Origin: Bacteroidota bacterium
GTDB taxonomy: Bacteria > Bacteroidota > Ignavibacteria > OLB7
Direction: 5' to 3'
NCBI GenBank assembly: GCA_018266795.1
Contig: JAFDZV010000012.1
Span: 62,001 to 126,000, forward strand
Length of the DNA: 64,000 bases
Part shown: positions 1 through 64,000 of the stretch, piece after piece
Layout of the letters: the number at the start of each line of letters is the position of its first letter
Numbering within the stretch: position 1 is the stretch's first letter
Translations under genes and position numbers: made by a program
The notes under the pieces: model-generated
What the model saw: the letters and a program-made list of their open reading frames with translations, nothing else
Database searches by the model: none
Told to the model about the DNA's origin: nothing

Positions 1-2
1 AC

Positions 3-68
3 TGGAAGAGCGCTGTGAAGGCGAAGCTGGGCGACGGCGACGGTAATGCCGGCACGTCCGATCACTGA
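3..68 (+). CDS. C-terminal tail of an upstream gene (partial)
   Basis: An open frame enters from the left edge and ends with TGA at 66-68. It encodes the tail WKSAVKAKLGDGDGNAGTSDH. The residues are hydrophilic and plausible for a protein terminus, but only 21 are visible, so neither the family nor the reality of the gene can be settled. No other gene candidate occupies positions 69-247. Confidence 0.3.
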   Translation, partial: WKSAVKAKLGDGDGNAGTSDH

Positions 69-247
69 GAGTTCCGGACAACAGGCCGACGACGTTATCA
101 ACGGTCTCCCGCAACCAGGGGCTTGATTCTCTGCACACTCGCCTGCGGCTCGCCGAGAGTTCCCGATCAGTTGCAAGCAGAAGTCCAACGGAACAGAGCA
201 ATGTCCCGATTTGTCAGGAACGTCAAGTTTCAACCGGTTCCAACGCG

Positions 248-760
248 ATGGTTCTTGGGTCAGTGAAAGATCGTCCCGTTCTCCATCTGCGATATTCGCG
301 GAGCGAGATGGCGTTGGAAACGCTCGGCATCGCCGCGCTGGCATTCTGCTTCGTGCTGCTTGCGATCAACTGGAGTGTGTTGCCGGATCGTATCCCGTCG
401 CACTTCTCCTTCAGCGGCGAAGTGGACGGCTGGAGTTCCAAGGGAACGATACTGATCGTCCCGCTCGTAATGCTCTTTCTGTATTGCGGCCTCACCGCGC
501 TCGTGCGGGTTCCGCACTACTTCAACTATCCGCGGGCGATCACACCGGAGAATGCCGAACGGCAGTACCGGCTGGCACGCCTTCTGCTCTTCTTCGTCAA
601 GACCGTGATCGCCTCGATCGCGGCATTCGTGATATGGAATCTGGTGGAGAATGCGTCGGCCGCACATCCGCACGTGGACATCATCTTCCTCCCCATCATT
701 CTCGGCCTTCTCTTCGGCGGCATCGGCACATATCTCTACGCGGCATTGCGGCGCCGCTGA
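248..760 (+). CDS. DUF1648-domain membrane protein
   Basis: A 170-residue membrane protein of the DUF1648 type; the family's function is unknown, though the domain also occurs in SdpI-like immunity proteins. The hallmark segment LPDRIPSHF...GEVDGWSSKGT at about residues 47-70 is clear. Hydrophobic segments lie at about 22-42, 72-92, 112-132 and 143-165. The start at 248 is preferred over the internal ATG at 308 because the stretch RPVLHLRYSRSEMALETLG resembles the usual N-terminal part of this family. The ATG at 308 has the better Shine-Dalgarno-like GGAG, so the start is not settled. The aminotransferase gene follows after about 80 bases on the same strand and may be co-transcribed. Confidence 0.75.
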   Translation: MVLGSVKDRPVLHLRYSRSEMALETLGIAALAFCFVLLAINWSVLPDRIPSHFSFSGEVDGWSSKGTILIVPLVMLFLYCGLTALVRVPHYFNYPRAITPENAERQYRLARLLLFFVKTVIASIAAFVIWNLVENASAAHPHVDIIFLPIILGLLFGGIGTYLYAALRRR

Positions 761-841
761 ACGTTGGAGACACCGGGGCCGGAATGCGCCGACACAGAAA
801 TGCACCGGCACACAGAGCCGCATACAACGGACTACATCGCA

Positions 842-2017
842 ATGGATGATACTCGTCAGCAACGCGAACATCGGGCCACACGCATTCGCAGCATCGGGAC
901 CTCCGTCTTCGCGGAGATGAGCGCGCTTGCACGGCAGTACAACGCCGTGAATCTTGGGCAGGGCTTTCCGGATTTCGACGGCCCGCTGGAGATACGGCAG
1001 GCAGCGGCGGATGCGATCATGGCCGGGCGCAACCAGTACGCCATCTCACATGGCGAGACGCCGCTGCGGGAGGCGATCGCCGCACATGCGCTCCGCTTCC
1101 ACGGTCAGAAGCTGGATCCGAATACGGAGATCACCGCAACCAGCGGCGCCACGGAGGCGCTGTTCTGCAGTGCGCTCGCCTTCATCGAACCGGGTGACGA
1201 AGTGATCGTCTTCCAACCCGCATACGATTCCTACGTGCCGAGCATCCGCATGGCCGGGGGCGTGCCGGTGGCCGTGACGCTGCATGCGCCGGAGTTCCGG
1301 TTCGATCCCGGGGAGCTTCGCGCCGCCTTCACGCAGCGCACGCGCGTGATCTACATCAACACGCCGCACAACCCATCGGGCACGGTCTTCACACGCGAGG
1401 AGCTGGAGCTGATCGCCTCGCTCTGCCGCGAGCACGATGTGCTGGCCATCACGGACGAGGTGTACGAGCACATCGTCTTCACGGGGAACACGCACCATCG
1501 TCTGGCCACGCTTCCGGACATGTGGGAGCGGACGCTGACGATTTCGAGCGGCGGCAAGAGCTTCAGCCTGACCGGCTGGAAGGTGGGCTGGGGGATAGGC
1601 CCGGCACCGTTGATGAACGCGCTTCGCAGCACGCATCAGTTTGCAGTCTTCGCCGGCACAACGCCCGTGCAGCACGCAATTGCGCAGGCGCTGCATCTTC
1701 CGGACACATACTACGCCGAGCTTGCAGCGGACTATCAGGCGCGCCGCGACTTTCTCTGCGATGCGCTCGCGGCGGCCGGCCTGGCACCGCGAGTGCCGGA
1801 GGGGAGCTACTTCATCCTTGCGAACATCGAGAGCACACCGTTCGCCACCGGCCTGGAGTTCAGCCGTCACCTGGTTCGCGAGGCAGGCGTGGCATCGATT
1901 CCGTTGGACAGTTTCTATCTGGATCCATCGCACGGCGAGAAGTACGTACGCTTCTGCTTCTGCAAGCGGTGGGAGACGCTGGAGGCGGGAGCCGCCCGGT
2001 TGAAGAGCATGGGATAA
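842..2017 (+). CDS. Class I/II PLP-dependent aminotransferase
   Basis: A 391-residue fold-type I aminotransferase of the methionine/kynurenine/aspartate aminotransferase group (YbdL/KAT-like), a cytosolic enzyme that moves an amino group between an amino acid and a 2-oxo acid. Visible motifs are NLGQGFPDFDGP near residue 37, Tyr128 in PAYDSY, NTPHNPSG with Asn177, ITDEVYEH with Asp205 that pairs with the pyridine nitrogen, and SSGGKSFSLTGWKVGW with the Schiff-base lysine K239. YVRFCFCKRW near the end carries the Arg that normally binds the substrate carboxylate. The start at 842 (MDDTRQQ) is chosen because the longer frame from 764 adds 26 residues not typical of the family. The exact substrate cannot be told from sequence. 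Confidence 0.93.
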   Translation: MDDTRQQREHRATRIRSIGTSVFAEMSALARQYNAVNLGQGFPDFDGPLEIRQAAADAIMAGRNQYAISHGETPLREAIAAHALRFHGQKLDPNTEITATSGATEALFCSALAFIEPGDEVIVFQPAYDSYVPSIRMAGGVPVAVTLHAPEFRFDPGELRAAFTQRTRVIYINTPHNPSGTVFTREELELIASLCREHDVLAITDEVYEHIVFTGNTHHRLATLPDMWERTLTISSGGKSFSLTGWKVGWGIGPAPLMNALRSTHQFAVFAGTTPVQHAIAQALHLPDTYYAELAADYQARRDFLCDALAAAGLAPRVPEGSYFILANIESTPFATGLEFSRHLVREAGVASIPLDSFYLDPSHGEKYVRFCFCKRWETLEAGAARLKSMG

Positions 2018-2200
2018 CACGGCATGTGTTGGCGGCGACCGATGGCATGCAACGATCGCATCTTCGCTCCGATACGCGCTGCGAACGAAGCAGCAGATCG
2101 CTCATTCGGCAGTTGCCACGATGAGACTGCCGGGACGGCCGCACCCGGCCCCGATCCTTCAGATAACCACATGCCTCTCTTATTGGAATTCAAACTGAGA

Positions 2201-2225
2201 AACCCGGCGCGGCTCCGCCCGGGTT
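2201..2225 (+). terminator. Hairpin terminator after the aminotransferase gene
   Basis: A 7-bp perfect stem AACCCGG / CCGGGTT closes an 11-base loop that can pair further (GCGG/CCGC). The right arm is followed by ACATTATTTG, so the T-tract is weak. Its place about 180 bases after the aminotransferase stop suits a transcription terminator. Confidence 0.55.
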
Positions 2226-2256
2226 ACATTATTTGTGAGGCAATTCGCAAACTGAG

Positions 2257-2351
2257 ACACCACCTACTACCACTTGCTTGAGAACCTGGGCTGCCGTAGG
2301 TTTGCATCGAACCACTGAAAGTCCGAATGGGCCGTAGGTGGTGTTTTATTT
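2257..2351 (+). ncRNA. Candidate structured RNA closed by an 11-bp stem
   Basis: ACACCACCTAC (2257-2267) and GTAGGTGGTGT (2334-2344) form a perfect 11-bp stem around 66 bases. The right arm is followed at once by TTTATTTT. Inside the loop a second hairpin AACCT/AGGTT (2283-2287 and 2297-2301) is possible. The layout, a long closing stem with an inner hairpin and a 3' U-tract, fits either a small RNA ending in its own terminator or an unusually long-looped terminator shared with the convergent DUF3800 gene. No known RNA family was recognised. Confidence 0.3.
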
Positions 2352-3132
2352 TGGATAGGTTACTATGTCATAATCGCAATCACTGGAAGCACGAACATTC
2401 AATCTGGGTTTGATCACCTCCAGCATCTTTGTGAACGACTCCTTTTCGAGAACGCCTGTCATCCGTCCGGGCAATTCACCGATACCGCGCTCTACGAGCT
2501 TGTAGTAGTATACCACCGTGACCACCAGATCCGTCAGTTGAATGAACCATGATTCGGAGGAAGCTTTCGGCAACGGATCTTCGATCATGGCCTGAACATC
2601 ATCTCGATACACACCACCGGTCTTCAACGGAACAGGGTTGAACGCCTGCATCCTTCCTGCTGTAGAGACAGTTTTGGGAAGCCGCCCTTCGTCGGATACG
2701 ATCAGGAACTTCGCGCTGTTGTGGTTCTTCTTCAGATCGTTATGAATGCGCTGAATACCGTACGTCAATGCATTGTCGAACACGTCGCAGGTTGGCAAAA
2801 CGATGGCGGTCTTATCGATTGCCACGTTGACAATTCGCACATCCAGTGCACGAATCAACGTCAGCAGCCTGCGGAGTATGTCCCTCTTCTGCTCTCTGGA
2901 TAGACCAAACCCTCGATAGGGACTCTTATCCAGGAGAAAATTCTTTGTGTGAAACTCCAGCTTGATCGGGATGTCAGGACGCTGTCCTGATCTCACGCCT
3001 GTATGCGCGGATCAACTCCAGATTGGGTCTCCATGCTTCATGATGCATGTACATCATTGAGAACGCAAAGAGCTCCAACGAACGGACAGGATATCCGTCA
3101 TCGCCAGCTTCGTCGATATAACAGATGAACAT
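2346..3132 (-). pseudogene. DUF3800 protein, coding frame shifted by +1
   Basis: The N-terminal part starts with ATG at 3132 and reads MFICYIDEAGDDGYPVRS, the acidic YIDEAGD motif that opens DUF3800 proteins (a family with an RNase H-like fold, often in mobile or defence contexts). This frame stops at TGA (2976-2974). The rest of the domain continues one frame over as an open frame of about 216 codons that could only start from GTG at 2996. It carries IVNVAIDKTA, FLIVSDEG and SSESWFIQLTDLV, the last two with further acidic residues typical of the family. Joined, the protein would be about 261 residues, a usual length. The switch needs +1 and could occur exactly at TCC-TGA-C. A mutation, an assembly error or programmed frameshifting are all possible. 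Confidence 0.65.
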
Positions 3133-3161
3133 GGTGGAGCGTGAGGAAATAGCAGGAAGTG

Positions 3162-3169
3162 CAAAGATA
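3162..3169 (-). promoter_or_regulatory. Possible TAnnTTTG promoter box for the DUF3800 gene
   Basis: On the minus strand the octamer TATCTTTG matches the Bacteroidetes -7 consensus TAnnTTTG, about 30 bases before the ATG at 3132. No clear TTTG element is seen upstream at the expected spacing, and no good Shine-Dalgarno sequence follows, so the call is weak. Confidence 0.25.
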
Positions 3170-3291
3170 CGGCTTCGCGTGGCATCTCCGGATGCACGTC
3201 AATCGTGGAGCAGGTGGCACACCGGAGATCGGCCTTCAACGTGTGGCCGGCTGAACAGCACGTCGCGGCGATTTCAGTAACTTCATTCCCT

Positions 3292-5250
3292 ATGACGGCT
3301 GTTCAACAAGGCAATCTCGAGCGTGCGGCACGAAGCCGCGCGCTCTTCACGATCCAGGCCCGCAGGCTGCTGGCAGAGGGAAAGCCCGCTCATGCAGCGG
3401 AGCTTTGCAGGCGCGGCCTGGTTCACTTCCCATACGATCATCTCGGCTACATTCTCCTGGCGCAGGCCTATCTGATGCTTGGCCGGCGCGATCGCGCCGT
3501 GCTGGTACTTGGCGATGGTTACCGGCGAACCGGCTCGCCGCGCCTGGATCTGCTCCGCACGGAACTGGATGGCCCCGCAATCTCGGACACGCAGGAGCAG
3601 GACGCCCGCGAGCAGAGAGTGCCGAACGCACTGGTGACGCCGACCGGACCGATGGAGACAGTTGAAGAGCCGCACGCCCAGGCTCCGCATCCCGAAGTTC
3701 ATCACGGTGCCGATACGCCAGCCGCTGTGAACACCGGCGAGTCAGCAACCGAACACGCAGCAACTGTCGCCGACGCGGGGAGTATGCTCGAGAGCGTTGC
3801 CGCACCGGAGGTGGACATTGCGGAGATCGTACTTGGTCTTACACGGCAACCGGCGGCGGGCCCTGCGCCGACCGAGCAGGCATCGACCGAGGCCACGACG
3901 GCGAAGGTCGAGGAACACGGCATTGCGGAAGCTCCGGCAGGCAACGACATCCTGAACCTGTTGGAGAGCGTCGCCGCGCCGGAAGAGGACATCGCCGCTG
4001 CCGTGCTCGGCATGGCACACCAGACCCCGGGTGCAGCGCAGCCATCGATTGAAGAAGTGCCCGCGGCACCGCCTGCGGCAACCGCATACGAGGCCGACGC
4101 TGCGGAGGCCCCGGCGACGGGCGAACTCGAGGCGACATTGGAGAGCGTCGCCGCGCCGGAGGAGGACATCGCAAACGTTGTGCTGGGCATGGCGCACCAG
4201 CCTGCAATTCAGCCCCCCGCCATCCGGGAAGCTGCCCCGCCTGCCGCTCCCGAGAAGCCGACGGATCGCGAGAAGCCCACGCATCCCGAGGCACAGACAT
4301 CCGGCTATTCATTGCCGGTGGAACAGTTGCCGGCTGAACCGCCATCTGCAGGATCGCAATCAACCGAACATTCCCCGGCCGTGCCGTCACCGGCAGCCTC
4401 CGTGAAGGATGAGTCCGTATCTGTTCCCACAATGCAGGTTCTGCACCCGGTGGAGAGAAGCGCGGAGTCCTCGCCAGGAGGGGCTCCGGCGAATGTGTCA
4501 GCAGCCGGCCACATCGAACCGCCTGTCGGAGCGCCGCCTTCCGGAGCGCCGCCTTCCGGAGCGCCGCCCGTCGCGGAGTCGACGCCGGCTCCATCAGGCA
4601 CCGGCGGTGCCGATGCCCCGCCGGTGCGGAAACCGGAGCACGACGCCGCGAGGCCGCGGCTGCAATCGCTTGCTCTTCACACCGTCAAGAATGCATCGCG
4701 CCTTCGGAGTTCCAACCTTCGGCTGATTCCAGGACTCGAGTTCGCCCCGCTGCGGCACGAGGATCCGGCGCGGCGCCAGCTGATTGCGCCGCTCATCAAC
4801 GAGCCGATGCCGCAGCCGGAGATTTCACGCAGGGCCCGCAGGACATTGGACGGTGGTGAGATGCCGCCGCTTCCTCCGCTGGAGGAAACGCACAACCCAT
4901 TCGAGGCGCCGCTCCCCACGGAGCAACGGATTGCGCCGGCAACGAACCTCAACGACGGAGGATCGCATGGCGAGGAGGGCCTGACGCCGCTGGAGGAGCT
5001 TGCACGCAGACTGGAGCACGCACGCATTCCCGCCGTTGAAGAGCCGGAGCAGCAGGCGGCGTTTCAACCATCGATGATGAGCGAGACGCTTGCCGACATT
5101 CTGGTCCGGCAGGGAGCGTTCACCGAGGCGTTGAAGGCATACCAGACTCTTGCGCGGGCAAACCCCGAACGGCTTGCGCACTATCAGCAGCGGATTGCGG
5201 AGATGCAGCAGCGCATCCGTGAAGCACACGAAGGGGATGCAGGCACGTAA
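3292..5250 (+). CDS. TPR protein with a long low-complexity linker
   Basis: A 652-residue protein of unknown function. The first 75 residues form a tetratricopeptide-like helical hairpin set (ARRLLAEGKPAHAAELCRRG, then YILLAQAYLMLGRRDRAV). The C-terminus has another TPR (SETLADILVRQGAFTEALKA) and a short coiled coil. Between them lies a Pro/Ala/Glu-rich linker of about 450 residues with three copies of LESVAAPE-[EV]-DIA--VLGMAHQ and a triplicated GAPPS unit. There is no signal peptide, so the protein is probably cytoplasmic. ATG at 3292 is preferred over the ATG at 3205 because the TPR begins just after it. The LptF/G-type gene follows 18 bases later, so the two are probably one operon and the TPR may serve envelope assembly; that role is inference. 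Confidence 0.75.
   Translation: MTAVQQGNLERAARSRALFTIQARRLLAEGKPAHAAELCRRGLVHFPYDHLGYILLAQAYLMLGRRDRAVLVLGDGYRRTGSPRLDLLRTELDGPAISDTQEQDAREQRVPNALVTPTGPMETVEEPHAQAPHPEVHHGADTPAAVNTGESATEHAATVADAGSMLESVAAPEVDIAEIVLGLTRQPAAGPAPTEQASTEATTAKVEEHGIAEAPAGNDILNLLESVAAPEEDIAAAVLGMAHQTPGAAQPSIEEVPAAPPAATAYEADAAEAPATGELEATLESVAAPEEDIANVVLGMAHQPAIQPPAIREAAPPAAPEKPTDREKPTHPEAQTSGYSLPVEQLPAEPPSAGSQSTEHSPAVPSPAASVKDESVSVPTMQVLHPVERSAESSPGGAPANVSAAGHIEPPVGAPPSGAPPSGAPPVAESTPAPSGTGGADAPPVRKPEHDAARPRLQSLALHTVKNASRLRSSNLRLIPGLEFAPLRHEDPARRQLIAPLINEPMPQPEISRRARRTLDGGEMPPLPPLEETHNPFEAPLPTEQRIAPATNLNDGGSHGEEGLTPLEELARRLEHARIPAVEEPEQQAAFQPSMMSETLADILVRQGAFTEALKAYQTLARANPERLAHYQQRIAEMQQRIREAHEGDAGT
4528..4572 (+). 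repeat. 15-bp coding tandem repeat, three units
   Basis: Three back-to-back units of GGAGCGCCGCCTTCC, the last one diverged in its final bases, encode GAPPS-GAPPS-GAPPV within the linker of the TPR protein. The repeat keeps the reading frame and could change in copy number by slippage. Confidence 0.8.
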
Positions 5251-5268
5251 CCGACGATTCCAATCATC

Positions 5269-6636
5269 ATGCGCTTAGCCTGGTACATACTCCGCATGCA
5301 CATCGGGCCGTTCCTTTTCGGAACGTCCGTTGTGGTATTCGTGTTCCTGCTTCAGCTCATCTTCAAGCATCTGAACAATCTGGTGGGGAAGGGGCTGAGT
5401 CTCTGGGTGATTCTGCAGTTCATCGCCTTCAACATCGCGTGGATGCTGGTGCTTGCGGTGCCGATGGGGATGCTGGTGGCGACGTTGATGGCCTACGGCA
5501 AGCTGAGCGGCCAGAACGAGCTGACCATCATCAAGAGCTCCGGCGGCAGCGCGCTGCGGGCGATGTTCCCGGCAATCGCCGCCGGACTGGCCATGTTCAT
5601 CGCGCTCTTCGTCTTCAACGACAAGATTCTTCCGGAGACCAACCACCGCGCGTTCGTGCTGCAGAACGATATCGCGCAGTTGAAGCCCACGTTCGCAATC
5701 GATCCCGGACGATTCTCCCAGCTTCAGAACTTCAACATCCTCGCGCGGCAGGTGGATCGCGAGCGGAACATCCTCTACAACGTCACCATCTACGAACCGA
5801 ACGGCGACTACCTCAACATCATCAACGCAAAACGCGCGGAGCTGCGGCCGAACGTGGACTTCAGCCGTATGGTAATGACGTTCCACGACGGCGAGATTCA
5901 CACCATCAACCGACGGCTGCGGACGGAGTTCCGGAAACTCGCCTTCGAGCAACACCAGGTTACACTGGTCACCAACGGATTCAACTTCAGCCGGTCCGAC
6001 CCGAAGCAGGTTGGCCGCAACGACCGCACGATGAACATTGCCGCGATGAGGAAGATTGTGGACTCCGCAACGGCATCGAGCGACCGCTCCAGGAAGCAGT
6101 TCGAGAAGCTGCTTGCGGAGCACTTCCGCCTGAAGCGCGGCGCACAGGATGCAACGGCCACGCCAGGCATCACGCCGCGCCAGGAGGCCGCGGGGCTTGC
6201 GATCACGAACCTGGCGATGGTCCGGCCGCAGCTTGAATCCGAAAGCCTGATCCGTTACGATGGGATTCGTTCTACCGATCAGTACGATGTGGAGATCTAC
6301 AAGAAGTATTCCATCCCCGCAGCATGCCTGGTGTTCGTCTTCGTTGGGGCACCGCTCGGCATCGTTGTGCGGCGAGGGAACTTCGGCGTCTCCGCCTCGA
6401 TTGCCCTCGGCTTCTTCATCGTCTACTGGGCCTGCCTCGTGGCGGGTGAGAAACTTGCCGATCGCGCCATCCTCTCCCCGGCCGTGGCGATGTGGATGGC
6501 CGACGTCGTGATCGGGCTACTCGGTATCTATCTCACGGTGCTGGTCTCACGCGAGACCGTGACCTTCTCCTTCGAGTTCAACGCCATCAAACGGTTGCTG
6601 CGAATGAACAGGAAGGCACCCTCACAGGCAGCATAG
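5269..6636 (+). CDS. LptF/LptG-family (YjgP/YjgQ) permease
   Basis: A 455-residue inner-membrane protein of the LptF/LptG family, the permease half of the ABC system that lifts lipopolysaccharide out of the inner membrane and hands it to LptC/LptA. Three N-terminal membrane segments (about residues 12-33, 48-75 and 98-120) with the family stretch PMGMLVATLMAYGKLS and ELTIIKSSG are followed by a periplasmic beta-jellyroll domain (about 125-345), then three more membrane segments (about 350-430, with GAPLGIVVRRG between them). Length and order match the family. F and G cannot be separated here; many FCB genomes carry two related copies. It lies 18 bases after the TPR gene. Confidence 0.9.
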   Translation: MRLAWYILRMHIGPFLFGTSVVVFVFLLQLIFKHLNNLVGKGLSLWVILQFIAFNIAWMLVLAVPMGMLVATLMAYGKLSGQNELTIIKSSGGSALRAMFPAIAAGLAMFIALFVFNDKILPETNHRAFVLQNDIAQLKPTFAIDPGRFSQLQNFNILARQVDRERNILYNVTIYEPNGDYLNIINAKRAELRPNVDFSRMVMTFHDGEIHTINRRLRTEFRKLAFEQHQVTLVTNGFNFSRSDPKQVGRNDRTMNIAAMRKIVDSATASSDRSRKQFEKLLAEHFRLKRGAQDATATPGITPRQEAAGLAITNLAMVRPQLESESLIRYDGIRSTDQYDVEIYKKYSIPAACLVFVFVGAPLGIVVRRGNFGVSASIALGFFIVYWACLVAGEKLADRAILSPAVAMWMADVVIGLLGIYLTVLVSRETVTFSFEFNAIKRLLRMNRKAPSQAA

Positions 6637-6697
6637 CGCCGGAGGCCGGCCTTTGCCGTTACGCCGCGCTCATGCCCGGCTGCAGGGCGCCAGCATC

Positions 6698-7546
6698 TCA
6701 ATATCCCTTGAGATCGATGGAGCCGTTCGTGGTCTGAAGCACCAGCGATCCCTTTGCATCACCAAGCGCTCCCTTCAGCGTGGCGCCGGCGCCCGGTTCG
6801 TCGCGGTCGGCAGAGGCGAGACCGAGATCGTGCACGCCGATCGAACCGGTGCCGGCCTCGGCCTTCACCGATGCCGACGTTCCCTTCGGAACCTGCAGAT
6901 CGATGGAGCCGTTCGTGGTCTCCATGCGCGTGTCGGCTCCACTGCCGAGCATCATGCGGAGCGTAACGGAGCCGTTCGTGGTCTCCACAACGCACGAGCC
7001 GTTGTCCGGAATGGCCGCGTCGCCGGCAATCGAACCATTCGTGGACTCCGCCTTCAGGATACCCGCAACGCCATTGAGCATTATGTCGCCATTGGTCACG
7101 GACGCGTTGACATCCCTGGTAATGGAAGCAATCGTCACATCGCCGTTCACATTCTCCGTCCTCACCTGCCAGTTCTTCGGCACGCGGATATTGTAGTTGA
7201 CGGTGTAGCTGTTGCGGAAACCGACCGAGGGTTGTTCCGTTTTCACCACAATCGTCTCGCCGCTCTCGCTCACGTCAACCTTCAGGTCCGCGAGATGGGA
7301 GCTTGCATCGCCGTGCGACGAGCCGCCCACAATACGAACCCCCTTGATCTCGGCGCTGGTAAGCCCATCCACTCCGGTCACCGTTACCGTGCCGTTCACA
7401 TTGGTAAGCGTAAGGGCGGAATGCCCGGCCACCGGTTTGCTGAAGGAGAAGTCCTCCTTCACTTCCACGCGAGCCGGGAAGACGTTGCATGCGGCAACGA
7501 AGATCGAGGCAAACAGAGCGGCGGGCAATGCGGAGAATGTCTGCAT
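6698..7546 (-). CDS. DUF4097-like beta-repeat lipoprotein
   Basis: A 282-residue exported protein. Residues 1-21 form a signal peptide ending FVAACN, a lipobox, so a lipid-anchored envelope protein is likely. The rest is a run of short beta-strand repeats centred on NGTVTV, TTNGSVTLR, TTNGSIDLQ and TTNGSIDLKGY, typical of the DUF4097 (putative adhesin, right-handed beta-helix) family. The start at 7546 has AGGGAGC about 9 bases upstream. The ligand and role are unknown. It is convergent with the LptF/G-type gene; a short GCCGG-AGG-CCGGC hairpin lies in the gap at about 6640-6652. The next gene upstream on this strand is another lipoprotein. Confidence 0.8.
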   Translation of the reverse strand: MQTFSALPAALFASIFVAACNVFPARVEVKEDFSFSKPVAGHSALTLTNVNGTVTVTGVDGLTSAEIKGVRIVGGSSHGDASSHLADLKVDVSESGETIVVKTEQPSVGFRNSYTVNYNIRVPKNWQVRTENVNGDVTIASITRDVNASVTNGDIMLNGVAGILKAESTNGSIAGDAAIPDNGSCVVETTNGSVTLRMMLGSGADTRMETTNGSIDLQVPKGTSASVKAEAGTGSIGVHDLGLASADRDEPGAGATLKGALGDAKGSLVLQTTNGSIDLKGY

Positions 7547-7649
7547 CGTGATAAGCTCCCTGATGTTTCTGAAGGATGTTCACCGTACGCCCGCCGCACA
7601 ACGATGTTTCACAGCCGCGGCCGGCACTGCAGCCCGTGCGGCGGCGCAC

Positions 7650-8582
7650 TCAACGTCTGTGCTCTATCCATGCCTTCTCGCCAAGCATGTCCTGCCGGGC
7701 AAGGAACTTGCGCAGTTGAGGCTCCAGTCCCATCTCGATGGATTGATCCTGAATGCGATCGGTAAGATCATCGTATGCCTTCCTGTCGGGGAAGCGGTGT
7801 ATCTGGCCGGTCACCACGCCGAGCATCTTCTGGAACTGCCGCTTGCGTGCGAAGAGATGCGCGGCGAGCATCAGAAGGATTGCAACGATTGCGCCGGCGG
7901 TCCAAAGGAGCGCCATCACGTTGCCGGCAATTCCCTGCCGCTGGGTTGTGGCCGCGGCCTGAACGCGAACCAGCGATCGCGCCACGACGGAGTCGATGGC
8001 GTTCTGCGTTCCATTGCCGATCAGCACATCGCGCAATGCGGCAACGCGAGCCAGCGTTGAATCGTCCAGCAGACGATCGCGCAGCCCAGCCAATCGCGCC
8101 GCGGTGGCATCACCGAGAAGCGTATCGCGCAGCTTTCCAACCAGAGCCGCACTCTGCGGACCCAGCAGATTGTTCCGCAGCCTGCCCGCCGCGCCGGTTA
8201 CTTCCAACAGAAAGGCGCGCTCCAACTCCGTGATCAGCGTACGCGATCGTGCTCCCAGTAGTGTGTCGCGCAGCACGCCGGCGTTCCTCTGGAGGTCCGC
8301 CGCAAGCGCTCCCTCCAGCTCGATGAGAAGCGCACGCGATCGTGCTCCGAGGAGTGTGTCGCGCAGCACAGCGCTCTGCCGGCCTGCGGTGGAAGCAACA
8401 TGAACGATCAGCGTATCAACCAGAGCGGCCAGCAACTGCCGGCTCTGCACGTTCGTGAGCGTATCGCGGGCTCCCCGCGCAGCCGCGCCGCTGAGCGCCG
8501 CGAGATCCTCCTCCACCGAAGCCGTACGGCAGGCGGCAAACGCAAGCATGGAGACGGCGCATGCCGCCATGAAGAAACGCAT
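7650..8582 (-). CDS. Lipoprotein with RDTLLG repeats and one membrane segment
   Basis: A 310-residue protein of no recognised family. The N-terminal signal peptide ends in a lipobox (LAFAAC). Residues about 30-200 carry an irregular amphipathic repeat, LRDTLLGARSRxLxxELE, seen at least five times in degenerate form and probably helical. A strong hydrophobic segment (NVMALLWTAGAIVAILLMLAAHLF) at about 220-245 is followed by a basic tail that may be cytoplasmic. A lipid anchor at one end and a membrane segment near the other suggests that the repeat region spans or rests on the periplasmic side. ATG at 8582 is chosen over GTG at 8591 because AGGTGA sits 6 to 7 bases before it. Confidence 0.7.
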   Translation of the reverse strand: MRFFMAACAVSMLAFAACRTASVEEDLAALSGAAARGARDTLTNVQSRQLLAALVDTLIVHVASTAGRQSAVLRDTLLGARSRALLIELEGALAADLQRNAGVLRDTLLGARSRTLITELERAFLLEVTGAAGRLRNNLLGPQSAALVGKLRDTLLGDATAARLAGLRDRLLDDSTLARVAALRDVLIGNGTQNAIDSVVARSLVRVQAAATTQRQGIAGNVMALLWTAGAIVAILLMLAAHLFARKRQFQKMLGVVTGQIHRFPDRKAYDDLTDRIQDQSIEMGLEPQLRKFLARQDMLGEKAWIEHRR

Positions 8583-8757
8583 GGTGTTCACCTATTGATA
8601 GTTGTGATGGTTGTACGATACCCGGCAGGCCGGCCCCGCGTGGTTCGGAAACCGGCCGCTCTCAACGATACAGGCATTCGCGCGCCGGCATGCCGGCCCT
8701 CGCGTTCCGCGCCCATTTTCCTATCATTGCCCAGCCCGTGAGAAGGGCCGGAACATC

Positions 8758-9381
8758 ATGATGAATAAATCCCGCCTCGAGGCGTTCAGCGACGGCGTGT
8801 TCGCCATCGTCATCACGCTTCTCATTCTGGACGTGCACGTGCCCAAGGTGCCGTACGATCAGCTGCCACAGGCGCTGCTGAGCCTGCTGCCGAACGTCTT
8901 CTCGTACGCACTCAGCTTCATCATCGTTGGGCTGTACTGGATCTCGCACCACAACATGCTGCTGCTGATCCATCGTGTGGATCGCCCGACGTTGTGGATC
9001 AACATCCTCCTGCTCCTCTTCGTCGGCTTCATCCCGTTTCCCGCGGCGCTCATGGCGGAATATCCGCTGCACACCATTCCGGTCGTGCTCTACGGCTGCG
9101 CACTGCTCGCCTCCAACGCCATCGGCTACGCGGCCTGGCTGTATGCCGCAACCAACCGGCGCCTGCTGAAGCCGGACGTAACGGACCGCAGGATTCGCGC
9201 CATGCACATCTCCTTCCTCGCGGTCAACATCTCCTATGTGATCGCAATCGGAATGGCGTTCGTCTACGTGCCGGCCAGCTACGCCATCTTCGTGTTCGTG
9301 ATCGCGATCTTCGTGATACCGAAGCCATGGGATCCGCCCGCAAACGAGGCTCGCGAGGTGCAGGCAGGGCAGGCCGGCTAG
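8758..9381 (+). CDS. TMEM175-family (DUF1211) channel-like protein
   Basis: A 207-residue integral membrane protein of the TMEM175/DUF1211 family, whose bacterial members form potassium-permeable channels as tetramers. The signature RLEAFSDGVFAIVITLLILD opens the protein and contains the FSD motif of the first helix. Five further hydrophobic segments follow, with SHHNMLLLIHRVD between helices. The start is ATG at 8758, directly followed by a second ATG, with GAGAAGGG upstream. It diverges from the repeat lipoprotein gene, with about 170 bases for promoters between them. Ion selectivity cannot be judged from sequence. Confidence 0.88.
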   Translation: MMNKSRLEAFSDGVFAIVITLLILDVHVPKVPYDQLPQALLSLLPNVFSYALSFIIVGLYWISHHNMLLLIHRVDRPTLWINILLLLFVGFIPFPAALMAEYPLHTIPVVLYGCALLASNAIGYAAWLYAATNRRLLKPDVTDRRIRAMHISFLAVNISYVIAIGMAFVYVPASYAIFVFVIAIFVIPKPWDPPANEAREVQAGQAG

Positions 9382-9463
9382 CGCTGCGCATCGGGTTCAC
9401 GCACCCGGCGGCGGGGGCTATCGGACGAACCGGCCGAACCACACCGCAGACGCACACAGACGC

Positions 9464-12400
9464 CTACGCAACACGACCCGCCGCCTGCGAGGCCAGCGCC
9501 ATGATGGTCCACTGCGGATTCACACGGACGCTGCGCGGGAAGATGCTGGCATCGCAGACATAGACATTCTCGGAATCGCGCACGCGAAAGTCCAGATCCA
9601 CAACACGCTCCTGCGTCCCATCATCCGCCATCATGTTTCCTCCCTGCGGATGCGCCGTTGCGAAGTTGATGAACGCGGGATCGTTCACCGCCTGGTTGAA
9701 CTTCGCCAGCGTATCGTTGATATCGCCGGCCAGCGGAACGTTCAGCACCGGATGCGTCGGGAGCAGAATCCTCTCCGCCCCGGCTCCCTTGGCGAATCGC
9801 GCCATCGTTGCCAGCGCCTGCTTGATCCTGGCGAGGTCGCCCGCGGTCTGCTTCCATTCGATCGCGCGGCCAAGCAGCACGCTCCGCTTGCGCGACACCG
9901 AGCCACCGGGATCGCTCCCGACAAGCGCACCGAAATTCACGGAGTTCCGATAGCGTTCCATCATCGCCTGATGCCGCCCGAAATACTGCGGCAGGAGAAT
10001 GGAGTGCGCGCCGGGAGGATTGAATGTGGTTTCGTAGATCGCATCGTAGGAGGCCGGCGCGGCGTACATCGCAATCTGCAGCCCGTCGTACGCATCGATC
10101 ACATCGGGGAACTGAACAAGCGCCGGCAGGGCGAAGTTGCAGCTCACCCCCTGCCCCACGCCATCGCCGCCAATCCCGCTCCGCAGCAGGAAGCGGCTGG
10201 AGGCGATTGCGCCAGCTGCAAGCACCACTCCCTTGCGAACCCGGATCCGCGCAATGGAGCCATCCGCCTTCCGCACGATCACCGCCGTTGCCCGCCTGCG
10301 CGCCCCACCCCCACTCATCTCGCACTTCACCGCGCCGGTGTTCGGGATCACCCGCACGCCGCGCGACTGCGCCCACGGCAGATAGGTTTCCAGCATGGAG
10401 AGCTTGCGCACCTGCCGGCAGCCGATGTTGCAAAGCCCGCAGCCGTTGCAGTCGCCGAAGTTCCCCATGATGCGCGATGGCGCGGAGAGCGGCTCACCGG
10501 CGGGAACGGCGTTGTAGGCGTTCACACCGGCAATGAACCGCGCCTCGGCGCGCTCGTTCACGGAGACCGCGGAGACCTGCGCAATGTTGATCTCGCTCTG
10601 CACTCGTGCGTAGTGCTGCGCGAGGTCCGGAAGATCGAACCCGAAGCTGCTCCACTCCCGCTGCGCAGGCTCCGGCATCTGAAAGCAGACGGCATTGTTG
10701 ATCACCGTGGTGCCGCCAACGCATTCCCCCTGGAGGATCGTGAAGTCGAAGCTGCGGGTTGCCTGCAGGCCTCCATCCGCGTAGAGCATACGGATCATCC
10801 GCATCTCGTCGTCACTGAAGTCCGTGCGCGGGCCGAAGTATCCCCCCTGTTCGATGATGCAGATGCCGTCGCCGGAACCGGTGGCAACCGCCAGCCGGTG
10901 CGCCATCACGCTCCCGGCGGCACCGGAGCCGATGATGCAGTAGTCCACCTCGTCCGGAACCCCGTCCGTTGCCGACGGGGGTTGAACGCTGAGGCGGGGA
11001 GCGCGGAGCCGCGCCACGTCCGCCGGGTTGGATGCCCGCCTATGTCCCAGCGGATCGGCACCATCGGCCGGCAGCGCCTGCAGCTCCGAGCCGTTCGGCG
11101 GCCGCTGCTGGGCAATCTCCCCCTGCAGCCGGATGCGCGCCTCCGGGAGAACGTAGCCGGCCATCGCCTGTCCGCGAGCGGAACTGAAGAACGCCAGCGT
11201 CACGAGGGAGTTGAGCGTATCTCCGAGCTTGAAGAGGAGATCGGCGAGCGGCGGAATGGCCGCGCGCCTGCGTTCGCCGAACGGGCGCAGTATTAGGCTT
11301 CGGAGCATCCATCGCGCCTCCTCGCGTGAGAGCACGGAGAAGGATGGGAGCAGATAGATGGCGGTGGCCAGATGTTCCAGCACGAAGAAGGGGAAGCCGA
11401 TCAGTCCGCGGCGGCGCCCCTTGATGCCGCCGATGTACTCATCGATGCGAACAAGCATATCGCGGCGCGATACTTCCGGGTTCTGCCCGCGTTCGCGCAG
11501 CGCGTCGTGCAGGGCCATCACGCATTCGGCCGATGCCGGCCGGAGCGAGGTGACGCGATAGTCCACGTTGTACAACATCCGCCGCACGCCCAGCAGCCCG
11601 AACACCGCCGTGGAGGCGAGGATCAGATCCAGCGGCGCGTACCAACCTATCGCCACGCCTTCACCTCCGGGTGTGATGAAGATCGCCGGGCCGGTAATGG
11701 TGAACAGGAACGCAACCGCAATCGACACGCAGAGCGGCACCACGAGCGTCGGCATGAGGAACCGGCGCAGCCGCGGCCGTGCATAGAGAACGAAGGCGAT
11801 CGCCGAATAGATGCCGAACTTCGTCACCGTGGTCACGATCGCCTGATCCGGACCGCCGCATATGGCGTACATCACACTCCCGGGCCTGCCGATGATCCGC
11901 CCGACAATTGTGCCGACGGCTACGGCGCCGAAGACGATGCCGCTTGCCAGAAAGGACCGGCGCAGCCACGTGGCCGAGGGGGACTCCAGTTCGATGTCGT
12001 ACGGCTGCTCCGTGGCGGAGCCGGCGCGCGGCGCGCGGATCATCATCCCCAGCAGCAGAAGCAGCAGAGCGCCGTCGATGATTGCGCCCACAAGCACGGC
12101 ACTGTGATCGGCCGGGAAGATCGGGTTCGACGGGTACGCCAGGTAGAGCCAGAGCCCGGTGCCGGCCGCCAGCACGTGGCCGATCGCGAGCAGCATCAGC
12201 GCATCGCGACGGATGTTGATATTGAATGCGGCGGTGGTTGCCAGCATGCTCAACACGATCCACCGGCCGAACGTGTTGATGGTGCCGGATGGATTCAGGA
12301 AGTAGCTGCTCATCAACGGCAGATCGCGCCCCCCCGCGACGAAGGCGATCGTGACGTAGGCCAGATAGATCAGGAACAGGATGCCGATCCCCCGCAGCAC

Positions 12401-12991
12401 GTAGAATCCGACATCACGCTTCCGCTCCGCCTTGATCACCTCCGGCGGATCGATGGAGTTCGCGAAGAGATCCTCCTGGGCCTGCTCCGTCGTGTCCCTG
12501 CGGCGCAGGCCCAGCGTGACAAGCTTCTGCAGGCCAACCGAGAGCGGAATCACCAGCATCTCCAGCGATCCGCCCACCAGCGCGATGAGGAAGGGGTTGG
12601 TGATGCCGAGAAGATTGCCGTTGGTCCAGTCCCAGCCGCGCACGCCGTGCATCGTGGAGGCGAAACGGCCGTCGGCGAATGTCCAGGAGAGCACGGAGTA
12701 GTGGTTGGCCAATTCGAATGCGAAGATCATCGTGCCGAAGATCACCATCGGCACCAGGATGGACCACCGCCGCACGAGAACCAGAAGCGGGCCGAGAATC
12801 AGAGCGAAGGCGCCCACCGCCATCCAGAACGTGTCCGGCTCGGCATAGGAATATGCATGAGCGATGTTCGTGCCGGCGTATTCCGTTGCCAGCACCACCA
12901 CTCCGGTGGCCACGATGGAGAGGATCATTCGCAGCGCCGGTGAAAGCGCGTCACGTCCGTCTGGAGCAATGCGTCTGCGGAAAAAAGCCAT
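9464..12991 (-). CDS. Polytopic membrane protein fused to a GMC oxidoreductase
   Basis: A 1,175-residue fusion. Residues about 1-480 hold roughly ten to twelve hydrophobic segments of no recognised family, and about 480-670 form a linker. From about 685 a GMC flavoprotein begins: DYCIIGSGAAGSV is the FAD-binding Rossmann motif, GECVGGTTVINNAVCFQ the second FAD signature, and NVYVCDASIFPRS...NPQWTIMALA the GMC C-terminal region, with a catalytic-type His in TAHPQGG. A four-cysteine cluster CNGCGLCNIGC (about 845-855) has the spacing of a [4Fe-4S] ferredoxin motif, although related Cys-rich insertions occur in some GMC enzymes without proven clusters. ATG at 12991 is preferred over the longer frame from 13291 because AGGAG lies six bases upstream. 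The substrate, probably an alcohol or lipid oxidised at the membrane, is unknown. Confidence 0.82.
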   Translation of the reverse strand: MAFFRRRIAPDGRDALSPALRMILSIVATGVVVLATEYAGTNIAHAYSYAEPDTFWMAVGAFALILGPLLVLVRRWSILVPMVIFGTMIFAFELANHYSVLSWTFADGRFASTMHGVRGWDWTNGNLLGITNPFLIALVGGSLEMLVIPLSVGLQKLVTLGLRRRDTTEQAQEDLFANSIDPPEVIKAERKRDVGFYVLRGIGILFLIYLAYVTIAFVAGGRDLPLMSSYFLNPSGTINTFGRWIVLSMLATTAAFNINIRRDALMLLAIGHVLAAGTGLWLYLAYPSNPIFPADHSAVLVGAIIDGALLLLLLGMMIRAPRAGSATEQPYDIELESPSATWLRRSFLASGIVFGAVAVGTIVGRIIGRPGSVMYAICGGPDQAIVTTVTKFGIYSAIAFVLYARPRLRRFLMPTLVVPLCVSIAVAFLFTITGPAIFITPGGEGVAIGWYAPLDLILASTAVFGLLGVRRMLYNVDYRVTSLRPASAECVMALHDALRERGQNPEVSRRDMLVRIDEYIGGIKGRRRGLIGFPFFVLEHLATAIYLLPSFSVLSREEARWMLRSLILRPFGERRRAAIPPLADLLFKLGDTLNSLVTLAFFSSARGQAMAGYVLPEARIRLQGEIAQQRPPNGSELQALPADGADPLGHRRASNPADVARLRAPRLSVQPPSATDGVPDEVDYCIIGSGAAGSVMAHRLAVATGSGDGICIIEQGGYFGPRTDFSDDEMRMIRMLYADGGLQATRSFDFTILQGECVGGTTVINNAVCFQMPEPAQREWSSFGFDLPDLAQHYARVQSEINIAQVSAVSVNERAEARFIAGVNAYNAVPAGEPLSAPSRIMGNFGDCNGCGLCNIGCRQVRKLSMLETYLPWAQSRGVRVIPNTGAVKCEMSGGGARRRATAVIVRKADGSIARIRVRKGVVLAAGAIASSRFLLRSGIGGDGVGQGVSCNFALPALVQFPDVIDAYDGLQIAMYAAPASYDAIYETTFNPPGAHSILLPQYFGRHQAMMERYRNSVNFGALVGSDPGGSVSRKRSVLLGRAIEWKQTAGDLARIKQALATMARFAKGAGAERILLPTHPVLNVPLAGDINDTLAKFNQAVNDPAFINFATAHPQGGNMMADDGTQERVVDLDFRVRDSENVYVCDASIFPRSVRVNPQWTIMALASQAAGRVA

Positions 12992-13327
12992 GCCGTTCTC
13001 CTGGTGTGAATCGTTGAAGCTGGAACCGGACCGTTGAACGAAGCCGTCCGCCATGCCGAGCAGAGCGTTCGTTCGCGCAATCGCCGTGAACTGCGGCGCA
13101 ACCGTGCACCGGAACCGGTGCCGACCCTGCATGAACGAATAATCGTCCGTGCTGGATGTTCGGCGCCGCGGGCCACCCGCCGGCAGATGGATGCATGCAG
13201 CGGCACCCCCATGCCGCGGGGCGTGCAAGCGTCCGGACTCTGGCAGTGTTCGAGGGGAGAAGAGCCGGTGCCTGGTGGTTCGTACCGCCAACCGCGCGGG
13301 CGGGGCGATGGGGGCAAGTCTACGGAA
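12992..13327. other. Intergenic stretch without a gene
   Basis: These 336 bases lie between the minus-strand glycosyltransferase at 13328 and the start of the GMC fusion. The frame of the GMC gene stays open through most of it, but the encoded residues are Arg-rich and unlike the membrane domain, so it is read as leader. I see no clear promoter or terminator. Confidence 0.5.
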
Positions 13328-14203
13328 TCACGTTGCGGAAGTCAACCGGTCGCGCATCATCCTCCTGCGCCGGAACTGATCGTCGTAACGGCGCGGGAAG
13401 GGAATCGAACGATGGCGCCCGCGGTACGGCTCCGTCTGCTGCATCAGGTTGAAGCCGCAGGCGGTGATGATGCGCGCGGCATGGGGAAAGAGCGGCGCGG
13501 CCGGATAGCAGTCCACCCGCTCTACCGCCGGAGCGGCCGTTTGGACGCCCGCCGGCGCAACCAGCAGCAATGCGGGCGCCGCACGCTCCATCGCCGCGAG
13601 ATCGCGCGCATAGCCGATCAGTTCGGCGACCTCCTCCTCTGGTCCGGAGTGCACGATCAACCAGAGCGGACGCCCGGCGCTCGCGATCGCGGCGATCCGC
13701 TCCATCACCTCATCAGGAGAAGCGGCCTCCGGGTAGCGCAACGCAAGCGGCGCAACCGCATCGCTCCGCCTCTCGACAAACTCCATCTGTCCGGCATCCA
13801 GATCCTCCACGGTATAGCACGTTGCAAATCGCGGCGCATACCGGCCAAGCACCTCCGCATAGCGCTCCCATCGAAGTGCGCGCGCCACGTGATAGAGCGG
13901 GACCGGCCGCGGCCACTCGAAGTCGCACAGCTCCCCGAGAATGCCGGCCGGGAAGGTATCGATATACACCGCTTCCGGATCGCGTTCACGCAGCATCGCG
14001 CCAAGCCAGGCTCGCCACGCAGCACGGTTCTGCGCCAGCTCCGGAGGAGCATGCAGCGGCTCGGCATCGCCGATCACGCGGCGATCGTTCAGATGGACGG
14101 AGGCGGAGAGAATCGCCACGTTGCGAAGGCCGAGCGTATGCACAACGGCGCGCGCACGGGTCAGATGTCCAAGCCCGCCTCCCAACGCATAGTAGAGAAT
14201 CAT
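13328..14203 (-). CDS. MurG-like (GT-B) glycosyltransferase
   Basis: A 291-residue protein with the N-terminal glycine motif ALGGGLGHLTRARAV, characteristic of GT28/MurG-type GT-B enzymes, which transfer a sugar from a nucleotide donor to a lipid or glycan acceptor. The second half has WLIVHSGPEEEV and, near the end, ARIITACGFNLMQQT, placed where the donor-binding loop of this fold sits. It is shorter than MurG itself (about 350 residues), so it may be a trimmed or distant member. Its start overlaps the stop of the lipoprotein gene as ATGA, so the two are translationally coupled. It sits in the glycan cluster at 13-19 kb. Confidence 0.7.
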   Translation of the reverse strand: MILYYALGGGLGHLTRARAVVHTLGLRNVAILSASVHLNDRRVIGDAEPLHAPPELAQNRAAWRAWLGAMLRERDPEAVYIDTFPAGILGELCDFEWPRPVPLYHVARALRWERYAEVLGRYAPRFATCYTVEDLDAGQMEFVERRSDAVAPLALRYPEAASPDEVMERIAAIASAGRPLWLIVHSGPEEEVAELIGYARDLAAMERAAPALLLVAPAGVQTAAPAVERVDCYPAAPLFPHAARIITACGFNLMQQTEPYRGRHRSIPFPRRYDDQFRRRRMMRDRLTSAT

Positions 14204-14892
14204 TTCCCACGTGCCATCAGTTCCGCCATGATGATCGCGCGCTCGGTGTCCGGTATGCGCGGCATGAGCAGCACCCCGTAGGCCACGCTGCGACGATCGG
14301 ACTCGCTCTTGAAACGCTCGGCGTCCGCAACATCCTTCACCTTCACTCTGCCGCCGTCCGGATAGAAGCGCACCTTGCCGATCTCCTTTCCGTCCTCCTC
14401 CACCTTCACATGATCACCGTCGTCCTTCAACTCGTATGGATGCTGGTTCTCCTCGTTGTCGCTGATCTTCACCTTCCCCTCCTTGAACTTCACCTTCCAG
14501 AGCAGCCTGCCATCGGGCGTGCGAAGCTTGAACGCATCCTCCTCCGGCTTCACCTCCGCGAGCGCACGCCCGCCCTGCAACTCGTACTTGCGCTTGCCGC
14601 TCTCGCGCAGGCGGCCAACGATCATCTGCGAAGTCGATGCCTCTCCAAGCTCCACTGTTGCATCCTGCGGTCCGATGCCGATCACCATTGCGCGCCGGCC
14701 GCTGGCGTCCGTGATGGTGACGCTCTGCGACGTGGCCGGCGCGGCGGATGCAGGCTGCGATGCATTCGTGGTGGCGGCTGCGCCGGAGCCCTTGGAGGCG
14801 GCGGCCGGCTTCTCCCTGTGGCCGCAACTGGCAGCCAGCAATGCAGCGAACATCAACAGAATGAACGGGCGATGAATCGATGCGTGCTTCAT
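14200..14892 (-). CDS. Lysine/aspartate-rich lipoprotein, unknown function
   Basis: A 230-residue secreted lipoprotein: the signal peptide ends LLAASC. A Ser/Ala/Thr linker of about 40 residues follows, then a beta-rich domain with alternating Lys and Asp/Glu (WKVKFKEGKVKISDNEENQ, YELKDDGDHVKVEEDGK) that reads like stacked short strands. No family is recognised. ATG at 14892 is chosen because the signal peptide begins there; a longer frame from 14955 adds an Arg-rich stretch. It overlaps both neighbours by ATGA, so it is embedded in an operon with two glycosyltransferases, and a role in envelope glycan handling is possible but not shown. Confidence 0.68.
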   Translation of the reverse strand: MKHASIHRPFILLMFAALLAASCGHREKPAAASKGSGAAATTNASQPASAAPATSQSVTITDASGRRAMVIGIGPQDATVELGEASTSQMIVGRLRESGKRKYELQGGRALAEVKPEEDAFKLRTPDGRLLWKVKFKEGKVKISDNEENQHPYELKDDGDHVKVEEDGKEIGKVRFYPDGGRVKVKDVADAERFKSESDRRSVAYGVLLMPRIPDTERAIIMAELMARGK

Positions 14893-16193
14893 CTTTCGTC
14901 TCCGATTGGAATCAGTGAAGGCATGGGAACGGCCGAACCGGCGGCGGCGCCCCATGCGGCGGCGCCCGATGCGGCGGCACCCGATGCGGCGGCACCCGAT
15001 ACGGCGGCACCCGATACGGGCGGCTGGATGGAGGCAAGGAGATCACGATAGGCCGCCGTCTCGCGCGCGGCCGTGTACTCCGTGTGAACAAGCTCCGCGC
15101 ACGCCTCACCCATTGCGCGCAGTTCCTCCGCCGTAGAGGATGCCGCGCGGGCAATCGCGGCGCGGAAGCCGTGCGAGTCACCCGGACGAAACAGATAGCC
15201 GTGACGCCCATCCTGCAGAAGATCCCCCATCCCGCCGGCGGTGGAGGCAATGAACGGAACGGCGAGCGCCGCGCTCTCCAGCAGCACGTTCGGCAGCCCG
15301 TCGTAGAACGATGGGATCACCACGATGTCGCATGCCAGATAGCGGGCAACGAGCTCGTAGCGATCGGCAAAGGGATGGTGCGTTACATGCAGCGCGTCGC
15401 GATGGGTTACCAGCATGCTGCCGGTGGCCGCATCCACATCCCCCACGAAGAGGAGATGAAAGCGATCCGCATGCCCCGAGGTGAGAAGCGCGTCGATAAG
15501 GAACGGCCCCCCCTTCTTCAGCTTGATCTGTCCGATCATCCCGAGCACGCGGCGCCCGGACTCCACATGCTCCGCACGCCATGCATCGGCCCGCGCGCGA
15601 TCGGAGGGAAGCGCCTCCCACTCCGCACCGTCGATGCCGTTCGGAATCCAGACCGTCCGGACGTGCGGGTAGAGCGCTGCTATGCGGCGCTCCTTGTCCC
15701 GACTGACCGCACAGACGCATGCGGAACGCTCGATGGCAAAACGGACGATGTCCGAACGCCGCGAGGAGAAGATGCCGGTATCGAAATCGTTGCCGCGAAA
15801 GAGCGTGACCAGGGAAGCACCAAGCCAGGCGGCGAAGAGCGGCCCCGCAAGGAGCGGCACCACACCCCCGAACGCCACCACATGTGTGTACTCCGCGCTG
15901 ATGGGATCGGCCTCCAGAAGATTCCATACGCCGTTCAGGCCGTGCTCCGGATCGTCGCCGAGCGGGAAGGCGATGTGGCGTCCCCCCCGGCGTGTCTCGA
16001 TGCGCGGTGCGTGGAGATGACGCGCGAAGTGGAGAAGATCGATCGTCACGCCGCTCGCGCGGAGATTGGCGACGATCCTGTCGCACGATTCCGCCATTCC
16101 TCCCCGCGCCGGATAGTAGTTCTCGGTGAGCCAGAGAACGCGTAGTGCGCGCGCTGCGCCGTTCGCAGCAGTATGGTGTGAGGCGTTGATCAC
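14889..16193 (-). CDS. GT4 family glycosyltransferase
   Basis: A 434-residue GT-B enzyme of family GT4, which uses nucleotide sugars with retention of configuration. The N-terminal domain begins RVLWLTENYYPARGGMAE, followed by VVAFGG and LVTLFRGNDFD. The donor domain has WIPNGID near 200, VLGMIGQIKLKKGG and the E-x7-E-like segment IPSFYDGLPNVLLESA with AVPFIAS after it. The last 35 residues are four to five SGAAA repeats encoded by a minisatellite. The start is uncertain: GTG at 16193 lies only about 10 bases after a TATACT box, which would make the mRNA nearly leaderless. Its stop overlaps the lipoprotein start. It probably builds a surface polysaccharide. Confidence 0.85.
   Translation of the reverse strand: MINASHHTAANGAARALRVLWLTENYYPARGGMAESCDRIVANLRASGVTIDLLHFARHLHAPRIETRRGGRHIAFPLGDDPEHGLNGVWNLLEADPISAEYTHVVAFGGVVPLLAGPLFAAWLGASLVTLFRGNDFDTGIFSSRRSDIVRFAIERSACVCAVSRDKERRIAALYPHVRTVWIPNGIDGAEWEALPSDRARADAWRAEHVESGRRVLGMIGQIKLKKGGPFLIDALLTSGHADRFHLLFVGDVDAATGSMLVTHRDALHVTHHPFADRYELVARYLACDIVVIPSFYDGLPNVLLESAALAVPFIASTAGGMGDLLQDGRHGYLFRPGDSHGFRAAIARAASSTAEELRAMGEACAELVHTEYTAARETAAYRDLLASIQPPVSGAAVSGAAASGAAASGAAAWGAAAGSAVPMPSLIPIGDER
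14941..15024. repeat. 15-bp minisatellite in the 3' end of the GT4 gene
   Basis: Five head-to-tail copies of GCGGCGGCACCCGAT (14941-15015, with single-base variants in the first two and the last) plus a partial sixth. On the coding strand they encode repeated SGAAA pentapeptides at the extreme C-terminus of the glycosyltransferase. The period is a multiple of three, so copy-number change would lengthen the tail without breaking the frame. Confidence 0.85.
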
Positions 16194-16202
16194 AGTGAGG
16201 CG

Positions 16203-16211
16203 AGTATAGCA
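16203..16211 (-). promoter_or_regulatory. Possible extended -10 promoter of the GT4 gene
   Basis: The minus strand reads TGCTATACT, an extended -10 element of sigma-70 type, ending about 10 bases before the GTG at 16193. No good -35 element is visible at 17-18 bases. If used, the transcript would start almost at the GTG. Confidence 0.3.
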
Positions 16212-16382
16212 CAATCGCTTCAATCCATGTGCAGGCCAATGCCGGCCGGCGGTGCGGCCCAAAACGCATACGTCCGGCCCCCGGAGGATGGCAGGACGTA
16301 TGGCAGAAGAGATCGGCGCGAAGGTGAACTCCGCGCCGAAATTCCTCCCGGGGCTTTCGAGGGCTGTTCGAGGTTGTTGACG

Positions 16383-16436
16383 GTTCCTATCAAAACCGCA
16401 ACGCACTTCAGTGCCTGCAGGCCTTTCGGCGCTGAA
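16383..16436 (+). repeat. 54-bp interspersed repeat, copy 1
   Basis: This 54-base element matches positions 38930-38983 at 46 of 54 positions without gaps. Both copies begin GTTCCTATCAAAAC and end CGGCGCTGAA, and contain an imperfect dyad TTCAGTGCC / GGCGCTGAA around GCCTGCAGGC. This copy lies between the sugar transferase gene and the GT4 gene. It may be a REP-like element or a conserved regulatory hairpin. Confidence 0.65.
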
Positions 16437-16470
16437 TACCAGAACGCTAACGTGGCGAGACGGCGAAGGG

Positions 16471-17169
16471 TCAGCGCGCACCGAAACCGGTGATCACGGT
16501 GCGGATGGTCTTCAGCAGGATCTCCATGTCCAGCGTGAACGAGATGTTGAGGATATAGAACAGATCGTCCTGAAGCCGCTCGCGCGTGGTCTCCAGATCG
16601 AACGTGTATCCGGAATGAACCTGTGCCCATCCGGTGATGCCGGGACGAATGATGCGGCGGTAGTGATAGAGCGGTATCCAGCGCTCGTACGTTTCGGTCA
16701 ACTCCGCGGGCTCCGGCCGCGGGCCTATCAGGCTCATGTCGCCAACCAGAACGTTCCAGAGCTGCGGGATCTCATCCAGCCGATGGCGGCGAAGGAATGC
16801 GCCCACACGCGTCACACGCTCGTCACGTTCCTGCGTCAGCCGGAACTCCGTTTCCGGAATCGGCTCGCTTCGCATGCTCCGGAACTTCACGATGCGAAAC
16901 GGCCGCCCATCCCTTCCAGGCCGCAGCTGCCGGAAGAGGAGCGGGCCGCGCGAATCCAGCCTGATCGCGATCGCGATCAGCACACAGAGTACGGCCGTAG
17001 CCGGCAACGTTGCTGCGATGGCGGCCAGCTCCGCAATCCTCCGCATGGCGAGATATCGATGCGGTATCCGAGCACACCGGATCCGGTGTTCGGCATCGGG
17101 ACTGGAGAGCACGATGGTATGCGGATGGATGCTCCGCGCCTGCTGCTCTGCGAAATAGAAGTCGATCAT
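16471..17169 (-). CDS. Polyprenyl-phosphate sugar transferase (WcaJ/PglC type)
   Basis: A 232-residue bacterial sugar transferase (PF02397 family): it moves a sugar-1-phosphate from a nucleotide donor to undecaprenyl phosphate and so starts a surface glycan on the inner membrane. A single membrane segment (LAAIAATLPATAVLCVLIAIA, about residues 48-68) precedes the conserved catalytic region: GPLLFRQLRPGRDGRPF, IVKFRSM, DEIPQLWNVLVGDMSLIGPRP and RPGITGWAQV. These cover the expected Asp-Glu and Pro-Arg-Pro motifs. ATG at 17169 is chosen over the open frame up to 17517 because it gives the usual length for monotopic members, with GCAGGAGC upstream; the 116 extra residues look non-coding. It likely initiates the glycan that the nearby glycosyltransferases extend. 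Confidence 0.9.
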   Translation of the reverse strand: MIDFYFAEQQARSIHPHTIVLSSPDAEHRIRCARIPHRYLAMRRIAELAAIAATLPATAVLCVLIAIAIRLDSRGPLLFRQLRPGRDGRPFRIVKFRSMRSEPIPETEFRLTQERDERVTRVGAFLRRHRLDEIPQLWNVLVGDMSLIGPRPEPAELTETYERWIPLYHYRRIIRPGITGWAQVHSGYTFDLETTRERLQDDLFYILNISFTLDMEILLKTIRTVITGFGAR

Positions 17170-17651
17170 GAAACAACGCTCCTGCTGCCTGCGCAGCCGA
17201 TCATTCCTCGAACAACGTGAAGGGTAATCGCGTAGCGGTTGTTTCAACTGGGCAGTTCCTCCCGCGGCCCGGATGCAGGCGGCCACTGCCGCCGGAACGG
17301 CGCCGGGCGAGGGAACTGCGAGTAACGTTCTCTCCGATTGTGATATGGATAACCGTGCTGCCGCGGCGCGCACAACGCCGCACATGCAGAGATCCGAGTG
17401 ACGATCGTCGCGCCGATGAACTCCGAGAGGCGCGCTCCTGATGCCATACTCCGGATGGAAGCCCACCGGCGCGATCGATCCGTCATCGTTCAAAGCCACG
17501 CGGCTCTGTGCGGGCATTCTCCGTCTCCCGGCCCGCGCTATCGTGGCGGGGCGTCTCGCACGCCCTTGCCGGCACAGCTGCCTGCGTGTCGAATTTTCTC
17601 TTCACGTTCACGACCGCAACGCAAGCGTTCAACCTCACCCGGCGCAGCGGC
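17170..17651. other. Intergenic region, no gene supported
   Basis: About 480 bases between two minus-strand genes. The sugar-transferase frame remains open through most of it and short frames exist on both strands, but their residues are Arg/Pro-rich and match no family I recognise. No strong hairpin or promoter stands out. It may hold the sugar-transferase promoter. Confidence 0.4.
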
Positions 17652-18983
17652 TCATCTCCCGCCCGCATCGGAATGCGGGGCGGCAACACTCGCCGCGAGC
17701 GTGCGCGAGGCGGCGGCCACGGCATTCGATGTCAGATAATCGAAACGCCCCTGGCGCCCCGCGAGTACCAGCCCCGCATCCTGCAGTTGCCGCTTTGCGC
17801 TGGCCATGGCCTCCGTCTCGCCGCGACCGTAGAACGGATAGGCGTCCGGCGTGAGCAGACCGCCTTCGTATCGCAGGCGTCCGCGCATCGCGGGCGTGGA
17901 GGCGATATGCTCCTCGAACAATCGTCGCTGGCTCTCTATCAAATCCTCTCTGCGGCCGCGCACCGTACACTCCACAACGAAGTAGTCATCTCCCTCGCAA
18001 CGCCCGTAGTAGCTGGAGAAGAGGGTGATGCGCTTCCAGCGGCCGGCATCGGTGAAGTTGTAGAGGAACGAGGCGTCGAAGCCGGCGTCCCCATCCAGGC
18101 GATAGAAGAGCGAGACCAGACTCATCGTGTTGAAGTGCGCCGCCAGATCCACGTTCATGTACCGGGCAGCGGCCGGTATCGGGATCGTGGAGATCACCTG
18201 GTCGTACAGGCGGCTCCCGCTGTCGGTCTCCACGATGAAGCCTTCACCGAGACGCGCAATGCGTTCGATCGTACAGTTCATCACGATGCGCGCGCCTGCG
18301 GCCTCCAGGGCCGGCCGAATGATCTGGTGATAGGCGTGCCCGAAGCCTTCCCTGGAACGAACGTAGCAGTGCCACGGAGCGGCCTGAGCATCGTGATTGC
18401 CGGCATCGCGCAGGATGCGGATCAGGTTGTTCCTCAGCCGGCATTCCCGCTCGAGCGGCGTCAATCGCTGGCGCGCGAACTCCAGATCCACGGAGGTATC
18501 GTCCGTGCAGTAGAAACGTTCGATGTAGGACTTCAGCCCGCTCCGTTCATAGATCGTGGTGCCGAGGTAGTACTTCACGTAGCGCACCAGCGTATCGCGT
18601 TTGAAATAGAGGAGCTTGCTCGCCAGAAGATCGGCGGCGGCCATCGCGCAATGTGCCAGACCGTTGTCGCGAAGGTATCCGCGAATCGTCATCGGATACC
18701 GGTCGAACGTGCCGTGGCGCGTGAGCGTCATGGAGCGGTGCGGCACCTGCACGAACGAGTCGTAGAGTTCGGGGAATGTCCTCAGGAGATCGTGTGCCGG
18801 ATCGAAGACGAACGCACCGATATCGTACACCGCGCCTCCAATCCGCACACTCTGCTGCAACCCTCCAAGCCGCGCACTCGCCTCCAGTATCTCCACGTCG
18901 GCGACTCCCGTTGCAGCCAGTTCCTTCGCCAGCACCACACCGGCAACACCGCCTCCCAGAATTGCAATCGCTGCCCGCGACAT
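17652..18983 (-). CDS. FAD-dependent oxidoreductase, UDP-galactopyranose mutase-like
   Basis: A 443-residue flavoprotein. AIAILGGGVAGVVLAKELA is the N-terminal dinucleotide-binding motif, continued by EILEASARLGGLQQSVRIGG (the GG doublet of the amine-oxidase/UGM superfamily) and YDIGAFVFDP. In the middle, GFGHAYHQIIRPALEAAGA and the second FAD contact VISTIPIPAAARYMN are visible; TSNAVAAASRTLA near the end sits where the isoalloxazine-binding segment lies. The order suits the UDP-galactopyranose mutase/protoporphyrinogen oxidase superfamily, and the neighbouring glycosyltransferases favour a sugar-modifying role, though the substrate cannot be proven. ATG at 18983 has AAAGGAG six bases upstream. 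Confidence 0.78.
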   Translation of the reverse strand: MSRAAIAILGGGVAGVVLAKELAATGVADVEILEASARLGGLQQSVRIGGAVYDIGAFVFDPAHDLLRTFPELYDSFVQVPHRSMTLTRHGTFDRYPMTIRGYLRDNGLAHCAMAAADLLASKLLYFKRDTLVRYVKYYLGTTIYERSGLKSYIERFYCTDDTSVDLEFARQRLTPLERECRLRNNLIRILRDAGNHDAQAAPWHCYVRSREGFGHAYHQIIRPALEAAGARIVMNCTIERIARLGEGFIVETDSGSRLYDQVISTIPIPAAARYMNVDLAAHFNTMSLVSLFYRLDGDAGFDASFLYNFTDAGRWKRITLFSSYYGRCEGDDYFVVECTVRGRREDLIESQRRLFEEHIASTPAMRGRLRYEGGLLTPDAYPFYGRGETEAMASAKRQLQDAGLVLAGRQGRFDYLTSNAVAAASRTLAASVAAPHSDAGGR

Positions 18984-19358
18984 ACATCTCCTTTCGTTGG
19001 GTGGGTCCTCAGGTACACTCACTCACACGCAATCGATGAGCGCCATACCGTCGCTCTCTATCGCTTCACGCAACCGCGTGATGCGGACTTCCCGGCGTGT
19101 CATGATCGCGTTCTCTCATTGCCATGCAGCCGGATAACACACGATGAATTGCAATTGTTAGTAGTGGATGAATTTCTCCCCTCCCATCGAGAGGCTGCCC
19201 CATCCGGATTGCAGGGAAGGTGCCATGCAGGCGTTTGTGCCCTCCCGATCGAGCGGCGTTGCCGGCGGTGTAGCAGCGCGCGGATGTCGCGCCTGCGTGG
19301 CTGCGAAGACATCAGCTTCGACTGCGTCAACGTATATCCATGCAATGACCTGCCTGTG
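18984..19358. other. Intergenic region before the repeat cluster
   Basis: About 375 bases upstream of the flavoprotein gene. I see no protein with recognisable features. The part nearest 18984 presumably contains the flavoprotein promoter and its Shine-Dalgarno AAAGGAG. The rest leads into the inverted repeats described next. Confidence 0.4.
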
Positions 19359-19525
19359 GTCATCGCCGAGGTCGGGATCTCGCGATGACGGACCGAATGC
19401 CCACCCATGCGTCGTTGCGAGCGAACGGAGTGAGCGCGGCAACCTGTTCCCCCCTCCGACAATGCTCCGTAGCGGCGTTGCGAACAGATCGCCACGGCTT
19501 CGCTGCGCGAAGCCTCGCGAAGACG
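19359..19525. repeat. Cluster of REP/MITE-like inverted repeats
   Basis: A small hairpin GTCATCGC...GCGATGAC (19359-19366 / 19382-19389) is followed by a larger imperfect inverted repeat. The left arm 19410-19449 starts CGTCGTTGCGAG and ends CTGTTC. The right arm 19482-19525 starts GAACAGATCGCC and ends with its complement CTCGCGAAGACGG. The right arm has its own hairpin GGCTTCGC/GCGAAGCC. The wording closely resembles the widespread family of short palindromic elements built on GTCATTGCGAGCGxxGCGAAGCAATC. It codes for nothing evident. Confidence 0.65.
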
Positions 19526-19678
19526 GATTGAATGTTCGCTCCCGGGCCGTTGCGAGCACAGATCACATGTGGATCATTGCCGCATTCGTCCCGCCGCCGT
19601 ACGGGCCGGAAACAGCGCGGGCTCCGAAGGCGATCGTTGCCCGGAGCCCGCAGGAAGCATGCAGCGAGACTGTTCCGC

Positions 19679-20119
19679 TCAGCTGTCGTAGAAACCGCCG
19701 GCGGTTGAATCGTCATCCAGATCGCGCTGCGTGGAGTCCGCGAAGGCACGGAGATCGTAATCGTCGTAGTAGGTATCGTAGTAGATGCCGTTGTAGAACG
19801 GATGATAGAAGGAGGTGGTGTACCATGCATGACGGTAGTAGTACGGCCAGCTATCGTCCTGCCATGCATTCTCGTCGTAGTCCGTCCCCTTCGCGCCCTT
19901 CGCCGCCGCTTTCGGAGCTCCCGCGCCGGCGCGCGATCCCGCGGCGGCGGCATCCTGCTGTTCCTGCCTGGCATAGCATTCAACGCACATGACCTGCGTG
20001 CCACGGATCCTTGTATGCTCCCGGCAGATCGGACGCGAACAGACGGTACAGGTATCGGTTGCATCGTTGCCGCAATCGCGCAACGCAACGATTCCACGCT
20101 TGACTGCACACTTGCTCAT
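19679..20119 (-). CDS. Cysteine-rich (B-box-like) protein with Tyr/Asp-rich tail
   Basis: A 146-residue protein with no signal peptide. The N-terminal 50 residues have paired Cys/His: CAVKRGIVALRDCG, CTVCSRPICREH and VMCVECYARQ, an arrangement like a B-box or treble-clef zinc-binding knuckle. A short Ala/Lys linker leads to a C-terminal half rich in Tyr, Asp and Trp (DDSWPYYYRHAWYTT, YYDTYYDDYDL). Its function is unknown; a zinc-bound protein- or RNA-interaction module is possible. The start ATG overlaps the stop of the upstream membrane-protein gene by ATGA, so it is the last gene of a minus-strand operon. Confidence 0.7.
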   Translation of the reverse strand: MSKCAVKRGIVALRDCGNDATDTCTVCSRPICREHTRIRGTQVMCVECYARQEQQDAAAAGSRAGAGAPKAAAKGAKGTDYDENAWQDDSWPYYYRHAWYTTSFYHPFYNGIYYDTYYDDYDLRAFADSTQRDLDDDSTAGGFYDS

Positions 20120-20982
20120 GGCTTCCTCCCCTCCTCGCCGGCAAGCGAGGCGCGCCGGTATGCTCCGGCAAGAGTGTCGATGAAATACCGCACGTCGAAA
20201 CGCGGGTGGAGCGTGCTGCCATCCTCCACAACGCGGCGCAGCTTCACCACCGTCCGCTTGTCGCCGCTCTTCGTGGACACCTTAAGCGAATCGATCGCAT
20301 CGCCGCCGCCGTGCCACACATATTCGTCCTGCCGCAGCCCTACGCGCATGTCGATAACCCGGCGCACGCGATTCTTCTTCTTCATCTTGATCTTGCCCGA
20401 GGAGCTTCGCTTGGTAACCTCGCGGATGCGGATGAGATCGGTGATCTCCCATGCAACGGAGCTTCCGTCGGCAAGTGCTCCCTCGCCGGAGAACCAGGCG
20501 TTGCTGTAGCGTAACTCCTTCAGGCTGATATATCGTCTCGGCGGAAGACTTTCCTCAGCGAGCATGTTCTCCTTTCTCGTGCCGTCACGCAAATCGAACG
20601 TGAGCCTGAGCATTGCGCCTGCATCCATATCCTCCCGCAGCAATGCAAGAAGCGGCAGCAGTGATTCGCGAAGGCTGTTCGGCACGTCCACCTTCTTCAG
20701 ATTGGCATAGCGAATGGCGAAGATGATGGCGATCACGATCGGCACGATCGCGGCCTTCCAGAAGACGGCGAGACAGATGATGCTCAGGATGATCGACGTG
20801 CCGCAGCCCCAGCCGGCACGCGAACGATCGCGATCGCCAACGCGGTCGAATGCGGCAATCTCGCCGAGCATCGTAATCCATTCGGACGGCGTATGCCGCG
20901 CGTCGGCGCGCTTCGATGTCACGATCGCCTTCTGCTCGTCGCTCAGTTGACTGTACTTCTTGGCGGGTGCGGGATTGCTCAT
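20116..20982 (-). CDS. Membrane protein of unknown function
   Basis: A 288-residue protein. Residues about 60-95 form one long or two short membrane segments (GCGTSIILSIICLAVFW, AAIVPIVIAIIFAIRYANL). The long C-terminal part is soluble, basic and beta-rich (LRLTFDLRDGTRKENM, KIKMKKKNRVRRVIDMRVGL). The N-terminus (YSQLSDEQKAIVTSKRADARH) is helical and hydrophilic. No family is recognised. ATG at 20982 has GAGGAG eight bases upstream, and its first bases overlap the end of the GT4 gene by ATGA. A longer frame to 21441 merely runs antisense-like through the GT4 gene and is rejected. Confidence 0.7.
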   Translation of the reverse strand: MSNPAPAKKYSQLSDEQKAIVTSKRADARHTPSEWITMLGEIAAFDRVGDRDRSRAGWGCGTSIILSIICLAVFWKAAIVPIVIAIIFAIRYANLKKVDVPNSLRESLLPLLALLREDMDAGAMLRLTFDLRDGTRKENMLAEESLPPRRYISLKELRYSNAWFSGEGALADGSSVAWEITDLIRIREVTKRSSSGKIKMKKKNRVRRVIDMRVGLRQDEYVWHGGGDAIDSLKVSTKSGDKRTVVKLRRVVEDGSTLHPRFDVRYFIDTLAGAYRRASLAGEEGRKP

Positions 20983-22229
20983 CGATCTGCTCCTCGATGA
21001 TCGGCGGGATTGTTCGCTTCGGAGGCGAAGATAGAACCTTCCGGGTTTTCCGCAGCAGGCTGGTTTCGCAACCCGCCGTAAAGTTCGTTCAGCGCCCGGC
21101 GAGCGCGCTGCCATGTAAACGATCCGGCGATCCGCTCGCGCCCGTTCTCCCCCATGGCCCGCGCGCGATCCGGATATTCCAGCAGCACACGGATGGCGCG
21201 CGCCAGCTCGGCCGGACGATCGGGCCGTACCAGACGCCCATGCACTCCGTCCTCCACGATCTCGCGCACCGCGGGCAGATCCGATGCAACAACGGGAACG
21301 CCGAACGCCATGGACTCCAGGATCTTCAACGGAGCGCAGCCCTGTTCGATGTTGCGTGAGCACTCCATCAGCGGGGCAACGCTCATCGCCGCGTGCGCAA
21401 TCCATCCGGCCAGCTCGTTTTTGTTGAGCGCATACTGCCACAGAACACGCTCCCCCACTCCCAGCCGCGAGGCCAGCCTGCGGTAGAGCTTTGCGTTGCG
21501 ATGATGCGTGGATGCGCAGATAACCAGCATGAGCGAGGGATCATCCGCAAGACGCGCGAACGCGTCGAGAAGAACATCGATCCCCTGCCACCGCTGCAAC
21601 GCACCGAAGTAGAGGATGTAGCGCTCCGGCGCCTCGCCCGGTCGCGATGGCGCCGCCGATGGGATGTCCGCGCCGTTCGGAATCACCGTCACCTTTGCGC
21701 GATCGGCGCCCAGCAGGATGATGTTCTCCGCGATCGTCTGCGATGGCGTGATGATGGCGTCAGCACCCTCCCAGCAGAAACGCTCGGCCTGCCGGATCTT
21801 GGCGAGCGTCGCCGGCGGCAGATCGGGCCATGTGAACGGAAGCTCGATGGAGGGAAGACCGTTCACCTCGTACACCGTTCGATAGGTGCGCCGGGTGCGT
21901 GCAACGATGGGAAGGCCGCCCCATGGATCGCGGAAGTGGCACAGCTCCAGCGCCCGCCCCTCGCGTGCAAGCAGGTCCGCAAGCATCGCACCGTAGCGAA
22001 CCGAACGCTCCAGATAGTTCGGCACCGTCTCCTCGAACCGAAGTATCTCCACCTTCCCCTCGCGCTGATAGCATGGAAGGTCCTCGCCACCCAGCACGTA
22101 GAGAAGGCCGCCGTCGAATCGCTCGAACAGCGTTGTCGCCATGTGCGCGATGTGCGTCGCCGCCCCCTTGGGTGATGGGAAGCGATCGAACGCAGCATAC
22201 AGCGCGCGCGGTGCCAGCTCGAGCGGCAT
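20979..22229 (-). CDS. GT4 family glycosyltransferase
   Basis: A 416-residue GT-B glycosyltransferase. The acceptor domain opens with YAAFDRFPSPKGAATHIAHM, a variant of the glycine-rich donor loop, and ADAIITPSQTIAENI marks the domain junction. The donor domain has VTVIPNGADIP, RYILYFGALQRWQGIDVLLDAF and the family's acidic segment ECSRNIEQGCAPLKILESMA with GVPVVASD after it. These cover the E-x7-E type motif. It has no membrane segments. ATG at 22229 comes directly after the TAG stop of the thioredoxin-like gene, and its own stop overlaps the next gene. Substrates are unknown; it may belong with the glycan genes at 13-19 kb. Confidence 0.88.
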   Translation of the reverse strand: MPLELAPRALYAAFDRFPSPKGAATHIAHMATTLFERFDGGLLYVLGGEDLPCYQREGKVEILRFEETVPNYLERSVRYGAMLADLLAREGRALELCHFRDPWGGLPIVARTRRTYRTVYEVNGLPSIELPFTWPDLPPATLAKIRQAERFCWEGADAIITPSQTIAENIILLGADRAKVTVIPNGADIPSAAPSRPGEAPERYILYFGALQRWQGIDVLLDAFARLADDPSLMLVICASTHHRNAKLYRRLASRLGVGERVLWQYALNKNELAGWIAHAAMSVAPLMECSRNIEQGCAPLKILESMAFGVPVVASDLPAVREIVEDGVHGRLVRPDRPAELARAIRVLLEYPDRARAMGENGRERIAGSFTWQRARRALNELYGGLRNQPAAENPEGSIFASEANNPADHRGADR

Positions 22230-22787
22230 CTACTTCTTCCACTTGATGTTGCATCCGATGCTGGGCCGCTGATCCGGATTCACCGGCATCCCGGCGATTG
22301 CCGCATCGAGCGCATCCCGCACATCCGAGCCGGTTACCGGCAGGCCGTTGCCCGGCCGCGATGCGTCCAGCTGGCCCCGGTAGATCAGGTGAAGCGATGC
22401 ATCGAACACGTAGATATCCGGCGTGCATGCCGCCTGATAGGCGCGCGCAACATCCTGCCGTTCGTCGAAGAGATACGGAAATGGATAGCCATGCCCGATC
22501 GCCTCCTCCCGCATCTTCTCCGGCCCATCGTCAGGATACGCAACGGCGTCGTTGGAACTGACGGCGATGAAGGAGATGCCGCGCGGCGCGTAGTCGCGTG
22601 CCAGAGCAATCAGCCCTTCGCGCACGTGAACAACGTACGGGCAGTGATTGCAGATGAACATCACCACCGTAGCCACATCGGACTTCAATTCTCCCAGCGA
22701 CATCGAACGGCCGGAGACTGTATCGACAAGGGTGAACTCCGGCGCGGACGTGCCGAGCGGAATCATGATGGAGGGTGTTGCTGCCAT
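22230..22787 (-). CDS. Thioredoxin-like/peroxiredoxin-like redox protein
   Basis: A 185-residue thioredoxin-fold protein of the well-populated AhpC/TSA-like family that carries the motif MFICNHCPY. The active-site pair C46-x-x-C49 sits at the start of helix 1, followed by FIAVSSNDAVAYPDDGPEKM, FPYLFDERQDVARAYQAACT (a further cysteine), RGQLDASRPGN and the conserved tail SIGCNIKWK. There is no signal peptide, so it is probably cytoplasmic. The family is thought to reduce or sense disulfides; its exact partner is unknown. ATG at 22787 has CGGAG seven bases upstream and the stop abuts the GT4 start. It sits 40 bases after the BNR cargo gene. Confidence 0.88.
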   Translation of the reverse strand: MAATPSIMIPLGTSAPEFTLVDTVSGRSMSLGELKSDVATVVMFICNHCPYVVHVREGLIALARDYAPRGISFIAVSSNDAVAYPDDGPEKMREEAIGHGYPFPYLFDERQDVARAYQAACTPDIYVFDASLHLIYRGQLDASRPGNGLPVTGSDVRDALDAAIAGMPVNPDQRPSIGCNIKWKK

Positions 22788-22827
22788 TACGGTCTCCGGA
22801 TCTGTTGTGTGTACTCGATGTCGGGAA

Positions 22828-25290
22828 TCAATGCACCAGCGGGAACGAGCAGGCTGCCTGCACGTGCGCTCCGCGCGCAACCACGAAGTAGACGCCCGCC
22901 GCAAGGTTGAGCGTTGCCTCCGTGCCGATCATGAACTGATGCTCGCCGGCGGGGAGCGGCCCGTCGTGCAGCGACGCCACGGCGCGCCCCAACCCGTCGT
23001 ACATCATCACGGCAACGTTCCCGTCCTGCGCAGTCCGCAACAGAACCCGCTCGCCGCCGGCATCGGACACAACACGAAGCTCTCCGTTCCGAAGGACGGG
23101 ATCGGCGCTCACGCCGGAGAAGGGCGCCGCCGGCGGCACGAATCCGCGCGCACGAACCGCGCCGCGGCCGTACGTTCCAAGCAGCAGCGTACGCGAGGCC
23201 TCGTGGAATGCAAGGTCCCACACCTCCACGTTCGGAAGCCCGGGCATCGGATACCAGTGGCCGCCGCCATCTCGCGTGTAGAACAGCCCGACGGTGGTTC
23301 CGGCATACAGCGTGCCCGCGCTGTCCGGGTCCATCATGATCCTGTTCACACCCGCATGCGGCAGCCCGTTGGAGACATTGTGCCAGCTTGCGCCGTGGTC
23401 CGACGTGGTCACCACGCCGCGGCCGCCGTATCCCCCGTCGCCGCAGACGTATGCGACGTCCGGATCGGACGGTGATACCGCAATACCACGCACACGGCCA
23501 AGCTGCGTATCGAAGGGGGTAATATCGCCAACGTCACCGCCGGGGCCGGTATCCTCCACGCGATACACCTTGCCGGACTGCGTGCCGGCGTAGACGCGGG
23601 TACCGTTCGACGGCGCAACGAACGTGATGTAATCGCCGCGATCGGGATCGCCATACTCCGCATCGTTCACCCGCGACCAGTGTTCGGCCGTGTCGGCGCT
23701 CTTGTAGAGATGGTTGGTTCCCATGTAGAGCGTGCGCCCGTCGGCGGGCGAGATGGCCACCGCCTGCCCGTACCAGTCGCATCGGTCCGGCGAGACGATC
23801 CCGGTATAGAATCCGTTGTCCGTCGAGTCCGTCGGCAGCCCTCCCATTTTCTTGGCGGACCACCACGTGAACCCGTTGTCGGCACGATGCAGATTCTGAT
23901 AGATGTACTCGTGATAGAAATTGCCCGGCTGCCTGCGGTCGTAAATGGTGCAGAAGCCGTCGCCACCAACCACCAGCCACGAGTACTCGTCGCCGGAGTA
24001 CTTGTCGTAGCCGTTGTCCTGGCAGCCGACGATCACCGTGTCGGCATTACGCGGATGCAGCGCACAGTTGTAGATCTGAAGCGTGGCCAGATCGTGATTG
24101 CGATTAACCCAGACGGGTCTCGCATTGCGATATGTCGACGATGCGAAGATGCCGCCGTCGTTCCCCCAGATCAGCGTGCCCGGGATACTTCCGGGGAAGA
24201 GCACGGCGTGCTGGTCCACATGCAGATCCTTGTTGACGGTATCGCCGCCGGTCCATGTGGCTCCGCCATCCATCGTGCGGAAGATGCCGGTACTGCCGGT
24301 GAAGACGATGTCCGGATTGCCGGGATCCACCACGAGAAAATCGAACCCGCGATTGTAGCCGTCGCGATACGGCTGGGCGGCGAGCGCATTCCATGTGCGG
24401 CCGCTGTCGAGCGTCTTGAAGATCGCGGACTCCGAAGGGAACGATGCATAGCCCACACTGGGCCTGGATGCACAGAGACGTACGCGAACGTTCGATGAGC
24501 CGCTGGGCCGCTTCAACGTCTGGCTCCAGGTTGTGCCGCCGTTGGTCGAGCGATAGATCATCGCATTGCCGTTGGCATCCGTGGCAGCAATCAGTATCGT
24601 CCCGGCATGCGTGGAATCGAACTCGATGGAGGAGATGCGAACATCCGAGCGAACGTTGGTCCAGTTGAGACCGTTGTCCGTGGACTTGAAGAGGCCGCCG
24701 CCCGAACAGGCGTACACGACTCCCGGCATGGTTGGATGAAACTGGAGTTCGTTCGGGTAGCCGAGGTTGGCAGGCGTAATCACCCCCCATGTAGCGCCGC
24801 CGTCGGCCGTACGGTACACCAGCCCCTCGTGCGTGATGCCGATCACGATCCGCTTGTCGAACGGCGACATCCCCAGCACTCCCATCCGGAGCGACGGAAG
24901 CGTGTCGGTAAGCGGCGTCCAGCTATCCCCGCCGTTCACCGACTTCCAGATGCCGCCTCCGTCGGCAGCGCAGTACCAAAGCTGCGGATCGTCCGCGGCC
25001 ACGGCAATCCCCATGATCCGTCCGGACTGATTCTTCGGCCCGAGAAACTCCCATGCCGACCCCGCGGGCGCTTCCGGCGAATGCTTCGCGCGCACCACGC
25101 TCATCGCCTGCCACTCGGCACGAATGCCGGCGGCGTCGATGCCGTGCTCCCGAAGCTGCTCCAGATACTCGCGCCGGACGCGCTCGCCGGTCTCACGCTC
25201 GCGTTCATCGAACGGCGCCTCCCGCTCCTGCGCAAACGCAGCAAGCGATGGTACAAGAGCAAGTGCAAGGAGAATCAAGAGCCGTTTCAT
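22828..25290 (-). CDS. Secreted BNR/VPS10-type beta-propeller with T9SS tail
   Basis: An 820-residue exported protein. A signal peptide (LLILLALALVPSLAAFAQ) starts at ATG 25290. The body is built from sialidase-like BNR repeats of the S-x-D-x-G-x-T-W form: GGIWKSVNGGDSWTPL, YRTADGGATWGV, KSTDNGLNWTN, STNGGTTWSQTL, RTMDGGATWTG and others, as in VPS10/photosystem-assembly-like propellers. The last 85 residues (about 735-820: LRTAQDGNVAVMMYDGLGRA, LAAGVYFVVARG) resemble a T9SS type A sorting domain, so secretion through T9SS is likely. It probably binds or cleaves extracellular polymers, but no catalytic residues can be named. It lies 61 bases downstream of YjbQ. Confidence 0.85.
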   Translation of the reverse strand: MKRLLILLALALVPSLAAFAQEREAPFDERERETGERVRREYLEQLREHGIDAAGIRAEWQAMSVVRAKHSPEAPAGSAWEFLGPKNQSGRIMGIAVAADDPQLWYCAADGGGIWKSVNGGDSWTPLTDTLPSLRMGVLGMSPFDKRIVIGITHEGLVYRTADGGATWGVITPANLGYPNELQFHPTMPGVVYACSGGGLFKSTDNGLNWTNVRSDVRISSIEFDSTHAGTILIAATDANGNAMIYRSTNGGTTWSQTLKRPSGSSNVRVRLCASRPSVGYASFPSESAIFKTLDSGRTWNALAAQPYRDGYNRGFDFLVVDPGNPDIVFTGSTGIFRTMDGGATWTGGDTVNKDLHVDQHAVLFPGSIPGTLIWGNDGGIFASSTYRNARPVWVNRNHDLATLQIYNCALHPRNADTVIVGCQDNGYDKYSGDEYSWLVVGGDGFCTIYDRRQPGNFYHEYIYQNLHRADNGFTWWSAKKMGGLPTDSTDNGFYTGIVSPDRCDWYGQAVAISPADGRTLYMGTNHLYKSADTAEHWSRVNDAEYGDPDRGDYITFVAPSNGTRVYAGTQSGKVYRVEDTGPGGDVGDITPFDTQLGRVRGIAVSPSDPDVAYVCGDGGYGGRGVVTTSDHGASWHNVSNGLPHAGVNRIMMDPDSAGTLYAGTTVGLFYTRDGGGHWYPMPGLPNVEVWDLAFHEASRTLLLGTYGRGAVRARGFVPPAAPFSGVSADPVLRNGELRVVSDAGGERVLLRTAQDGNVAVMMYDGLGRAVASLHDGPLPAGEHQFMIGTEATLNLAAGVYFVVARGAHVQAACSFPLVH

Positions 25291-25351
25291 AACACGTCCC
25301 CGGAATGATTGGCGGCCCGAACGGGCCGATGAATGACGGCGATGCAGACCT

Positions 25352-25771
25352 CTATTCACCGATGATCTTCACCAGGATGCGCTTGTCGCGCCGCCCATCG
25401 AACTCGCCGTAGAAGACTTCCTCCCACGTGCCGAGATCGAGATCGCCGTTGGTGATCGCAAGCGTGGTCTCACGCCCCATCAGCGTTCGCTTCAGATGCG
25501 CATCCGCATTGTCCTCTCCCGTCAGATTGTGCCGATACTGCGATATCGGTTCGTGCGGTGCAAGGCGCTCCGTCCATTGTTCGAAGTCGTGCCACAGCCC
25601 GGATTCGTTGTCGTTGACAAAGACGCTCGCGGTGATATGCATCGGGTTCACCAGGCAGAGCCCTTCGTTCACGCCGGACTTCCTGACGGCCTCGCGCACA
25701 CGGTCCGTAATGCGCACAAACTCGATCGTGCGTTTGGTGTGCACCCGGATCTCTTCGCGGTATGATTTCAT
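25352..25771 (-). CDS. YjbQ family protein (UPF0047)
   Basis: A 139-residue cytoplasmic protein of the YjbQ/UPF0047 family; the E. coli member has weak secondary thiamine-phosphate synthase activity, and the true role is debated. The conserved core is visible: [20 protein letters not shown], the histidine-bearing segment [15 protein letters not shown], and the tail [16 protein letters not shown] followed by [12 protein letters not shown]. Length and motif order are those of the whole family. It starts the minus-strand operon that continues with the BNR cargo and the thioredoxin-like gene. Confidence 0.9.
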
Positions 25772-25875
25772 CCGGCAAATCTAGCGAATCGGCCGCAGAG
25801 AGCATCGCTCCGCGCACAGCCCGCCCGGCATTCCGCGCCGGCACATGCAATGCGTTTTCCAGGCGGTCCCGGCTC

Positions 25876-25905
25876 TTGCATTACGGAATTTTATTTCCGT
25901 AAATT
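25876..25905 (+). promoter_or_regulatory. Promoter with an inverted-repeat operator in its spacer
   Basis: TTGCAT (25876-25881) and TAAATT (25900-25905) form a sigma-70-like -35/-10 pair with an 18-base spacer. The perfect inverted repeat TTACGGAA-TTTTAT-TTCCGTAA (25881-25902) occupies that spacer and touches both boxes, an ideal place for a repressor or a MerR-type activator. The arrangement would drive the lipoprotein gene at 26073, with a leader of about 160 bases. The assignment of the boxes is tentative; the inverted repeat is certain. Confidence 0.45.
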
Positions 25906-26072
25906 GCGGCCGCTCCTTCCACCAATCCCCAACTGCAATCAGTTCGATTTGTTGCTGCGCAACACCGATCGTCGTTTAGCAATTCATTGTGGATGCTGAA
26001 TAGCGAGTGGCCATACCTGTTCAATGATCCAGCGGAGATCGGGAATTCCAATTGATCAGAGGAGGATTTCCA

Positions 26073-26927
26073 ATGAGACCGATTACGGCAGTGATCGCAT
26101 GTTCCGCTCTGTGCGTATCGAGCTTTATTTCGTGCGATCGGACCACGGAGGGGCCTGTAGGCCCGAGGCCGGTGATCGGAGCCGGGAGCGCCCAGTTGTC
26201 GCGCCCGATCGTCACCGACAGTACGTACGTGATGGATGCAGGAACGCTGCACAATCAGGGATTGGCCTACCTGCGAGCACACTACGATTTTCAGAAGAAT
26301 TATTCCGGAAATTCGGAGCAGGCAAAGTATTTGTTGTCCGCCATCAGCAGCTACTTTCAATCGGCCAGGGGCTGGGACTCCGCGTACTGCAACACAGCGG
26401 TGATGCAGGATTCGCTTGCATCCACCCTGGCCGCGACGTATCCGCCCGGAGACGGCGGGATGTGGAATGCCATGAAATTGCAGGCGCCGCCTGCAATTCT
26501 TTCCAACGATGAAATCGCATTGATCGACAATGCGATGGCCGTATTCTCTCTGCCGACCGAAGGCATGGGCACCGCGGAGATCGCGAACAGAATTATCGCC
26601 CGTGCAGACAGCTCCATCGCGATTCTGAGCTCCTCCGCTTGGAGCCACGGCCTCACCGAGGCCGCCGGTGGATTCCTGTACGTAATGCGGGGATCGGCCG
26701 CATACTGGCAAAGTCATCCGGTGAGCACGGCGGAGAATCCGAATCCGTCCGGGTTCGCCCAGATCATCCAGGCGGATGCCGCAGGCTACCTGATCGGCTG
26801 GCTGATGGCGGTTGCGGATGAGTACGATGCAACCGGCCGCATCGACCCGAATAATCAGGGACGACGAATCAATCGGGGGCTGAGCATGGCCATCGGATGG
26901 AGTTTCGGTGGGCTGCTGAGAGGCTGA
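26073..26927 (+). CDS. Lipoprotein of unknown function
   Basis: A 284-residue protein. The signal peptide (MRPITAVIACSALCVSSFISC) ends in a lipobox, so the mature protein is lipid-anchored from Cys21. The mature part is helical, with YDFQKNYSGNSEQAKYLLSA, NDEIALIDNAMAVFSLP and EIANRIIARADSSIAIL. The C-terminal 80 residues are small and hydrophobic, with FAQIIQADAAGYLIGWLMAV and a Gly-rich end (AIGWSFGGLLRG). No family was recognised. AGAGGAGG lies 8 bases before ATG 26073, so the start is secure. It is followed after a strong GC hairpin by a small membrane protein. Confidence 0.72.
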   Translation: MRPITAVIACSALCVSSFISCDRTTEGPVGPRPVIGAGSAQLSRPIVTDSTYVMDAGTLHNQGLAYLRAHYDFQKNYSGNSEQAKYLLSAISSYFQSARGWDSAYCNTAVMQDSLASTLAATYPPGDGGMWNAMKLQAPPAILSNDEIALIDNAMAVFSLPTEGMGTAEIANRIIARADSSIAILSSSAWSHGLTEAAGGFLYVMRGSAAYWQSHPVSTAENPNPSGFAQIIQADAAGYLIGWLMAVADEYDATGRIDPNNQGRRINRGLSMAIGWSFGGLLRG

Positions 26928-26935
26928 GAGCCGCT

Positions 26936-26969
26936 GCGGGCGGGGGGCGGACTGCCCCCCCCCGCCCGC
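26936..26969 (+). terminator. Very GC-rich hairpin between the lipoprotein and membrane-protein genes
   Basis: GCGGGCGGGGGGC and GCCCCCCCCCGCCCGC form a stem of about 13 GC pairs with a five-base loop, three C residues bulging. It follows the lipoprotein stop by about ten bases. No T-tract follows, so it may be an attenuator or an mRNA-stabilising element rather than a full terminator. Confidence 0.5.
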
Positions 26970-27001
26970 ATGATATCAACCACTTGAAGGAGGGATATGC
27001 G

Positions 27002-27454
27002 ATGAACGTGAAGATACCGGCCGATCGCGACGGCGAGGAGCGCGAACAGCGGAGGCTTGATCGCGCGGGACGATTCGCCTACGATGTGATGGTGAACCTG
27101 GCAGTTGCAGGGTTCGTTCTCGCCCTGCTCGTTGTCAAGTCCACGCCGATGGCGCTTGGCCTCGGAGGGCTCTGCATCGTTGGAATGTTTGCGCGGGAGT
27201 TCGCCCTGTTGCGAAGCACCGACCGAGCGCGGGCGGGCGATTCATCCTTCGCCCGGCGCCGTTCGCGCCTGGGCATCGCCGTTCGAGCCGGCCTGATGGC
27301 CGCACTCTGGCTGCTGCAGGACTACACGGAGGGAAGGCTTACACTCCGATCGATGGCCTTCGCGGCCACCATCGGCGCCTGTACCCTCGCCTACTTCTGG
27401 TGGAGCGAGGCTCACTCGCGCACCGGAAAGCAGGATACTCCGAACGCAGTGTAG
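27002..27454 (+). CDS. Small membrane protein, unknown function
   Basis: A 150-residue protein with four hydrophobic segments (about residues 29-47, 50-65, 95-108 and 117-135) separated by short basic loops. The N-terminus (RDGEEREQRRLDRAGRFAYD) is charged. No family was recognised; the layout resembles many four-helix accessory membrane proteins. AAGGAGGG lies about 8 bases upstream of ATG 27002, a strong ribosome-binding site. It may be co-transcribed with the lipoprotein gene, modulated by the hairpin between them. Confidence 0.65.
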   Translation: MNVKIPADRDGEEREQRRLDRAGRFAYDVMVNLAVAGFVLALLVVKSTPMALGLGGLCIVGMFAREFALLRSTDRARAGDSSFARRRSRLGIAVRAGLMAALWLLQDYTEGRLTLRSMAFAATIGACTLAYFWWSEAHSRTGKQDTPNAV

Positions 27455-27782
27455 ATGTGGCGGGAATCACCCTGCGCACTGCAGCCGGCCCGCGACGGCT
27501 GGCAGGGGCGACTTCATCCTGTGATTCGGAGGCCCGATTCTACCGGGACGATTCTCAACGTTGGTTCGTTGCCGATGAGAGTTGGCAATCGGGCACCCAT
27601 TCCGCATCCGATTACCATTGCTCGGGTTTTTCACGCACGTAAGGATAATCCTCGTACAGGAACGTATGGACTCGATGGCATGTTACGTCGTTGCATCTTC
27701 CAGAACGATCGGTCAGATAATACCATGCGCCCGTCGGGGGACATCGGAGGACGCATGATCAATCAAGCTATGTGCGAGAGCC
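27455..27782. other. Convergent intergenic region, no gene supported
   Basis: About 330 bases between a plus-strand membrane-protein gene and the end of the first giant secreted protein on the minus strand. Short frames exist but lack ribosome-binding sites and recognisable content. I see no strong hairpin with a T-tract. Confidence 0.4.
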
Positions 27783-30700
27783 CTACCGCACCACCACCAT
27801 CCTCGCAACCGCGTGCCGGCTGCCGGCGCGAAGATCGATCAGGTAATTGCCTGACGGCAGCCCGTGCGTATCAACATCCAGCGCGTACCGGCCATCATCC
27901 ATCACGGCTCCATCCACCAGGCGCCGCATCTCGTGCCCCGCGGCATCGAACAACGAGAGCGTGACCGGATCGCCACCGGAGACGGAGAAGAATACCTCCG
28001 TGTGCGATACGGCAAGGTTCGGCTGGGCTGAGAGCCGCAACTGCGAGGCGCCGCCATCAACCAGCCGAAGCTTCTGCATGCCGGCGGCATCAACATCCCA
28101 TTGCAACCCTGAAGCTCCATACTGCGAAAAGCCGGTCATCGCATCCAGCCGCATCGCGGCTGTATCGATCCGCAGCCGCACGTAGTAGCTGCCGCTCAAC
28201 AGGTTCAGATCCTTCGCTATCAGGTTCGCATACGTCGGCGTCCCCGGCGAGAGGCGGAAAGAATCGAGCGTGCAGAGAACCGTGTTGCTCGCGGAATCCA
28301 CCAGCTCCGCCACCAGCGTCACGCTCGATCCCGAGGCCCGTGCGGTATCGCCGTCGAACCGGCCGGAGACGTAGCACCCCACGGTGGTGGAGTCGTGCGT
28401 CCGGAACATTGTTGTGGTCATCAGCGACCGCAACGCCGGCAGGTCCGCCACGCCGTACGGATTCCCCGCGCTGAGATTGGCCGCCCACGGAGCCATCGGC
28501 ACCCCGGCGCTCAATGCCGGCCCGGCCATCCAGACATCGTGCAACTGGAACCGGTATGCCGCGAATGCCGTATCACTCAGGTGGATGGCCCCTTCCAGCC
28601 CCTGCGCAACATACCCATCCGGACCGCTCTTCGCGTAGAACTGCCGTGAGGTGTGGATGCTGGAGTACCGGAGGGTATCCGGCGCGGGAGGCATCTGGTA
28701 GATGCTGGAGTAGCGGAGCGGGAGCCGCACGTCCGCGCTCGCGCCGCTGGGCCGGTAGCCGTTCTGGATGTACTGCCGCTGCGGCGTGGCGGTGAAGTAG
28801 AGCGAGCCGTACTGGATCTGCGAGTTCGCCATCCCGACAAATGTGCTGATCACCGGCGGACGGGTACGGACGTTGATCGAGAGCTGCCGGTGTACCAGGG
28901 TAACGTAGGGCGCCTCGAACTGGTGCGCCGTGTCGATCGCCTGGTTCAGCGCGGAGGCGTTCGGGAACACCTGATTGTTCCACATCGATGCGCTGTAGTT
29001 CCCGAGCCATGCCAGCCGCTTCGTGCTCCATCCAGGCTCCGTGGGGCCGATGCTGTCCGGCACGCCCGGTACCACCGTTGCCGGCGTGCGAAGGCTCCGG
29101 AAGTTCAGCCAGGTCTCCCACCAGTAATTGCCGGCTTTGTCGTGGTTGGGCACGATCTCCTCCCATGTCACGCCGTCCAGCAGCCGGTGCCACACGTCCT
29201 GAAGCTGGTCCATGGATGGGTTGATTCCCATCGCGGACTCCGTGCTCACACGCAGCGTGTTGCGCGTGGTAATCGCATCGCCGCCACCGGCGGACTGGTG
29301 CAGCAGCCGTGCATACCAGATCGTCGGGAACGGTGAAAGCTGCTCCCAGGCAATCGCCACGTTGGAATCGTTCGCCCGGATATCCGCGAACGGTGGCATG
29401 GATGGGTATCGTGCATACCGGCCACTCCCCCGTATCGACGGCGTTACCGTATCGGCGCGTGGTGTCCAGGCTCCGGCCGCGCTCCAGACGCCAAGCCTCC
29501 GCCCGCGTGCCATGATCCCGTAGAGCGAATCACCCCAGGCTACCATGTCGCAGCCGTGCAGACGGCTCGCCACCGGCGTTCCCCAGGTGGAATCGATCTG
29601 CCCGTGCGCGATGCCGGCAAGCTCGATGGGCGCCATCAGCACCGTTCCCCCCTTCGAGAGCACCGCACGATAGTTCACCCGCCGGCCAACAGCGGCGGAG
29701 TCGCCGCCGTAATTGGTCCAGACCACCGAGACGATGGTGGAGTCGTTCCGGTTCCGGAGCGTGAGCGATGGAAATCGGTTCTCCAGGAACCGCGTCTCGT
29801 TGGTGGTGTCCGATACCGTGTACTCGATCGGCTCCCACTGTATGCCGCCAACGGTGTCCGCCATCGGGTAGGAACGGCGCAGGAAGACGGCATCGCTGGT
29901 GGTCGGGTGCTGGCTCTTCTTCGGCGCGCCGAACGGGAAAAAGCAGGTCTTCTGGTGCACATACGTTGCGTAATACCGCTCACCCGAATAGAGGAGCTTC
30001 TTCTGCGAGCTGCGGCGCAGTTCCGCCGGGCCAAGGGCCGTCTCCGGCGGGCAGTAGGTGATGCGGAGCAGGGCAGCCCCTCCCGGGCGGAGCGTGATGG
30101 CAAGCGTGCTGTCACCGTAGAGGATGGTATCCAGCCCGTGGCGTGGCTCATCGGCGAGCGGCAACCGTGTCGTGTCCGGCACGATCTCCCGCACGCGCAC
30201 GAAGTTGTACGCCTCGCCGTTCGGATGATGCAGATTGAGATCGAGCGTTATCCGCCGCGACTCGGCAAGCAGTTCCATCTTCTGCGCGTCTGCGCTGTCC
30301 GGACCATGAAGATCGATCCCGTCCGGCCGCTCGAACGCACGGCGGTTTACGATGAAGATATGGTTGGTATCGTAGAGAGGATTCGGGTTGCCCATGGCAT
30401 CGCGGCCGGGCTGGATGTCGAACAGGCCCAGTTCCACATAGGTTGCATAGGGAGGATCCACGGCGCCCGTTGTGAGCGACGCGGATGTTACCTGCGTCAC
30501 GATCTCACCGGCCGGCAACGTCCGGCTCGGACGCCTGCCGGGTATCATGTCCGTGGTGCCCGGCCTCGGCGCCTGCGCGTGGATGCTGTACCCGTCCCGC
30601 CAGCGGATCTTCGCCATCTCCGGGCCTATGCGGGCGAGCCAGGCGTTGATCCGCCTGACCTCGCGCGTGCGGTCACGCCAGCCGACGTAGACGTTGGGAA

Positions 30701-32750
30701 AGGTGACGCGAATGCTGTCGCCCGGATAGTGCCCCGCCGGAGGGTACCCCGGAATGCCCCACGCGTCCGCATCGGTCGCCACCAGGTCGATAACGTTCTG
30801 CGATGTATCGGAGGTGAGCGGCCCATTGGAGCCGAAGGAGTCCTGCCAGCCCACGCTGTCCATGGCATTGAGGAACTTCAACGTCCCTCCAAGCCAGTAC
30901 CATTCGATGCCGCGCGAGCCGTAGCAGAGCGCAAGGTTGGTGTTGACGCGGATCTCGGCGGCTTCGGGAATGTGATCCAGCAGCAGGTGAACGCCCGGGC
31001 CGCGCGCCGGATCCCGAAGCGACCAGATGGCGCAGTTCGTCCCGATCATCGAGAGCAGGCGCCGCCCGGAACGCCGGAACAGCTCCGCTCCATTTCCATG
31101 CGTTGCCGCCCAGCTCTGGCTGTATGGGTAGTCCCCGACGCCGGTTCCGTAGCGGCCAACAATCATGCGCTGCAGCGTTGTCTCGTAGATCTCCACGGAG
31201 TCCGCTGTCAATCCAAGTGCCTGCGCCCTGCTCCGGCCATCCCCCCCGTTGTGCAGCCGGAGGGAGGGGAGCTGCGAGAATGGAACTTCGTATTTGATGC
31301 TGTCGCCGTCGGGCTTGTCGTGCAGGGTCTCGGTCATCACCATCGGGAAGTTGATCCGCTCCTCGTAGCGCTGCATGGTGGTTGGCGTGTACCCGCCGAA
31401 GTTGTACAGGCCAACGGTGTCCGCAATCGCCGGCGCGGCCCGCTGGATGTTGAATGAATCGCGCACCATCCGGTTGATCATCCCCGTGCACTCATCCTCG
31501 AACGGCATCAGCTCGATCCCGGAGGAGAGCATGATAACGCCATTCCGGAACGGGGCCGCCGGCACCGTGTCCCCGGTGAGCAGCCGCCGCGCGGAGCGGA
31601 TCACCTGCGCCCGGTAATCGTCGCAGGCGGGCTGCTGCCCCAGGAGAAGCTGCCCGACCGAATCGCGCAGCGAAACGCTTCGGAGCGCAAGGCGTTCGTG
31701 GCCGGTCCAGTATACCCGGACATCGAAGCTCCTGGAGGGATTCCCCGCGAAGAGCGGGCCGGGCATGCCGTTGATGTCCCGGAGCAGATCCACCTTGAAG
31801 GCCGCCTCCTGGTACTTCCCTTCCGGCACGTTGTTGTTCGCCCGCAGAAAGTCCCGCTTGCGGACATAGAACGTTGCGTAAGGCTTTTCCAGATTGGTGG
31901 TTGCAACGATATGGTGCAGCGTGTCCGTGTAGAGGATGGAGTCCTTCGGGATGGTGTACCAGACCTCCAGCCGGAGGAGGAACGAATCGAGATCGTTCGT
32001 GGCTGTCGGATAGAACAGGTGGCCCGCCACGGCGATGTAGAGCGCCGGATGCTCCGCCGGTTTTCGCTGGCGTTTGATCCACCCGTCCGTGGTGTACGTG
32101 CTGTCCGCGCCGTGATCGGCCCACGTTCCGCCGATCTGTTCGTTCCGGTACAGATATCGCTGCGCCGGCTGGATATCGAACGCCATGCCGGAGGCTACCA
32201 TCTGACCGGGTGATGTATTAATGGAGGAATATTCCTGCTCGATTGTGCTATCCCCATTCTCGTTGCGTTCAAAGGCATTGTGGGCCATGCTTCCTCCAGA
32301 ACGTTGCGTGAACCTGCATATGAAGTAGCTCGACTGTGACGAGTCGAAGGGATAGAACTGGATGCCGTTGGAAAATCCCGCCTGCGGGAGCGGGTCCGTG
32401 GTCAACACCATCCGGTTCCAGTGCGGGCTGGTGGTGTCGGCAATGCGAAGCGCCGAGTTGTACAGCTTGGCGATGTTGGGGTAGTAGTCGCCGCTGCCGT
32501 TGTAGGTGAGCACGTTCACGCCGAGCGCCTGGAGGAAGTTCCAGAGGGAATCGATATGCGCCGTGTCCTGCGGCCGGACGGCAACCTGGGCCCCGATATA
32601 GAACTCGTTGTTCCCCACGCCGTACAGGTGCCGCAGCGGCGCCGGCTGCGCGCGAAGCGCATGCGACCCCGGCACGAGCAGCAATAGAATGGCAAGTGCA
32701 ATGCGTGGCAGGACCCGCATGGAGGCGGGCCCGCGTGAAGCGGTGTTCAT
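27783..32750 (-). CDS. Giant T9SS-secreted protein, family A copy 1
   Basis: A 1,655-residue protein; ATG 32750 has GAGGAG nine bases upstream. Residues 1-34 are a signal peptide ending ALRAQ. The central part near residue 600 has EIRVNTNLALCYGSRGIEWY, and later INAWLARIGPEMAKIRW and HIFIVNRRAFE, an order that recalls the end of a glycoside-hydrolase-like TIM barrel followed by a beta domain; this is inference. Around 1,050-1,200 PPFADIRANDSNVAIAWEQ suggests a propeller. The last 85 residues are a T9SS type A-like sorting domain (LSLFDAAGHEMRRLV, GLPSGNYLIDLRAG). The paralogue at 54769-59703 shares the order and many blocks at nearly the same positions. A family B gene lies just upstream. Confidence 0.8.
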   Translation of the reverse strand: MNTASRGPASMRVLPRIALAILLLLVPGSHALRAQPAPLRHLYGVGNNEFYIGAQVAVRPQDTAHIDSLWNFLQALGVNVLTYNGSGDYYPNIAKLYNSALRIADTTSPHWNRMVLTTDPLPQAGFSNGIQFYPFDSSQSSYFICRFTQRSGGSMAHNAFERNENGDSTIEQEYSSINTSPGQMVASGMAFDIQPAQRYLYRNEQIGGTWADHGADSTYTTDGWIKRQRKPAEHPALYIAVAGHLFYPTATNDLDSFLLRLEVWYTIPKDSILYTDTLHHIVATTNLEKPYATFYVRKRDFLRANNNVPEGKYQEAAFKVDLLRDINGMPGPLFAGNPSRSFDVRVYWTGHERLALRSVSLRDSVGQLLLGQQPACDDYRAQVIRSARRLLTGDTVPAAPFRNGVIMLSSGIELMPFEDECTGMINRMVRDSFNIQRAAPAIADTVGLYNFGGYTPTTMQRYEERINFPMVMTETLHDKPDGDSIKYEVPFSQLPSLRLHNGGDGRSRAQALGLTADSVEIYETTLQRMIVGRYGTGVGDYPYSQSWAATHGNGAELFRRSGRRLLSMIGTNCAIWSLRDPARGPGVHLLLDHIPEAAEIRVNTNLALCYGSRGIEWYWLGGTLKFLNAMDSVGWQDSFGSNGPLTSDTSQNVIDLVATDADAWGIPGYPPAGHYPGDSIRVTFPNVYVGWRDRTREVRRINAWLARIGPEMAKIRWRDGYSIHAQAPRPGTTDMIPGRRPSRTLPAGEIVTQVTSASLTTGAVDPPYATYVELGLFDIQPGRDAMGNPNPLYDTNHIFIVNRRAFERPDGIDLHGPDSADAQKMELLAESRRITLDLNLHHPNGEAYNFVRVREIVPDTTRLPLADEPRHGLDTILYGDSTLAITLRPGGAALLRITYCPPETALGPAELRRSSQKKLLYSGERYYATYVHQKTCFFPFGAPKKSQHPTTSDAVFLRRSYPMADTVGGIQWEPIEYTVSDTTNETRFLENRFPSLTLRNRNDSTIVSVVWTNYGGDSAAVGRRVNYRAVLSKGGTVLMAPIELAGIAHGQIDSTWGTPVASRLHGCDMVAWGDSLYGIMARGRRLGVWSAAGAWTPRADTVTPSIRGSGRYARYPSMPPFADIRANDSNVAIAWEQLSPFPTIWYARLLHQSAGGGDAITTRNTLRVSTESAMGINPSMDQLQDVWHRLLDGVTWEEIVPNHDKAGNYWWETWLNFRSLRTPATVVPGVPDSIGPTEPGWSTKRLAWLGNYSASMWNNQVFPNASALNQAIDTAHQFEAPYVTLVHRQLSINVRTRPPVISTFVGMANSQIQYGSLYFTATPQRQYIQNGYRPSGASADVRLPLRYSSIYQMPPAPDTLRYSSIHTSRQFYAKSGPDGYVAQGLEGAIHLSDTAFAAYRFQLHDVWMAGPALSAGVPMAPWAANLSAGNPYGVADLPALRSLMTTTMFRTHDSTTVGCYVSGRFDGDTARASGSSVTLVAELVDSASNTVLCTLDSFRLSPGTPTYANLIAKDLNLLSGSYYVRLRIDTAAMRLDAMTGFSQYGASGLQWDVDAAGMQKLRLVDGGASQLRLSAQPNLAVSHTEVFFSVSGGDPVTLSLFDAAGHEMRRLVDGAVMDDGRYALDVDTHGLPSGNYLIDLRAGSRHAVARMVVVR

Positions 32751-32898
32751 TGTTGTGATCTCCTCGAATTACTATCAGTGGACGTTTGAGAGTACCCGGC
32801 AGGCCGGGATGTGCTGTGGGGGATCAGAGAGTGTGGTTCGTGTGTCTGTTATTGATGATTGATTGATGATATGCCGGAACAGCCGCCAAACTGGCCGC

Positions 32899-34569
32899 TT
32901 ACTGTTTGATGATGCGTGTGGTTGCCAGCAGAATTCCGTGTGAATCGTGAACGCTCAGAATGTAGACACCGGGCGGAACATCGGAGCAGTTCCATACGGC
33001 TTCGCCCCGCCACGAGTCAACATTCCCTTCAGCGATGCGATTGCCGAGAATATCGAACACGGCAAAGCGCGAGGGCACGCGATGCAGATCGCCACGCCAT
33101 GCGATATGCAGTTCATCCCCTGCAGGAGTGGGCCAAATAGAGAGTGCATTACGTACGCCTGCAATGGCTACATCATCAACGCCGCTTGTCGATGAATCTC
33201 GCGGGATATATGGTCCTCCGGCCAGGACGATCGCAATACCTTGGTCGAAACCGTACCATGACGGACAGGCTACCAACAGATCATTCCATCCATCGCCGTC
33301 ACAATCGCCGGCTGGCCCGTCGAACTGGAATACGTTCCCTTCAATCAGACCGTCGAATTCCGCCGAATAATAGGATTCATACGTATTGTCGGGTCCATTC
33401 TCACCACCCGAGAAGGTCAGCATAATTGATCCCTGCCCTGATGGACTCGGTCCATATAGCAACGTCATGTCATACTTGGCGGCATTGTCATTGATGGCTC
33501 GCGTTGAACCATAGCCGTTGATCCTGAATGTGTTTGCCTGAAACTGGTGATCGGCATCTGAATTTAACAGACTACGAGTACGGATATTCTTTCCAGCTCG
33601 CGAGCGATACAGGCGCGGTCCCCCAGGTGAGCCCAGAAGAAGGTCACTCACACCATCGCCGTCGCAGTCTAAAAGATTGATGCCAACACTCGGGTATTGA
33701 TCAGTCATCTCAATCGTGCGATCGGGCGCTCGCCCATTCCAGTTGGCAACAGGCCCACCATCGCCCCACCAGAATTTCAACGCCGCTCCAGCCTGATAAC
33801 CCCCTCCCGTAAGGATGTCCGGATGGTGGTCGCCGTCGAGATCGCCAATTGCGGCAAAGAACTTATCGTTGGTGTTCGCCTCGGGATCACGTATGATCAC
33901 CGTCGGCGTGTCCACCTGGAAGTTGGGGCCCCCCTTGAATACCCAGATCTCCCCGTTGCTCGATTCCACATTCCCGCGGAACAGGCGGTACACCACCGCG
34001 ATCAACTCGTCAGCGCCGTCGCCGTCCAGATCGGCCGCGTACATGTCGTGGATCCCGGGGATCACCGAGGGGGTCATCGTCCGGTCCGGGTCCATGATCA
34101 GCGCCGGCGTGTCCGCGATCGCGCCCGTTTCGGTTCGGTAGATCGCGAGAAAGAAGCGCTGGTCGAACTGCACGCTGGGATGATAGATTCCGAAGCCGAT
34201 CGCCTTGTGGCCGGTACCCCAGAAATCGCCCACAACGGGATACGCGGGAGCAGCGGCGGCTGAGTCCAGCGTCCACATCGGTGTGGTGCTCGGCGCGGGG
34301 CGTGCCCCCTTGTAGACGCGCCACTGCGCGGCCTTCCCGAAGCGGACGGCAAACTCGCTGATCGAGTCGCCGTCGATATCTCCGATACCGCCCGCCCCCT
34401 CGCCAACACGGTCCTGCCCCGTTGTGCCGCCGCGCACCATCCAGATCCGATGCAGGAGCACCGCCTTCGGGTTCGCCACGATGGTATCCGATGCCTGCGC
34501 GTGTACACCACAGACCGCCCCCAGCAGAAGGCCGGCAACCGCCGCGATATGTTCAAGCCTGCGCTTCAT
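32899..34569 (-). CDS. FG-GAP/VCBS secreted protein with T9SS tail, family B copy 1
   Basis: A 556-residue exported protein. After a signal peptide (IAAVAGLLLGAVCGVHAQ) come at least five calcium-loop repeats of the D-x-D-G-D type: IGDIDGDSISEFAV, AADLDGDGADELIAV, IGDLDGDHHPDILTGG, LLDCDGDGVSDLLLG and AGDCDGDGWNDLLVA, as in integrin-like FG-GAP propellers. The C-terminus (about 475-556) is a T9SS type A-like domain: SIWPTPAGDELHIAW...GDLHRVPSRF...DVPPGVYILSV. ATG 34569 is served by AAGGAGG (34579-34585), which lies inside the last codons of the upstream paralogue. Its 5' half is nearly identical to that of the next gene upstream; the middle has diverged. The ligand is unknown. Confidence 0.87.
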   Translation of the reverse strand: MKRRLEHIAAVAGLLLGAVCGVHAQASDTIVANPKAVLLHRIWMVRGGTTGQDRVGEGAGGIGDIDGDSISEFAVRFGKAAQWRVYKGARPAPSTTPMWTLDSAAAAPAYPVVGDFWGTGHKAIGFGIYHPSVQFDQRFFLAIYRTETGAIADTPALIMDPDRTMTPSVIPGIHDMYAADLDGDGADELIAVVYRLFRGNVESSNGEIWVFKGGPNFQVDTPTVIIRDPEANTNDKFFAAIGDLDGDHHPDILTGGGYQAGAALKFWWGDGGPVANWNGRAPDRTIEMTDQYPSVGINLLDCDGDGVSDLLLGSPGGPRLYRSRAGKNIRTRSLLNSDADHQFQANTFRINGYGSTRAINDNAAKYDMTLLYGPSPSGQGSIMLTFSGGENGPDNTYESYYSAEFDGLIEGNVFQFDGPAGDCDGDGWNDLLVACPSWYGFDQGIAIVLAGGPYIPRDSSTSGVDDVAIAGVRNALSIWPTPAGDELHIAWRGDLHRVPSRFAVFDILGNRIAEGNVDSWRGEAVWNCSDVPPGVYILSVHDSHGILLATTRIIKQ

Positions 34570-34640
34570 ACTATGCTGCCTCCTTGATGACTCGCGCCGT
34601 CGCCAACAGACTGTTGTCATCACTGTAGATACTGAGGATA
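33895..34640. repeat. Long direct repeat, copy 1 (offset 1,678 bp)
   Basis: This stretch aligns with 35573-36318 at a constant offset of 1,678 bases. It covers the 5' half of one family B gene, the intergenic junction and the last codons of the gene upstream. Around the junction more than 60 bases in a row are identical (34573-34635 and 36251-36313). The rest differs at scattered, mostly synonymous sites. The repeat length equals one gene unit, as expected for a tandem duplication. Confidence 0.8.
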
Positions 34641-36247
34641 TAGATACCCGATGGCCGGTTGCCACACTGCCACACTGCCTCCCCTCTCCACGACTCCACA
34701 CGCCCCTCCGCAACGAGACGGCCAAGCATGTCATGTGCCGTGAAACGCGACGGCATGCGGTGCAGGTCACCCCGCCACGCAATATGCACCTCATCGCGAG
34801 CAGGGTTCGGCCAGATACTGATTGCCCGGGAGACACCCGCGATTGCCACATCGTTGACACCGATTGTTGCCGAATCGCGAGGGATGTACGGTCCACCGGC
34901 AAGAACGATCGCAATGCCCTGATCGAATCCGAACCACGATGGATTGGCCGTGATGTAATCATCCCAGCCATCGCCGTTACAGTCCGCAAGTGTGCCTCCC
35001 TGACCGAAAACGTTACCGTCAGTCAGCCCATCGCGTGCAGCAGAATAGAACGCATCAAACGCAAGATCGGGACCCCCCCTCCCCCCATTGAACACTTGCA
35101 TATCTTGAGAATAGACAACTACTGCATCGTAGTGACGCAACGAATCCGAAATGTAGCCCGCATGATCGTGTGTGATGCGGCCTGGCCAGCGCTGATCGGC
35201 ATCATCGTTCTTCAGGCTGCGCACATGAATGTTCTTCCCCGCACCGGAACGAAACAGCACAACGCCTTCAGTAGAGCTTCGCAGAAGATCACCGACACCA
35301 TCGCCATCACAATCCAGGATGGTAAACGTCGGCTGGCTTGAGGAGATATTAAGTCCCAGAGTATCGGTGCGACTGGGATAAGACGTGATATCGTTCCAGC
35401 TCCACGGTGCTCCATGTTCGCCCCAATAGATTCGCGACTTCCCTTTTGGCTTTTTGCCGTCGTTGAAATCGATATATGCACCGCTCGTGATTAGATCCGG
35501 CCGATGATCGCCGTCGAGATCGGCAATAGCAGCATAGAACATATCGCCGAAATTCGCCTCCGGATCGCGAACGATCACCGTGGGCGTGTCCACCTGGAAA
35601 TTCGGACCGCCCTTGTAGATCCAGATCTCCGCGTTGCTCGATTCCACGTTCCCGCGGAACAGACGGTACACCACTGCGATCAGCTCGTCCGCGCCGTCGC
35701 CATCCAGATCGGCCGCGTACATATCGTGGATTCCCGGGATCACCGAGGGGGTCATCGTCCGGTTCGGATCCATGATCAACGCCGGCGTGTCGGCAATCGC
35801 GCCGGTCTCGGTACGGTAGATCGCGAGAAAGAACCGCTGGTCGAACTGCACGCTGGGGTAGTAGATCCCGAAGCCAATCGCCTTGTGGCCGGTGCCCCAG
35901 AAATCGCCCACAACCGGATAGGCCGGAGCGGCAGCAGCAGAGTCCAGCGTCCAGATCGGTGTCGTGCTCGGCGCGGGACGTGCCCCCTTGTAGACGCGCC
36001 ACTGCGCAGCCTTACCGAAGCGGACGGCGAACTCTGAAATCGAATCGCCATCGATATCTCCGATACCGCCCGCTCCCTCTCCCACACGATCCTGCCCCGT
36101 TGTGCCGCCGCGCACCATCCAGATGCGATGCAGGAGCACCGCCTTCGGGTTGGCCACGATGGTATCCGATGCCTGCGCGTGTACACCACAGACCGCCCCC
36201 AGCAGAAGGCCGGCAACCGCCGCGATATGTTCAAGCCTGCGCTTCAT
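34571..36247 (-). CDS. FG-GAP/VCBS secreted protein with T9SS tail, family B copy 2
   Basis: A 558-residue paralogue of the preceding gene. Signal peptide and residues up to about 235 are almost identical to copy 1. The section from about 240 to 470 differs (AIADLDGDHRPDLITSG, ILDCDGDGVGDLLRSS, LADCNGDGWDDYITAN), while keeping the same D-x-D-G-D spacing. The sorting domain ends ILSIYSDDNSLLATARVIKEAA, closer to copy 3 than to copy 1. Its stop TAG lies one base before the ATG of copy 1, so the genes are translationally linked. ATG 36247 uses AAGGAGG at 36257-36263, inside the final codons of copy 3. Confidence 0.87.
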   Translation of the reverse strand: MKRRLEHIAAVAGLLLGAVCGVHAQASDTIVANPKAVLLHRIWMVRGGTTGQDRVGEGAGGIGDIDGDSISEFAVRFGKAAQWRVYKGARPAPSTTPIWTLDSAAAAPAYPVVGDFWGTGHKAIGFGIYYPSVQFDQRFFLAIYRTETGAIADTPALIMDPNRTMTPSVIPGIHDMYAADLDGDGADELIAVVYRLFRGNVESSNAEIWIYKGGPNFQVDTPTVIVRDPEANFGDMFYAAIADLDGDHRPDLITSGAYIDFNDGKKPKGKSRIYWGEHGAPWSWNDITSYPSRTDTLGLNISSSQPTFTILDCDGDGVGDLLRSSTEGVVLFRSGAGKNIHVRSLKNDDADQRWPGRITHDHAGYISDSLRHYDAVVVYSQDMQVFNGGRGGPDLAFDAFYSAARDGLTDGNVFGQGGTLADCNGDGWDDYITANPSWFGFDQGIAIVLAGGPYIPRDSATIGVNDVAIAGVSRAISIWPNPARDEVHIAWRGDLHRMPSRFTAHDMLGRLVAEGRVESWRGEAVWQCGNRPSGIYILSIYSDDNSLLATARVIKEAA

Positions 36248-36318
36248 ATTATGCTGCCTCCTTGATGACTCGCGCCGTCGCCAACAGACTGTTGTCATCA
36301 CTGTAGATACTGAGAATG
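35573..36318. repeat. Long direct repeat, copy 2
   Basis: The partner of 33895-34640, lying one gene unit (1,678 bases) to the right. It carries the 5' half of family B copy 2 and the last codons of copy 3. The pair offers a substrate for homologous recombination that would delete or duplicate exactly one gene in frame with its ribosome-binding site. Confidence 0.8.
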
Positions 36319-37910
36319 TAGACGCCAGCCGGGCGAGCGGAACAATTCCAGAGCGCCTCTCCCCGCCATGACTCTACACGTCCCTCCGCAACCTCGCGGC
36401 CAAGCATGTCATGGGCCGTGAAGCGCGCGGGCATGCGGTGTAGATCGCCGCGCCATGCGATATGCAGCTCGTCGCGAGCCGGATTCGGCCATACGGATAT
36501 CGCATCGCGCACGCCTGCAACCGCGATGTCATTTACACCGGAGGTGGAGTCATGGGGAATGTAGGGGCCGCCCGCCCAGACAACCGCTGTACCCTGGTTG
36601 AACCCTCCGGCGCCGGCATATCCTTCAATCATGTCGTTCCAACCATCGCCGGTAACATCACCCATTGGATACGAGAGACTGAATACCTGGCCTTGATAGT
36701 AGGCATCGTACATGCGATCGGGTCCATTCGTCCCTCCATTAAGAAGGAGCATCGTTGAAAGCGTCCCTTCTGCTCCCGCGATACCAAGCATCTCATAGCG
36801 CTTCGCGCTGTCGCTCAGATATCCGAAGCGCACCGGCGCACTGTAGTTCTCTCTGTAGAGCCGCCTGTCCGCATCGTTCATTGTAAGTGCGCGCGTATGA
36901 ATGCTCTTGCCGCCACCGGAGAGGTAGAGATACGTTGTATTGTTCGGAGTATCAGGAGCGGCGATATCCAGAACGCCATCCCCGTCGCAGTCCAGAGCTA
37001 CGAGGCCGCCGAACTGCACTTCGTGTTGTGGCGTTGTCCAGTTCCACGGCGAGCCCGGACTGCCGAACCAGAATTTCAGCTTGTCCGGGCCATCACGGTA
37101 GCTCAGGCTTACAGCAAGGTCCGGATACGAATCGTTGTCCCAGCGTCCGATATATATTCCCTGTCCACTGCTTACTGACTCATTATCACGAAGAATAACC
37201 GTTGGTGAATCCACCTGAAAACTGGTTCCGCCACGGTAGATTCAGATCTCTGCAAACGGGTCCAACGATCCGTTGCGCCGAACCCCTGTCATCAGGATAA
37301 TCAGTTCATCAGCGCCGTCGCCGTCCAGATCGGCCGCCACCACATCATTGATGCTCGTCAATGCCGGTGGGGTCATCGTGCGGGGGTCCATGATCACCGG
37401 ATGGGCCGTATCTATCGAACCGCTTTCGGTACGATACAGATACACCATATCGGTGTACTCGGTCCCGATAACACCGTTGCCGCGCAACCCGCCAACCGTC
37501 ACGTGTCCCGTTCCCCAGAAGTCCCCAACGATCGGATGATGCCCACCAACGTGCAGAATCATTGCCGGCGTCGTGCTCAACGGCTCCTTGCTGCCATAGA
37601 AAATGCGATAGCCATACTTCCTGTCCGATACGGCGAACTCGTTGATTCCGTCACCGTTGATATCCGGAATGCCGCCGACCCCCTGGCCAACGTAGTCATC
37701 CTCGTTGCCGTACACCGCCCAGGCTTGCCGGAGTTGGGCGGGGCCGGGGTTTGTCCGGGCGATGATGGTATCGGGGGGCTGGGCGTGCATCACTGTGACA
37801 AAAACCACTGCCAGGCCCACCATTAGCGAGACGACACGAAGGGATGGATTTCTGCACATGGGCACCGTTGGTATGCGTGTATTGAACTCAAATTGACGAT
37901 CGGATGACAT
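36249..37910 (-). pseudogene. Family B copy 3, interrupted by one in-frame TGA
   Basis: Two abutting open frames in the same phase make one family B protein of about 553 codons. The N-terminal part (from TTG/ATG near 37910; ATG 37859 is an alternative with the signal peptide MVGLAVVFVTVMHAQ) ends at TGA 37244-37242 after DPFAEI. The same frame continues IYRGGTSFQVDSPTV. Copies 1 and 2 read GEIWVFKGGPNFQVDTPTV and AEIWIYKGGPNFQVD, so TGA stands where the paralogues have Trp (TGG), a one-base change. Downstream the gene is intact, with FG-GAP loops and a full T9SS tail ending VIKEAA. It could be a fresh pseudogene, a read-through gene or a sequencing error. Confidence 0.8.
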
Positions 37911-38339
37911 CCATTCAAGACCCTATCAAATGAACATACGAGCGCGATAGACCTCTCACAAGGCGAGGGAAGCACTGCCGGCGAGAGTATGGCATTGCAT
38001 AATACGATATACAATTACATCTTCGCGTGATATCTGCTTTCGTGATCCGAAATAAATGATCCGAATGCGGTACAATGTGCAAACGCAGGCGGCAGCACTT
38101 CGCGACATACCGGCGGGCATCTTCCAGGAAGCACTCATGGAATTCCTTCCGTAAGAGCGCGTTCGGTTGTCGATACCCTGCACCGCCCGGGCAGCGCGAG
38201 GCTCGTAGTGCCCTGCGTGAGACACTGCAACGGAACATTCTACCCGCCACAACATTCGTATCCCGGGGTCAGTGAGAACTTCGCGATCTTGCGGTGTTCA
38301 ATCCGGGTGAGAAGATGATTCCGACAGTGGAAGGAGCAG
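37911..38339. other. Divergent promoter region between family B and the ECF sigma gene
   Basis: About 430 bases between two divergent transcription units. The part at 37980-38090 is distinctly AT-richer than its surroundings (CATAATACGATATACAATTACATC and GATCCGAAATAAATGATCC), as expected for promoters, but no box pair is convincing. The right end carries AAGGAG at 38331-38336, the ribosome-binding site of the sigma factor gene. Confidence 0.45.
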
Positions 38340-38927
38340 TTGTCTGTGCTTGCGACTGTACATCACGTGACCAACGACGATCAACTTCTGGCCCAGCGGG
38401 CCGGTGAGGGAGATCATGCCGCCTTTGGGACGCTGTTCGAGCGTCACAAGGGGCATATCTACCGCTATTGCCGGATGATGCTAGGGGACGACGATGCCGC
38501 GGCCGATATCTATCAGGAAGTTTTCATCAACTTCTATCGCGCCTGCCGTACCGGCCAGGTGATGCACAACGTCCGCGGCTACCTGATTACCGCCGCGAGA
38601 AGCCGCTGCCTGAACTCCCTTCGTTCGTCGCAACGGCTTTCAACGTTGGAGGATGACGAGCTGATCTCCTACAGTCCGGACGAGACCGCATCGGACACGA
38701 GGGATCATCTTCAGAAAGCCCTGGGAATGATCCCTCCGCAATATCGCGAGGCGCTGGTGCTGTTCGAGTTGGAAGGATACAGCTACGATGAGATCAGCAA
38801 GCAGTGTGACATCAGTCTCGGCGTGGTGAAGAACAGGATCTACCGCGCAAAGCAGGCGCTGCAGAAGATACTGGGGCCGATTCTGCGGGAACAACGATTC
38901 GGCGAGAGTGGAGAGAACGAATACTAA
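38340..38927 (+). CDS. ECF-type RNA polymerase sigma factor
   Basis: A 195-residue extracytoplasmic-function sigma factor. Region 2 (about 25-95) reads FGTLFERHKGHIYRYCRMML then DIYQEVFINFYR, the -10 binding and core-binding helices. Region 4 (about 128-182) reads MIPPQYREALVLFELEGYSY followed by the helix-turn-helix EISKQCDISLGVVKNRIYRA. The start is TTG 38340 or GTG 38346; both lie a few bases after GGAAGGAG. The probable anti-sigma gene follows after about 100 bases, which contain the 54-bp repeat. ECF factors of this type respond to envelope signals; the neighbouring arrays of secreted proteins are possible targets, which is inference. Confidence 0.92.
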   Translation: MSVLATVHHVTNDDQLLAQRAGEGDHAAFGTLFERHKGHIYRYCRMMLGDDDAAADIYQEVFINFYRACRTGQVMHNVRGYLITAARSRCLNSLRSSQRLSTLEDDELISYSPDETASDTRDHLQKALGMIPPQYREALVLFELEGYSYDEISKQCDISLGVVKNRIYRAKQALQKILGPILREQRFGESGENEY

Positions 38928-38929
38928 CA

Positions 38930-38983
38930 GTTCCTATCAAAACAGGGATGCGCTTCAGAGCCTGCGGGCCTTGCGGCGCTGAA
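38930..38983 (+). repeat. 54-bp interspersed repeat, copy 2
   Basis: It begins three bases after the sigma factor stop and matches 16383-16436 at 46 of 54 positions. It could form a hairpin around GCCTGCGGGC and lies between the sigma and anti-sigma genes, where it might set the ratio of the two products. No T-tract follows. Confidence 0.65.
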
Positions 38984-39025
38984 CGGTAGGAGCTCCAATA
39001 CCCTACGGCGGGGATTCAACGAACG

Positions 39026-40447
39026 ATGACACTTCACGAAGAAATAACCGCGCTGCTGCAGGGCGACGTTACCGATCCGGAACGCGTTGCCGAGTTGATG
39101 CATGTGCTGGCGGTGTCACCGGAGAAGCAAAGCATCTTCATAGAGCAGATACAGCTTACACGTGCGCTTACATCACTTGCAGGAAGCGTTTCGCCGCCGC
39201 GCAAGGCGGACCAGGCGATCTGGCAGGGACTTGCCGCCGTGGACGCCGCCATCGCGGGAACACCGCAGGACGCTCCGGTGAACCCATCGGAGCCTGGGCC
39301 CATACCGGCAGAGAAGCCGGTTGCGGGGTTCCGCTTCGGCACCCGTGGTGGAGCAGCCATTGCAAGCCTTCTGCTGATGGGGCTTCTGTTCGGTGTTGCC
39401 TATATGCTGCCGGACGGAATGGCCGTGGGGGAGCGCACGAACTCCGCCGGCGACGAGCGCATGCTCTCCGACTTGGTCCGCCATGCCACGGCGGCCGATG
39501 AGGTGATGCTCGCATCGGCCTTCATGGCCACGGAGAACCCGCAACTGCATTCGCTGACCGATCTCCGCTCGCAGCTCGACGATCTGAATGCACGCTACCT
39601 GGCGCAGACGCATCTGGTGGAGGCGCTCCGTTCCAGAGGCGAACGGGTACGCGTCGTGTATCGCGATCGCCCGGCGGCGGATCGTGTGGACCTTCAGGAT
39701 GCGAACGGAAACGCTTCGCAGGATCGGACCACGCAGCCGGCGCCGCCGAAGCAACTCGAGAGCGAACCGCGGAACGAAAGCCGGACTCCGGTTGCCATTG
39801 CGCGCGTGGAGCCGCGTACTCCAATCGCCGCCATGCACCGCGATGCCGGGATATCGGAACAGCCGGAAACGGCGCGCCGCATCGCGATGAACGCCTCTTC
39901 GCCGCTCGATGAGGCCCCCTCCTCGACGTCGGGTCCGTGGCAGGTTGGCGTGCGCGACCAGTTCCGGCTCTCGCTCCCGCGGGTCTACGGGCTGGCCGGC
40001 AATCGCACCATCCTGTTCGACAAGGAGCTCCTGGTGAGCTATCACTTCGGCGGAGAGAACAGCCTCCTTTCGGCAATGCGGCTTTCGCTCGCCGCCGGCG
40101 AGACGCAGTTCGCGCAGATCTTCCATACCAATGTAGGCGGGCAGCCATCGGACTCGATCGTAATGCAGTCTCCCTCGCTGCAGTATGCCCGCCTTCTGCT
40201 GGCTCCGGAGCTTGTGCGTACGAAGTCCGTCACCGGGGCACTGGAGATCGGAGCCGGCCTGGCGACAAGCCAGCTCAAGCCGGTGGGGCCGACGGCCAGC
40301 TTCGGCGTGAACCTGGAGTATCGCCCGATCGACCGCTTCTCGATCAACGTCGGCACATCGGCGTGGATGCTGTGGTCGCAGCATCTCACCTCGACCGTGG
40401 TCAGCACGAATCTGAACGGCCACCTCGGCTTCGCGGTAGGCTTCTGA
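39026..40447 (+). CDS. Probable anti-sigma factor with a beta-rich C-terminal domain
   Basis: A 473-residue membrane protein directly after the ECF sigma gene. Residues 1-60 are helical and resemble the cytoplasmic sigma-binding part of anti-sigma factors (LHEEITALLQGDVTDPERVA). One membrane segment lies at about 109-128 (GAAIASLLLMGLLFGVAYML). A coiled coil follows (LTDLRSQLDDLNARYLAQTH), then a Pro/Arg/Glu-rich linker to about 300. The last 165 residues (from WQVGVRDQFRLSLPR to NGHLGFAVGF) are amphipathic beta strands with an aromatic C-terminus, as in outer-membrane barrels. If correct, one protein links inner and outer membranes; alternatively the C-terminus is a soluble periplasmic beta domain. 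No close family was recognised. Confidence 0.7.
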   Translation: MTLHEEITALLQGDVTDPERVAELMHVLAVSPEKQSIFIEQIQLTRALTSLAGSVSPPRKADQAIWQGLAAVDAAIAGTPQDAPVNPSEPGPIPAEKPVAGFRFGTRGGAAIASLLLMGLLFGVAYMLPDGMAVGERTNSAGDERMLSDLVRHATAADEVMLASAFMATENPQLHSLTDLRSQLDDLNARYLAQTHLVEALRSRGERVRVVYRDRPAADRVDLQDANGNASQDRTTQPAPPKQLESEPRNESRTPVAIARVEPRTPIAAMHRDAGISEQPETARRIAMNASSPLDEAPSSTSGPWQVGVRDQFRLSLPRVYGLAGNRTILFDKELLVSYHFGGENSLLSAMRLSLAAGETQFAQIFHTNVGGQPSDSIVMQSPSLQYARLLLAPELVRTKSVTGALEIGAGLATSQLKPVGPTASFGVNLEYRPIDRFSINVGTSAWMLWSQHLTSTVVSTNLNGHLGFAVGF

Positions 40448-40550
40448 GCGCCTCGGCAGCGTTGTCCGTGAGATACCGGCCGCGTGCATGGGGAGCGGAC
40501 AACATTCCCGATACGCCCGGTTCGCTGATTCGTCGCAGTCCCATAATTTC

Positions 40551-41192
40551 ATGATCATGTCCGGAGCACACCAGAGATTCATTTCAACGCCGCCGGCATT
40601 GCTTGCAGTGCTCGCGGCGTTTGTGTGCTGCCTGGTGGGATGCATCGACGTTACCGAAATCAACACCCCGAAGGTGGTGGACCGCATCAATGTGGATTCC
40701 ATCGTGCTTTCACCTCAGTTCCTCAGAGGTGGAGATTCGTTGTTCGCCACGATCGGCGGCGAGGATCTGGTATTCGCATTTCCGGAGGTGTACACGGTGC
40801 AGGATACATCCACCGGCGCATGGTATCTGTTCGTGCGCGCCTCGCGTTCTCGCCTGAACGACAACGACAACTACGAGATACTGTATCTTCAGCTCGATGC
40901 CGTAAGCGATACGGGAACCTACCGATGCAATGCGAGCCCGGTTCGCGAGAAGCAGATCGACCCGGCGATGGCCCCGCACTTCGGCCTTCAGTACGATCGC
41001 CGCGCAAGCGGCTCCTTCCCCGCGAGCTTCAGAACGGGCAACGCGGCCGCCTCCGGCGAGATCCACGTGCTGCGGATCGACAGGGTTGATGGGAAGATGG
41101 CGGGAACCTTCCGATTCACCGGGTACAGCTCCGAGAACGACTCCACGATCGATGTAACACGCGGCGGCTTTCTGCTGCGAATGAAGAGGTGA
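40551..41192 (+). CDS. Small lipoprotein of unknown function
   Basis: A 213-residue protein with a signal peptide ending in a lipobox (FVCCLVGC). The mature part is beta-rich (SIVLSPQFLRGGDSLFATIG, NYEILYLQLDAVSDTGTYRC, MAGTFRFTGYS). No family was recognised. ATG 40551 is chosen because it begins the signal peptide; no Shine-Dalgarno sequence is obvious. It follows the anti-sigma gene by about 100 bases on the same strand and precedes the family C genes, so it may be part of the same envelope programme. Confidence 0.62.
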   Translation: MIMSGAHQRFISTPPALLAVLAAFVCCLVGCIDVTEINTPKVVDRINVDSIVLSPQFLRGGDSLFATIGGEDLVFAFPEVYTVQDTSTGAWYLFVRASRSRLNDNDNYEILYLQLDAVSDTGTYRCNASPVREKQIDPAMAPHFGLQYDRRASGSFPASFRTGNAAASGEIHVLRIDRVDGKMAGTFRFTGYSSENDSTIDVTRGGFLLRMKR

Positions 41193-41319
41193 TCTCGGAA
41201 CGGTGGTTTCCGGCACATACGGAATGACGGTTCCGGTGAGAATGGTGGCCCGATGATGTGTTTACAGGATGACCGGATGTGCGTGACGATTGAACGCTAT
41301 TAGCACGGCCCAATCAACG

Positions 41320-42966
41320 ATGAGCAACAGCATACGATATGGATCGCAACACGATACGCCGCGCGCGCGATTCGCCGCGGCAGTGCTGCTCGCCGCGTTC
41401 CTGGTTTCCTGGGCACTCCCCTCATCCACACAGGCACAGCCCGCGCGTTCCGAGGTGATGACGAGCCAGACCAGCGCAATCGAATTCTACGCCTCCAACT
41501 ACGGCGAGTTCGGCGTCAACGTGGCGACGGGCGGCGCCGGTTTCTTCTATCCGCGTGGAAGCCACAATCAATACATGTTCGGATCGGGTCTCTGGTTCGG
41601 CGCCATCAAGAACGTGAACAGCGTCCCGACGAAACTCTTTTTCCTGACCTACAATCCGAACAGCGGCGCAAGCTGGGCAACGCCGGGCGAGCGAAGCGAC
41701 TACGTTTCGTACGCACCGCTCTACAACTCCAACGATTACGATCTCAAGACCGGTGCGAACATCAAACCGGGAACTCCTCCCTACCGGATGCAGAGCTGGC
41801 CGCTCTGGCTGGTCAACGGCGGGATCAAGCCGGCGCCGCTCTCTCCCGGAATTTTCGTAGCGGACACGGCACTGCGCAAGGTTGGCGCGCTCCCGAAATC
41901 GCTGCCGGCTTTCATGCCCGGCGTGCAGGAGCAGATGATGGCGCGCTTCAACGATGCCGACATGCAGCAATACGAGCTCCGCGACACCGCTCAGCGCGTT
42001 GGATACCCGCTGGGGCTGCAGATACAGCAGAATATTTATTCCTGGAATATCGGGCGATTCCAGAACGTTGTTCTGCTGCAGTACGACATCATCAATTCCT
42101 CCCGCGATACGCTGCACGACTGCGTTGTTGCACAGGCCAGCGACCCCGATATCGGCAACAACTCCAACGACCATGTCCGGTATTACGAGGAGGCACCCGA
42201 GCTCCGTTCCGCGTATGCATGGACCGATCCGGAGGAGAAGAAGTATGCGGCACTCGTCATGACGTTGATCGAGGCGCCCACGACCAACGACGATGGATTT
42301 ATCGACAACAGAAATCGGATGAAATACCGGGTGGAGGGACGCATCGGCACGTTCCCGCACTGGACGGTGGAAATGGATCCCACAACGCTGAGCCAGCGCT
42401 ACGATTTCATGACCATGCCGGATTTCACCGTTGATGACAGGGCTTCCGATATTCGCGCATTGCTCGCCAGTACGAAGTTTTCCATGAAGCCGGGAGATAC
42501 GGCGCACTATGCGATGGCATACATAGTACTGGACAGCATCCCGGAATACGGACGCGCGCTGTACGGCGGCGAACCCCATCGGACGCTGGCGAAACTCCCA
42601 ACCCGGTCGGCACAACTCGAGGCCACCGTTGGCGCGCTGCTCGACGCCTATTACCTGAAGGGTTTCGACGAACCCTCGGCGGTCCCATCCGTGTGGGAGA
42701 ATGCAAACGGTATTCGCATCGCATCGATGCCGAACCCTGCTCGCGACGCCACGGTGCTCGCGTTCGCACTTCCACAGGGCGGCGATGCCAGCATCCGGCT
42801 GACCGATGCGCTTGGCCGCACGGTGATGGAGCGCAGCCTGGGGCACCTCGAGGCTGGGTCCTATCGGGAGACGATTGATCTCTCCGCACTCCCGGCCGGC
42901 TTCTACATGGCGGCCGTAAATTCCGGAGGCGCCGTGTCCGCTATGCGCCTTATCGTCACGAAATAG
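41320..42966 (+). CDS. T9SS-secreted protein, family C copy 1
   Basis: A 548-residue exported protein; ATG 41320 precedes a signal peptide ending SSTQAQ. The mature part has blocks shared with the next gene: EFYASNYGEFGVNVATGGAG, FYPRGSHNQYMFGSGLWFG, YNPNSGASWATPGE, SWPLWL, MPGVQEQMMARFNDADMQQY and IQQNIYSWN. A motif DPDIGNNSNDHVRYYEE follows. The C-terminal 80 residues form a T9SS type A-like sorting domain (RIASMPNPARDATVLAFALP, DLSALPAGFYMAAVNSG). Its function is unknown; I do not recognise the family. It and the next gene form a tandem pair of paralogues. Confidence 0.82.
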   Translation: MSNSIRYGSQHDTPRARFAAAVLLAAFLVSWALPSSTQAQPARSEVMTSQTSAIEFYASNYGEFGVNVATGGAGFFYPRGSHNQYMFGSGLWFGAIKNVNSVPTKLFFLTYNPNSGASWATPGERSDYVSYAPLYNSNDYDLKTGANIKPGTPPYRMQSWPLWLVNGGIKPAPLSPGIFVADTALRKVGALPKSLPAFMPGVQEQMMARFNDADMQQYELRDTAQRVGYPLGLQIQQNIYSWNIGRFQNVVLLQYDIINSSRDTLHDCVVAQASDPDIGNNSNDHVRYYEEAPELRSAYAWTDPEEKKYAALVMTLIEAPTTNDDGFIDNRNRMKYRVEGRIGTFPHWTVEMDPTTLSQRYDFMTMPDFTVDDRASDIRALLASTKFSMKPGDTAHYAMAYIVLDSIPEYGRALYGGEPHRTLAKLPTRSAQLEATVGALLDAYYLKGFDEPSAVPSVWENANGIRIASMPNPARDATVLAFALPQGGDASIRLTDALGRTVMERSLGHLEAGSYRETIDLSALPAGFYMAAVNSGGAVSAMRLIVTK

Positions 42967-43005
42967 AAAGCGTCTCGCACAGAGGTTCTCCACACCTCAA
43001 AGGCT

Positions 43006-43050
43006 CACGGGCTTCATTTCCGGAAACGGAAGTGAAGCCCGTGTGATTTT
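43006..43050 (+). terminator. Rho-independent terminator after family C copy 1
   Basis: CACGGGCTTCA (43006-43016) pairs perfectly with TGAAGCCCGTG (43033-43043), followed by TGATTTTT. Position, stem and T-run make a good intrinsic terminator, so the two family C genes are separately terminated. Confidence 0.85.
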
Positions 43051-43194
43051 TCGGTGCCGATGGCGCACCTGCGGCACGCCATGCCGTTCACACTACCATG
43101 CACTTCCATTGGCATGATAATTATTTGCCTTGCAACTGAGAAGATTATCGGCGGCGATTGTTGGATGTATGGTACCAAGTTCAACGGACGTTGA

Positions 43195-43211
43195 GTTAAG
43201 GAGCGCTTAAC
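43195..43211 (+). promoter_or_regulatory. Dyad upstream of family C copy 2
   Basis: The inverted repeat GTTAAG-GAGCG-CTTAAC lies about 35 bases upstream of ATG 43245, within the likely promoter/leader region. TGGAGGA nine bases before the ATG is the ribosome-binding site. The dyad could be an operator; no partner is known. Confidence 0.35.
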
Positions 43212-43244
43212 AGAAACGTATATCAATACTGGAGGAATTACCTC

Positions 43245-44834
43245 ATGACACGATTACTTGCCACGATCTGCATAATGCTTGCGATCGCGATGTCGAGTAC
43301 TTCGGCGCAGTTCCCGGTGTTCGAGGCGAGAGAGTCCATCGCCAGCAGCGTGGAATATTACGCTACCAATTTCGGCACGTTCGGACTGAACGCTGCAACC
43401 AACCAGTCCGGCTTCGTATATCCGCGCGGCAGCGGCAGGCAGTACATCTTCGGTGCCGGTCTGTGGTTCGGATGCAAGAAGATGGTGCAGGGAGCGCTCC
43501 AACCGGCGGTGTTCGTAACGTACAATCCCAACTCCGGAGCCAGTTGGGCATACCCGGGCGAGAGCGACAGCTCTTCGCCAACAACGCAGCTCTTCAACTC
43601 GGTGGAATACGATCACCAGACCGGCGCCTACAACGGAGTACGCACACCGGCAATGGTTGAACACTGGCCGCTCTGGCTGTTGCCGGGTATGAAGCCCGGT
43701 CCGCTCAGCGAGGGGACCTACGAGCCTGTGGAGGCGGACCGCTCTGCGAACGGCAACAAGTACTACTCCGGCCCGGCATTCATGCCCGGTGTGGACGAGC
43801 AGTTCGTGGCGCGTTTTCACGACGGCAATCTCTCGCGATACGAGATGGGACCGAAGGAGACGGCCGGCATCTTTCCAATCGGACTGCAGATGCAGCAGAA
43901 CATCTACAGTTGGTCCACCGGGCCGTTCCAGTCCACCGTGGTGCTTCAGTACAGGATCGAGAACGTCTCCGGCACGACGCTCTACGACTGCGTGGCCTCC
44001 GGCATCGAGGACATCGACATCGGCAACCCCGCCAACGATCAGTGCCGCTTCTATTCGGAGCACCCGGAGTTGCGGACGGGATATTGCTGGAGCGATCCGA
44101 AGGACTCCATGGGCAGAGGATCCGGTGCGGTTGCGGTAACATTGATCGAGGCGCCGATGACCGATGCCAAGGGCTTCGTGGACAACAGCCGGCGCGCGGA
44201 GTTCATGCTCAAGGGGCGCGTTTCAACGTACAGGTCGTACGGTGTGACGGAGGATCCCGTGAACTCCGTGGAACGGTATGCATTCATGACCTCCGGCAAG
44301 CTGGATGGCGACAAGGGGCCGATGGACGTACGGAACTGCATCAGCGGCCAGAGCTTCAGCATGCATCCCGGCGATGTGGCATACTTCACGGTTGCCTATA
44401 CCGTTGTGGGTCACGTTCCGGAGATGGGCAAGGCCGGGCATGGCGGAATCACCGTTCCGGCTTCCGGCGGAGCAACGGAGTTGGAAGGGATACTCACCCC
44501 GTTGATGCAGGCGTACTTCGGCACGGGGGGGTTCGAGAACGTTGCCGCCGTCCCGGTCACCGGCACCACACGGGCCAACGGAACGCTCACGGCGCTTCCC
44601 AACCCGGCCACGTCGAACCTGACGCTTCGCTTCGCGATCGATGAGCCATCCGAGGTCAGCATCGATCTCGTGAACACACTCGGCGCAACGGTGCTGACGA
44701 AGTCGCTCGGCATGATGTCCGCAACGGAGCATGAGGAACGGCTGGATTGTTCCACGCTGCCGGCCGGGCTGTATCTGGCAACGATACGCTACGCCGGCGG
44801 GCGCGTCACGACGCAGTGCGTGATAGCGCACTGA
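43245..44834 (+). CDS. T9SS-secreted protein, family C copy 2
   Basis: A 529-residue paralogue of the upstream gene. Signal peptide MTRLLATICIMLAIAMSSTSAQ, then the same blocks: YYATNFGTFGLNAATNQSG, YPRGSGRQYIFGAGLWFG, YNPNSGASWAYPGE, HWPLWLLPGMKPGPLSEGTY, MPGVDEQFVARFHDGNLSRY, MQQNIYSWS, and DIDIGNPANDQCRFYSEHPE. It ends with a T9SS type A-like domain (LTALPNPATSNLTLRFAIDE, DCSTLPAGLYLATIRYAGG). GGAGGAATT before the ATG is a good ribosome-binding site. Two cysteines near CVASGIEDIDIGN and QCRF might pair. Its function is unknown. Confidence 0.82.
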   Translation: MTRLLATICIMLAIAMSSTSAQFPVFEARESIASSVEYYATNFGTFGLNAATNQSGFVYPRGSGRQYIFGAGLWFGCKKMVQGALQPAVFVTYNPNSGASWAYPGESDSSSPTTQLFNSVEYDHQTGAYNGVRTPAMVEHWPLWLLPGMKPGPLSEGTYEPVEADRSANGNKYYSGPAFMPGVDEQFVARFHDGNLSRYEMGPKETAGIFPIGLQMQQNIYSWSTGPFQSTVVLQYRIENVSGTTLYDCVASGIEDIDIGNPANDQCRFYSEHPELRTGYCWSDPKDSMGRGSGAVAVTLIEAPMTDAKGFVDNSRRAEFMLKGRVSTYRSYGVTEDPVNSVERYAFMTSGKLDGDKGPMDVRNCISGQSFSMHPGDVAYFTVAYTVVGHVPEMGKAGHGGITVPASGGATELEGILTPLMQAYFGTGGFENVAAVPVTGTTRANGTLTALPNPATSNLTLRFAIDEPSEVSIDLVNTLGATVLTKSLGMMSATEHEERLDCSTLPAGLYLATIRYAGGRVTTQCVIAH

Positions 44835-44861
44835 TTGTTGACGCCTGTGTCCATATCAGGA

Positions 44862-44893
44862 AGCCCCGCACCGGTGAACGGTGCGGGGCTTTG
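44862..44893 (+). terminator. Rho-independent terminator after family C copy 2
   Basis: AGCCCCGCACC (44862-44872) pairs perfectly with GGTGCGGGGCT (44880-44890) over a seven-base loop, followed by TTGTATATT. It is a strong stem about 28 bases after the stop. Confidence 0.8.
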
Positions 44894-45305
44894 TATATTC
44901 GCCGTGGAACAAAATCTTCGCCGATGGGTTTCCACAGCCAGGTACTCGCGCGAGCCGCGATGCCGGGCATTGGGCGAGCGGCCTCTCTTCCGCTCCACGG
45001 TGGCGATCCGGGCTTCTCCGACGCGGCCGGAACGTTTCGGCAAGCATGCGGTACGCCGAAGGGGCCGGACCGATCCGCACCCGATGCATCCACCCGCAGG
45101 AATCCGCCCTGCGTGGCGAGAGCTTCAATCAACCACATACCATAAGGGCTGAACCGGCCGAAGGTTGGCTCTCGATCGGCAAGTGGCGAACGAAACCGGC
45201 CCTGCCGAGCCTGATTCGAAAAAAAAAGTTTGCGGCGCTGTCCCATTATCTGCGGAAGAATTGTCCAGTACGACAGGCCCAAAGCCTCTTACCAAAGAAC
45301 GATTC
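44894..45305. other. Intergenic region before the copper-protein leader
   Basis: Short frames are present on both strands but lack recognisable content. An A-tract (GAAAAAAAAAG near 45218-45230) followed by AT-richer sequence suggests that the promoter of the copper-protein operon lies in the right part. I see no box pair I would defend. Confidence 0.4.
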
Positions 45306-45363
45306 ATATGCCGCCGGTGAGCCCCCATTCCATCACGGCACAACGCATTGTGGTGCGGCATAT
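45306..45363 (+). promoter_or_regulatory. Nested hairpin in the leader of the copper-protein gene
   Basis: ATATGCCGC (45306-45314) and GCGGCATAT (45355-45363) form a perfect 9-bp outer stem. Inside it CACAA-CGCA-TTGTG makes a second perfect hairpin. The structure ends about 40 bases before ATG 45402, so it could act in the mRNA leader or as a protein-binding dyad. No known riboswitch is recognised. Confidence 0.4.
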
Positions 45364-45401
45364 CCACTCGGGTTAAGTTATCCAGCCATTTTCGGGGTTA
45401 T

Positions 45402-46403
45402 ATGATGAAAACGCTACGAGCCACAGTGAACATTGCCCTTGCAGCGGGACTGCTGGCGGCAGGTGTTCTAGCCGGTTGCAAGTCGGATAACAATCCGACA
45501 ACAAACGTAGATCCTTCGGCCGACGTAACGCTGGCCGCACCTCCTGCCGGACAGGGCATTCAGGTGGTGCTCGGCCCGTTCACTGTTCCGGCTGGTACGG
45601 AAGTGCAGAGGAACTTCTATCAGAAGCTTCCCACCACTGAGGACATCTACGTGAACAAGATTGAATTCAAGTTCAATCCGGGAAGTCATCATTTCAACGT
45701 GTTCAAGAGCGACTCCGTGAACCTCAAGGATACGATCATCGACAGCTTCAGCGCGCTGCAGTGGGAGAACTGGGACATGGTAGGCGCTTCGCAGCGAAGC
45801 GACTACGTATGGCAGCTTCCTCCGGGCGTGGCGATCAAGCTGAGCGCCGGCGAGCAGATGGACTTCCAGACGCACTATGTGAACGCGGGAACACAGAGCA
45901 CCCCCTCGGGCCGCGGCAAGGCGATCGTCAACTTCTGGACGATCGACAAGAGCCAGGTGACCAATACGGTTGGCGCGATCTTCTCGAACAACAAGACGCT
46001 CGACATCCAGCCGCACACCTCCGCCACGTATTGCAAGGTGGTGAAGACGGTCGATCACGACGTGATGCTGCTCCTGATGACCGGCCACTTCCACAGCCGT
46101 GGCAAGACGTTCACGGTTGGCCACTGGGATGGCAAGAAGCTGAAGGATACGATCTACAACAGCGCGAACTGGAGCGATCCTCCCATTGTGCAGTATGCAA
46201 CGCCGTTGCTGCTGCGCGCGAACGACAGCATCGCCTACATCACGACCTTCGAGAACAACACCGATACGGAGATCAAGTTCGGTCCGCATGTGGAGGTCGA
46301 GGAGCACGCGAATCTCTTCACGTTCTATTATCCGGGTCCGGCAGGCAGCAAGGCGATCTACGACTTCACGGGCGGCTTCCTGATGGAATCGCACCCGATC
46401 TAA
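45402..46403 (+). CDS. Lipoprotein resembling copper type II ascorbate-dependent monooxygenases
   Basis: A 333-residue lipoprotein (lipobox LAGC, Cys26) with the metal-ligand pattern of the peptidylglycine alpha-hydroxylating monooxygenase (PHM) fold. GSHHFNVFK at 95-103 gives the paired His of the first copper site, FQTHYVNAG (H158) its third ligand. MTGHFHSRGKTFTV (H229, H231) matches the H-x-H of the second copper site. The methionine ligand of that site cannot be assigned by eye. PHM-type enzymes hydroxylate C-H bonds using copper, oxygen and a reductant; the bacterial members are little studied. It is first in a probable operon with an outer-membrane barrel (16 bases on) and a haem lipoprotein. 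It may act at the cell surface or in the periplasm. The start is ATG 45402 or 45405. Confidence 0.72.
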   Translation: MMKTLRATVNIALAAGLLAAGVLAGCKSDNNPTTNVDPSADVTLAAPPAGQGIQVVLGPFTVPAGTEVQRNFYQKLPTTEDIYVNKIEFKFNPGSHHFNVFKSDSVNLKDTIIDSFSALQWENWDMVGASQRSDYVWQLPPGVAIKLSAGEQMDFQTHYVNAGTQSTPSGRGKAIVNFWTIDKSQVTNTVGAIFSNNKTLDIQPHTSATYCKVVKTVDHDVMLLLMTGHFHSRGKTFTVGHWDGKKLKDTIYNSANWSDPPIVQYATPLLLRANDSIAYITTFENNTDTEIKFGPHVEVEEHANLFTFYYPGPAGSKAIYDFTGGFLMESHPI

Positions 46404-46418
46404 TACCGGACGCAACAA

Positions 46419-47345
46419 ATGAATCTCGTGCATATGACGCAACGTCACGGGAGGCTGATGGCTCTCGTGACGTTGCTTGTTGTTAGCCTCACATATCATG
46501 CCCATGCCGGCGGAGCCTGGGTGGATTCGCTCGGACGTGGAAGCATTCGCCTGGGCTACGACTGGAAGCTGCAGCCCGGCGCATTGCGCTACGATACGCA
46601 CGGTGACCTGTATCGCTCGCTTTTCAACATGACGCACGACTACCGCTTCCTGTATGCAGGGGGCGAGGTAGGGCTGGGCTGGAGGCTGGAGGCATCATTC
46701 CTGGTTACCTACCTGTGGGCCAGGGAGATCGTGGACAGCACGGCGGAGGATCCGTCGCGGATCTATCATGGCCCAAGCGACATGTGGCTGGGGTTGAAAT
46801 ACCAGATAGTGGACGGTGATTATCCGATTGCCGTTGGCGCCACCGTGCGCCTCCCAAATCTGTATGAAGCGAACAGTACGCTCAACGGGCAACTCCTGAC
46901 GGAGATTACCGGACTGCTGGGGCACGATTACGAGGCGAGCGTCTATGCATCGCACTCGTTCAATTCGAGCCTCTATGCATCCGCCTCTCTGGGAGGCCGA
47001 ATCCGGGACGGTGCCTCGGCGAATCAGGTTCTGTACGGTGCGGACGCCGGCTACACGATACCGATTCTCGGCGATCGAATCTCGGTGCGCGCCGGGTTCG
47101 ACGGTGTTGCAAGCGTTGGAGAACCGCGGCCTTCAACCGCGAAGGACCGCTTCCCCGGCCTCTCGCTGGAACGTGACAATCACTTTTTCGACTTCAACGA
47201 CGCCAGCTACTTTCGCCCGCAGCTCGGCATGTCCATACGAGTGCTTCCCACGCTCGAGATCAATGGAGGCTTTGCCTACATTCTCTGGGCTCACAGCAGC
47301 GTTCTCTATCAGGACTTCCTTCTCCAAGTAGGCTACTCGTTCTAA
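46419..47345 (+). CDS. Outer-membrane beta-barrel protein, unknown family
   Basis: A 308-residue exported protein. A signal peptide (ALVTLLVVSLTYHAHAG) precedes alternating amphipathic strands throughout (IRLGYDWKLQPGALRYDTHG, LEASFLVTYLWAREIV, YASASLGGRIRDGAS, SIRVLPTLEINGGFAYILW). The C-terminal residue is Phe (LLQVGYSF), the usual signature of outer-membrane barrels. It may correspond to the porin-like proteins often paired with c-type cytochromes. It starts 16 bases after the copper-type gene and the CX4CH lipoprotein follows 7 bases after its stop, so one operon is likely. Confidence 0.75.
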   Translation: MNLVHMTQRHGRLMALVTLLVVSLTYHAHAGGAWVDSLGRGSIRLGYDWKLQPGALRYDTHGDLYRSLFNMTHDYRFLYAGGEVGLGWRLEASFLVTYLWAREIVDSTAEDPSRIYHGPSDMWLGLKYQIVDGDYPIAVGATVRLPNLYEANSTLNGQLLTEITGLLGHDYEASVYASHSFNSSLYASASLGGRIRDGASANQVLYGADAGYTIPILGDRISVRAGFDGVASVGEPRPSTAKDRFPGLSLERDNHFFDFNDASYFRPQLGMSIRVLPTLEINGGFAYILWAHSSVLYQDFLLQVGYSF

Positions 47346-47351
47346 CACCAG

Positions 47352-47795
47352 ATGAGAGTAATCAGATGCGCGGCGATCACTGCCGCAATACCGATGGCGC
47401 TTGCCTTGGTGATTGCATGCACCGGGTGCAGCAGCTCGACAAACCCCGGCGTCACCGTTGAACCCAAGTTCTCCAGCATCCAGGCGAACATCTTCAACCT
47501 CAACTGTACAACAGCGTCGTGCCACGGTGCGCTGGGCAATCGTGGCGGCATGATTCTCGAGGGCTCCGTTGCCTACAACAACCTCGTTGGCGTGGTGCCG
47601 GAGAACGACTCCGCGAAGGCCCGGCACCTTCTCCGCGTCTTTCCGGGAAAGCCGGACAGCAGCTTCATCATCTACAAGCTTACCGGTCCGCGCTCCGGTG
47701 AGGGGGATCCGATGCCGAAAACCGGCACCAGCCTGGACCCGCAGCAGATCGAGGCGATCCGCACTTGGATTGCAAACGGTGCAAAGAACGATTAG
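47352..47795 (+). CDS. c-type cytochrome-like lipoprotein with CX4CH motif
   Basis: A 147-residue protein. The signal peptide ends VIACTGCSSS, a lipobox, so it is lipid-anchored. IFNLNCTTASCHGALG holds C52-x4-C57-H58, a haem-attachment motif with four rather than two residues between the cysteines; such CX4CH sites occur in some multihaem and envelope cytochromes. A C-terminal segment DPMPKTGTSLDPQQIEAIRT ends in a tail resembling small mono-haem domains, with Met in PMPK as a possible axial ligand. It probably serves as an electron donor for the copper protein upstream. That partnership is inference from gene order. Confidence 0.75.
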   Translation: MRVIRCAAITAAIPMALALVIACTGCSSSTNPGVTVEPKFSSIQANIFNLNCTTASCHGALGNRGGMILEGSVAYNNLVGVVPENDSAKARHLLRVFPGKPDSSFIIYKLTGPRSGEGDPMPKTGTSLDPQQIEAIRTWIANGAKND

Positions 47796-47818
47796 GCAGC
47801 TGGCCATTTGTCTGTGAT

Positions 47819-47853
47819 CCGTAGTCGGCAACAATCGATGCGGCCGACTACGG
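47819..47853 (+). terminator. Hairpin after the copper/haem operon
   Basis: CCGTAGTCGGC (47819-47829) and GCCGACTACGG (47843-47853) form a perfect 11-bp stem about 23 bases after the cytochrome stop. No T-tract follows (ATTACC), so it may stabilise the 3' end or act with Rho. Confidence 0.6.
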
Positions 47854-48139
47854 ATTACCATCAACCGGTTACCGATTCCACCATCATCGCATTGCGACGT
47901 TTCCCGGCCGCGACGGTCATACTTCATCCACAGTGATCCCGCCATTGCTGCGCCAGCCGCACACCGATCCGTGGTTCGTCAACAGGTTCCGGAAGTTCCC
48001 GGCACGTGCCGTTGCAAGGCCCGTGGGCACCGATACGCATCCGGCCTCGAGGAGAGAACCATCGGGTTTCGCAGGGCACCTCCCTGCACCCGGCATTCAG
48101 AACGTCCGGCAATGGCAACGACCGTAACCGGCCAGGACA
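47854..48139. other. Intergenic region before the porin-like gene
   Basis: Nearly 300 bases with no supported gene. GGCCAGGACA just before ATG 48140 is a weak ribosome-binding site. No promoter boxes are clear. Confidence 0.35.
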
Positions 48140-48937
48140 ATGACCAACACCCACTCCCTCTTCGCGGCCGGCCTGCTTGCCGCCGCAGTCATGTGTTGCA
48201 TCGGCGCTCGGCGTGCAACGGCTCAACTGGCTCCGAGCATGATCGGCGATCGGCCGGGGCAGGTGGAATCCATGACGACGCCGGAAACGATCCAGTTGGA
48301 GAGCGGCGTCTCGTACGAATCGAGGCGCAGCGCCGTGCCGGTGAAGCAGTGCGATCGTTCATGGGTAGCCGGCACACTTCTCCGCAGCGGGATGTTGAAT
48401 GAAGCGGAACTTCGGATCGGCTTCGAGTACGCCAGCGAGGCTTCCCGGATCAGCTCCGAGATCAACAGGGATCACGGCCTGCGCAATCTCTCCATCGGAA
48501 CGAAGGTTCGGCTGCTCGACACCACAGCCGGTGCACCTGCGCTCTATCTCTTCGCCAACGCACACATGCCCTTCGGTCAGGATGATTATCGTCCCGACGC
48601 AATCATACCCGGCATGCGACTGCAGATGGATTGCCCGTTCTTCAACGAGGCTGCAATGCTTTCGTGCAGCCTGGGCGGCGAGTGGCGCGTCGGCTCCTAC
48701 GACATGATCTCCGGCTATACCACAACGCTCGCCGTTCCGCTCGCATCCGGATTCTCGATGTTCGGTGACATCTCCGGACAGTTTACACTGGACGATTCTC
48801 CCGTCCACGTCTGCGACCTGGGCGTGGCATACGCCGTGCGCGAGTTCCTGGTGCTGGATTTCGCCGGCGGCATCGGCCTTACGCCAAACGCATCGGACTA
48901 CTTCTTCAGCGGCGGCATCTGCTGCCACCTGCCGTAG
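48140..48937 (+). CDS. Porin/transporter-like outer-membrane protein
   Basis: A 265-residue exported protein with a signal peptide ending RRATAQ. The mature protein is a series of amphipathic beta strands: TIQLESGVSYESRRSAVPVK, NEAELRIGFEYASEASR, ISSEINRDHGLRNLSIGTKV, LYLFANAHMPFGQDDYRPDA and VLDFAGGIGLTPNASDYFF. The order and the GTKVRLLD/HMPFG elements recall the phenol-degradation meta-pathway-like porin family (PF13557-type), whose members are of uncertain substrate. The C-terminus is unusual (ICCHLP, with two cysteines) rather than aromatic. It follows the haem lipoprotein by about 345 bases. Confidence 0.6.
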   Translation: MTNTHSLFAAGLLAAAVMCCIGARRATAQLAPSMIGDRPGQVESMTTPETIQLESGVSYESRRSAVPVKQCDRSWVAGTLLRSGMLNEAELRIGFEYASEASRISSEINRDHGLRNLSIGTKVRLLDTTAGAPALYLFANAHMPFGQDDYRPDAIIPGMRLQMDCPFFNEAAMLSCSLGGEWRVGSYDMISGYTTTLAVPLASGFSMFGDISGQFTLDDSPVHVCDLGVAYAVREFLVLDFAGGIGLTPNASDYFFSGGICCHLP

Positions 48938-49221
48938 CAACACCGGAACTACCGCAGATCTCTCATTCATGTCGCGGCACATGCCATGCAGTCCGCCAGG
49001 CGTGCCGTGGTTGCCACACACGAGGTAGGCCCGTATGCCGACGGCACGCGCGCGCAGGCACAGCCGCGGATCGGATCACCAGCCAGGCAACAACCCACAG
49101 GCCGGCGCGCACTGCGCTCGACCGATCGCGGATCAACTGCATCGACCAGCCCGGCCCGCCGGAATTCATCATCCTTCGAAAAAAATTCTCCGCTCACACC
49201 GCCGCTGCGACAAATCCACTG
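48938..49221. other. Intergenic region upstream of the operator cluster
   Basis: These 284 bases contain no supported gene. A short A-rich run (GAAAAAAATTC at 49179-49189) precedes the dyads and may be a promoter upstream element. Confidence 0.35.
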
Positions 49222-49267
49222 GACAATTGTCTTATTCGGACTAAGTCTCAGATCTGGACCTAGTCCA
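49222..49267 (+). promoter_or_regulatory. Operator cluster upstream of the TonB-dependent receptor
   Basis: Three dyads lie close together: GACAATTGTC (49222-49231, a perfect palindrome), GGACTAAGTC (49238-49247) and TGGACCTAGTCCA (49255-49267, arms TGGAC/GTCCA). The last two share GGAC-TA-GTC. Placed about 150-200 bases before a siderophore receptor start, they are good candidates for a metal-responsive repressor (Fur- or DtxR-family); neither family's exact consensus is matched. Confidence 0.45.
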
Positions 49268-49418
49268 AATAGATACTCGCTCGATCTGCGACAACCGGCG
49301 TCCGCGCGCGGCGAATCAGGCCGCCGGACAGGCTGTTCACGCACATCCGGATCGGACGGTGCGGAGGCACCCCCATGCCGTTGCGGAACGCCGGCGAGCG
49401 ACATCGAACTCTTCAGGC

Positions 49419-51779
49419 ATGCACTCCAATCCCAATTCAACGTCCCGTATGAGAAACTATCTCCCGAGTGTACTCCGCACGCACATGCCGCTGATCGCAG
49501 CGTTGTTCGTGACGGCGCTCCCTGCAACGGCGCAGACCGGCCGCATCGCGGGGCTTGTACGCAATGCCGAGACCGGCGAAGTGCTGGGCAACGTCTCGGT
49601 TGCCGTTCGTGGAACCACGATCGGTGCGAAGTCCCTCAGCAACGGCTCGCTCAACATCGCGAACGTCCCCACCGGCAGGCAGCACCTCGTAGCCACCGGC
49701 ATCGGCTTTCAAGCGGCGGAGCGTGACGTGACGGTAACCGACGGCGGCACGACAGGCGTCACGTTCGACATGATACCGCGCGACATCGAGTTCGGCGGCG
49801 TCACCGTATCCTCGCCCCGCGACCGAAGCTATGTCTCGATCCTTACCAGCGCGGGCACGAAGACTTCCACGCCTTTGCGCGACATCCCCGCATCCATTCA
49901 GGTGATACCGGAACTGGTATTGAAAGATCAGGGAGCAGCGTCGGTGGACCAGACCATCCGCAACGTAAGCGGCATCGTGCAGAGCAGCCAGAGCAACTAC
50001 GGATTCTTCAACAACTACACCGTGCGCGGCCTTCGCCAGCGTTTTCTGCGCGACGGCGTGCCTGACGGCCCTACAACGAACGGCTACGCACGCTCGCTCA
50101 CGGACGTGGATCACATTGAAGTGCTGAAGGGTCCCGGCTCCGCGCTGTACGGAAGCAGCGAGCCGGGTGGCTCCATCAACCTGGTAAGCAAACCGGTATA
50201 CGAAGCCCCCACACTGGTCGTATCGCAATCCGCCGGAAGCTTCAACTCGCTGCGGACAGCCCTGGATGCAGGCGGAGCGATTGTTCCCGGCACGCTCCGT
50301 TCCCGCGTCAGCGCGGACTACAGCACGAAGGAGGGCTATCGCGGGATCGGCAACACTACATTCGAGGTGCTCCCAATGCTCGTCTACAGCCCGTCGGACA
50401 ACCACACGCTTACGCTGAACATCGATTATCGGAAGGTGGATCAGGAGGCCGATCCCTACGGCACGCCCTTCCGCGGCACGCAGCTGCTGGACGTATCGCC
50501 GGAGTTCGACTATCACACACCGTTCGCAACTACCACGCAGAAGATGGTGCGCGGTTCGCTTGCCCATCTGTGGCGCGTGGGCGAGCCTGCAACGGTGCGG
50601 ACCTATCTCACCTTCATGAAGCGCGATCTGTATCTGCTGCGCAACTCCGGCGGCGCGATCGCGCCCAACAGCGACACCATGAGCGCTCGCGCGCTGCGCG
50701 AACAGACGGACAACGTCACGGACCTGCTTGCACAGATCGAGCCGATCTTCAAGACACGAACCGGGAGCATGGATCACACGATTCTCACCGGCATGGAGTA
50801 CTCGCGAAGCAGGATTCTCACACATCGCCAGACTGCCGCACTCCCATCCATCCTGAACGTGTTCGCGCCGGTAGCACGTGAGACATCGCGCGACAGCCTC
50901 ACCTTCAAGGTGGACAACGACCGCGACATCACGCTGAATCAGCTCGGCATCTATGCACAGGACCAGATCGCGATCAGCAGCCAGTTCAAGGTTCGCGGAG
51001 GAATGCGGTACGATATCTACGGTGCCAACGATATCCATCACACCGATACGCTCGGCAACAACCGGACCGATGAAAAGCTGAGCGGGCAGATCGGGCTGGT
51101 GTTCCAGCCCCTGACGGAGCTTTCGTTGTACGGCGGCGCCGCTCACGGGAGCCTTTCCACGGTCTCGACGGAGAGCGCACGCATTTCGGAGCCGGAGCAG
51201 TCCACGCAGTATGAACTGGGGAGCAGGACATCGTTGCTCGATGGTCTGGTGCAGTTGAACATCGCGGCGTTCTTCGTGACGCGCGAGCACTTCAACGTCA
51301 CGGTCGGCACGGAACAGATTCCGGTTGGAAAGCAGCGGACGCAGGGGATCGAGGTCGACATGAGCGGACAGCCGACGGAGTCGTGGGGGATAACCGGGAA
51401 CCTTGCCTACTACGATGCGAAGATCACGAACAACCCGGCCGATACCGGCGCAGTCGGCAAACGGCCGATCGGCGTGCCGGAGACATCCGGATCGCTCTGG
51501 AGCACCTATGCGTTCAAATCCGGATTCGCCGAGGGATTCGGTTTCGGCGCCGGCCTCACATATCGTGATGCGATGTATCTGGACGCCCACAACACACGCA
51601 GCATCGATGCCTATGTCACGCTGGATGGTACGCTGTTCTACCGTACCAGGCTGGTTGAGCTGCAGATCAACCTGACGAACATCGGCAACATGGTCTATTA
51701 CCGGAACGGCGTCAACTCCGGCGCGCTCCCCGGCGATCCGCGCAGTATCCAGGGGAGCATCCGGCTGAACCTCTGGTAA
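49419..51779 (+). CDS. TonB-dependent siderophore receptor
   Basis: A 786-residue outer-membrane receptor that imports ferric siderophores or similar complexes using TonB energy. After a signal peptide (LIAALFVTALPATAQ) an N-terminal carboxypeptidase-regulatory-like domain follows (GRIAGLVRNAETGEVLGNVS). The plug (about 140-260) has TPLRDIPASIQVIPELVLKD, YGFFNNYTVRGL and the family block VDHIEVLKGPGSALYGSSEP with GGSINLVSKP. The remaining 520 residues are a 22-strand-type barrel, ending SIRLNLW with a C-terminal aromatic. ATG 49419 and 49449 are both possible starts; neither has a clear Shine-Dalgarno sequence. The PepSY protein downstream and dyads upstream support an iron-acquisition role. 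Confidence 0.93.
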   Translation: MHSNPNSTSRMRNYLPSVLRTHMPLIAALFVTALPATAQTGRIAGLVRNAETGEVLGNVSVAVRGTTIGAKSLSNGSLNIANVPTGRQHLVATGIGFQAAERDVTVTDGGTTGVTFDMIPRDIEFGGVTVSSPRDRSYVSILTSAGTKTSTPLRDIPASIQVIPELVLKDQGAASVDQTIRNVSGIVQSSQSNYGFFNNYTVRGLRQRFLRDGVPDGPTTNGYARSLTDVDHIEVLKGPGSALYGSSEPGGSINLVSKPVYEAPTLVVSQSAGSFNSLRTALDAGGAIVPGTLRSRVSADYSTKEGYRGIGNTTFEVLPMLVYSPSDNHTLTLNIDYRKVDQEADPYGTPFRGTQLLDVSPEFDYHTPFATTTQKMVRGSLAHLWRVGEPATVRTYLTFMKRDLYLLRNSGGAIAPNSDTMSARALREQTDNVTDLLAQIEPIFKTRTGSMDHTILTGMEYSRSRILTHRQTAALPSILNVFAPVARETSRDSLTFKVDNDRDITLNQLGIYAQDQIAISSQFKVRGGMRYDIYGANDIHHTDTLGNNRTDEKLSGQIGLVFQPLTELSLYGGAAHGSLSTVSTESARISEPEQSTQYELGSRTSLLDGLVQLNIAAFFVTREHFNVTVGTEQIPVGKQRTQGIEVDMSGQPTESWGITGNLAYYDAKITNNPADTGAVGKRPIGVPETSGSLWSTYAFKSGFAEGFGFGAGLTYRDAMYLDAHNTRSIDAYVTLDGTLFYRTRLVELQINLTNIGNMVYYRNGVNSGALPGDPRSIQGSIRLNLW

Positions 51780-51793
51780 CAGACCGGCCGTTT

Positions 51794-51858
51794 CCTCTCC
51801 CGGCACCCGGGCTGCATGCGTCCTTCGGGGAGGGGGGCCATGCAGCGCCCGGGAGAGG
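51794..51858 (+). terminator. Long inverted repeat after the receptor gene
   Basis: CCTCTCCCGG...GCTGCATG (51794-51818) and CATGCAGC-GCCCGGGAGAGG (51839-51858) pair over about 18 bases, with a short bulge in the left arm. It starts 15 bases after the receptor stop. No T-tract follows. A terminator or mRNA-stability hairpin is likely; an element end is less likely. Confidence 0.45.
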
Positions 51859-52124
51859 GACAATCCAGGTTCCACAGAGGCGAGGGCTCCACACTCCCGA
51901 CGTGGTTCCAGTGCAGGACCGCCCGGCCGTCGATCTCCCTGGCCGGGTGGCCCTCACTGTCGCGAATTCCATGCAGGCGAATCGTCCGGGTGCGTGCATG
52001 CTCCGCACCGGACGGAATCCGATCATCCGGACGCCGGCCATGCACACGGGATGCCGTGGCACCGAAGGCGACTCGAAATACATACATGAGAACACGAAGA
52101 ATGCAATTCCCATCCCGCTCACAG
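51859..52124. other. Stretch between the receptor hairpin and the PepSY gene
   Basis: About 265 bases. The PepSY frame is open through all of it, with ATG codons at 51816, 52086 and 52101, but the encoded residues are Arg/Pro-rich and unlike the family, so I leave it non-coding. No convincing promoter was seen. Confidence 0.4.
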
Positions 52125-53183
52125 ATGAACAAACGGCTTCGTTCGCTTCACTCCTGGCTCGGCATCGCAAGCGGCGCATTCCTGCTCGTGATCGGCGCGG
52201 CAGGCGCCATGCTGGTGTTCACCGACGACATCGATGCCGCTCTCGATCCCGCAACCGATGTGACGCGCAGCGGCACGGCGCGCATCCCGCTCAACGATCT
52301 GCTCGCCGACGTGCGAACCACCTATCCGCAGGCATCGCTCACCGGCGTGCGCCTGCAACCGGAGCGGCCGGAGGCGGCATGCACGATCACCATGAACCTG
52401 CGCGGCTCCCTCTGGTTCGTTGAGATGGATCCGTACACCGGCGCGATACTCTCGACACGGAACATGAGCCGCTCCTTCATGCGCCAGGTACTGGCGCTGC
52501 ATCGCAGCTTCTTCTTCAGGCCGTGGGGCGAGGCCGCCGTTGGCCTGATTGCCATTCTCTTCTTCACGTCGGCACTGACCGGGCTCATCATTCATCGCCA
52601 TTCGCTTGCACGCATCTTCACCGTGATATCCCGATGGCGTTCCGGCACGAAGGCGCGCCCCTTCGATCTGCATACAACGGTCGGCACGCTGGCATGCCTG
52701 TTCCAACTGACGATGTCCGCAACCGGCTTCTACATGATCTCACCGGTATTCGGGCGAATCGTGACGGGGGCAGAGCAGGGAGCCGTCTGGATGCCGCTTC
52801 CGCGGCCGTCGCTGGACAGCCTCCTCACCACGGCGTCCCAGGCACTGCCTGGTTTCCAGCCGCGACTCATCTCGCTTCCCAACGCGCCCGGCAAACCGAT
52901 TCGCGTGGCGGGAGCCGTTGAAGGAGCATGCATCATGTACGGCAAGGCAGGCAGTACGGTAACATTCAATCCGGCGAGCGGCAGGATGTTGCAGGCGGTA
53001 GATATCGCAGACGCTCCCTTCGGGGAACAGGCCGAACAGATCGTGCGCTCGGTTCACTTCGGCCAGTACGGATCGTGGCCCGTCAAGGTGATCTATTCGC
53101 TCGGAGGCCTTACGCCGGGCGTGCTCTCGATCACCGGAGGGATCATGTGGTTCAGGAGGCGACGCGCCGCACGCCGCATGTGA
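52125..53183 (+). CDS. PepSY-associated transmembrane protein
   Basis: A 352-residue inner-membrane protein of the PepSY-TM family, often encoded next to siderophore receptors and thought to aid reduction or release of ferric iron. LRSLHSWLGIASGAFLLVIG opens the first membrane segment with the family's conserved His. VLALHRSFFFRPWGEAAVGL starts the second, followed by TGLIIHRHSLARIFTV. FDLHTTVGTLACLFQLTMSA gives the third, and LGGLTPGVLSITGGIMWFRR the last. The conserved histidines may bind haem, as in related cytochrome-like reductases. ATG 52125 is preferred because family members begin near this point; 52101 and 52086 are alternatives in frame. It lies about 345 bases after the receptor gene. 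Confidence 0.85.
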   Translation: MNKRLRSLHSWLGIASGAFLLVIGAAGAMLVFTDDIDAALDPATDVTRSGTARIPLNDLLADVRTTYPQASLTGVRLQPERPEAACTITMNLRGSLWFVEMDPYTGAILSTRNMSRSFMRQVLALHRSFFFRPWGEAAVGLIAILFFTSALTGLIIHRHSLARIFTVISRWRSGTKARPFDLHTTVGTLACLFQLTMSATGFYMISPVFGRIVTGAEQGAVWMPLPRPSLDSLLTTASQALPGFQPRLISLPNAPGKPIRVAGAVEGACIMYGKAGSTVTFNPASGRMLQAVDIADAPFGEQAEQIVRSVHFGQYGSWPVKVIYSLGGLTPGVLSITGGIMWFRRRRAARRM

Positions 53184-53573
53184 GGTATGGGTGAAGAGCT
53201 ATGCTCACACTCGAAGACGGTATTGGGAACGTCTCGTTTTTCAACACCGTGTTGGGAAAGCTTGATGAACGCGACTATCGTATCCATTGATCGCGGCGCG
53301 CTTGGCGTTGAGCTCGCCAACGCCTCGACCAGCGCCCCCCGTTCGCTTGTCGAACTACTCAAAAGTGTTACCTATGTCTCGGACACTTTTGTTACCCATC
53401 TTACCGGCCGCTCAGTCCATAACCCATAACTCACTACCGCATACCCCACCGTCCTCTTCATTTGCCATCGGCATGCCGGCGGGATATCTTTCGGCCTACA
53501 CGCCGCAGAGCGTAGGCACCGGCCCTTCCACGCGCAGCGGAGGCAGAAGGCGGACAACATATCAGGCACCCTC
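53184..53573. mobile_element. Possible insertion-sequence remnant, no gene
   Basis: This 390-base stretch has no supported gene. Near 53366-53400 the sequence GTGTTACCTATGTCTCGGACAC and TTTTGTTACCCATC repeats the phrase GTTACCyAT twice, a wording I associate with ends of some IS elements. The left part contains TTTCAACACCGTGTTGGGAAAG, another phrase common in IS-like repeats. No transposase frame is preserved. The region may be the scar of a lost element, and the family cannot be named. Confidence 0.25.
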
Positions 53574-54062
53574 ATGGATGATATCCTCACAGACTTTCGC
53601 CATATCATCGATCGCGCCGGCGAGCACCTGACTGCGATCTCCGAGGAGCAGAGCATGACGCCGCCGGCAGACGGCGCATGGTCTGCAAAGGAAGTGCTTG
53701 GGCACTTGATCGACTCCGCAGCGAACAACCATCAGCGATTTGTTCAGGCGCAACTGCACGACGATCTTCTCTTCCGTCCGTACGACCAGGACCGATGGGT
53801 GGAGGTGCAGCGGTATCGCGACGAACCGTGGGGATTCCTGGTGCAGCTCTGGGGGCTCTACAATCTTCATCTCCTTCACGTGATCGAGGGGATGGATGAG
53901 GACCGATTGAAGGAGCCGCGCTACGAGCACAATCTGGACCAGCTTGCATGGAAGCCGATCAGCCGCAGCCAGGCTGCCACGCTGGAATATGTTGTGCGCG
54001 ACTACGTTGGGCATCTCGAACATCATCTCGCACAGATCATCCCGATACGCACCGGCCGCTGA
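53574..54062 (+). CDS. DinB/YfiT-like protein
   Basis: A 162-residue four-helix-bundle protein of the DinB/YfiT-like superfamily, metal-dependent enzymes usually acting on small thiols or other small molecules. The typical opening ITDRAGEHL-type helix is followed by GAWSAKEVLGHLIDSAANNH with a metal-type His (GHLIDSA), then a middle helix VQLWGLYNLHLLHVIEGM and the C-terminal metal-binding RDYVGHLEHHLAQI. The three His positions have the usual spacing for one metal ion. The start at 53574 has no clear Shine-Dalgarno sequence. Its substrate is unknown. Confidence 0.85.
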   Translation: MDDILTDFRHIIDRAGEHLTAISEEQSMTPPADGAWSAKEVLGHLIDSAANNHQRFVQAQLHDDLLFRPYDQDRWVEVQRYRDEPWGFLVQLWGLYNLHLLHVIEGMDEDRLKEPRYEHNLDQLAWKPISRSQAATLEYVVRDYVGHLEHHLAQIIPIRTGR

Positions 54063-54104
54063 GCGATGGTTGCAGGCGGCATCCCCCCCCCGGGACATGC
54101 TGCC

Positions 54105-54735
54105 GCACGGAGGTTCCTGCAATCTCCGGCGCAACGCATACGGCCCGATCCACTTCGATGGGGCAACCGAAGAGCAGTTGAGCGACGTGCGGTCGCCGCC
54201 TGGCCCGGGCATCGTGGATATCGCCGCAACGGCGGACGGCGGGCTGGTTGCAGCGTGGCATGGCTGGTAGAAGGACGGGCTGCTCGTGGATCCCGAACGC
54301 AAGGATGCGATCATCCGCTTCGATGCATCCGGGCGCGCCGTGAAGGTCACGAAGCATCCGCTCAGCGCCGTCAGCGAAAGCACGGAGATTGGACTGCATG
54401 TGGCGGTGAACGGCTTGGGAAGGATCTATGCAAGCGGCATCACCGGCTACGTCTACATCTTCACGCCGGAGGGAAAGTACGTCAGCCGGTTCGGCGGCCG
54501 CGGCAACAGCGCCGGCTCGATTACGCAGGCGTCGCACATCGCAGTGGATGGCCGCGGACGCGTCTACGTCTGCATGTGGGGAGGGATCAAGGTGTTCGAT
54601 GCCGATGGAGCACCGCTCGGCGCAATCGAGGCGATCGCCATCGACAATCACGACCGGTTGTTTGCGCTGCAACGTGGCAGCATTGCAATGTTTGAGCTGC
54701 CGGGGGGGTATGGAGGTCGGGCGACGTGCACGTGA
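54105..54735 (+). pseudogene. NHL-repeat protein remnant with an in-frame TAG
   Basis: The frame reads YGPIHFDGATEEQLSDVR, GIVDIAATADGGLVAAWHGW, then TAG at 54268-54270, and continues in the same phase KDGLLVDPERKDAIIRFDAS and on through two or three NHL-type beta-propeller blades (HVAVNGLGRIYASGITGYVY, ASHIAVDGRGRVYVCMWGG, IDNHDRLFALQRGSI). The part before the stop has no start codon with a ribosome-binding site and lacks a signal peptide, so the gene is also 5'-truncated. A run of eight G near 54703-54710 could add a frameshift near the end. It is a decaying NHL-repeat gene, downstream of DinB and convergent with the giant A gene. Confidence 0.65.
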
Positions 54736-54768
54736 AGGTACGGCACATCGCCCGAGGCGTGCTTCCTC

Positions 54769-57700
54769 TCAACGGCGTACAATCATCTGCGTCACGCTCC
54801 TGTTCCTGCCGGAGCGCAATTCCACCAGATACGTTCCACAGGCAAGCTCGCGCGTGTCGATCCCAAGGGCGTAGCGCCCTTCCTGCAGCATGCGATGCTG
54901 CACGATTGCAGATACAATGGAACCGGCTGCATCGTATACAGTAAGCGAGACATCGTCGTTGCCCGGCACGGAAATTCGGAGTTCTCCGGCCCCCGCAATT
55001 GGATTCGGATAGGCCGAAACACGGAGTGCAGATGCCGTTGCCGCCACAAGCCGCAGCTTCGCCGCGACATCCTCCTCCACTGGCATGGTGATCTCCTCCA
55101 CCGGATACAGTGCAGCATGCACCACAGCCACCACACGAACATCCACCGGCTCGATGCGCATGCGGACGTAGTATGTACCGGAAAGCAGATCCAGATCGCG
55201 GGTGATGTTCACCGCGTAGGAATCGAGCGTGGAGGCAATCGCAAACGAATCCAGTTGTGCAACAACCCGGTCGCCGGCGGAATCCATCAGCTCTGCGATG
55301 AACTCCACATGCATGCCGCCCGCACACCCGGTATCACCGGCGAATCGTCCGGCCAGGGAGCAGCCGATCGTCGTTGAGTCGTGGGCCTGGAAGCATTTTG
55401 TTCTGAAGAGCGTCCGGACGCGGGCAAGGCTGTCGGTTCGCAGCAGCGAATCGGCTCGCGAGGCCATCTCGACTGCAAACGCTCCCGATGGCCCCGATAT
55501 CCATACATCGTTCAGCGTTCCGCTGATGGCGGTTGGGATGGAATCGGAAATTCGGAAGTAGACACGCCGCCCCTGTGCCATATAACCCTGCGGCCGTTCC
55601 TTCGCAAAGAACTGTCGCGACGTCTCAATTCGCCCCTGTGCCGCCGCCCCATTGCTCATCGCGAACAGTGTTGCATGCCTGCCCTGCTGCCGTGTTGGAG
55701 AGGCTGCTCCGCTGGGATTGAATCCCCCGATCAGATATGCTTCGGGAGATTGCCAGATGAATGATTTCGCATACTCAACGATCGACTGCTGCATCGGTTT
55801 GCAGCCGTTGATCGGACTCGTCGCAACCGAGAAGTTGATCCTCTCATGCACACTGTCGTCATGCGTTGTCATGCGTGCGTTGATGCTCGAGGTGCTGGGA
55901 AACACCGGCTGATCGGACAGCCCTGGCACTGTTGCCGCAAGCGTCGTGTTGTATGTCCACTGCCATGGATTCTCGATGCAGTCGAAATACGGCCTCCATC
56001 GATCGTGATGCGATGTGTCGGGATCGCAGCTCCGTGACGTCTCCGTCCAGAGGCTGCTGAAATGCACCCACGTCTGTCGGTAGAATAATCCCTTCAACGC
56101 ATCGTATATCGGCGAGAAGCTTTCCCAGGTGATCCCCTCCTGCGCACCGCACCAGACATCCTGGGTCATATCCATGGAGGGATGCTGATGGTTGGTGGCG
56201 TCGTTCTGACTCACCATCATGCGATTCTTCACCGTCACGTAATGCGTATCGCGGCTGTCGACCGTGTCCACCAACCGAGCGTAGGCAATGGCAGTGCCTC
56301 CTCCCACGGGCTGCTGCCATGCGATGCCCACACTGGAGTCGTGTCCGGCGATGTGCGCGAACGGGGGCATGGTAGGATACTGTTCAATGCCGGAACGAAG
56401 ACCGGCGCTCACAACCGTATCGCACACTGCATACGTTCCCGGCAGGTTCCACCAGGCAGCGTTGGTATCGAGCCTTCGGACCTTGGCCACGATGCCGCGC
56501 GCGCTGTCCGCGTAGGCAATGATGTACGATCCATGCAGACGGCTGACTACCGGTGTCCCCCATTTCGAGTCGTCCGCACCTCCCGCAATGCCGACCGTAT
56601 CGATAATCAAGCTCACCGTGGGTGGGGCATTCATATCGTTTGCAGGTGCATATACATTCCGGGCGAAGATCGGCCGCGCCCGCCCCTGGTTCATATTGTT
56701 GTATGAACTCCAGACAATCGTGACAACACGGTCATTGGGCTTCGTACTGTCCGCACGTACGGTGAGCGATGGGAATCGATTCTCGAGATAGTGACCGTCG
56801 TGGGCCGTATCGGAGATCAGCACTTCCGCTCCGGCCTGCGGATCCCAACGGATGGCACCTGTTTCGTTCGAGATTGGAAGCGACCGGCGATAGTACACCT
56901 CGTCGGACCAGACCGTATCCTGTTTCCGCTTGAGCGGCGGTGCGTAAAACCGGGTGCGGCGTACGTATACCGCATGCCAGAACGTGCCGTCGAACACGAG
57001 CTTCCGCTGATTGTTCATGGGGGTTGATCCCGTAAAGACAACATCGTTCGGTTTGCAGTACGTGATGCGGATCAGCGCACCGCCACCGGGTCGCATCCAG
57101 AGCGCGAACACACTGTCCGCCCGAACGATCGTGTCCAGGCCGGCCCGGGGCTCCCGGGCAAGCGGGAGGCGATTGGTATCCGGTTCAACCTCCACGATGT
57201 GCAGGAAGTTGTATTGCGATGAGTCGGGATGATGGATGTTGCGGAGCCGTACAACCAGACGGCGCACGTCGGCCAGAGTGTCCAGCCGACGTCCGAGTTC
57301 CGTTGTATCGGGTATGTCGCCGGGGCGCTCGAACGTCCGGCGATTCACCAGAAAGATGCTGTTCGTATCGTAGAGCCTGTTCGGGCGGCCGCTGGAATCA
57401 ACGCCGGGATTGGTATCGAACAGCCCCAGTTCCACAAACGTATCCGAGTCGGCATCGGGATGTCCATCGCGATCGTACGCCGTGATATACTCAACAATTG
57501 TCGAGTCGTCGAGGTTACGTGCGTGCGACTGTGTCAGCGTGTCACCGGCCATCCACGATTGATCGTGACGGAAATACATCGAGTATCCGTCCAGCCAGCG
57601 CAGCCCGGCCATCGCAAGGCCGATGCGCGAAAGCCAGCCATTCATCCAACGCATCTCGTTGTACCTGTTCCCCCAGCCCGTGTAGAAATCGGCCACCTCG

Positions 57701-59703
57701 AAATGTTTCTGCGCGTAGTGTGTCGGGTCCGCATCGCCCCCTTGAAGTATCAGACGATCCAGGTGATTTTCGCGCATGTCGCTGCGCCAGCCGACGGGCC
57801 CGAAATCGTTGTAGAACTGAAACGGCCGGGTTACATCCGGAGAGGAGGAAGCGTAGAATTCGGACGAGTCCGATCCGATCCACGAATAATGAACCCCTCT
57901 GGACCCGTAACAGAGCCCCAGATTGATCATCATTCGGATTTCGGACGCCTCCTCCACCCGGGAGCGAATGGTGTCGAAACCATGAGGCGTGGTGTCCGGC
58001 ACTATGCGAAACGGGGCATGAACGCAGGGCCACTGGATAATCCGTTTCCCGGTACGGCGCGATGCCCATGCCGCATGACCAAGCTCATCCGCCCACGAGA
58101 ACCAGTACGGCCAGCCTTCGGCTCCGGGTACGTACGCCCCAACGTGCAGCCGCTGATACGCGCGCGTGTACGATGTGTCGATGCATCCACGCGTTGGCAC
58201 CAGCAACGGAATATGAAAGCGGCCGCCGTTGTGTTCGGCAAGGGAGGCCGGCTGCACCTGAGAAACACCATACCAATCGAGGTGATTTACCGGCGGCAAT
58301 TCATTGATCACATCGCCCGGATATGTCTCCACGCAGATCTCCGGCTGGTGATCGTATGCCTGCTGAACAAGATTGTGATGCCACTGGTTGGCCCGAAATG
58401 CCCGGATGCCATAGGTTATGGTGTCGCCGAACGGGAATGTATTCCAGAGGAGGGTATCGAAAATGTCGTACGTCTGATGCTCGAAATATTTCCCCTCGTC
58501 ACCGGAATAGAAGCGAATAATGGGGCTTTGCTCCACCTGCAGAAGCGACGGCCCGTACACCGCTCTCCGGACGGAGTCCAGTATCGCTGCGCGATACGCC
58601 GTGCATGAATCATCATCCGCAGCCATCAGGTAGGCCGTGGCATCGCGAACGGTAACGCTCCTGAGCGCCGTACCTGCAACACCGGTCCATCGCACTCTGA
58701 TATCGAAACGATGTGCGGTGTTGATGTCGTTCAACGGACCTCCGGGGCCGTTGGGATCCGCCCTGTCGAGATCCACCGCGAACGTCTTCCGCTGATACAG
58801 GTTGTAGTTCGGATGTTGCGGATCCTGCGGCGTCAGATCGCGCTTCCGGACGAGAAAGGTCTGATAGAGATAGGACGTATCGGCCAGCGCCGTCTGCGAG
58901 TTTCCGTTGCCGTCCAGAAATCCGCTCATCTTCGGGATCTCACACCATAACTCGACAGCCAGTATGGAATCATCCATCCCCTCGTCCCCCCCTCCCTTGC
59001 CGTCCGGTGCGAACATGTGCCCCGTTATGGTGATGTAATAGGTAGGATTGCGCACCGACTCCGGGTGAGGAACAAGGAACTGGCTGCTGTTCGGGACGTG
59101 CGGATCGTACGCATACCTCTCGAAGCGATCGTCATGAACGGAATCATCGGCTCCAAACGCGATGTGTTGCGCCACCAGCGCGCCGGGGGGCAGGCTGTCA
59201 CCGATGAGATACACCCGTTCGTGCGGATGTGAAACGCCACCATCGTTCTCATCGGGGTTTACCTGAAGCAGACCGCGCCGGCAGTCCATGAACACATTGC
59301 GATAGGCGTAGAAGTCCGTGGTATCGAACGGATAGAATGTCACGGACCTTCCGTAGCCCACTTCACTCAACGAGGGGATGTTCGCTATCAGATGGTGCGG
59401 GCCGGCTGCATCGCGCAGCTCATCGATGGCGCCCATGTCGCTGGTAATTACCTCAAGTGTGCCCAGCCCCAGCGTGTCGGCAAACTGCCATGCGGCCGCG
59501 AGGCCACCACGCGGATTTGTGGCCAGACGGCCACCGATATAGAAGCTGTCGAGGCTGAATCCATACGACCGCATTCGCGGCATTGGTGAATCGAGCGGCG
59601 GCTGCGCCCGCAATGTGCCGGAGAATAGTATTATTGCGAGAGAAAAGACAATAAAAATCCCCCGGCGCCACGAAATCCGTGGCGTCGTGCCGTGCCGGTA
59701 CAT
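54769..59703 (-). CDS. Giant T9SS-secreted protein, family A copy 2
   Basis: A 1,644-residue paralogue of the protein at 27783-32750. ATG 59703 has AAGGGGG seven to eight bases upstream (a TTG at 59709 is two codons further out). The signal peptide ends SGTLRAQ. Shared blocks in the same order are EIRMMINLGLCYGSRGVHYS near residue 600, WLSRIGLAMAGLRWLDGY, SIFLVNRRTFERP, FLHIVEVEPDTNRLPLAREP near 845 and MRPGGGALIRITYC. The glycoside-hydrolase-like reading of the CYGSRG region is inference. The last 85 residues carry a T9SS type A-like domain (VSLTVYDAAGSIVSAIVQHR, CGTYLVELRSGRNRSVTQM). A family B gene ends 73 bases upstream on the same strand, as with copy 1. Confidence 0.8.
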   Translation of the reverse strand: MYRHGTTPRISWRRGIFIVFSLAIILFSGTLRAQPPLDSPMPRMRSYGFSLDSFYIGGRLATNPRGGLAAAWQFADTLGLGTLEVITSDMGAIDELRDAAGPHHLIANIPSLSEVGYGRSVTFYPFDTTDFYAYRNVFMDCRRGLLQVNPDENDGGVSHPHERVYLIGDSLPPGALVAQHIAFGADDSVHDDRFERYAYDPHVPNSSQFLVPHPESVRNPTYYITITGHMFAPDGKGGGDEGMDDSILAVELWCEIPKMSGFLDGNGNSQTALADTSYLYQTFLVRKRDLTPQDPQHPNYNLYQRKTFAVDLDRADPNGPGGPLNDINTAHRFDIRVRWTGVAGTALRSVTVRDATAYLMAADDDSCTAYRAAILDSVRRAVYGPSLLQVEQSPIIRFYSGDEGKYFEHQTYDIFDTLLWNTFPFGDTITYGIRAFRANQWHHNLVQQAYDHQPEICVETYPGDVINELPPVNHLDWYGVSQVQPASLAEHNGGRFHIPLLVPTRGCIDTSYTRAYQRLHVGAYVPGAEGWPYWFSWADELGHAAWASRRTGKRIIQWPCVHAPFRIVPDTTPHGFDTIRSRVEEASEIRMMINLGLCYGSRGVHYSWIGSDSSEFYASSSPDVTRPFQFYNDFGPVGWRSDMRENHLDRLILQGGDADPTHYAQKHFEVADFYTGWGNRYNEMRWMNGWLSRIGLAMAGLRWLDGYSMYFRHDQSWMAGDTLTQSHARNLDDSTIVEYITAYDRDGHPDADSDTFVELGLFDTNPGVDSSGRPNRLYDTNSIFLVNRRTFERPGDIPDTTELGRRLDTLADVRRLVVRLRNIHHPDSSQYNFLHIVEVEPDTNRLPLAREPRAGLDTIVRADSVFALWMRPGGGALIRITYCKPNDVVFTGSTPMNNQRKLVFDGTFWHAVYVRRTRFYAPPLKRKQDTVWSDEVYYRRSLPISNETGAIRWDPQAGAEVLISDTAHDGHYLENRFPSLTVRADSTKPNDRVVTIVWSSYNNMNQGRARPIFARNVYAPANDMNAPPTVSLIIDTVGIAGGADDSKWGTPVVSRLHGSYIIAYADSARGIVAKVRRLDTNAAWWNLPGTYAVCDTVVSAGLRSGIEQYPTMPPFAHIAGHDSSVGIAWQQPVGGGTAIAYARLVDTVDSRDTHYVTVKNRMMVSQNDATNHQHPSMDMTQDVWCGAQEGITWESFSPIYDALKGLFYRQTWVHFSSLWTETSRSCDPDTSHHDRWRPYFDCIENPWQWTYNTTLAATVPGLSDQPVFPSTSSINARMTTHDDSVHERINFSVATSPINGCKPMQQSIVEYAKSFIWQSPEAYLIGGFNPSGAASPTRQQGRHATLFAMSNGAAAQGRIETSRQFFAKERPQGYMAQGRRVYFRISDSIPTAISGTLNDVWISGPSGAFAVEMASRADSLLRTDSLARVRTLFRTKCFQAHDSTTIGCSLAGRFAGDTGCAGGMHVEFIAELMDSAGDRVVAQLDSFAIASTLDSYAVNITRDLDLLSGTYYVRMRIEPVDVRVVAVVHAALYPVEEITMPVEEDVAAKLRLVAATASALRVSAYPNPIAGAGELRISVPGNDDVSLTVYDAAGSIVSAIVQHRMLQEGRYALGIDTRELACGTYLVELRSGRNRSVTQMIVRR

Positions 59704-59776
59704 AACCAACCCCCTTGAAAAACGTTGTGCTTGACGGCGGGAGTGCGGAGAATACTATGGAGCTACTCTTGCGTCC

Positions 59777-61474
59777 CTATTGTTTTATTATGCGTTTCGT
59801 GGCAATACGAAGATCATTTCTATCGAGAATCGTCACGAAGTAGATCCCAGGCGGAGCCGTTCCGATATCCAATATTGCAGAACCTGTCATTGGATCGGCT
59901 GTCGCGTGAATGATCTCATCCCCGAGCATGTCGTAGACGATGAATCGGGAGGGCATGCGATGCAGATCGCCGCGCCAGGCCACATGAACCTGCTCGCCGG
60001 CCGGAAGCGGCCACACGGTAATTGCCTGGTCATGCCCCTCTCCCGCTATTGCATCCACCCCTGCCGCATGCGGCAAGGGGATATAGGGACCACCATGGTA
60101 GATGGTCGCGCGGCCGCCATACAGCGACGCCGTCGGATCTCCTGTGATGTAATCGGCCCAGCCGTCGCCATCTGCATCGGGAATGGCCCTGCCAGAGGCG
60201 CTGGGTGTGATATAGGCGGCATATGAATTCTCCGGCCCGTCCGATCCACCGGAAAAGAGCATATAGGAGGGAGCGCCAGCCGTATCGAACTCCGCCTTGC
60301 CGAGAACAAGCATTTCGTATCGCTGCGAGCTATCGTTGAGGAAGCCACCGCTGGCGTGATCGTATCTTCCGATGAATATTTTGCTCGCGCTTGCGCTGTC
60401 GAACCCATCGGTGCGGGCGTGCCATCCGGCGCCGGATCTGAACAACCATGTCCCCACATTCGGCAGGAAGACTTTGTCTACGGCGATGTCGGTAATGCCG
60501 TCGCCGTCACAATCCAATGCGGTAACACCGATTTCCGCTGTGGGCAGGTCGGGAGTCAGATCCACGATTCGCCGATACTTCTCATCGGCAAGATGCTCGA
60601 TGCTGTCACTTCCCCAGTAGAACGTGATATGATTGAACGGAAGTTCACTGAACCCACGGCTGAGCAGAATGTCCGGCCATTGATCGCCGTCGAAATCTCC
60701 AATCGTTGCATGAACGGGACCAATTCCATTCCGGTACGGATGTTTGATAATGACCGGCTCCGATGCGAGGCTGAAGTTCGGACCACCTTTGAAGATCCAC
60801 ATCTCCGGATATTCGGAAGTTCCCGAATCCAGACGGATGCCGCCGTGCACCAGTATCAACTCGTCGTAACCGTCGCGATTCAAATCGGCGGAGAGGATTG
60901 CGTCCGGCCCCGTTGAATAGCGCCGCGGACTCATGGCGCGCGTATCGAGCACGGTAAATGGCGAGTCGGCGATACGGCCATTCTCCGCCCGGTACAATCG
61001 GAGCTGATAGGAATACAGCCACGCTCCCGTTGTCGTATCCAGTTGAAAGCGAAACACACCGATCGATCGTTCCGACGTGCTGGAGAAATGCCCTACAATC
61101 AGGCTGTTGCCGGCAACGGTATCGAATACGTGGATCGGTGTGACGGTATTTGAAATATCATGGCTGGAATCGTGCGGATCGTGGTAATAGATGCGCCATT
61201 GGTCGAGCCCCTCTGCATACACGGCCCATGCGTTTCTGCCTTCACCGAAAACGCCGGGCAACCCCTCCACTTCACGCCCGATCTTGTTGCCGGAATCCAT
61301 GGGACCCAGGATACTCCAGATCGGCACAAGTGGTACGGCGTCCGGCATGGCACTTATTCGCACCGCATTCTGCGCCTGCGTTACGGAACGCGCGGCGATC
61401 GTACAGACCAGGAGCACCAGCGCATGGCGGAACAGTCTGCAACGCAACCACGTTGTATGGCATACGGTAAACAC
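59777..61474 (-). CDS. FG-GAP/VCBS secreted protein with T9SS tail, family B copy 4
   Basis: About 565 residues. Calcium-loop repeats are visible: LSADLNRDGYDELILVHGG, IGDFDGDQWPDILLSRG, ALDCDGDGITDIAVDK and IPDADGDGWADYITGDP. The T9SS type A-like tail reads VWPLPAGEQVHVAWRGDLHR, IVYDMLGDEIIHATADPM and PGIYFVTILDRND, close to copies 1-3 though diverged. The signal peptide LVLLVCTIAARSVTQAQ lies near the start. GTG 61474 is chosen, but the frame is open to 61639 and no good ribosome-binding site settles it. It shares WRGDLHRMPSRF with the other copies. It stands 73 bases before the family A gene, repeating the B-A order found at 27.8-34.6 kb. Confidence 0.82.
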   Translation of the reverse strand: MFTVCHTTWLRCRLFRHALVLLVCTIAARSVTQAQNAVRISAMPDAVPLVPIWSILGPMDSGNKIGREVEGLPGVFGEGRNAWAVYAEGLDQWRIYYHDPHDSSHDISNTVTPIHVFDTVAGNSLIVGHFSSTSERSIGVFRFQLDTTTGAWLYSYQLRLYRAENGRIADSPFTVLDTRAMSPRRYSTGPDAILSADLNRDGYDELILVHGGIRLDSGTSEYPEMWIFKGGPNFSLASEPVIIKHPYRNGIGPVHATIGDFDGDQWPDILLSRGFSELPFNHITFYWGSDSIEHLADEKYRRIVDLTPDLPTAEIGVTALDCDGDGITDIAVDKVFLPNVGTWLFRSGAGWHARTDGFDSASASKIFIGRYDHASGGFLNDSSQRYEMLVLGKAEFDTAGAPSYMLFSGGSDGPENSYAAYITPSASGRAIPDADGDGWADYITGDPTASLYGGRATIYHGGPYIPLPHAAGVDAIAGEGHDQAITVWPLPAGEQVHVAWRGDLHRMPSRFIVYDMLGDEIIHATADPMTGSAILDIGTAPPGIYFVTILDRNDLRIATKRIIKQ

Positions 61475-62147
61475 AGGCTCTTTTGTGCAGGTGGTGGTTA
61501 ACCGTGCGATGGTGCGCACGCATAATAGTCGGAATGCAATAATGCATTCACTCTTGAAAAACGCATTGCACGGTACGCCGCAATGCGCTTCGGTGTTGAT
61601 ATCGAACATTGTTTGCTGGACCTGCTTCGGACAAACCACTATGGAACTACATGCTGTTCACAAAGTCTTCTGATCATAAATACCCTGCAGTTCCTCTCCC
61701 TGATGCCGAAATCCGAAGCAATACGTATGTGAAAGATTATAGACCCGAAATTACTCACAAGCTGACCGCCATCACAAACCGACTGCAAAAAACAGCTTGC
61801 TATAAGGGGGAATTATTGGAGATACTCTTCGGAAACGGGTTGAGAATGCCGTGGCATAGATAATTGCACGCGACTGAGCCGCCGGATCCGGATGATTCCT
61901 TCCCCAGCCGCTGGCAGCGACCCTTCCCGAGAGCGATCGTAGAGCCGAATTATCACGGAATGAATAATCACGGCGTCCGATCGACCCGGAAAATCTATGT
62001 ATTTGCCTATGATTCAAACTTTTACTGGAACAGACGCAAAACTCGTCGCAGGGGATAACGACGCAAAGTTATCTGCTACGGCTCTGCCTAAGACAGTACA
62101 TCTTTGTGCACCCCCCAATTGGAGGGGGTCGGCACGCCGCGAGTGCC
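61475..62147. other. Non-coding upstream region of the second B-A module
   Basis: About 670 bases, AT-richer than the neighbours, with no supported protein. It lies between the start of family B copy 4 and a strong TAnnTTTG box on the same strand. A short perfect hairpin GATAAC/GTTATC (62056-62061 / 62070-62075 region) is present. It may be a long 5' leader of the B-A operon. Confidence 0.4.
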
Positions 62148-62199
62148 CGTATACGATTGGTACATAACACCGACCTTGCGTATACGATCAGCAAATATA
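62148..62199 (-). promoter_or_regulatory. TAnnTTTG promoter box with two CGTATACG palindromes
   Basis: The minus strand carries TATATTTG (62192-62199), a match to the Bacteroidetes -7 consensus TAnnTTTG, with a TTG-type element about 21 bases upstream. Downstream of the box are two copies of the palindrome CGTATACG at 62179-62186 and 62148-62155, 31 bases apart, close to three helical turns. That spacing and position fit a repressor binding two sites across the start of transcription. The target would be the leader and B-A genes to the left, or a very short frame (about 25 codons) at 62162 downward. Confidence 0.5.
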
Positions 62200-62241
62200 G
62201 CCCCCCGACCGTCCCGGATGCAACACTTAGTAAACCCCTAG

Positions 62242-62284
62242 GGGATCGGCGGCAGGCCGCCGCCGACGCCGCCCCCCTGATCCC
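62242..62284 (-). terminator. GC-rich hairpin downstream of hrpB
   Basis: GGGATC-GGCGGC (62242-62253) pairs with GCCGCC...GATCCC (62268-62273, 62279-62284), a strong stem about 110 bases after the hrpB stop. No T-tract on the minus strand beyond GGGGTTTAC, so termination is plausible but weak. Confidence 0.45.
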
Positions 62285-62390
62285 GCCGCAGTTCAGATCT
62301 GCTGCCAGGCCGTCTGCGGAACGGATACACCGCATCGAATTGCTAAAAGTCGTTGAAGAAATGTAGAAGTGTGGCGGACTGAACCGTCCC

Positions 62391-64000
62391 CTATCGCCGT
62401 GGCTTCGCACGGCTTGTCGGCGTGGCCTGCATCGGATCGTCCGGCCAGTGGTGCTTGGGGTAGCGTCCCTTCAGATCCTTCCGCACATCGAAGTACGTGG
62501 ATCGCCAGAAGTTCTCCAGGTCGCGCGTAACCTGTACGGGACGATTCGCTGGACTGAGCAGGTGGATGGTAAGCGGGATGCGCCCGCCGCCGATGCGCGG
62601 CGTCTCGGCCAGCCCGAACATCTCCTGCAGTCGCACCGAGAGCGTTGGCGCCTCCGGCGTGCTGTAGTCGATCGGGATGCGGGAGCCGCTCGGCACCTCG
62701 AGATGCGTTGGCGCGTTCTCCTCCAACGCCGCTCGCTGGCTCCAGGAGAGCATGCCGAGCAGTATCGCCGCCAGATCCAGCCGTGCAAGCTCCTCACGCC
62801 TGCGCATGCCGCCGAGATGCGGAATCAGCCACTCACGCAGCGATGCCTGCAGCAATGCATCCGATACATCGGGCCAGGTTGCGTCGGCGCCATGCATGAA
62901 CATCATGCGCTGCTGCGTGCGGCGCGCCTCGCGGCTCCACGGAAGCATGCCGATGCCGGCCGCTTCGATTGCCTGAACAAGCGCTTCGGCGATGCTCTCC
63001 GGGTTCGGCGAGGCGATCTGCGCCTCGCGCAACGTGATCGCTCCAAGCCGGTCCAACCTTCGCGCGCGCACCGCGCCGGTGACCTCGTCCCATGCAATCA
63101 CCTCCCGGCTCACAATCCAATCCGCGAACTCCATCTCGATCTCATCCTGCGATATCGGAGCAGCGCTGAAGATGCGGCTCTCGCGGCGTTGCCCATCCAG
63201 ATCGGCAACCACCACGTATGCGCTTGCCGCGAGCGTCTGCGTTTCCGCCATCACGGCCGCACCGCCGTTGCGAAGCAGGTAACGCCCCGGCATTCCCGGG
63301 CGAGCCTGCGCGATGCGATCGGGATACGCAAGCGCCAGCAGCATCCCGCACGACTCGGGATCGTTCCCTTCGTCGCGGATGCCGAGCCTCGAGCGCCACT
63401 GGTGCGCCTGCGCGATGATGCGATGGCATGCGGCGCGGTCGAGATGGTATCCGTGAGCGTGCGGTGCATCCGGCCGCACGCGCCGCTCGATGGCCAGCAG
63501 CGTCTCCAGCCGCAGCCGAAGATCAACGTCCACCGTTCCGTTCGCGGCCTTGAAGATGTCACGCTCGCCCACCAGCGCCGCGAGGCGCGTTGCGAGCGAG
63601 CCAAGCCCGAGTTCCATGGCGGCGAGGAGCATGTGTGCAAGACGCGGATGCAGCGCAAGTGCGGCCATGCGCCGGCCATGCCGGGTGATCGTGCCGGCGG
63701 CATCCAACGCCGCCAGCTCCGCCAGCAGCTCGCGTGCCTGCGCGAAGGCCGCGACCGGGGGCAGGTCCAGCCATGCAAGCGAGGCTGGATCGCCCACACC
63801 CCACTCCGCAAGCTCCAGCGCGAGCGAGGCGAGATCGGCTTCCAGAATCTCCGGCGTGTTGAAGGCGAGCAACGACTCCTGTTCGGCAGCGCTCCAGAGC
63901 CGATGGCAGACACCAGGCCCCTGGCGACCCGCACGTCCGCAGCGTTGATCGGCGGAGGCACGCGTGACACGAATCGTTTCCAGGCGCGTCATGCCGCTGC
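62391..64000 (-). CDS. hrpB: ATP-dependent helicase HrpB, C-terminal part (partial)
   Basis: The frame runs off the right edge, so only the C-terminal portion is present (about 535 residues of a protein usually 800-850 long). SADQRCGRAGRQGPGVCHRLW is motif VI (Q-R-x-G-R-A-G-R) of DEAH/RHA helicases. The HA2 region follows (WGVGDPASLAWLDLPPVAAF). The C-terminal half shows the HrpB-specific domain LREWLIPHLGGMRRREELAR, with IPIDYSTPEAPTLSVRLQEM, FGLAETPRIGGGRIPLTIHL and LLSPANRPVQVTRDLENFW, the tail diagnostic of this family; YPKHHWPDDPMQATPT is the typical end. The precise cellular role of HrpB is not well defined. It is the last recognisable gene on this side. Confidence 0.93.
   Translation of the reverse strand, partial: SGMTRLETIRVTRASADQRCGRAGRQGPGVCHRLWSAAEQESLLAFNTPEILEADLASLALELAEWGVGDPASLAWLDLPPVAAFAQARELLAELAALDAAGTITRHGRRMAALALHPRLAHMLLAAMELGLGSLATRLAALVGERDIFKAANGTVDVDLRLRLETLLAIERRVRPDAPHAHGYHLDRAACHRIIAQAHQWRSRLGIRDEGNDPESCGMLLALAYPDRIAQARPGMPGRYLLRNGGAAVMAETQTLAASAYVVVADLDGQRRESRIFSAAPISQDEIEMEFADWIVSREVIAWDEVTGAVRARRLDRLGAITLREAQIASPNPESIAEALVQAIEAAGIGMLPWSREARRTQQRMMFMHGADATWPDVSDALLQASLREWLIPHLGGMRRREELARLDLAAILLGMLSWSQRAALEENAPTHLEVPSGSRIPIDYSTPEAPTLSVRLQEMFGLAETPRIGGGRIPLTIHLLSPANRPVQVTRDLENFWRSTYFDVRKDLKGRYPKHHWPDDPMQATPTSRAKPRR

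Follow-up and report, generated by a model that had tools for sequence, protein, structure and literature searches.

The window analysed here, a stretch of 64,000 nucleotides from a genome of the class Ignavibacteria, carries two loci in which an FG-GAP repeat protein (B) is encoded directly upstream of a giant secreted protein (A). Comparison of the sequences gives good support to the view that A and B are a co-inherited pair with a common export signal. The module may serve to bind and cleave polysaccharide at the cell surface, a function to which we give roughly an even chance. The initial annotation knew of no described system of this kind, and a literature search likewise found no description of the B-A pair in open-licence papers.

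The four reading frames first reported for the two modules are all open on the minus strand (Table 1), the gaps of 148 and 73 nucleotides between B and A are correct, and the CYGSRG and RLPLA blocks common to A1 and A2 lie where they had been placed. In pairwise alignment, A1 and A2 are 33% identical from end to end (E=0), and B1 and B2 are 34% identical (E=2e-87). The description of a duplicated two-gene module holds for the two B-A loci, but it understates the arrangement, since B genes stand in tandem in places and the paralogue sets are old. Upstream of B1 stand two more B genes that the initial annotation lacked; the gene order of module 1 is B''(broken)-B'-B-A, with a spacing of 1 base both between B1 and B1' and between B1' and B1''. 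B1' is 70% identical to B1, while B1'' is 45% identical and contains a TGA in frame. The B1 and B1' proteins are nearly identical over 210 residues and then drop to about 30–50% identity in the middle. The similar tract contains 45 silent differences and 7 in codons with an altered amino acid, which shows the B protein to be under purifying selection; the 45 silent differences also disfavour recent gene conversion alone as the source of the likeness. A recent local duplication of the modules is rejected, as A1 and A2 fall into different clades of a tree of the barrel part, where A1 clusters with a gene of the same genome (L041) and A2 with one of a congeneric genome (L091). By these sequence relationships modules 1 and 2 are old paralogues, and the A and B families are old sets of paralogues that grow and decay.

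Table 1. Features of the two B-A modules, in positions of the window.
Feature	Position	Strand	Basis or remark
A1, giant secreted protein, 1655 aa	27783..32750	-	ORF and translation, homology to A2, AF2 models
A1 C-terminal T9SS-type sorting tail, residues 1577-1653	27792..28022	-	TIGR04183 E=0.016, below cut-off
A1 propeller-like region, about residues 905-1250	29001..30038	-	AF2 (pTM 0.54), Foldseek
A1 E413 codon, candidate catalytic acid	31512..31514	-	conservation, directly after a model strand
A1 inserted jelly roll, about residues 146-363	31662..32315	-	AF2 secondary structure, Foldseek
B1, FG-GAP protein, 556 aa	32899..34569	-	ORF, Pfam
B1', second FG-GAP B gene	34571..36247	-	first 210 residues nearly the same as in B1
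B1'', third B gene, likely pseudogene	36249..37910	-	TGA at 37242-37244
A2, giant secreted protein, 1644 aa	54769..59703	-	T9SS tail above cut-off
B2, FG-GAP protein, 565 aa	59777..61474	-	ORF, homology to B1, Pfam

Two further cargo-like genes of the window (41290-42966 and 43245-44834) lie outside families A and B. In addition, positions 9464-15051 contain long overlapping frames on both strands (1275 aa on the minus strand; 548, 523 and 493 aa on the plus strand), and the plus-strand frames have no match in Pfam.

When A and B were searched at one threshold in 294 genomes of the class, the same four genomes were positive for both. All four belong to the family of the window, and a fifth genome of this family has neither A nor B. 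Gene order was read in 26 regions of the family, and 13 loci in the four genomes have B as the same-strand neighbour immediately upstream of A, a count of loci that does not equal a count of independent events. These are both window modules, L092, L093, L096, L097 (twice), L098, L100, L101, L102, L103 and L123, and at the last of them a remote B precedes a remote A. Several of the A genes among them are shortened or carry frameshifts. B is missing at two long A genes (L041, L091), and A at a few B genes (L045, L094); as the genomes are drafts, frameshifts and absent neighbours may partly be assembly faults. The pairwise distances of A and B correlate in a mirror-tree comparison of 11 pairs (r=0.71, permutation p=0.001; p=0.004 with labels shuffled within genomes only), as is expected if the pairs travel together, with a signal that rests largely on the sets L097/L098/L102 and L096/L103.

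The arrangement is also found elsewhere in the class. A profile search with A recovered remote homologues in other families (profile-profile probability 99.4%). In a second family, 11 of the 80 genomes searched have A, and the upstream sequence is sufficient for a reading at 15 long A genes. At 14 of these the next gene upstream, in the same orientation, is an FG-GAP gene, separated from A by 4–38 bases or slightly overlapping it, and at the fifteenth locus (L173) a B-like gene lies downstream of A instead. The upstream genes that were scanned with Pfam have both FG-GAP repeats and a T9SS tail. The region between the barrel and the tail of A is frequently a beta helix in this family, and this variation of the middle part leaves barrel, tail and upstream propeller as the conserved elements. 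Over the two families together, the upstream sequence can be read for 30 long A-type genes, and the immediate upstream neighbour of 27 of them is an FG-GAP gene, which bears out the earlier proposal of a recurrent pair; the outcome that would have spoken against it, namely A mostly without a B neighbour, was not found by co-occurrence and gene order in either family. One FG-GAP neighbour of this kind, immediately before a remote A, occurs in a third family (L195). Some A-like genes of families f5, f10 and f13 are preceded by different T9SS proteins, including several BNR-type propellers, and these remote or weak A matches were left out of the support count. At two loci of G027 (L127:10147-16289 and L128:3728-8909), 3–4 tandem T9SS proteins of about 425–483 aa are encoded upstream of remote A-like genes, and several of these array proteins contain PSII_BNR propellers. 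A used as a single-protein query found nothing in named genomes, and a five-row alignment of its conserved blocks matched three MAGs, two labelled Chlorobiota bacterium and one Armatimonadetes bacterium SJ842.

A and B are predicted cargo of the type IX secretion system. All four proteins had been described as ending in a T9SS type A-like domain; of these domains only that of A2 is over the curated cut-off, while B1 and B2 fall below it and A1 gives a weak NCBIfam match. Relatives of A and of B have T9SS tails above the cut-off. Furthermore, the T9SS translocon protein SprA (TIGR04189) is found above its cut-off in all six genomes tested, the home genome included. A copy of the tail of A1 has recently been dispersed: the final 305 bases of the gene recur at L044:1525-1829 (G000 contig C21), 296 of them identical, in a frame of 197 aa from which the rest of A is absent.

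Tail and partner are absent together. Seven short A genes stop close to the end of the barrel-sandwich part and have no sorting tail (L043, L090, L099 and L104; L170, L174 and L178), and a B gene is upstream of none of them. They are polyphyletic and interspersed with long A genes in the barrel-part tree, where L043 groups with A1 and L041 (support 100), L090 with A2 and L091 (92), and L170 with the long L172 (100). The pooled association between A length and an upstream B gives a Fisher p=1e-5, which is overstated since the loci are related. One short tail-less A (L170:5140-10443, G148) comes after genes for Gfo/Idh and DegT aminotransferase, which is a setting of sugar-nucleotide biosynthesis.

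A1 consists of a signal peptide, an interrupted barrel into which a jelly roll is inserted, a beta sandwich, a propeller-like part and a T9SS-type tail, in this order. Pfam and NCBIfam match nothing in A1 except the weak tail, and in A generally they match only the export tail, with no CAZy-type Pfam model and no described glycoside hydrolase (GH) family among the matches; a search by sequence also found no related solved structure. An AlphaFold2 (AF2) model of the N-terminal half (residues 30-905, 17-row alignment) has a pTM of 0.82 and displays the strand-helix alternation of an interrupted barrel, with the jelly roll inserted and the beta sandwich last. Its top Foldseek matches are GH106 enzymes (6q2f, E=1.4e-7; 5mqm), followed by GH30, a xylanase, GH27 and GH35, and the insert matches the ligand-binding jelly rolls of Eph receptors. 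According to the model, the N-terminal half has a beta/alpha barrel, as read from the strand-helix order and the GH neighbours in Foldseek; the whole-chain TM-scores against these matches are 0.16–0.28, which limits the claim to the fold class. The term glycoside-hydrolase-like used in the initial annotation is thus apt at the level of the fold (GH106, GH30, GH27 and GH35), but it has no sequence-family match behind it. The model of the C-terminal half (pTM 0.54) lies near the propellers of integrin alpha, sialidase and GH43/GH32. A and B had also been called unrelated, and by sequence they are, although part of A may itself be a propeller in view of this model.

Several residues of A are conserved far beyond the window. 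E413 is kept in 15 of 15 sequences from the window's own family, and among 36 homologues from several families it is present in 34, E599 in 35, G611 in all 36 and W717 in 35, while N802 is found in 33/33. In the majority of relatives E413 lies within a 'DEP' motif. The barrel resembles clan GH-A (GH30, GH35, GH10) in having a conserved glutamate directly after the strand counted as fourth. The nucleophile of clan GH-A is at the end of barrel strand 7; unlike in these enzymes, A lacks a glutamate at this position, and E599, the second acid, is off the end of strand 7. With GH106 alpha-L-rhamnosidases (6q2f; BT_0986, 5mqm) A shares a barrel in the N-terminal half, beta-sandwich domains and a large chain, but the whole-chain TM-score of 0.25–0.28, the identity of 7–8% and the absent Pfam match set it apart.

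B was first suggested to be perhaps a calcium-loaded propeller, and the sequences agree with this prediction. B1 matches PF01839 (46.6 bits) and PF13517 (46.3 bits) and B2 matches PF13517 (52.1 bits), all over cut-off, and the DxDGD-type (calcium-type) loops are conserved across the B alignment. FG-GAP repeats above the cut-off and loops of this type are shared with FG-GAP/integrin-alpha propellers, and likeness to the PL11 and lambda-carrageenase (CGLA) propellers is limited to sub-threshold Pfam matches. Unlike all of these, B1 and B2 are bacterial T9SS-type proteins that are considered together with A. A phage origin of B is rejected, as no viral contig encodes a relative; a viral fold search of A gave weak partial matches only.

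The likely substrate is polysaccharide, to judge by the enzyme-like barrel whose acids are near-invariant, the accessory beta domains, the calcium-loop propeller of the partner and the short A beside sugar-biosynthesis genes. In the proposed mechanism, one or more FG-GAP propeller proteins (B) encoded directly upstream of the giant barrel protein (A) would leave the cell together with it by type IX secretion and presumably be anchored at the cell surface. A and B would then act jointly, probably in contact, and their target would be a polymer outside the cell, most likely a polysaccharide. B would bind and hold the polymer or a partner through its calcium-loop propeller, and A would bind the polymer with its accessory beta domains and cleave it with the GH-like barrel, for which E413 is the candidate catalytic residue. 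The lack of a CAZy-type Pfam match and of a solved-structure match by sequence speaks against this mechanism, as do the low whole-chain TM-scores, the position of E599, the long A genes with no B, the B genes with no A and the absence of TonB/SusD-type uptake genes from the pair. It is more tentatively suggested, with doubt somewhat outweighing confidence, that A founds a new family of glycoside hydrolases or lyases and that B-A is a new T9SS-exported surface unit for polysaccharide processing with a dedicated propeller partner.

Alternatively, the pair might be a non-enzymatic surface adhesin or contact apparatus, in which the barrel of A has a scaffolding role or is no longer catalytic, and B, as an integrin-like FG-GAP head, recognises neighbours or surfaces. 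The best-known FG-GAP propellers are those of integrin alpha chains, which the modelled C-terminal half of A resembles, and the A and B paralogues diverge fast and decay, as do surface-recognition families. However, the near-invariance of E413 and E599 over 36 divergent homologues suggests a kept active site, and the short tail-less A genes retain the barrel and both acids and drop the accessory parts, so we consider an adhesin unlikely.

Chance adjacency of A and B is rejected by the 14 of 15 loci of the second family and by a control in the home genome, where a B-like propeller is upstream of none of 19 sampled other tail-bearing genes. The same control bears on the idea that cargo genes of one export system merely cluster and are co-regulated, with no joint work. 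About 60 tail-bearing genes of similar kind are present in the home genome and some adjoin each other, for example at 41290-44834 of the window, but the control result, the B-then-A order kept in two families and the correlated distances make this explanation improbable. Least probable of all is that B has no substrate itself and is dedicated to the export or assembly of A, which it would aid through the T9SS or mount on the surface: B accompanies only tail-carrying A genes, and some remote A-like genes of other families have a BNR-type T9SS propeller upstream as if propellers were interchangeable, yet the long A genes L041 and L091 have no B nearby, the majority of other T9SS cargo has no such partner, and B retains its own sorting tail and calcium-type loops.

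The proposed surface unit for polysaccharide binding and cleavage can be compared with SusC/SusD of polysaccharide utilisation loci, a conserved adjacent pair of surface proteins with many paralogues per genome. A-B would at most work alike, by analogy of an adjacent pair with many paralogues. Unlike SusC/SusD, it includes no TonB-dependent transporter or SusD lipoprotein, uptake genes of these types not being found in the pair, and both of its members look like T9SS cargo.

If the pair works as a unit, then a Bacteroidota class seen mostly in metagenomes possesses a surface system of its own that consists of T9SS cargo, and a barrel family that has no Pfam entry becomes a candidate new CAZyme family with a testable residue, E413. 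Moreover, the link between the tail and the partner gene offers a simple way to ask if T9SS cargo proteins join with one another at the surface, and in what manner.

Further T9SS-type proteins accompany members of both families. A third family of about 880–1040 aa (L042:1669-4302, L044:1970-4714 and L094:9284-12394) is encoded directly downstream of an A gene, of the dispersed A tail and of a lone B, respectively. In addition, G000 encodes two tail-bearing giants of 1661 and 1521 aa that are not A (L217:1476-8065 and L211:54-6081). Shortly upstream of each is a frame of 460–530 aa with one DxDGD motif, and these are perhaps similar pairs of unrelated families.

Follow-up and report, generated by a model that had tools for sequence, protein, structure and literature searches.

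Three adjoining genes in the 64,000-nucleotide stretch of Bacteroidota DNA analysed here (the window) encode a copper-protein-like lipoprotein (A), a predicted beta-barrel (B) and a cytochrome (C), which raises the question of whether they work together as one redox system in the outer membrane. The genes are packed as tightly as the initial annotation described, with all three open reading frames co-directional, 15 nt between A and B and 6 nt between B and C (Table 1). Judged by eye rather than with a predictor, A and C have lipoprotein signals (LAGC and VIAC, respectively), and the N-terminal hydrophobic stretch of B ends in AHA-GG, which resembles a signal peptidase site.

Table 1. Features of the three-gene locus; positions are those of the window
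Feature	Position	Strand	Product length
Gene A, predicted PHM/DBH-fold copper-protein lipoprotein	45402..46403	+	333 aa
Gene B, predicted outer-membrane beta-barrel, COG4313-like fold	46419..47345	+	308 aa
Gene C, predicted lipid-anchored mono-haem c-type cytochrome (CTTASCH, later Met in DPMP)	47352..47795	+	147 aa
15-bp terminator-like hairpin with a T-rich tail, within the first codons of gene B	46439..46476	+	
16-nt inverted repeat directly 3' of gene C, lacking a T tract	47814..47858	+	

The inverted repeat behind gene C is likely the end of the transcript. The true start of B may be the in-frame ATG at 46434, because the homologue from the same genus (locus L017) has a GTG at the matching place. 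The hairpin over the start of B is very stable, and it is kept in this relative (around 8340-8375 of L017) with one compensatory base-pair change; it may damp B and C expression compared with that of A. The next gene downstream (48140-48937, Phenol_MetA_deg) begins 344 nt past C. This barrel was considered as part of the conserved set and set aside, as it has no homologue among the loci compared.

Protein A is almost certainly homologous to peptidylglycine alpha-hydroxylating monooxygenase (PHM) and dopamine beta-hydroxylase (DBH), ascorbate-dependent monooxygenases of the copper type II class that produce peptide hormones and noradrenaline in animals. The AlphaFold2 model of A (pLDDT 79.3, pTM 0.77; 7 sequences) shows the two-domain PHM fold by both Foldseek and VIA. 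Foldseek matched it to PHM (8dsl; E 5.9e-13, TM 0.63/0.67) and to human DBH (E 1.4e-11), and VIA aligned 284 residues with rat PHM (Z 23.1, rmsd 3.6), the unrelated folds reaching Z values of at most 8.9 (PNGase-type folds come next after PHM). Identity to PHM/DBH is 13-14%. Single-sequence searches with A gave no useful match to Pfam, NCBIfam or PDB sequences; A itself has neither a PF03712 row nor an NCBIfam monooxygenase match, a PHROGs search matched nothing, and a first scan of genome contigs returned no relative. Relatives of A were found via whole-genome searching and profiles. The profile of 31 homologues matches rat PHM (E 1.1e-6) and human DBH (E 0.003), and the alignment with PHM covers the regions of H172, of H242 and H244 (HTHH) and of M314 (DEM). 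PF03712 (Cu2_monoox_C) is detected at E values up to 1 in 29 of these 31 aligned members, and one relative of the window's own subgroup (window-type, described below), L136, is above the cut-off of this family (25.0 vs 23). A profile built from window-type sequences only yielded nothing credible in the PDB (a single match at E 1.1), and the homology therefore rests on the mixed profile together with the model.

The initial annotation saw in A a PHM-like copper protein with HH, H and HxH ligands in place, and this is what we find for five of the ligands. H96, H97 and H158 provide the His-His plus His set of CuH in 31 of 31 aligned copper domains, the equivalence of the HH pair resting on order and fold since the PHM pair falls outside the printed profile alignment, and H229 and H231 provide the HxH of CuM. 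All five, as well as E301, are invariant in the 31 domains, and the five His are among the 15 invariant columns of the alignment. Loss of copper ligands in homologues, which had been named beforehand as grounds for rejecting the proposal, was not seen for the His ligands. What had been overlooked is the CuM Met: in our alignments His302 of A occupies the column of Met314, and the DEM of PHM and of the bacterial cytochrome fusions is EEH in the window. A second subfamily-specific His (His296) is invariant in the eight window-type sequences aligned, and the motif G(P/G)H...EH.N.F is found in all 15 full-length window-type proteins. PHM engineered to M314H is inactive; our search of the open-access literature on M314H PHM found nothing. 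Arg240 of PHM binds substrate, and both profile and profile-profile alignments place Thr227 of A at this position. The copper-binding residues of PHM, with H107, H108 and H172 among them, show perfect conservation between Chlamydomonas and human (PMC6123673). Thus, judged from the alignments, the His302 of A is a marked departure from PHM. Given this altered CuM, we do not call A a PHM, but a homologue with a changed CuM site.

How far this change extends is seen from the distribution of the relatives. Of 61 near genomes, 9 have a match to A, as do 22 of 395 from the phylum; in the class, 11 of 294 have a window-type match (at least 320 bits). The three samples overlap. Window-type proteins were also found in two of the 64 genomes searched in Candidatus Latescibacterota (L074, and L193 of the same phylum) and in one of 294 genomes in the phylum of L076 (Planctomycetia), which has two copies at 400 and 299 bits. 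When reading frames sharing their last 120 residues are counted once, there are 91 proteins, comprising 15 full-length and one partial with the His, 56 with the Met (Met-type), 16 weak matches and three unassigned (L021 and L028, cut at contig ends, and L199, which lacks the motif). In a phylogenetic tree that left out 14 of 85 rows, each shorter than 255 residues, the 15 proteins with His302 and His296 form one clade (support 100) against the 56 Met-type proteins, a split that is slightly favoured by the few columns kept that define the label. The branch lengths (0.88 and 0.69) indicate that it does not rest on two columns.

The His-rich CuM (H229, H231, H302 and perhaps H296) also allows another reading of A, as no oxygenase but a copper redox relay, a reductase or a protein of copper acquisition, with C as an electron carrier and B as a channel for copper or a ligand. 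Such a function would suit the Met-to-His change and the new His, which occur together in 8/8 aligned and, by motif, 15/15 full-length window-type proteins. However, the other five PHM ligands are invariant, among them the CuH set, for which a simple copper carrier would have no use; in addition, a copper-transport gene was not recognised among the neighbours scanned. We regard this reading as unlikely, though it deserves to be kept in mind. As for the copper monooxygenase first proposed, the PHM fold and the five His speak for it and the replaced CuM Met speaks against it, and because of this replacement we leave the monooxygenase label open; on our analysis, an oxygenase activity of A could go either way.

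C is the candidate electron partner of A. Its CTTASCH is a CXnCH haem attachment motif of the CX4CH form (C52-H58) with an MP further on, and the genome has the machinery for c-type maturation (PF01578, three matches above cut-off). C is below the cut-offs of the Pfam cytochrome c families (16.3 vs 27 for PF13442 and 16.9 vs 21.3 for PF00034). With the VIAC signal, the motif agrees with the lipid-anchored CX4CH cytochrome originally described. CX4CH was also considered as a hallmark of the system and rejected, as the Met-type proteins have CX4CH in 27 cases, CX2CH in 23 and CX3CH in three, and L136 has CX5CH.

The pairing of cytochrome and copper domain recurs well outside the window. In 53 of the 56 Met-type bacterial relatives, one chain holds both a C-like cytochrome and the A-like domain; the others are two stand-alone proteins of one genus (L056 and L119) and one from a short locus (L133). 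Among the window-type proteins (15 full-length, from 14 genomes), 11 have a cytochrome gene at most 4 kb away on their own strand; in nine of these cases it overlaps or lies within 1 kb. Two more, from planctomycetes, are fused to the cytochrome (one of the fused relatives, L076, has no MP motif after the haem motif), and the remaining two lie at contig ends, so that a partner is found in all 13 cases that can be assessed. Even the 16 very remote weak matches all have a CXnCH, and both of those scanned also have an AhpC-TSA domain. Together, the fusions, the linkage and the CXnCH of the remote matches show that bacterial proteins of the PHM fold generally come with a haem partner. Nothing else speaks as strongly for C as the redox partner of A, a partnership that we consider very probable. 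Linkage had been named at the outset as the check to be made, and the result is positive, with A and a cytochrome together in 13/13 assessable cases and all three genes together in four genomes. These data contradict a neighbourhood of three unrelated envelope proteins that adjoin by chance, for which we found no support; besides the fusions and the linkage, the cytochrome profile has three matches in the 6-Mb genome of the window and only C is strong (225 bits vs 47 and 37). We consider coincidence extremely improbable.

That the cytochrome supplies electrons to the copper protein, as initially suggested, has two parts. The partnership is strongly supported by the fusions, and the direction of flow we infer from PHM chemistry. 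Electrons could conceivably run in reverse, with A oxidising a substrate or a metal at the cell surface, C collecting the electrons for respiration and B acting as a conduit. A cytochrome and a copper site in one chain are silent on direction, and the cytochrome profile weakly matches the iron oxidase FoxE (E 0.0075), but this match consists of two weak stretches, and the PHM fold takes in electrons at CuH (PMC6123673). We thus consider reverse flow improbable and prefer C as the electron donor of A.

The third gene, B, was annotated as a beta-barrel, and the model agrees. The AlphaFold2 prediction (pLDDT 72.1, pTM 0.67; 4 sequences) has 12 long strands, as in COG4313-type barrels. VIA puts B closest to the COG4313 channel 4rl8 (Z 18.1, 237 residues aligned), and the top match by Foldseek is FapF (7.5e-10). 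The PF13557 (Phenol_MetA_deg) signature has no match in B, and the N-terminal segment (residues 23-35), which bears on the question of a plug, is modelled with pLDDT below 50. COG4313 proteins are 12-stranded channels implicated in the uptake of hydrophobic molecules (PMC4493636); B shares 11% identity with the COG4313 channel Pput2725 (4rl8), and differs from it in its operon partner.

In the class, 16 of 294 genomes have a match to the profile of B, in most cases a weak one. A barrel of this family lies beside A in four genomes, in the order A-B-C in the window and in G001 (same genus as the window) and B-A-C in L074 and L193, with gaps of 16-17 nt between B and A in the latter two. The four A proteins linked to a barrel form one clade (support 96). 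That the genes stay linked in two phyla although their order has changed speaks for a functional relationship within this clade. It is possible, on the other hand, that only the copper-cytochrome pair is a real unit and that B is an operon passenger with a role of its own. Barrel-B relatives occur without the pair in G555 and G004 and as second copies in G000 and G001, and no B-like barrel lies near any of the 11 remaining window-type proteins, among them the fusions; against this stand the tight linkage in four genomes and two phyla, the rearranged order and the match to one clade of A. We favour a functional B in this clade and think a mere passenger rather unlikely. The suggestion that the barrel gives passage to a substrate is plausible in so far as the fold of B is closest to a channel for hydrophobic uptake, and is weakened in that most relatives do without such a barrel; B as the substrate path is a tentative assignment that we hold to be somewhat doubtful.

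Nine window-type loci remain when the fusions and the four barrel loci are set apart, all without a B-type barrel. In six of them (L020, L023, L077/L135, L137, L139 and L140) a secreted protein of the FG-GAP/UnbV_ASPIC type adjoins the pair. The three of these neighbours that were scanned (L023, L139 and L140) all match those Pfam families, and they also match type IX secretion tails, one below the cut-off. The six loci suggest that the core of the system is A plus C and that the envelope partner varies by lineage. Beyond the cytochrome/copper/FG-GAP cluster, no cluster of neighbours recurs in more than four of the loci compared. In L020 the copper gene and the genes of the FG-GAP/UnbV_ASPIC type look tandemly repeated. 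Similar barrel-CarboxypepD_reg-OmpA proteins adjoin the cytochrome gene in L136 (4425-6038) and L020 (3255-4799).

A small outer-membrane redox unit, with C feeding A and B as a channel, is a reading to which we give even chances. In this unit, the periplasmic c-type pool would supply electrons to the haem presumably carried by C, from which they would go on to CuH and then CuM of a copper-loaded A. C would be the dedicated electron partner of A, in place of the soluble ascorbate of animals. The three-His CuH would serve for electron entry and the reworked, all-His CuM for oxygen and substrate, such that CuM could activate O2 and oxidise a small substrate. B would pass this substrate or its product, probably hydrophobic, over the outer membrane beside A and C; the side of the membrane and a physical complex of the three are presumed.

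Among known systems, A resembles PHM/DBH in the two-jelly-roll fold over the whole domain, the His-His plus His of CuH and the HxH of CuM. It differs in having His302 for the CuM Met, the extra His296, a lipoprotein signal and a cytochrome c partner. The Met-type cytochrome c-Cu2_monoox_C fusion lipoproteins of bacteria have the same two domains (copper domains, hhalign E 6e-46), but in a single chain, with Met at CuM and no family-B barrel beside them. The planctomycete AhpC-TSA/redoxin-CXXCH-Cu2_monoox_C proteins (the 16 weak matches) share the copper domain and the haem motif; they are very remote (below 37 bits), and the two scanned have added peroxiredoxin-like and EF-hand domains. The planctomycete-phylum proteins L177-L192 are about 400-720 aa long and combine CXXCH with a remote copper domain, the two scanned having AhpC-TSA and EF-hand. 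Lytic polysaccharide monooxygenases with a cytochrome partner are likewise copper oxygenases that receive electrons from a haem domain of their own, often in the same chain, but have an unrelated fold and mononuclear copper.

The initial annotation knew of no described system with this set of genes, and the open-access literature agrees: we found no description there of a bacterial PHM-cytochrome pair, and the titles retrieved under the names of copper type II monooxygenases were all eukaryotic. In the table of a copper-protein review, PHM and dopamine beta-monooxygenase stand in the eukaryote column only (PMC7435645). A appears to be a so far unrecognised, haem-driven form of an enzyme type whose known members are almost all eukaryotic. 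We tentatively propose, as a possibility that falls short of an even chance, a family of ascorbate-free, cytochrome-driven dicopper oxygenases of the PHM fold, with an all-His CuM, an outer-membrane location and a hydrophobic-substrate channel of their own, in the window's phylum, in Latescibacterota and as a planctomycete fusion. PHM/DBH are regarded as eukaryotic, ascorbate-driven and unchanging in their copper ligands. A bacterial branch wired to cytochrome c would, if real, be an alternative way of powering PHM/DBH chemistry, and a natural Met-to-His change at the oxygen-binding copper would be nature's own test of the role of the CuM thioether. It would also point to an undescribed cell-surface oxidation in little-studied bacteria.

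Several other genes were observed around these loci. In L074 (2421-4913; Latescibacterota) two more genes follow the cytochrome, one of which is a second barrel-B paralogue. A protein of the PAP2 superfamily lies 3' of the operon in G001 (L017, 9936-11279), and another lies 3' of a barrel-B paralogue in G004 (L144, 8728-10056); both resemble vanadium haloperoxidases. In the window, 41290-44834 encodes two consecutive, similar-looking proteins in which type IX secretion tails are the only known domains, and a TonB-dependent siderophore receptor and the PepSY_TM protein after it (49359-53183) are likely an iron-uptake pair.
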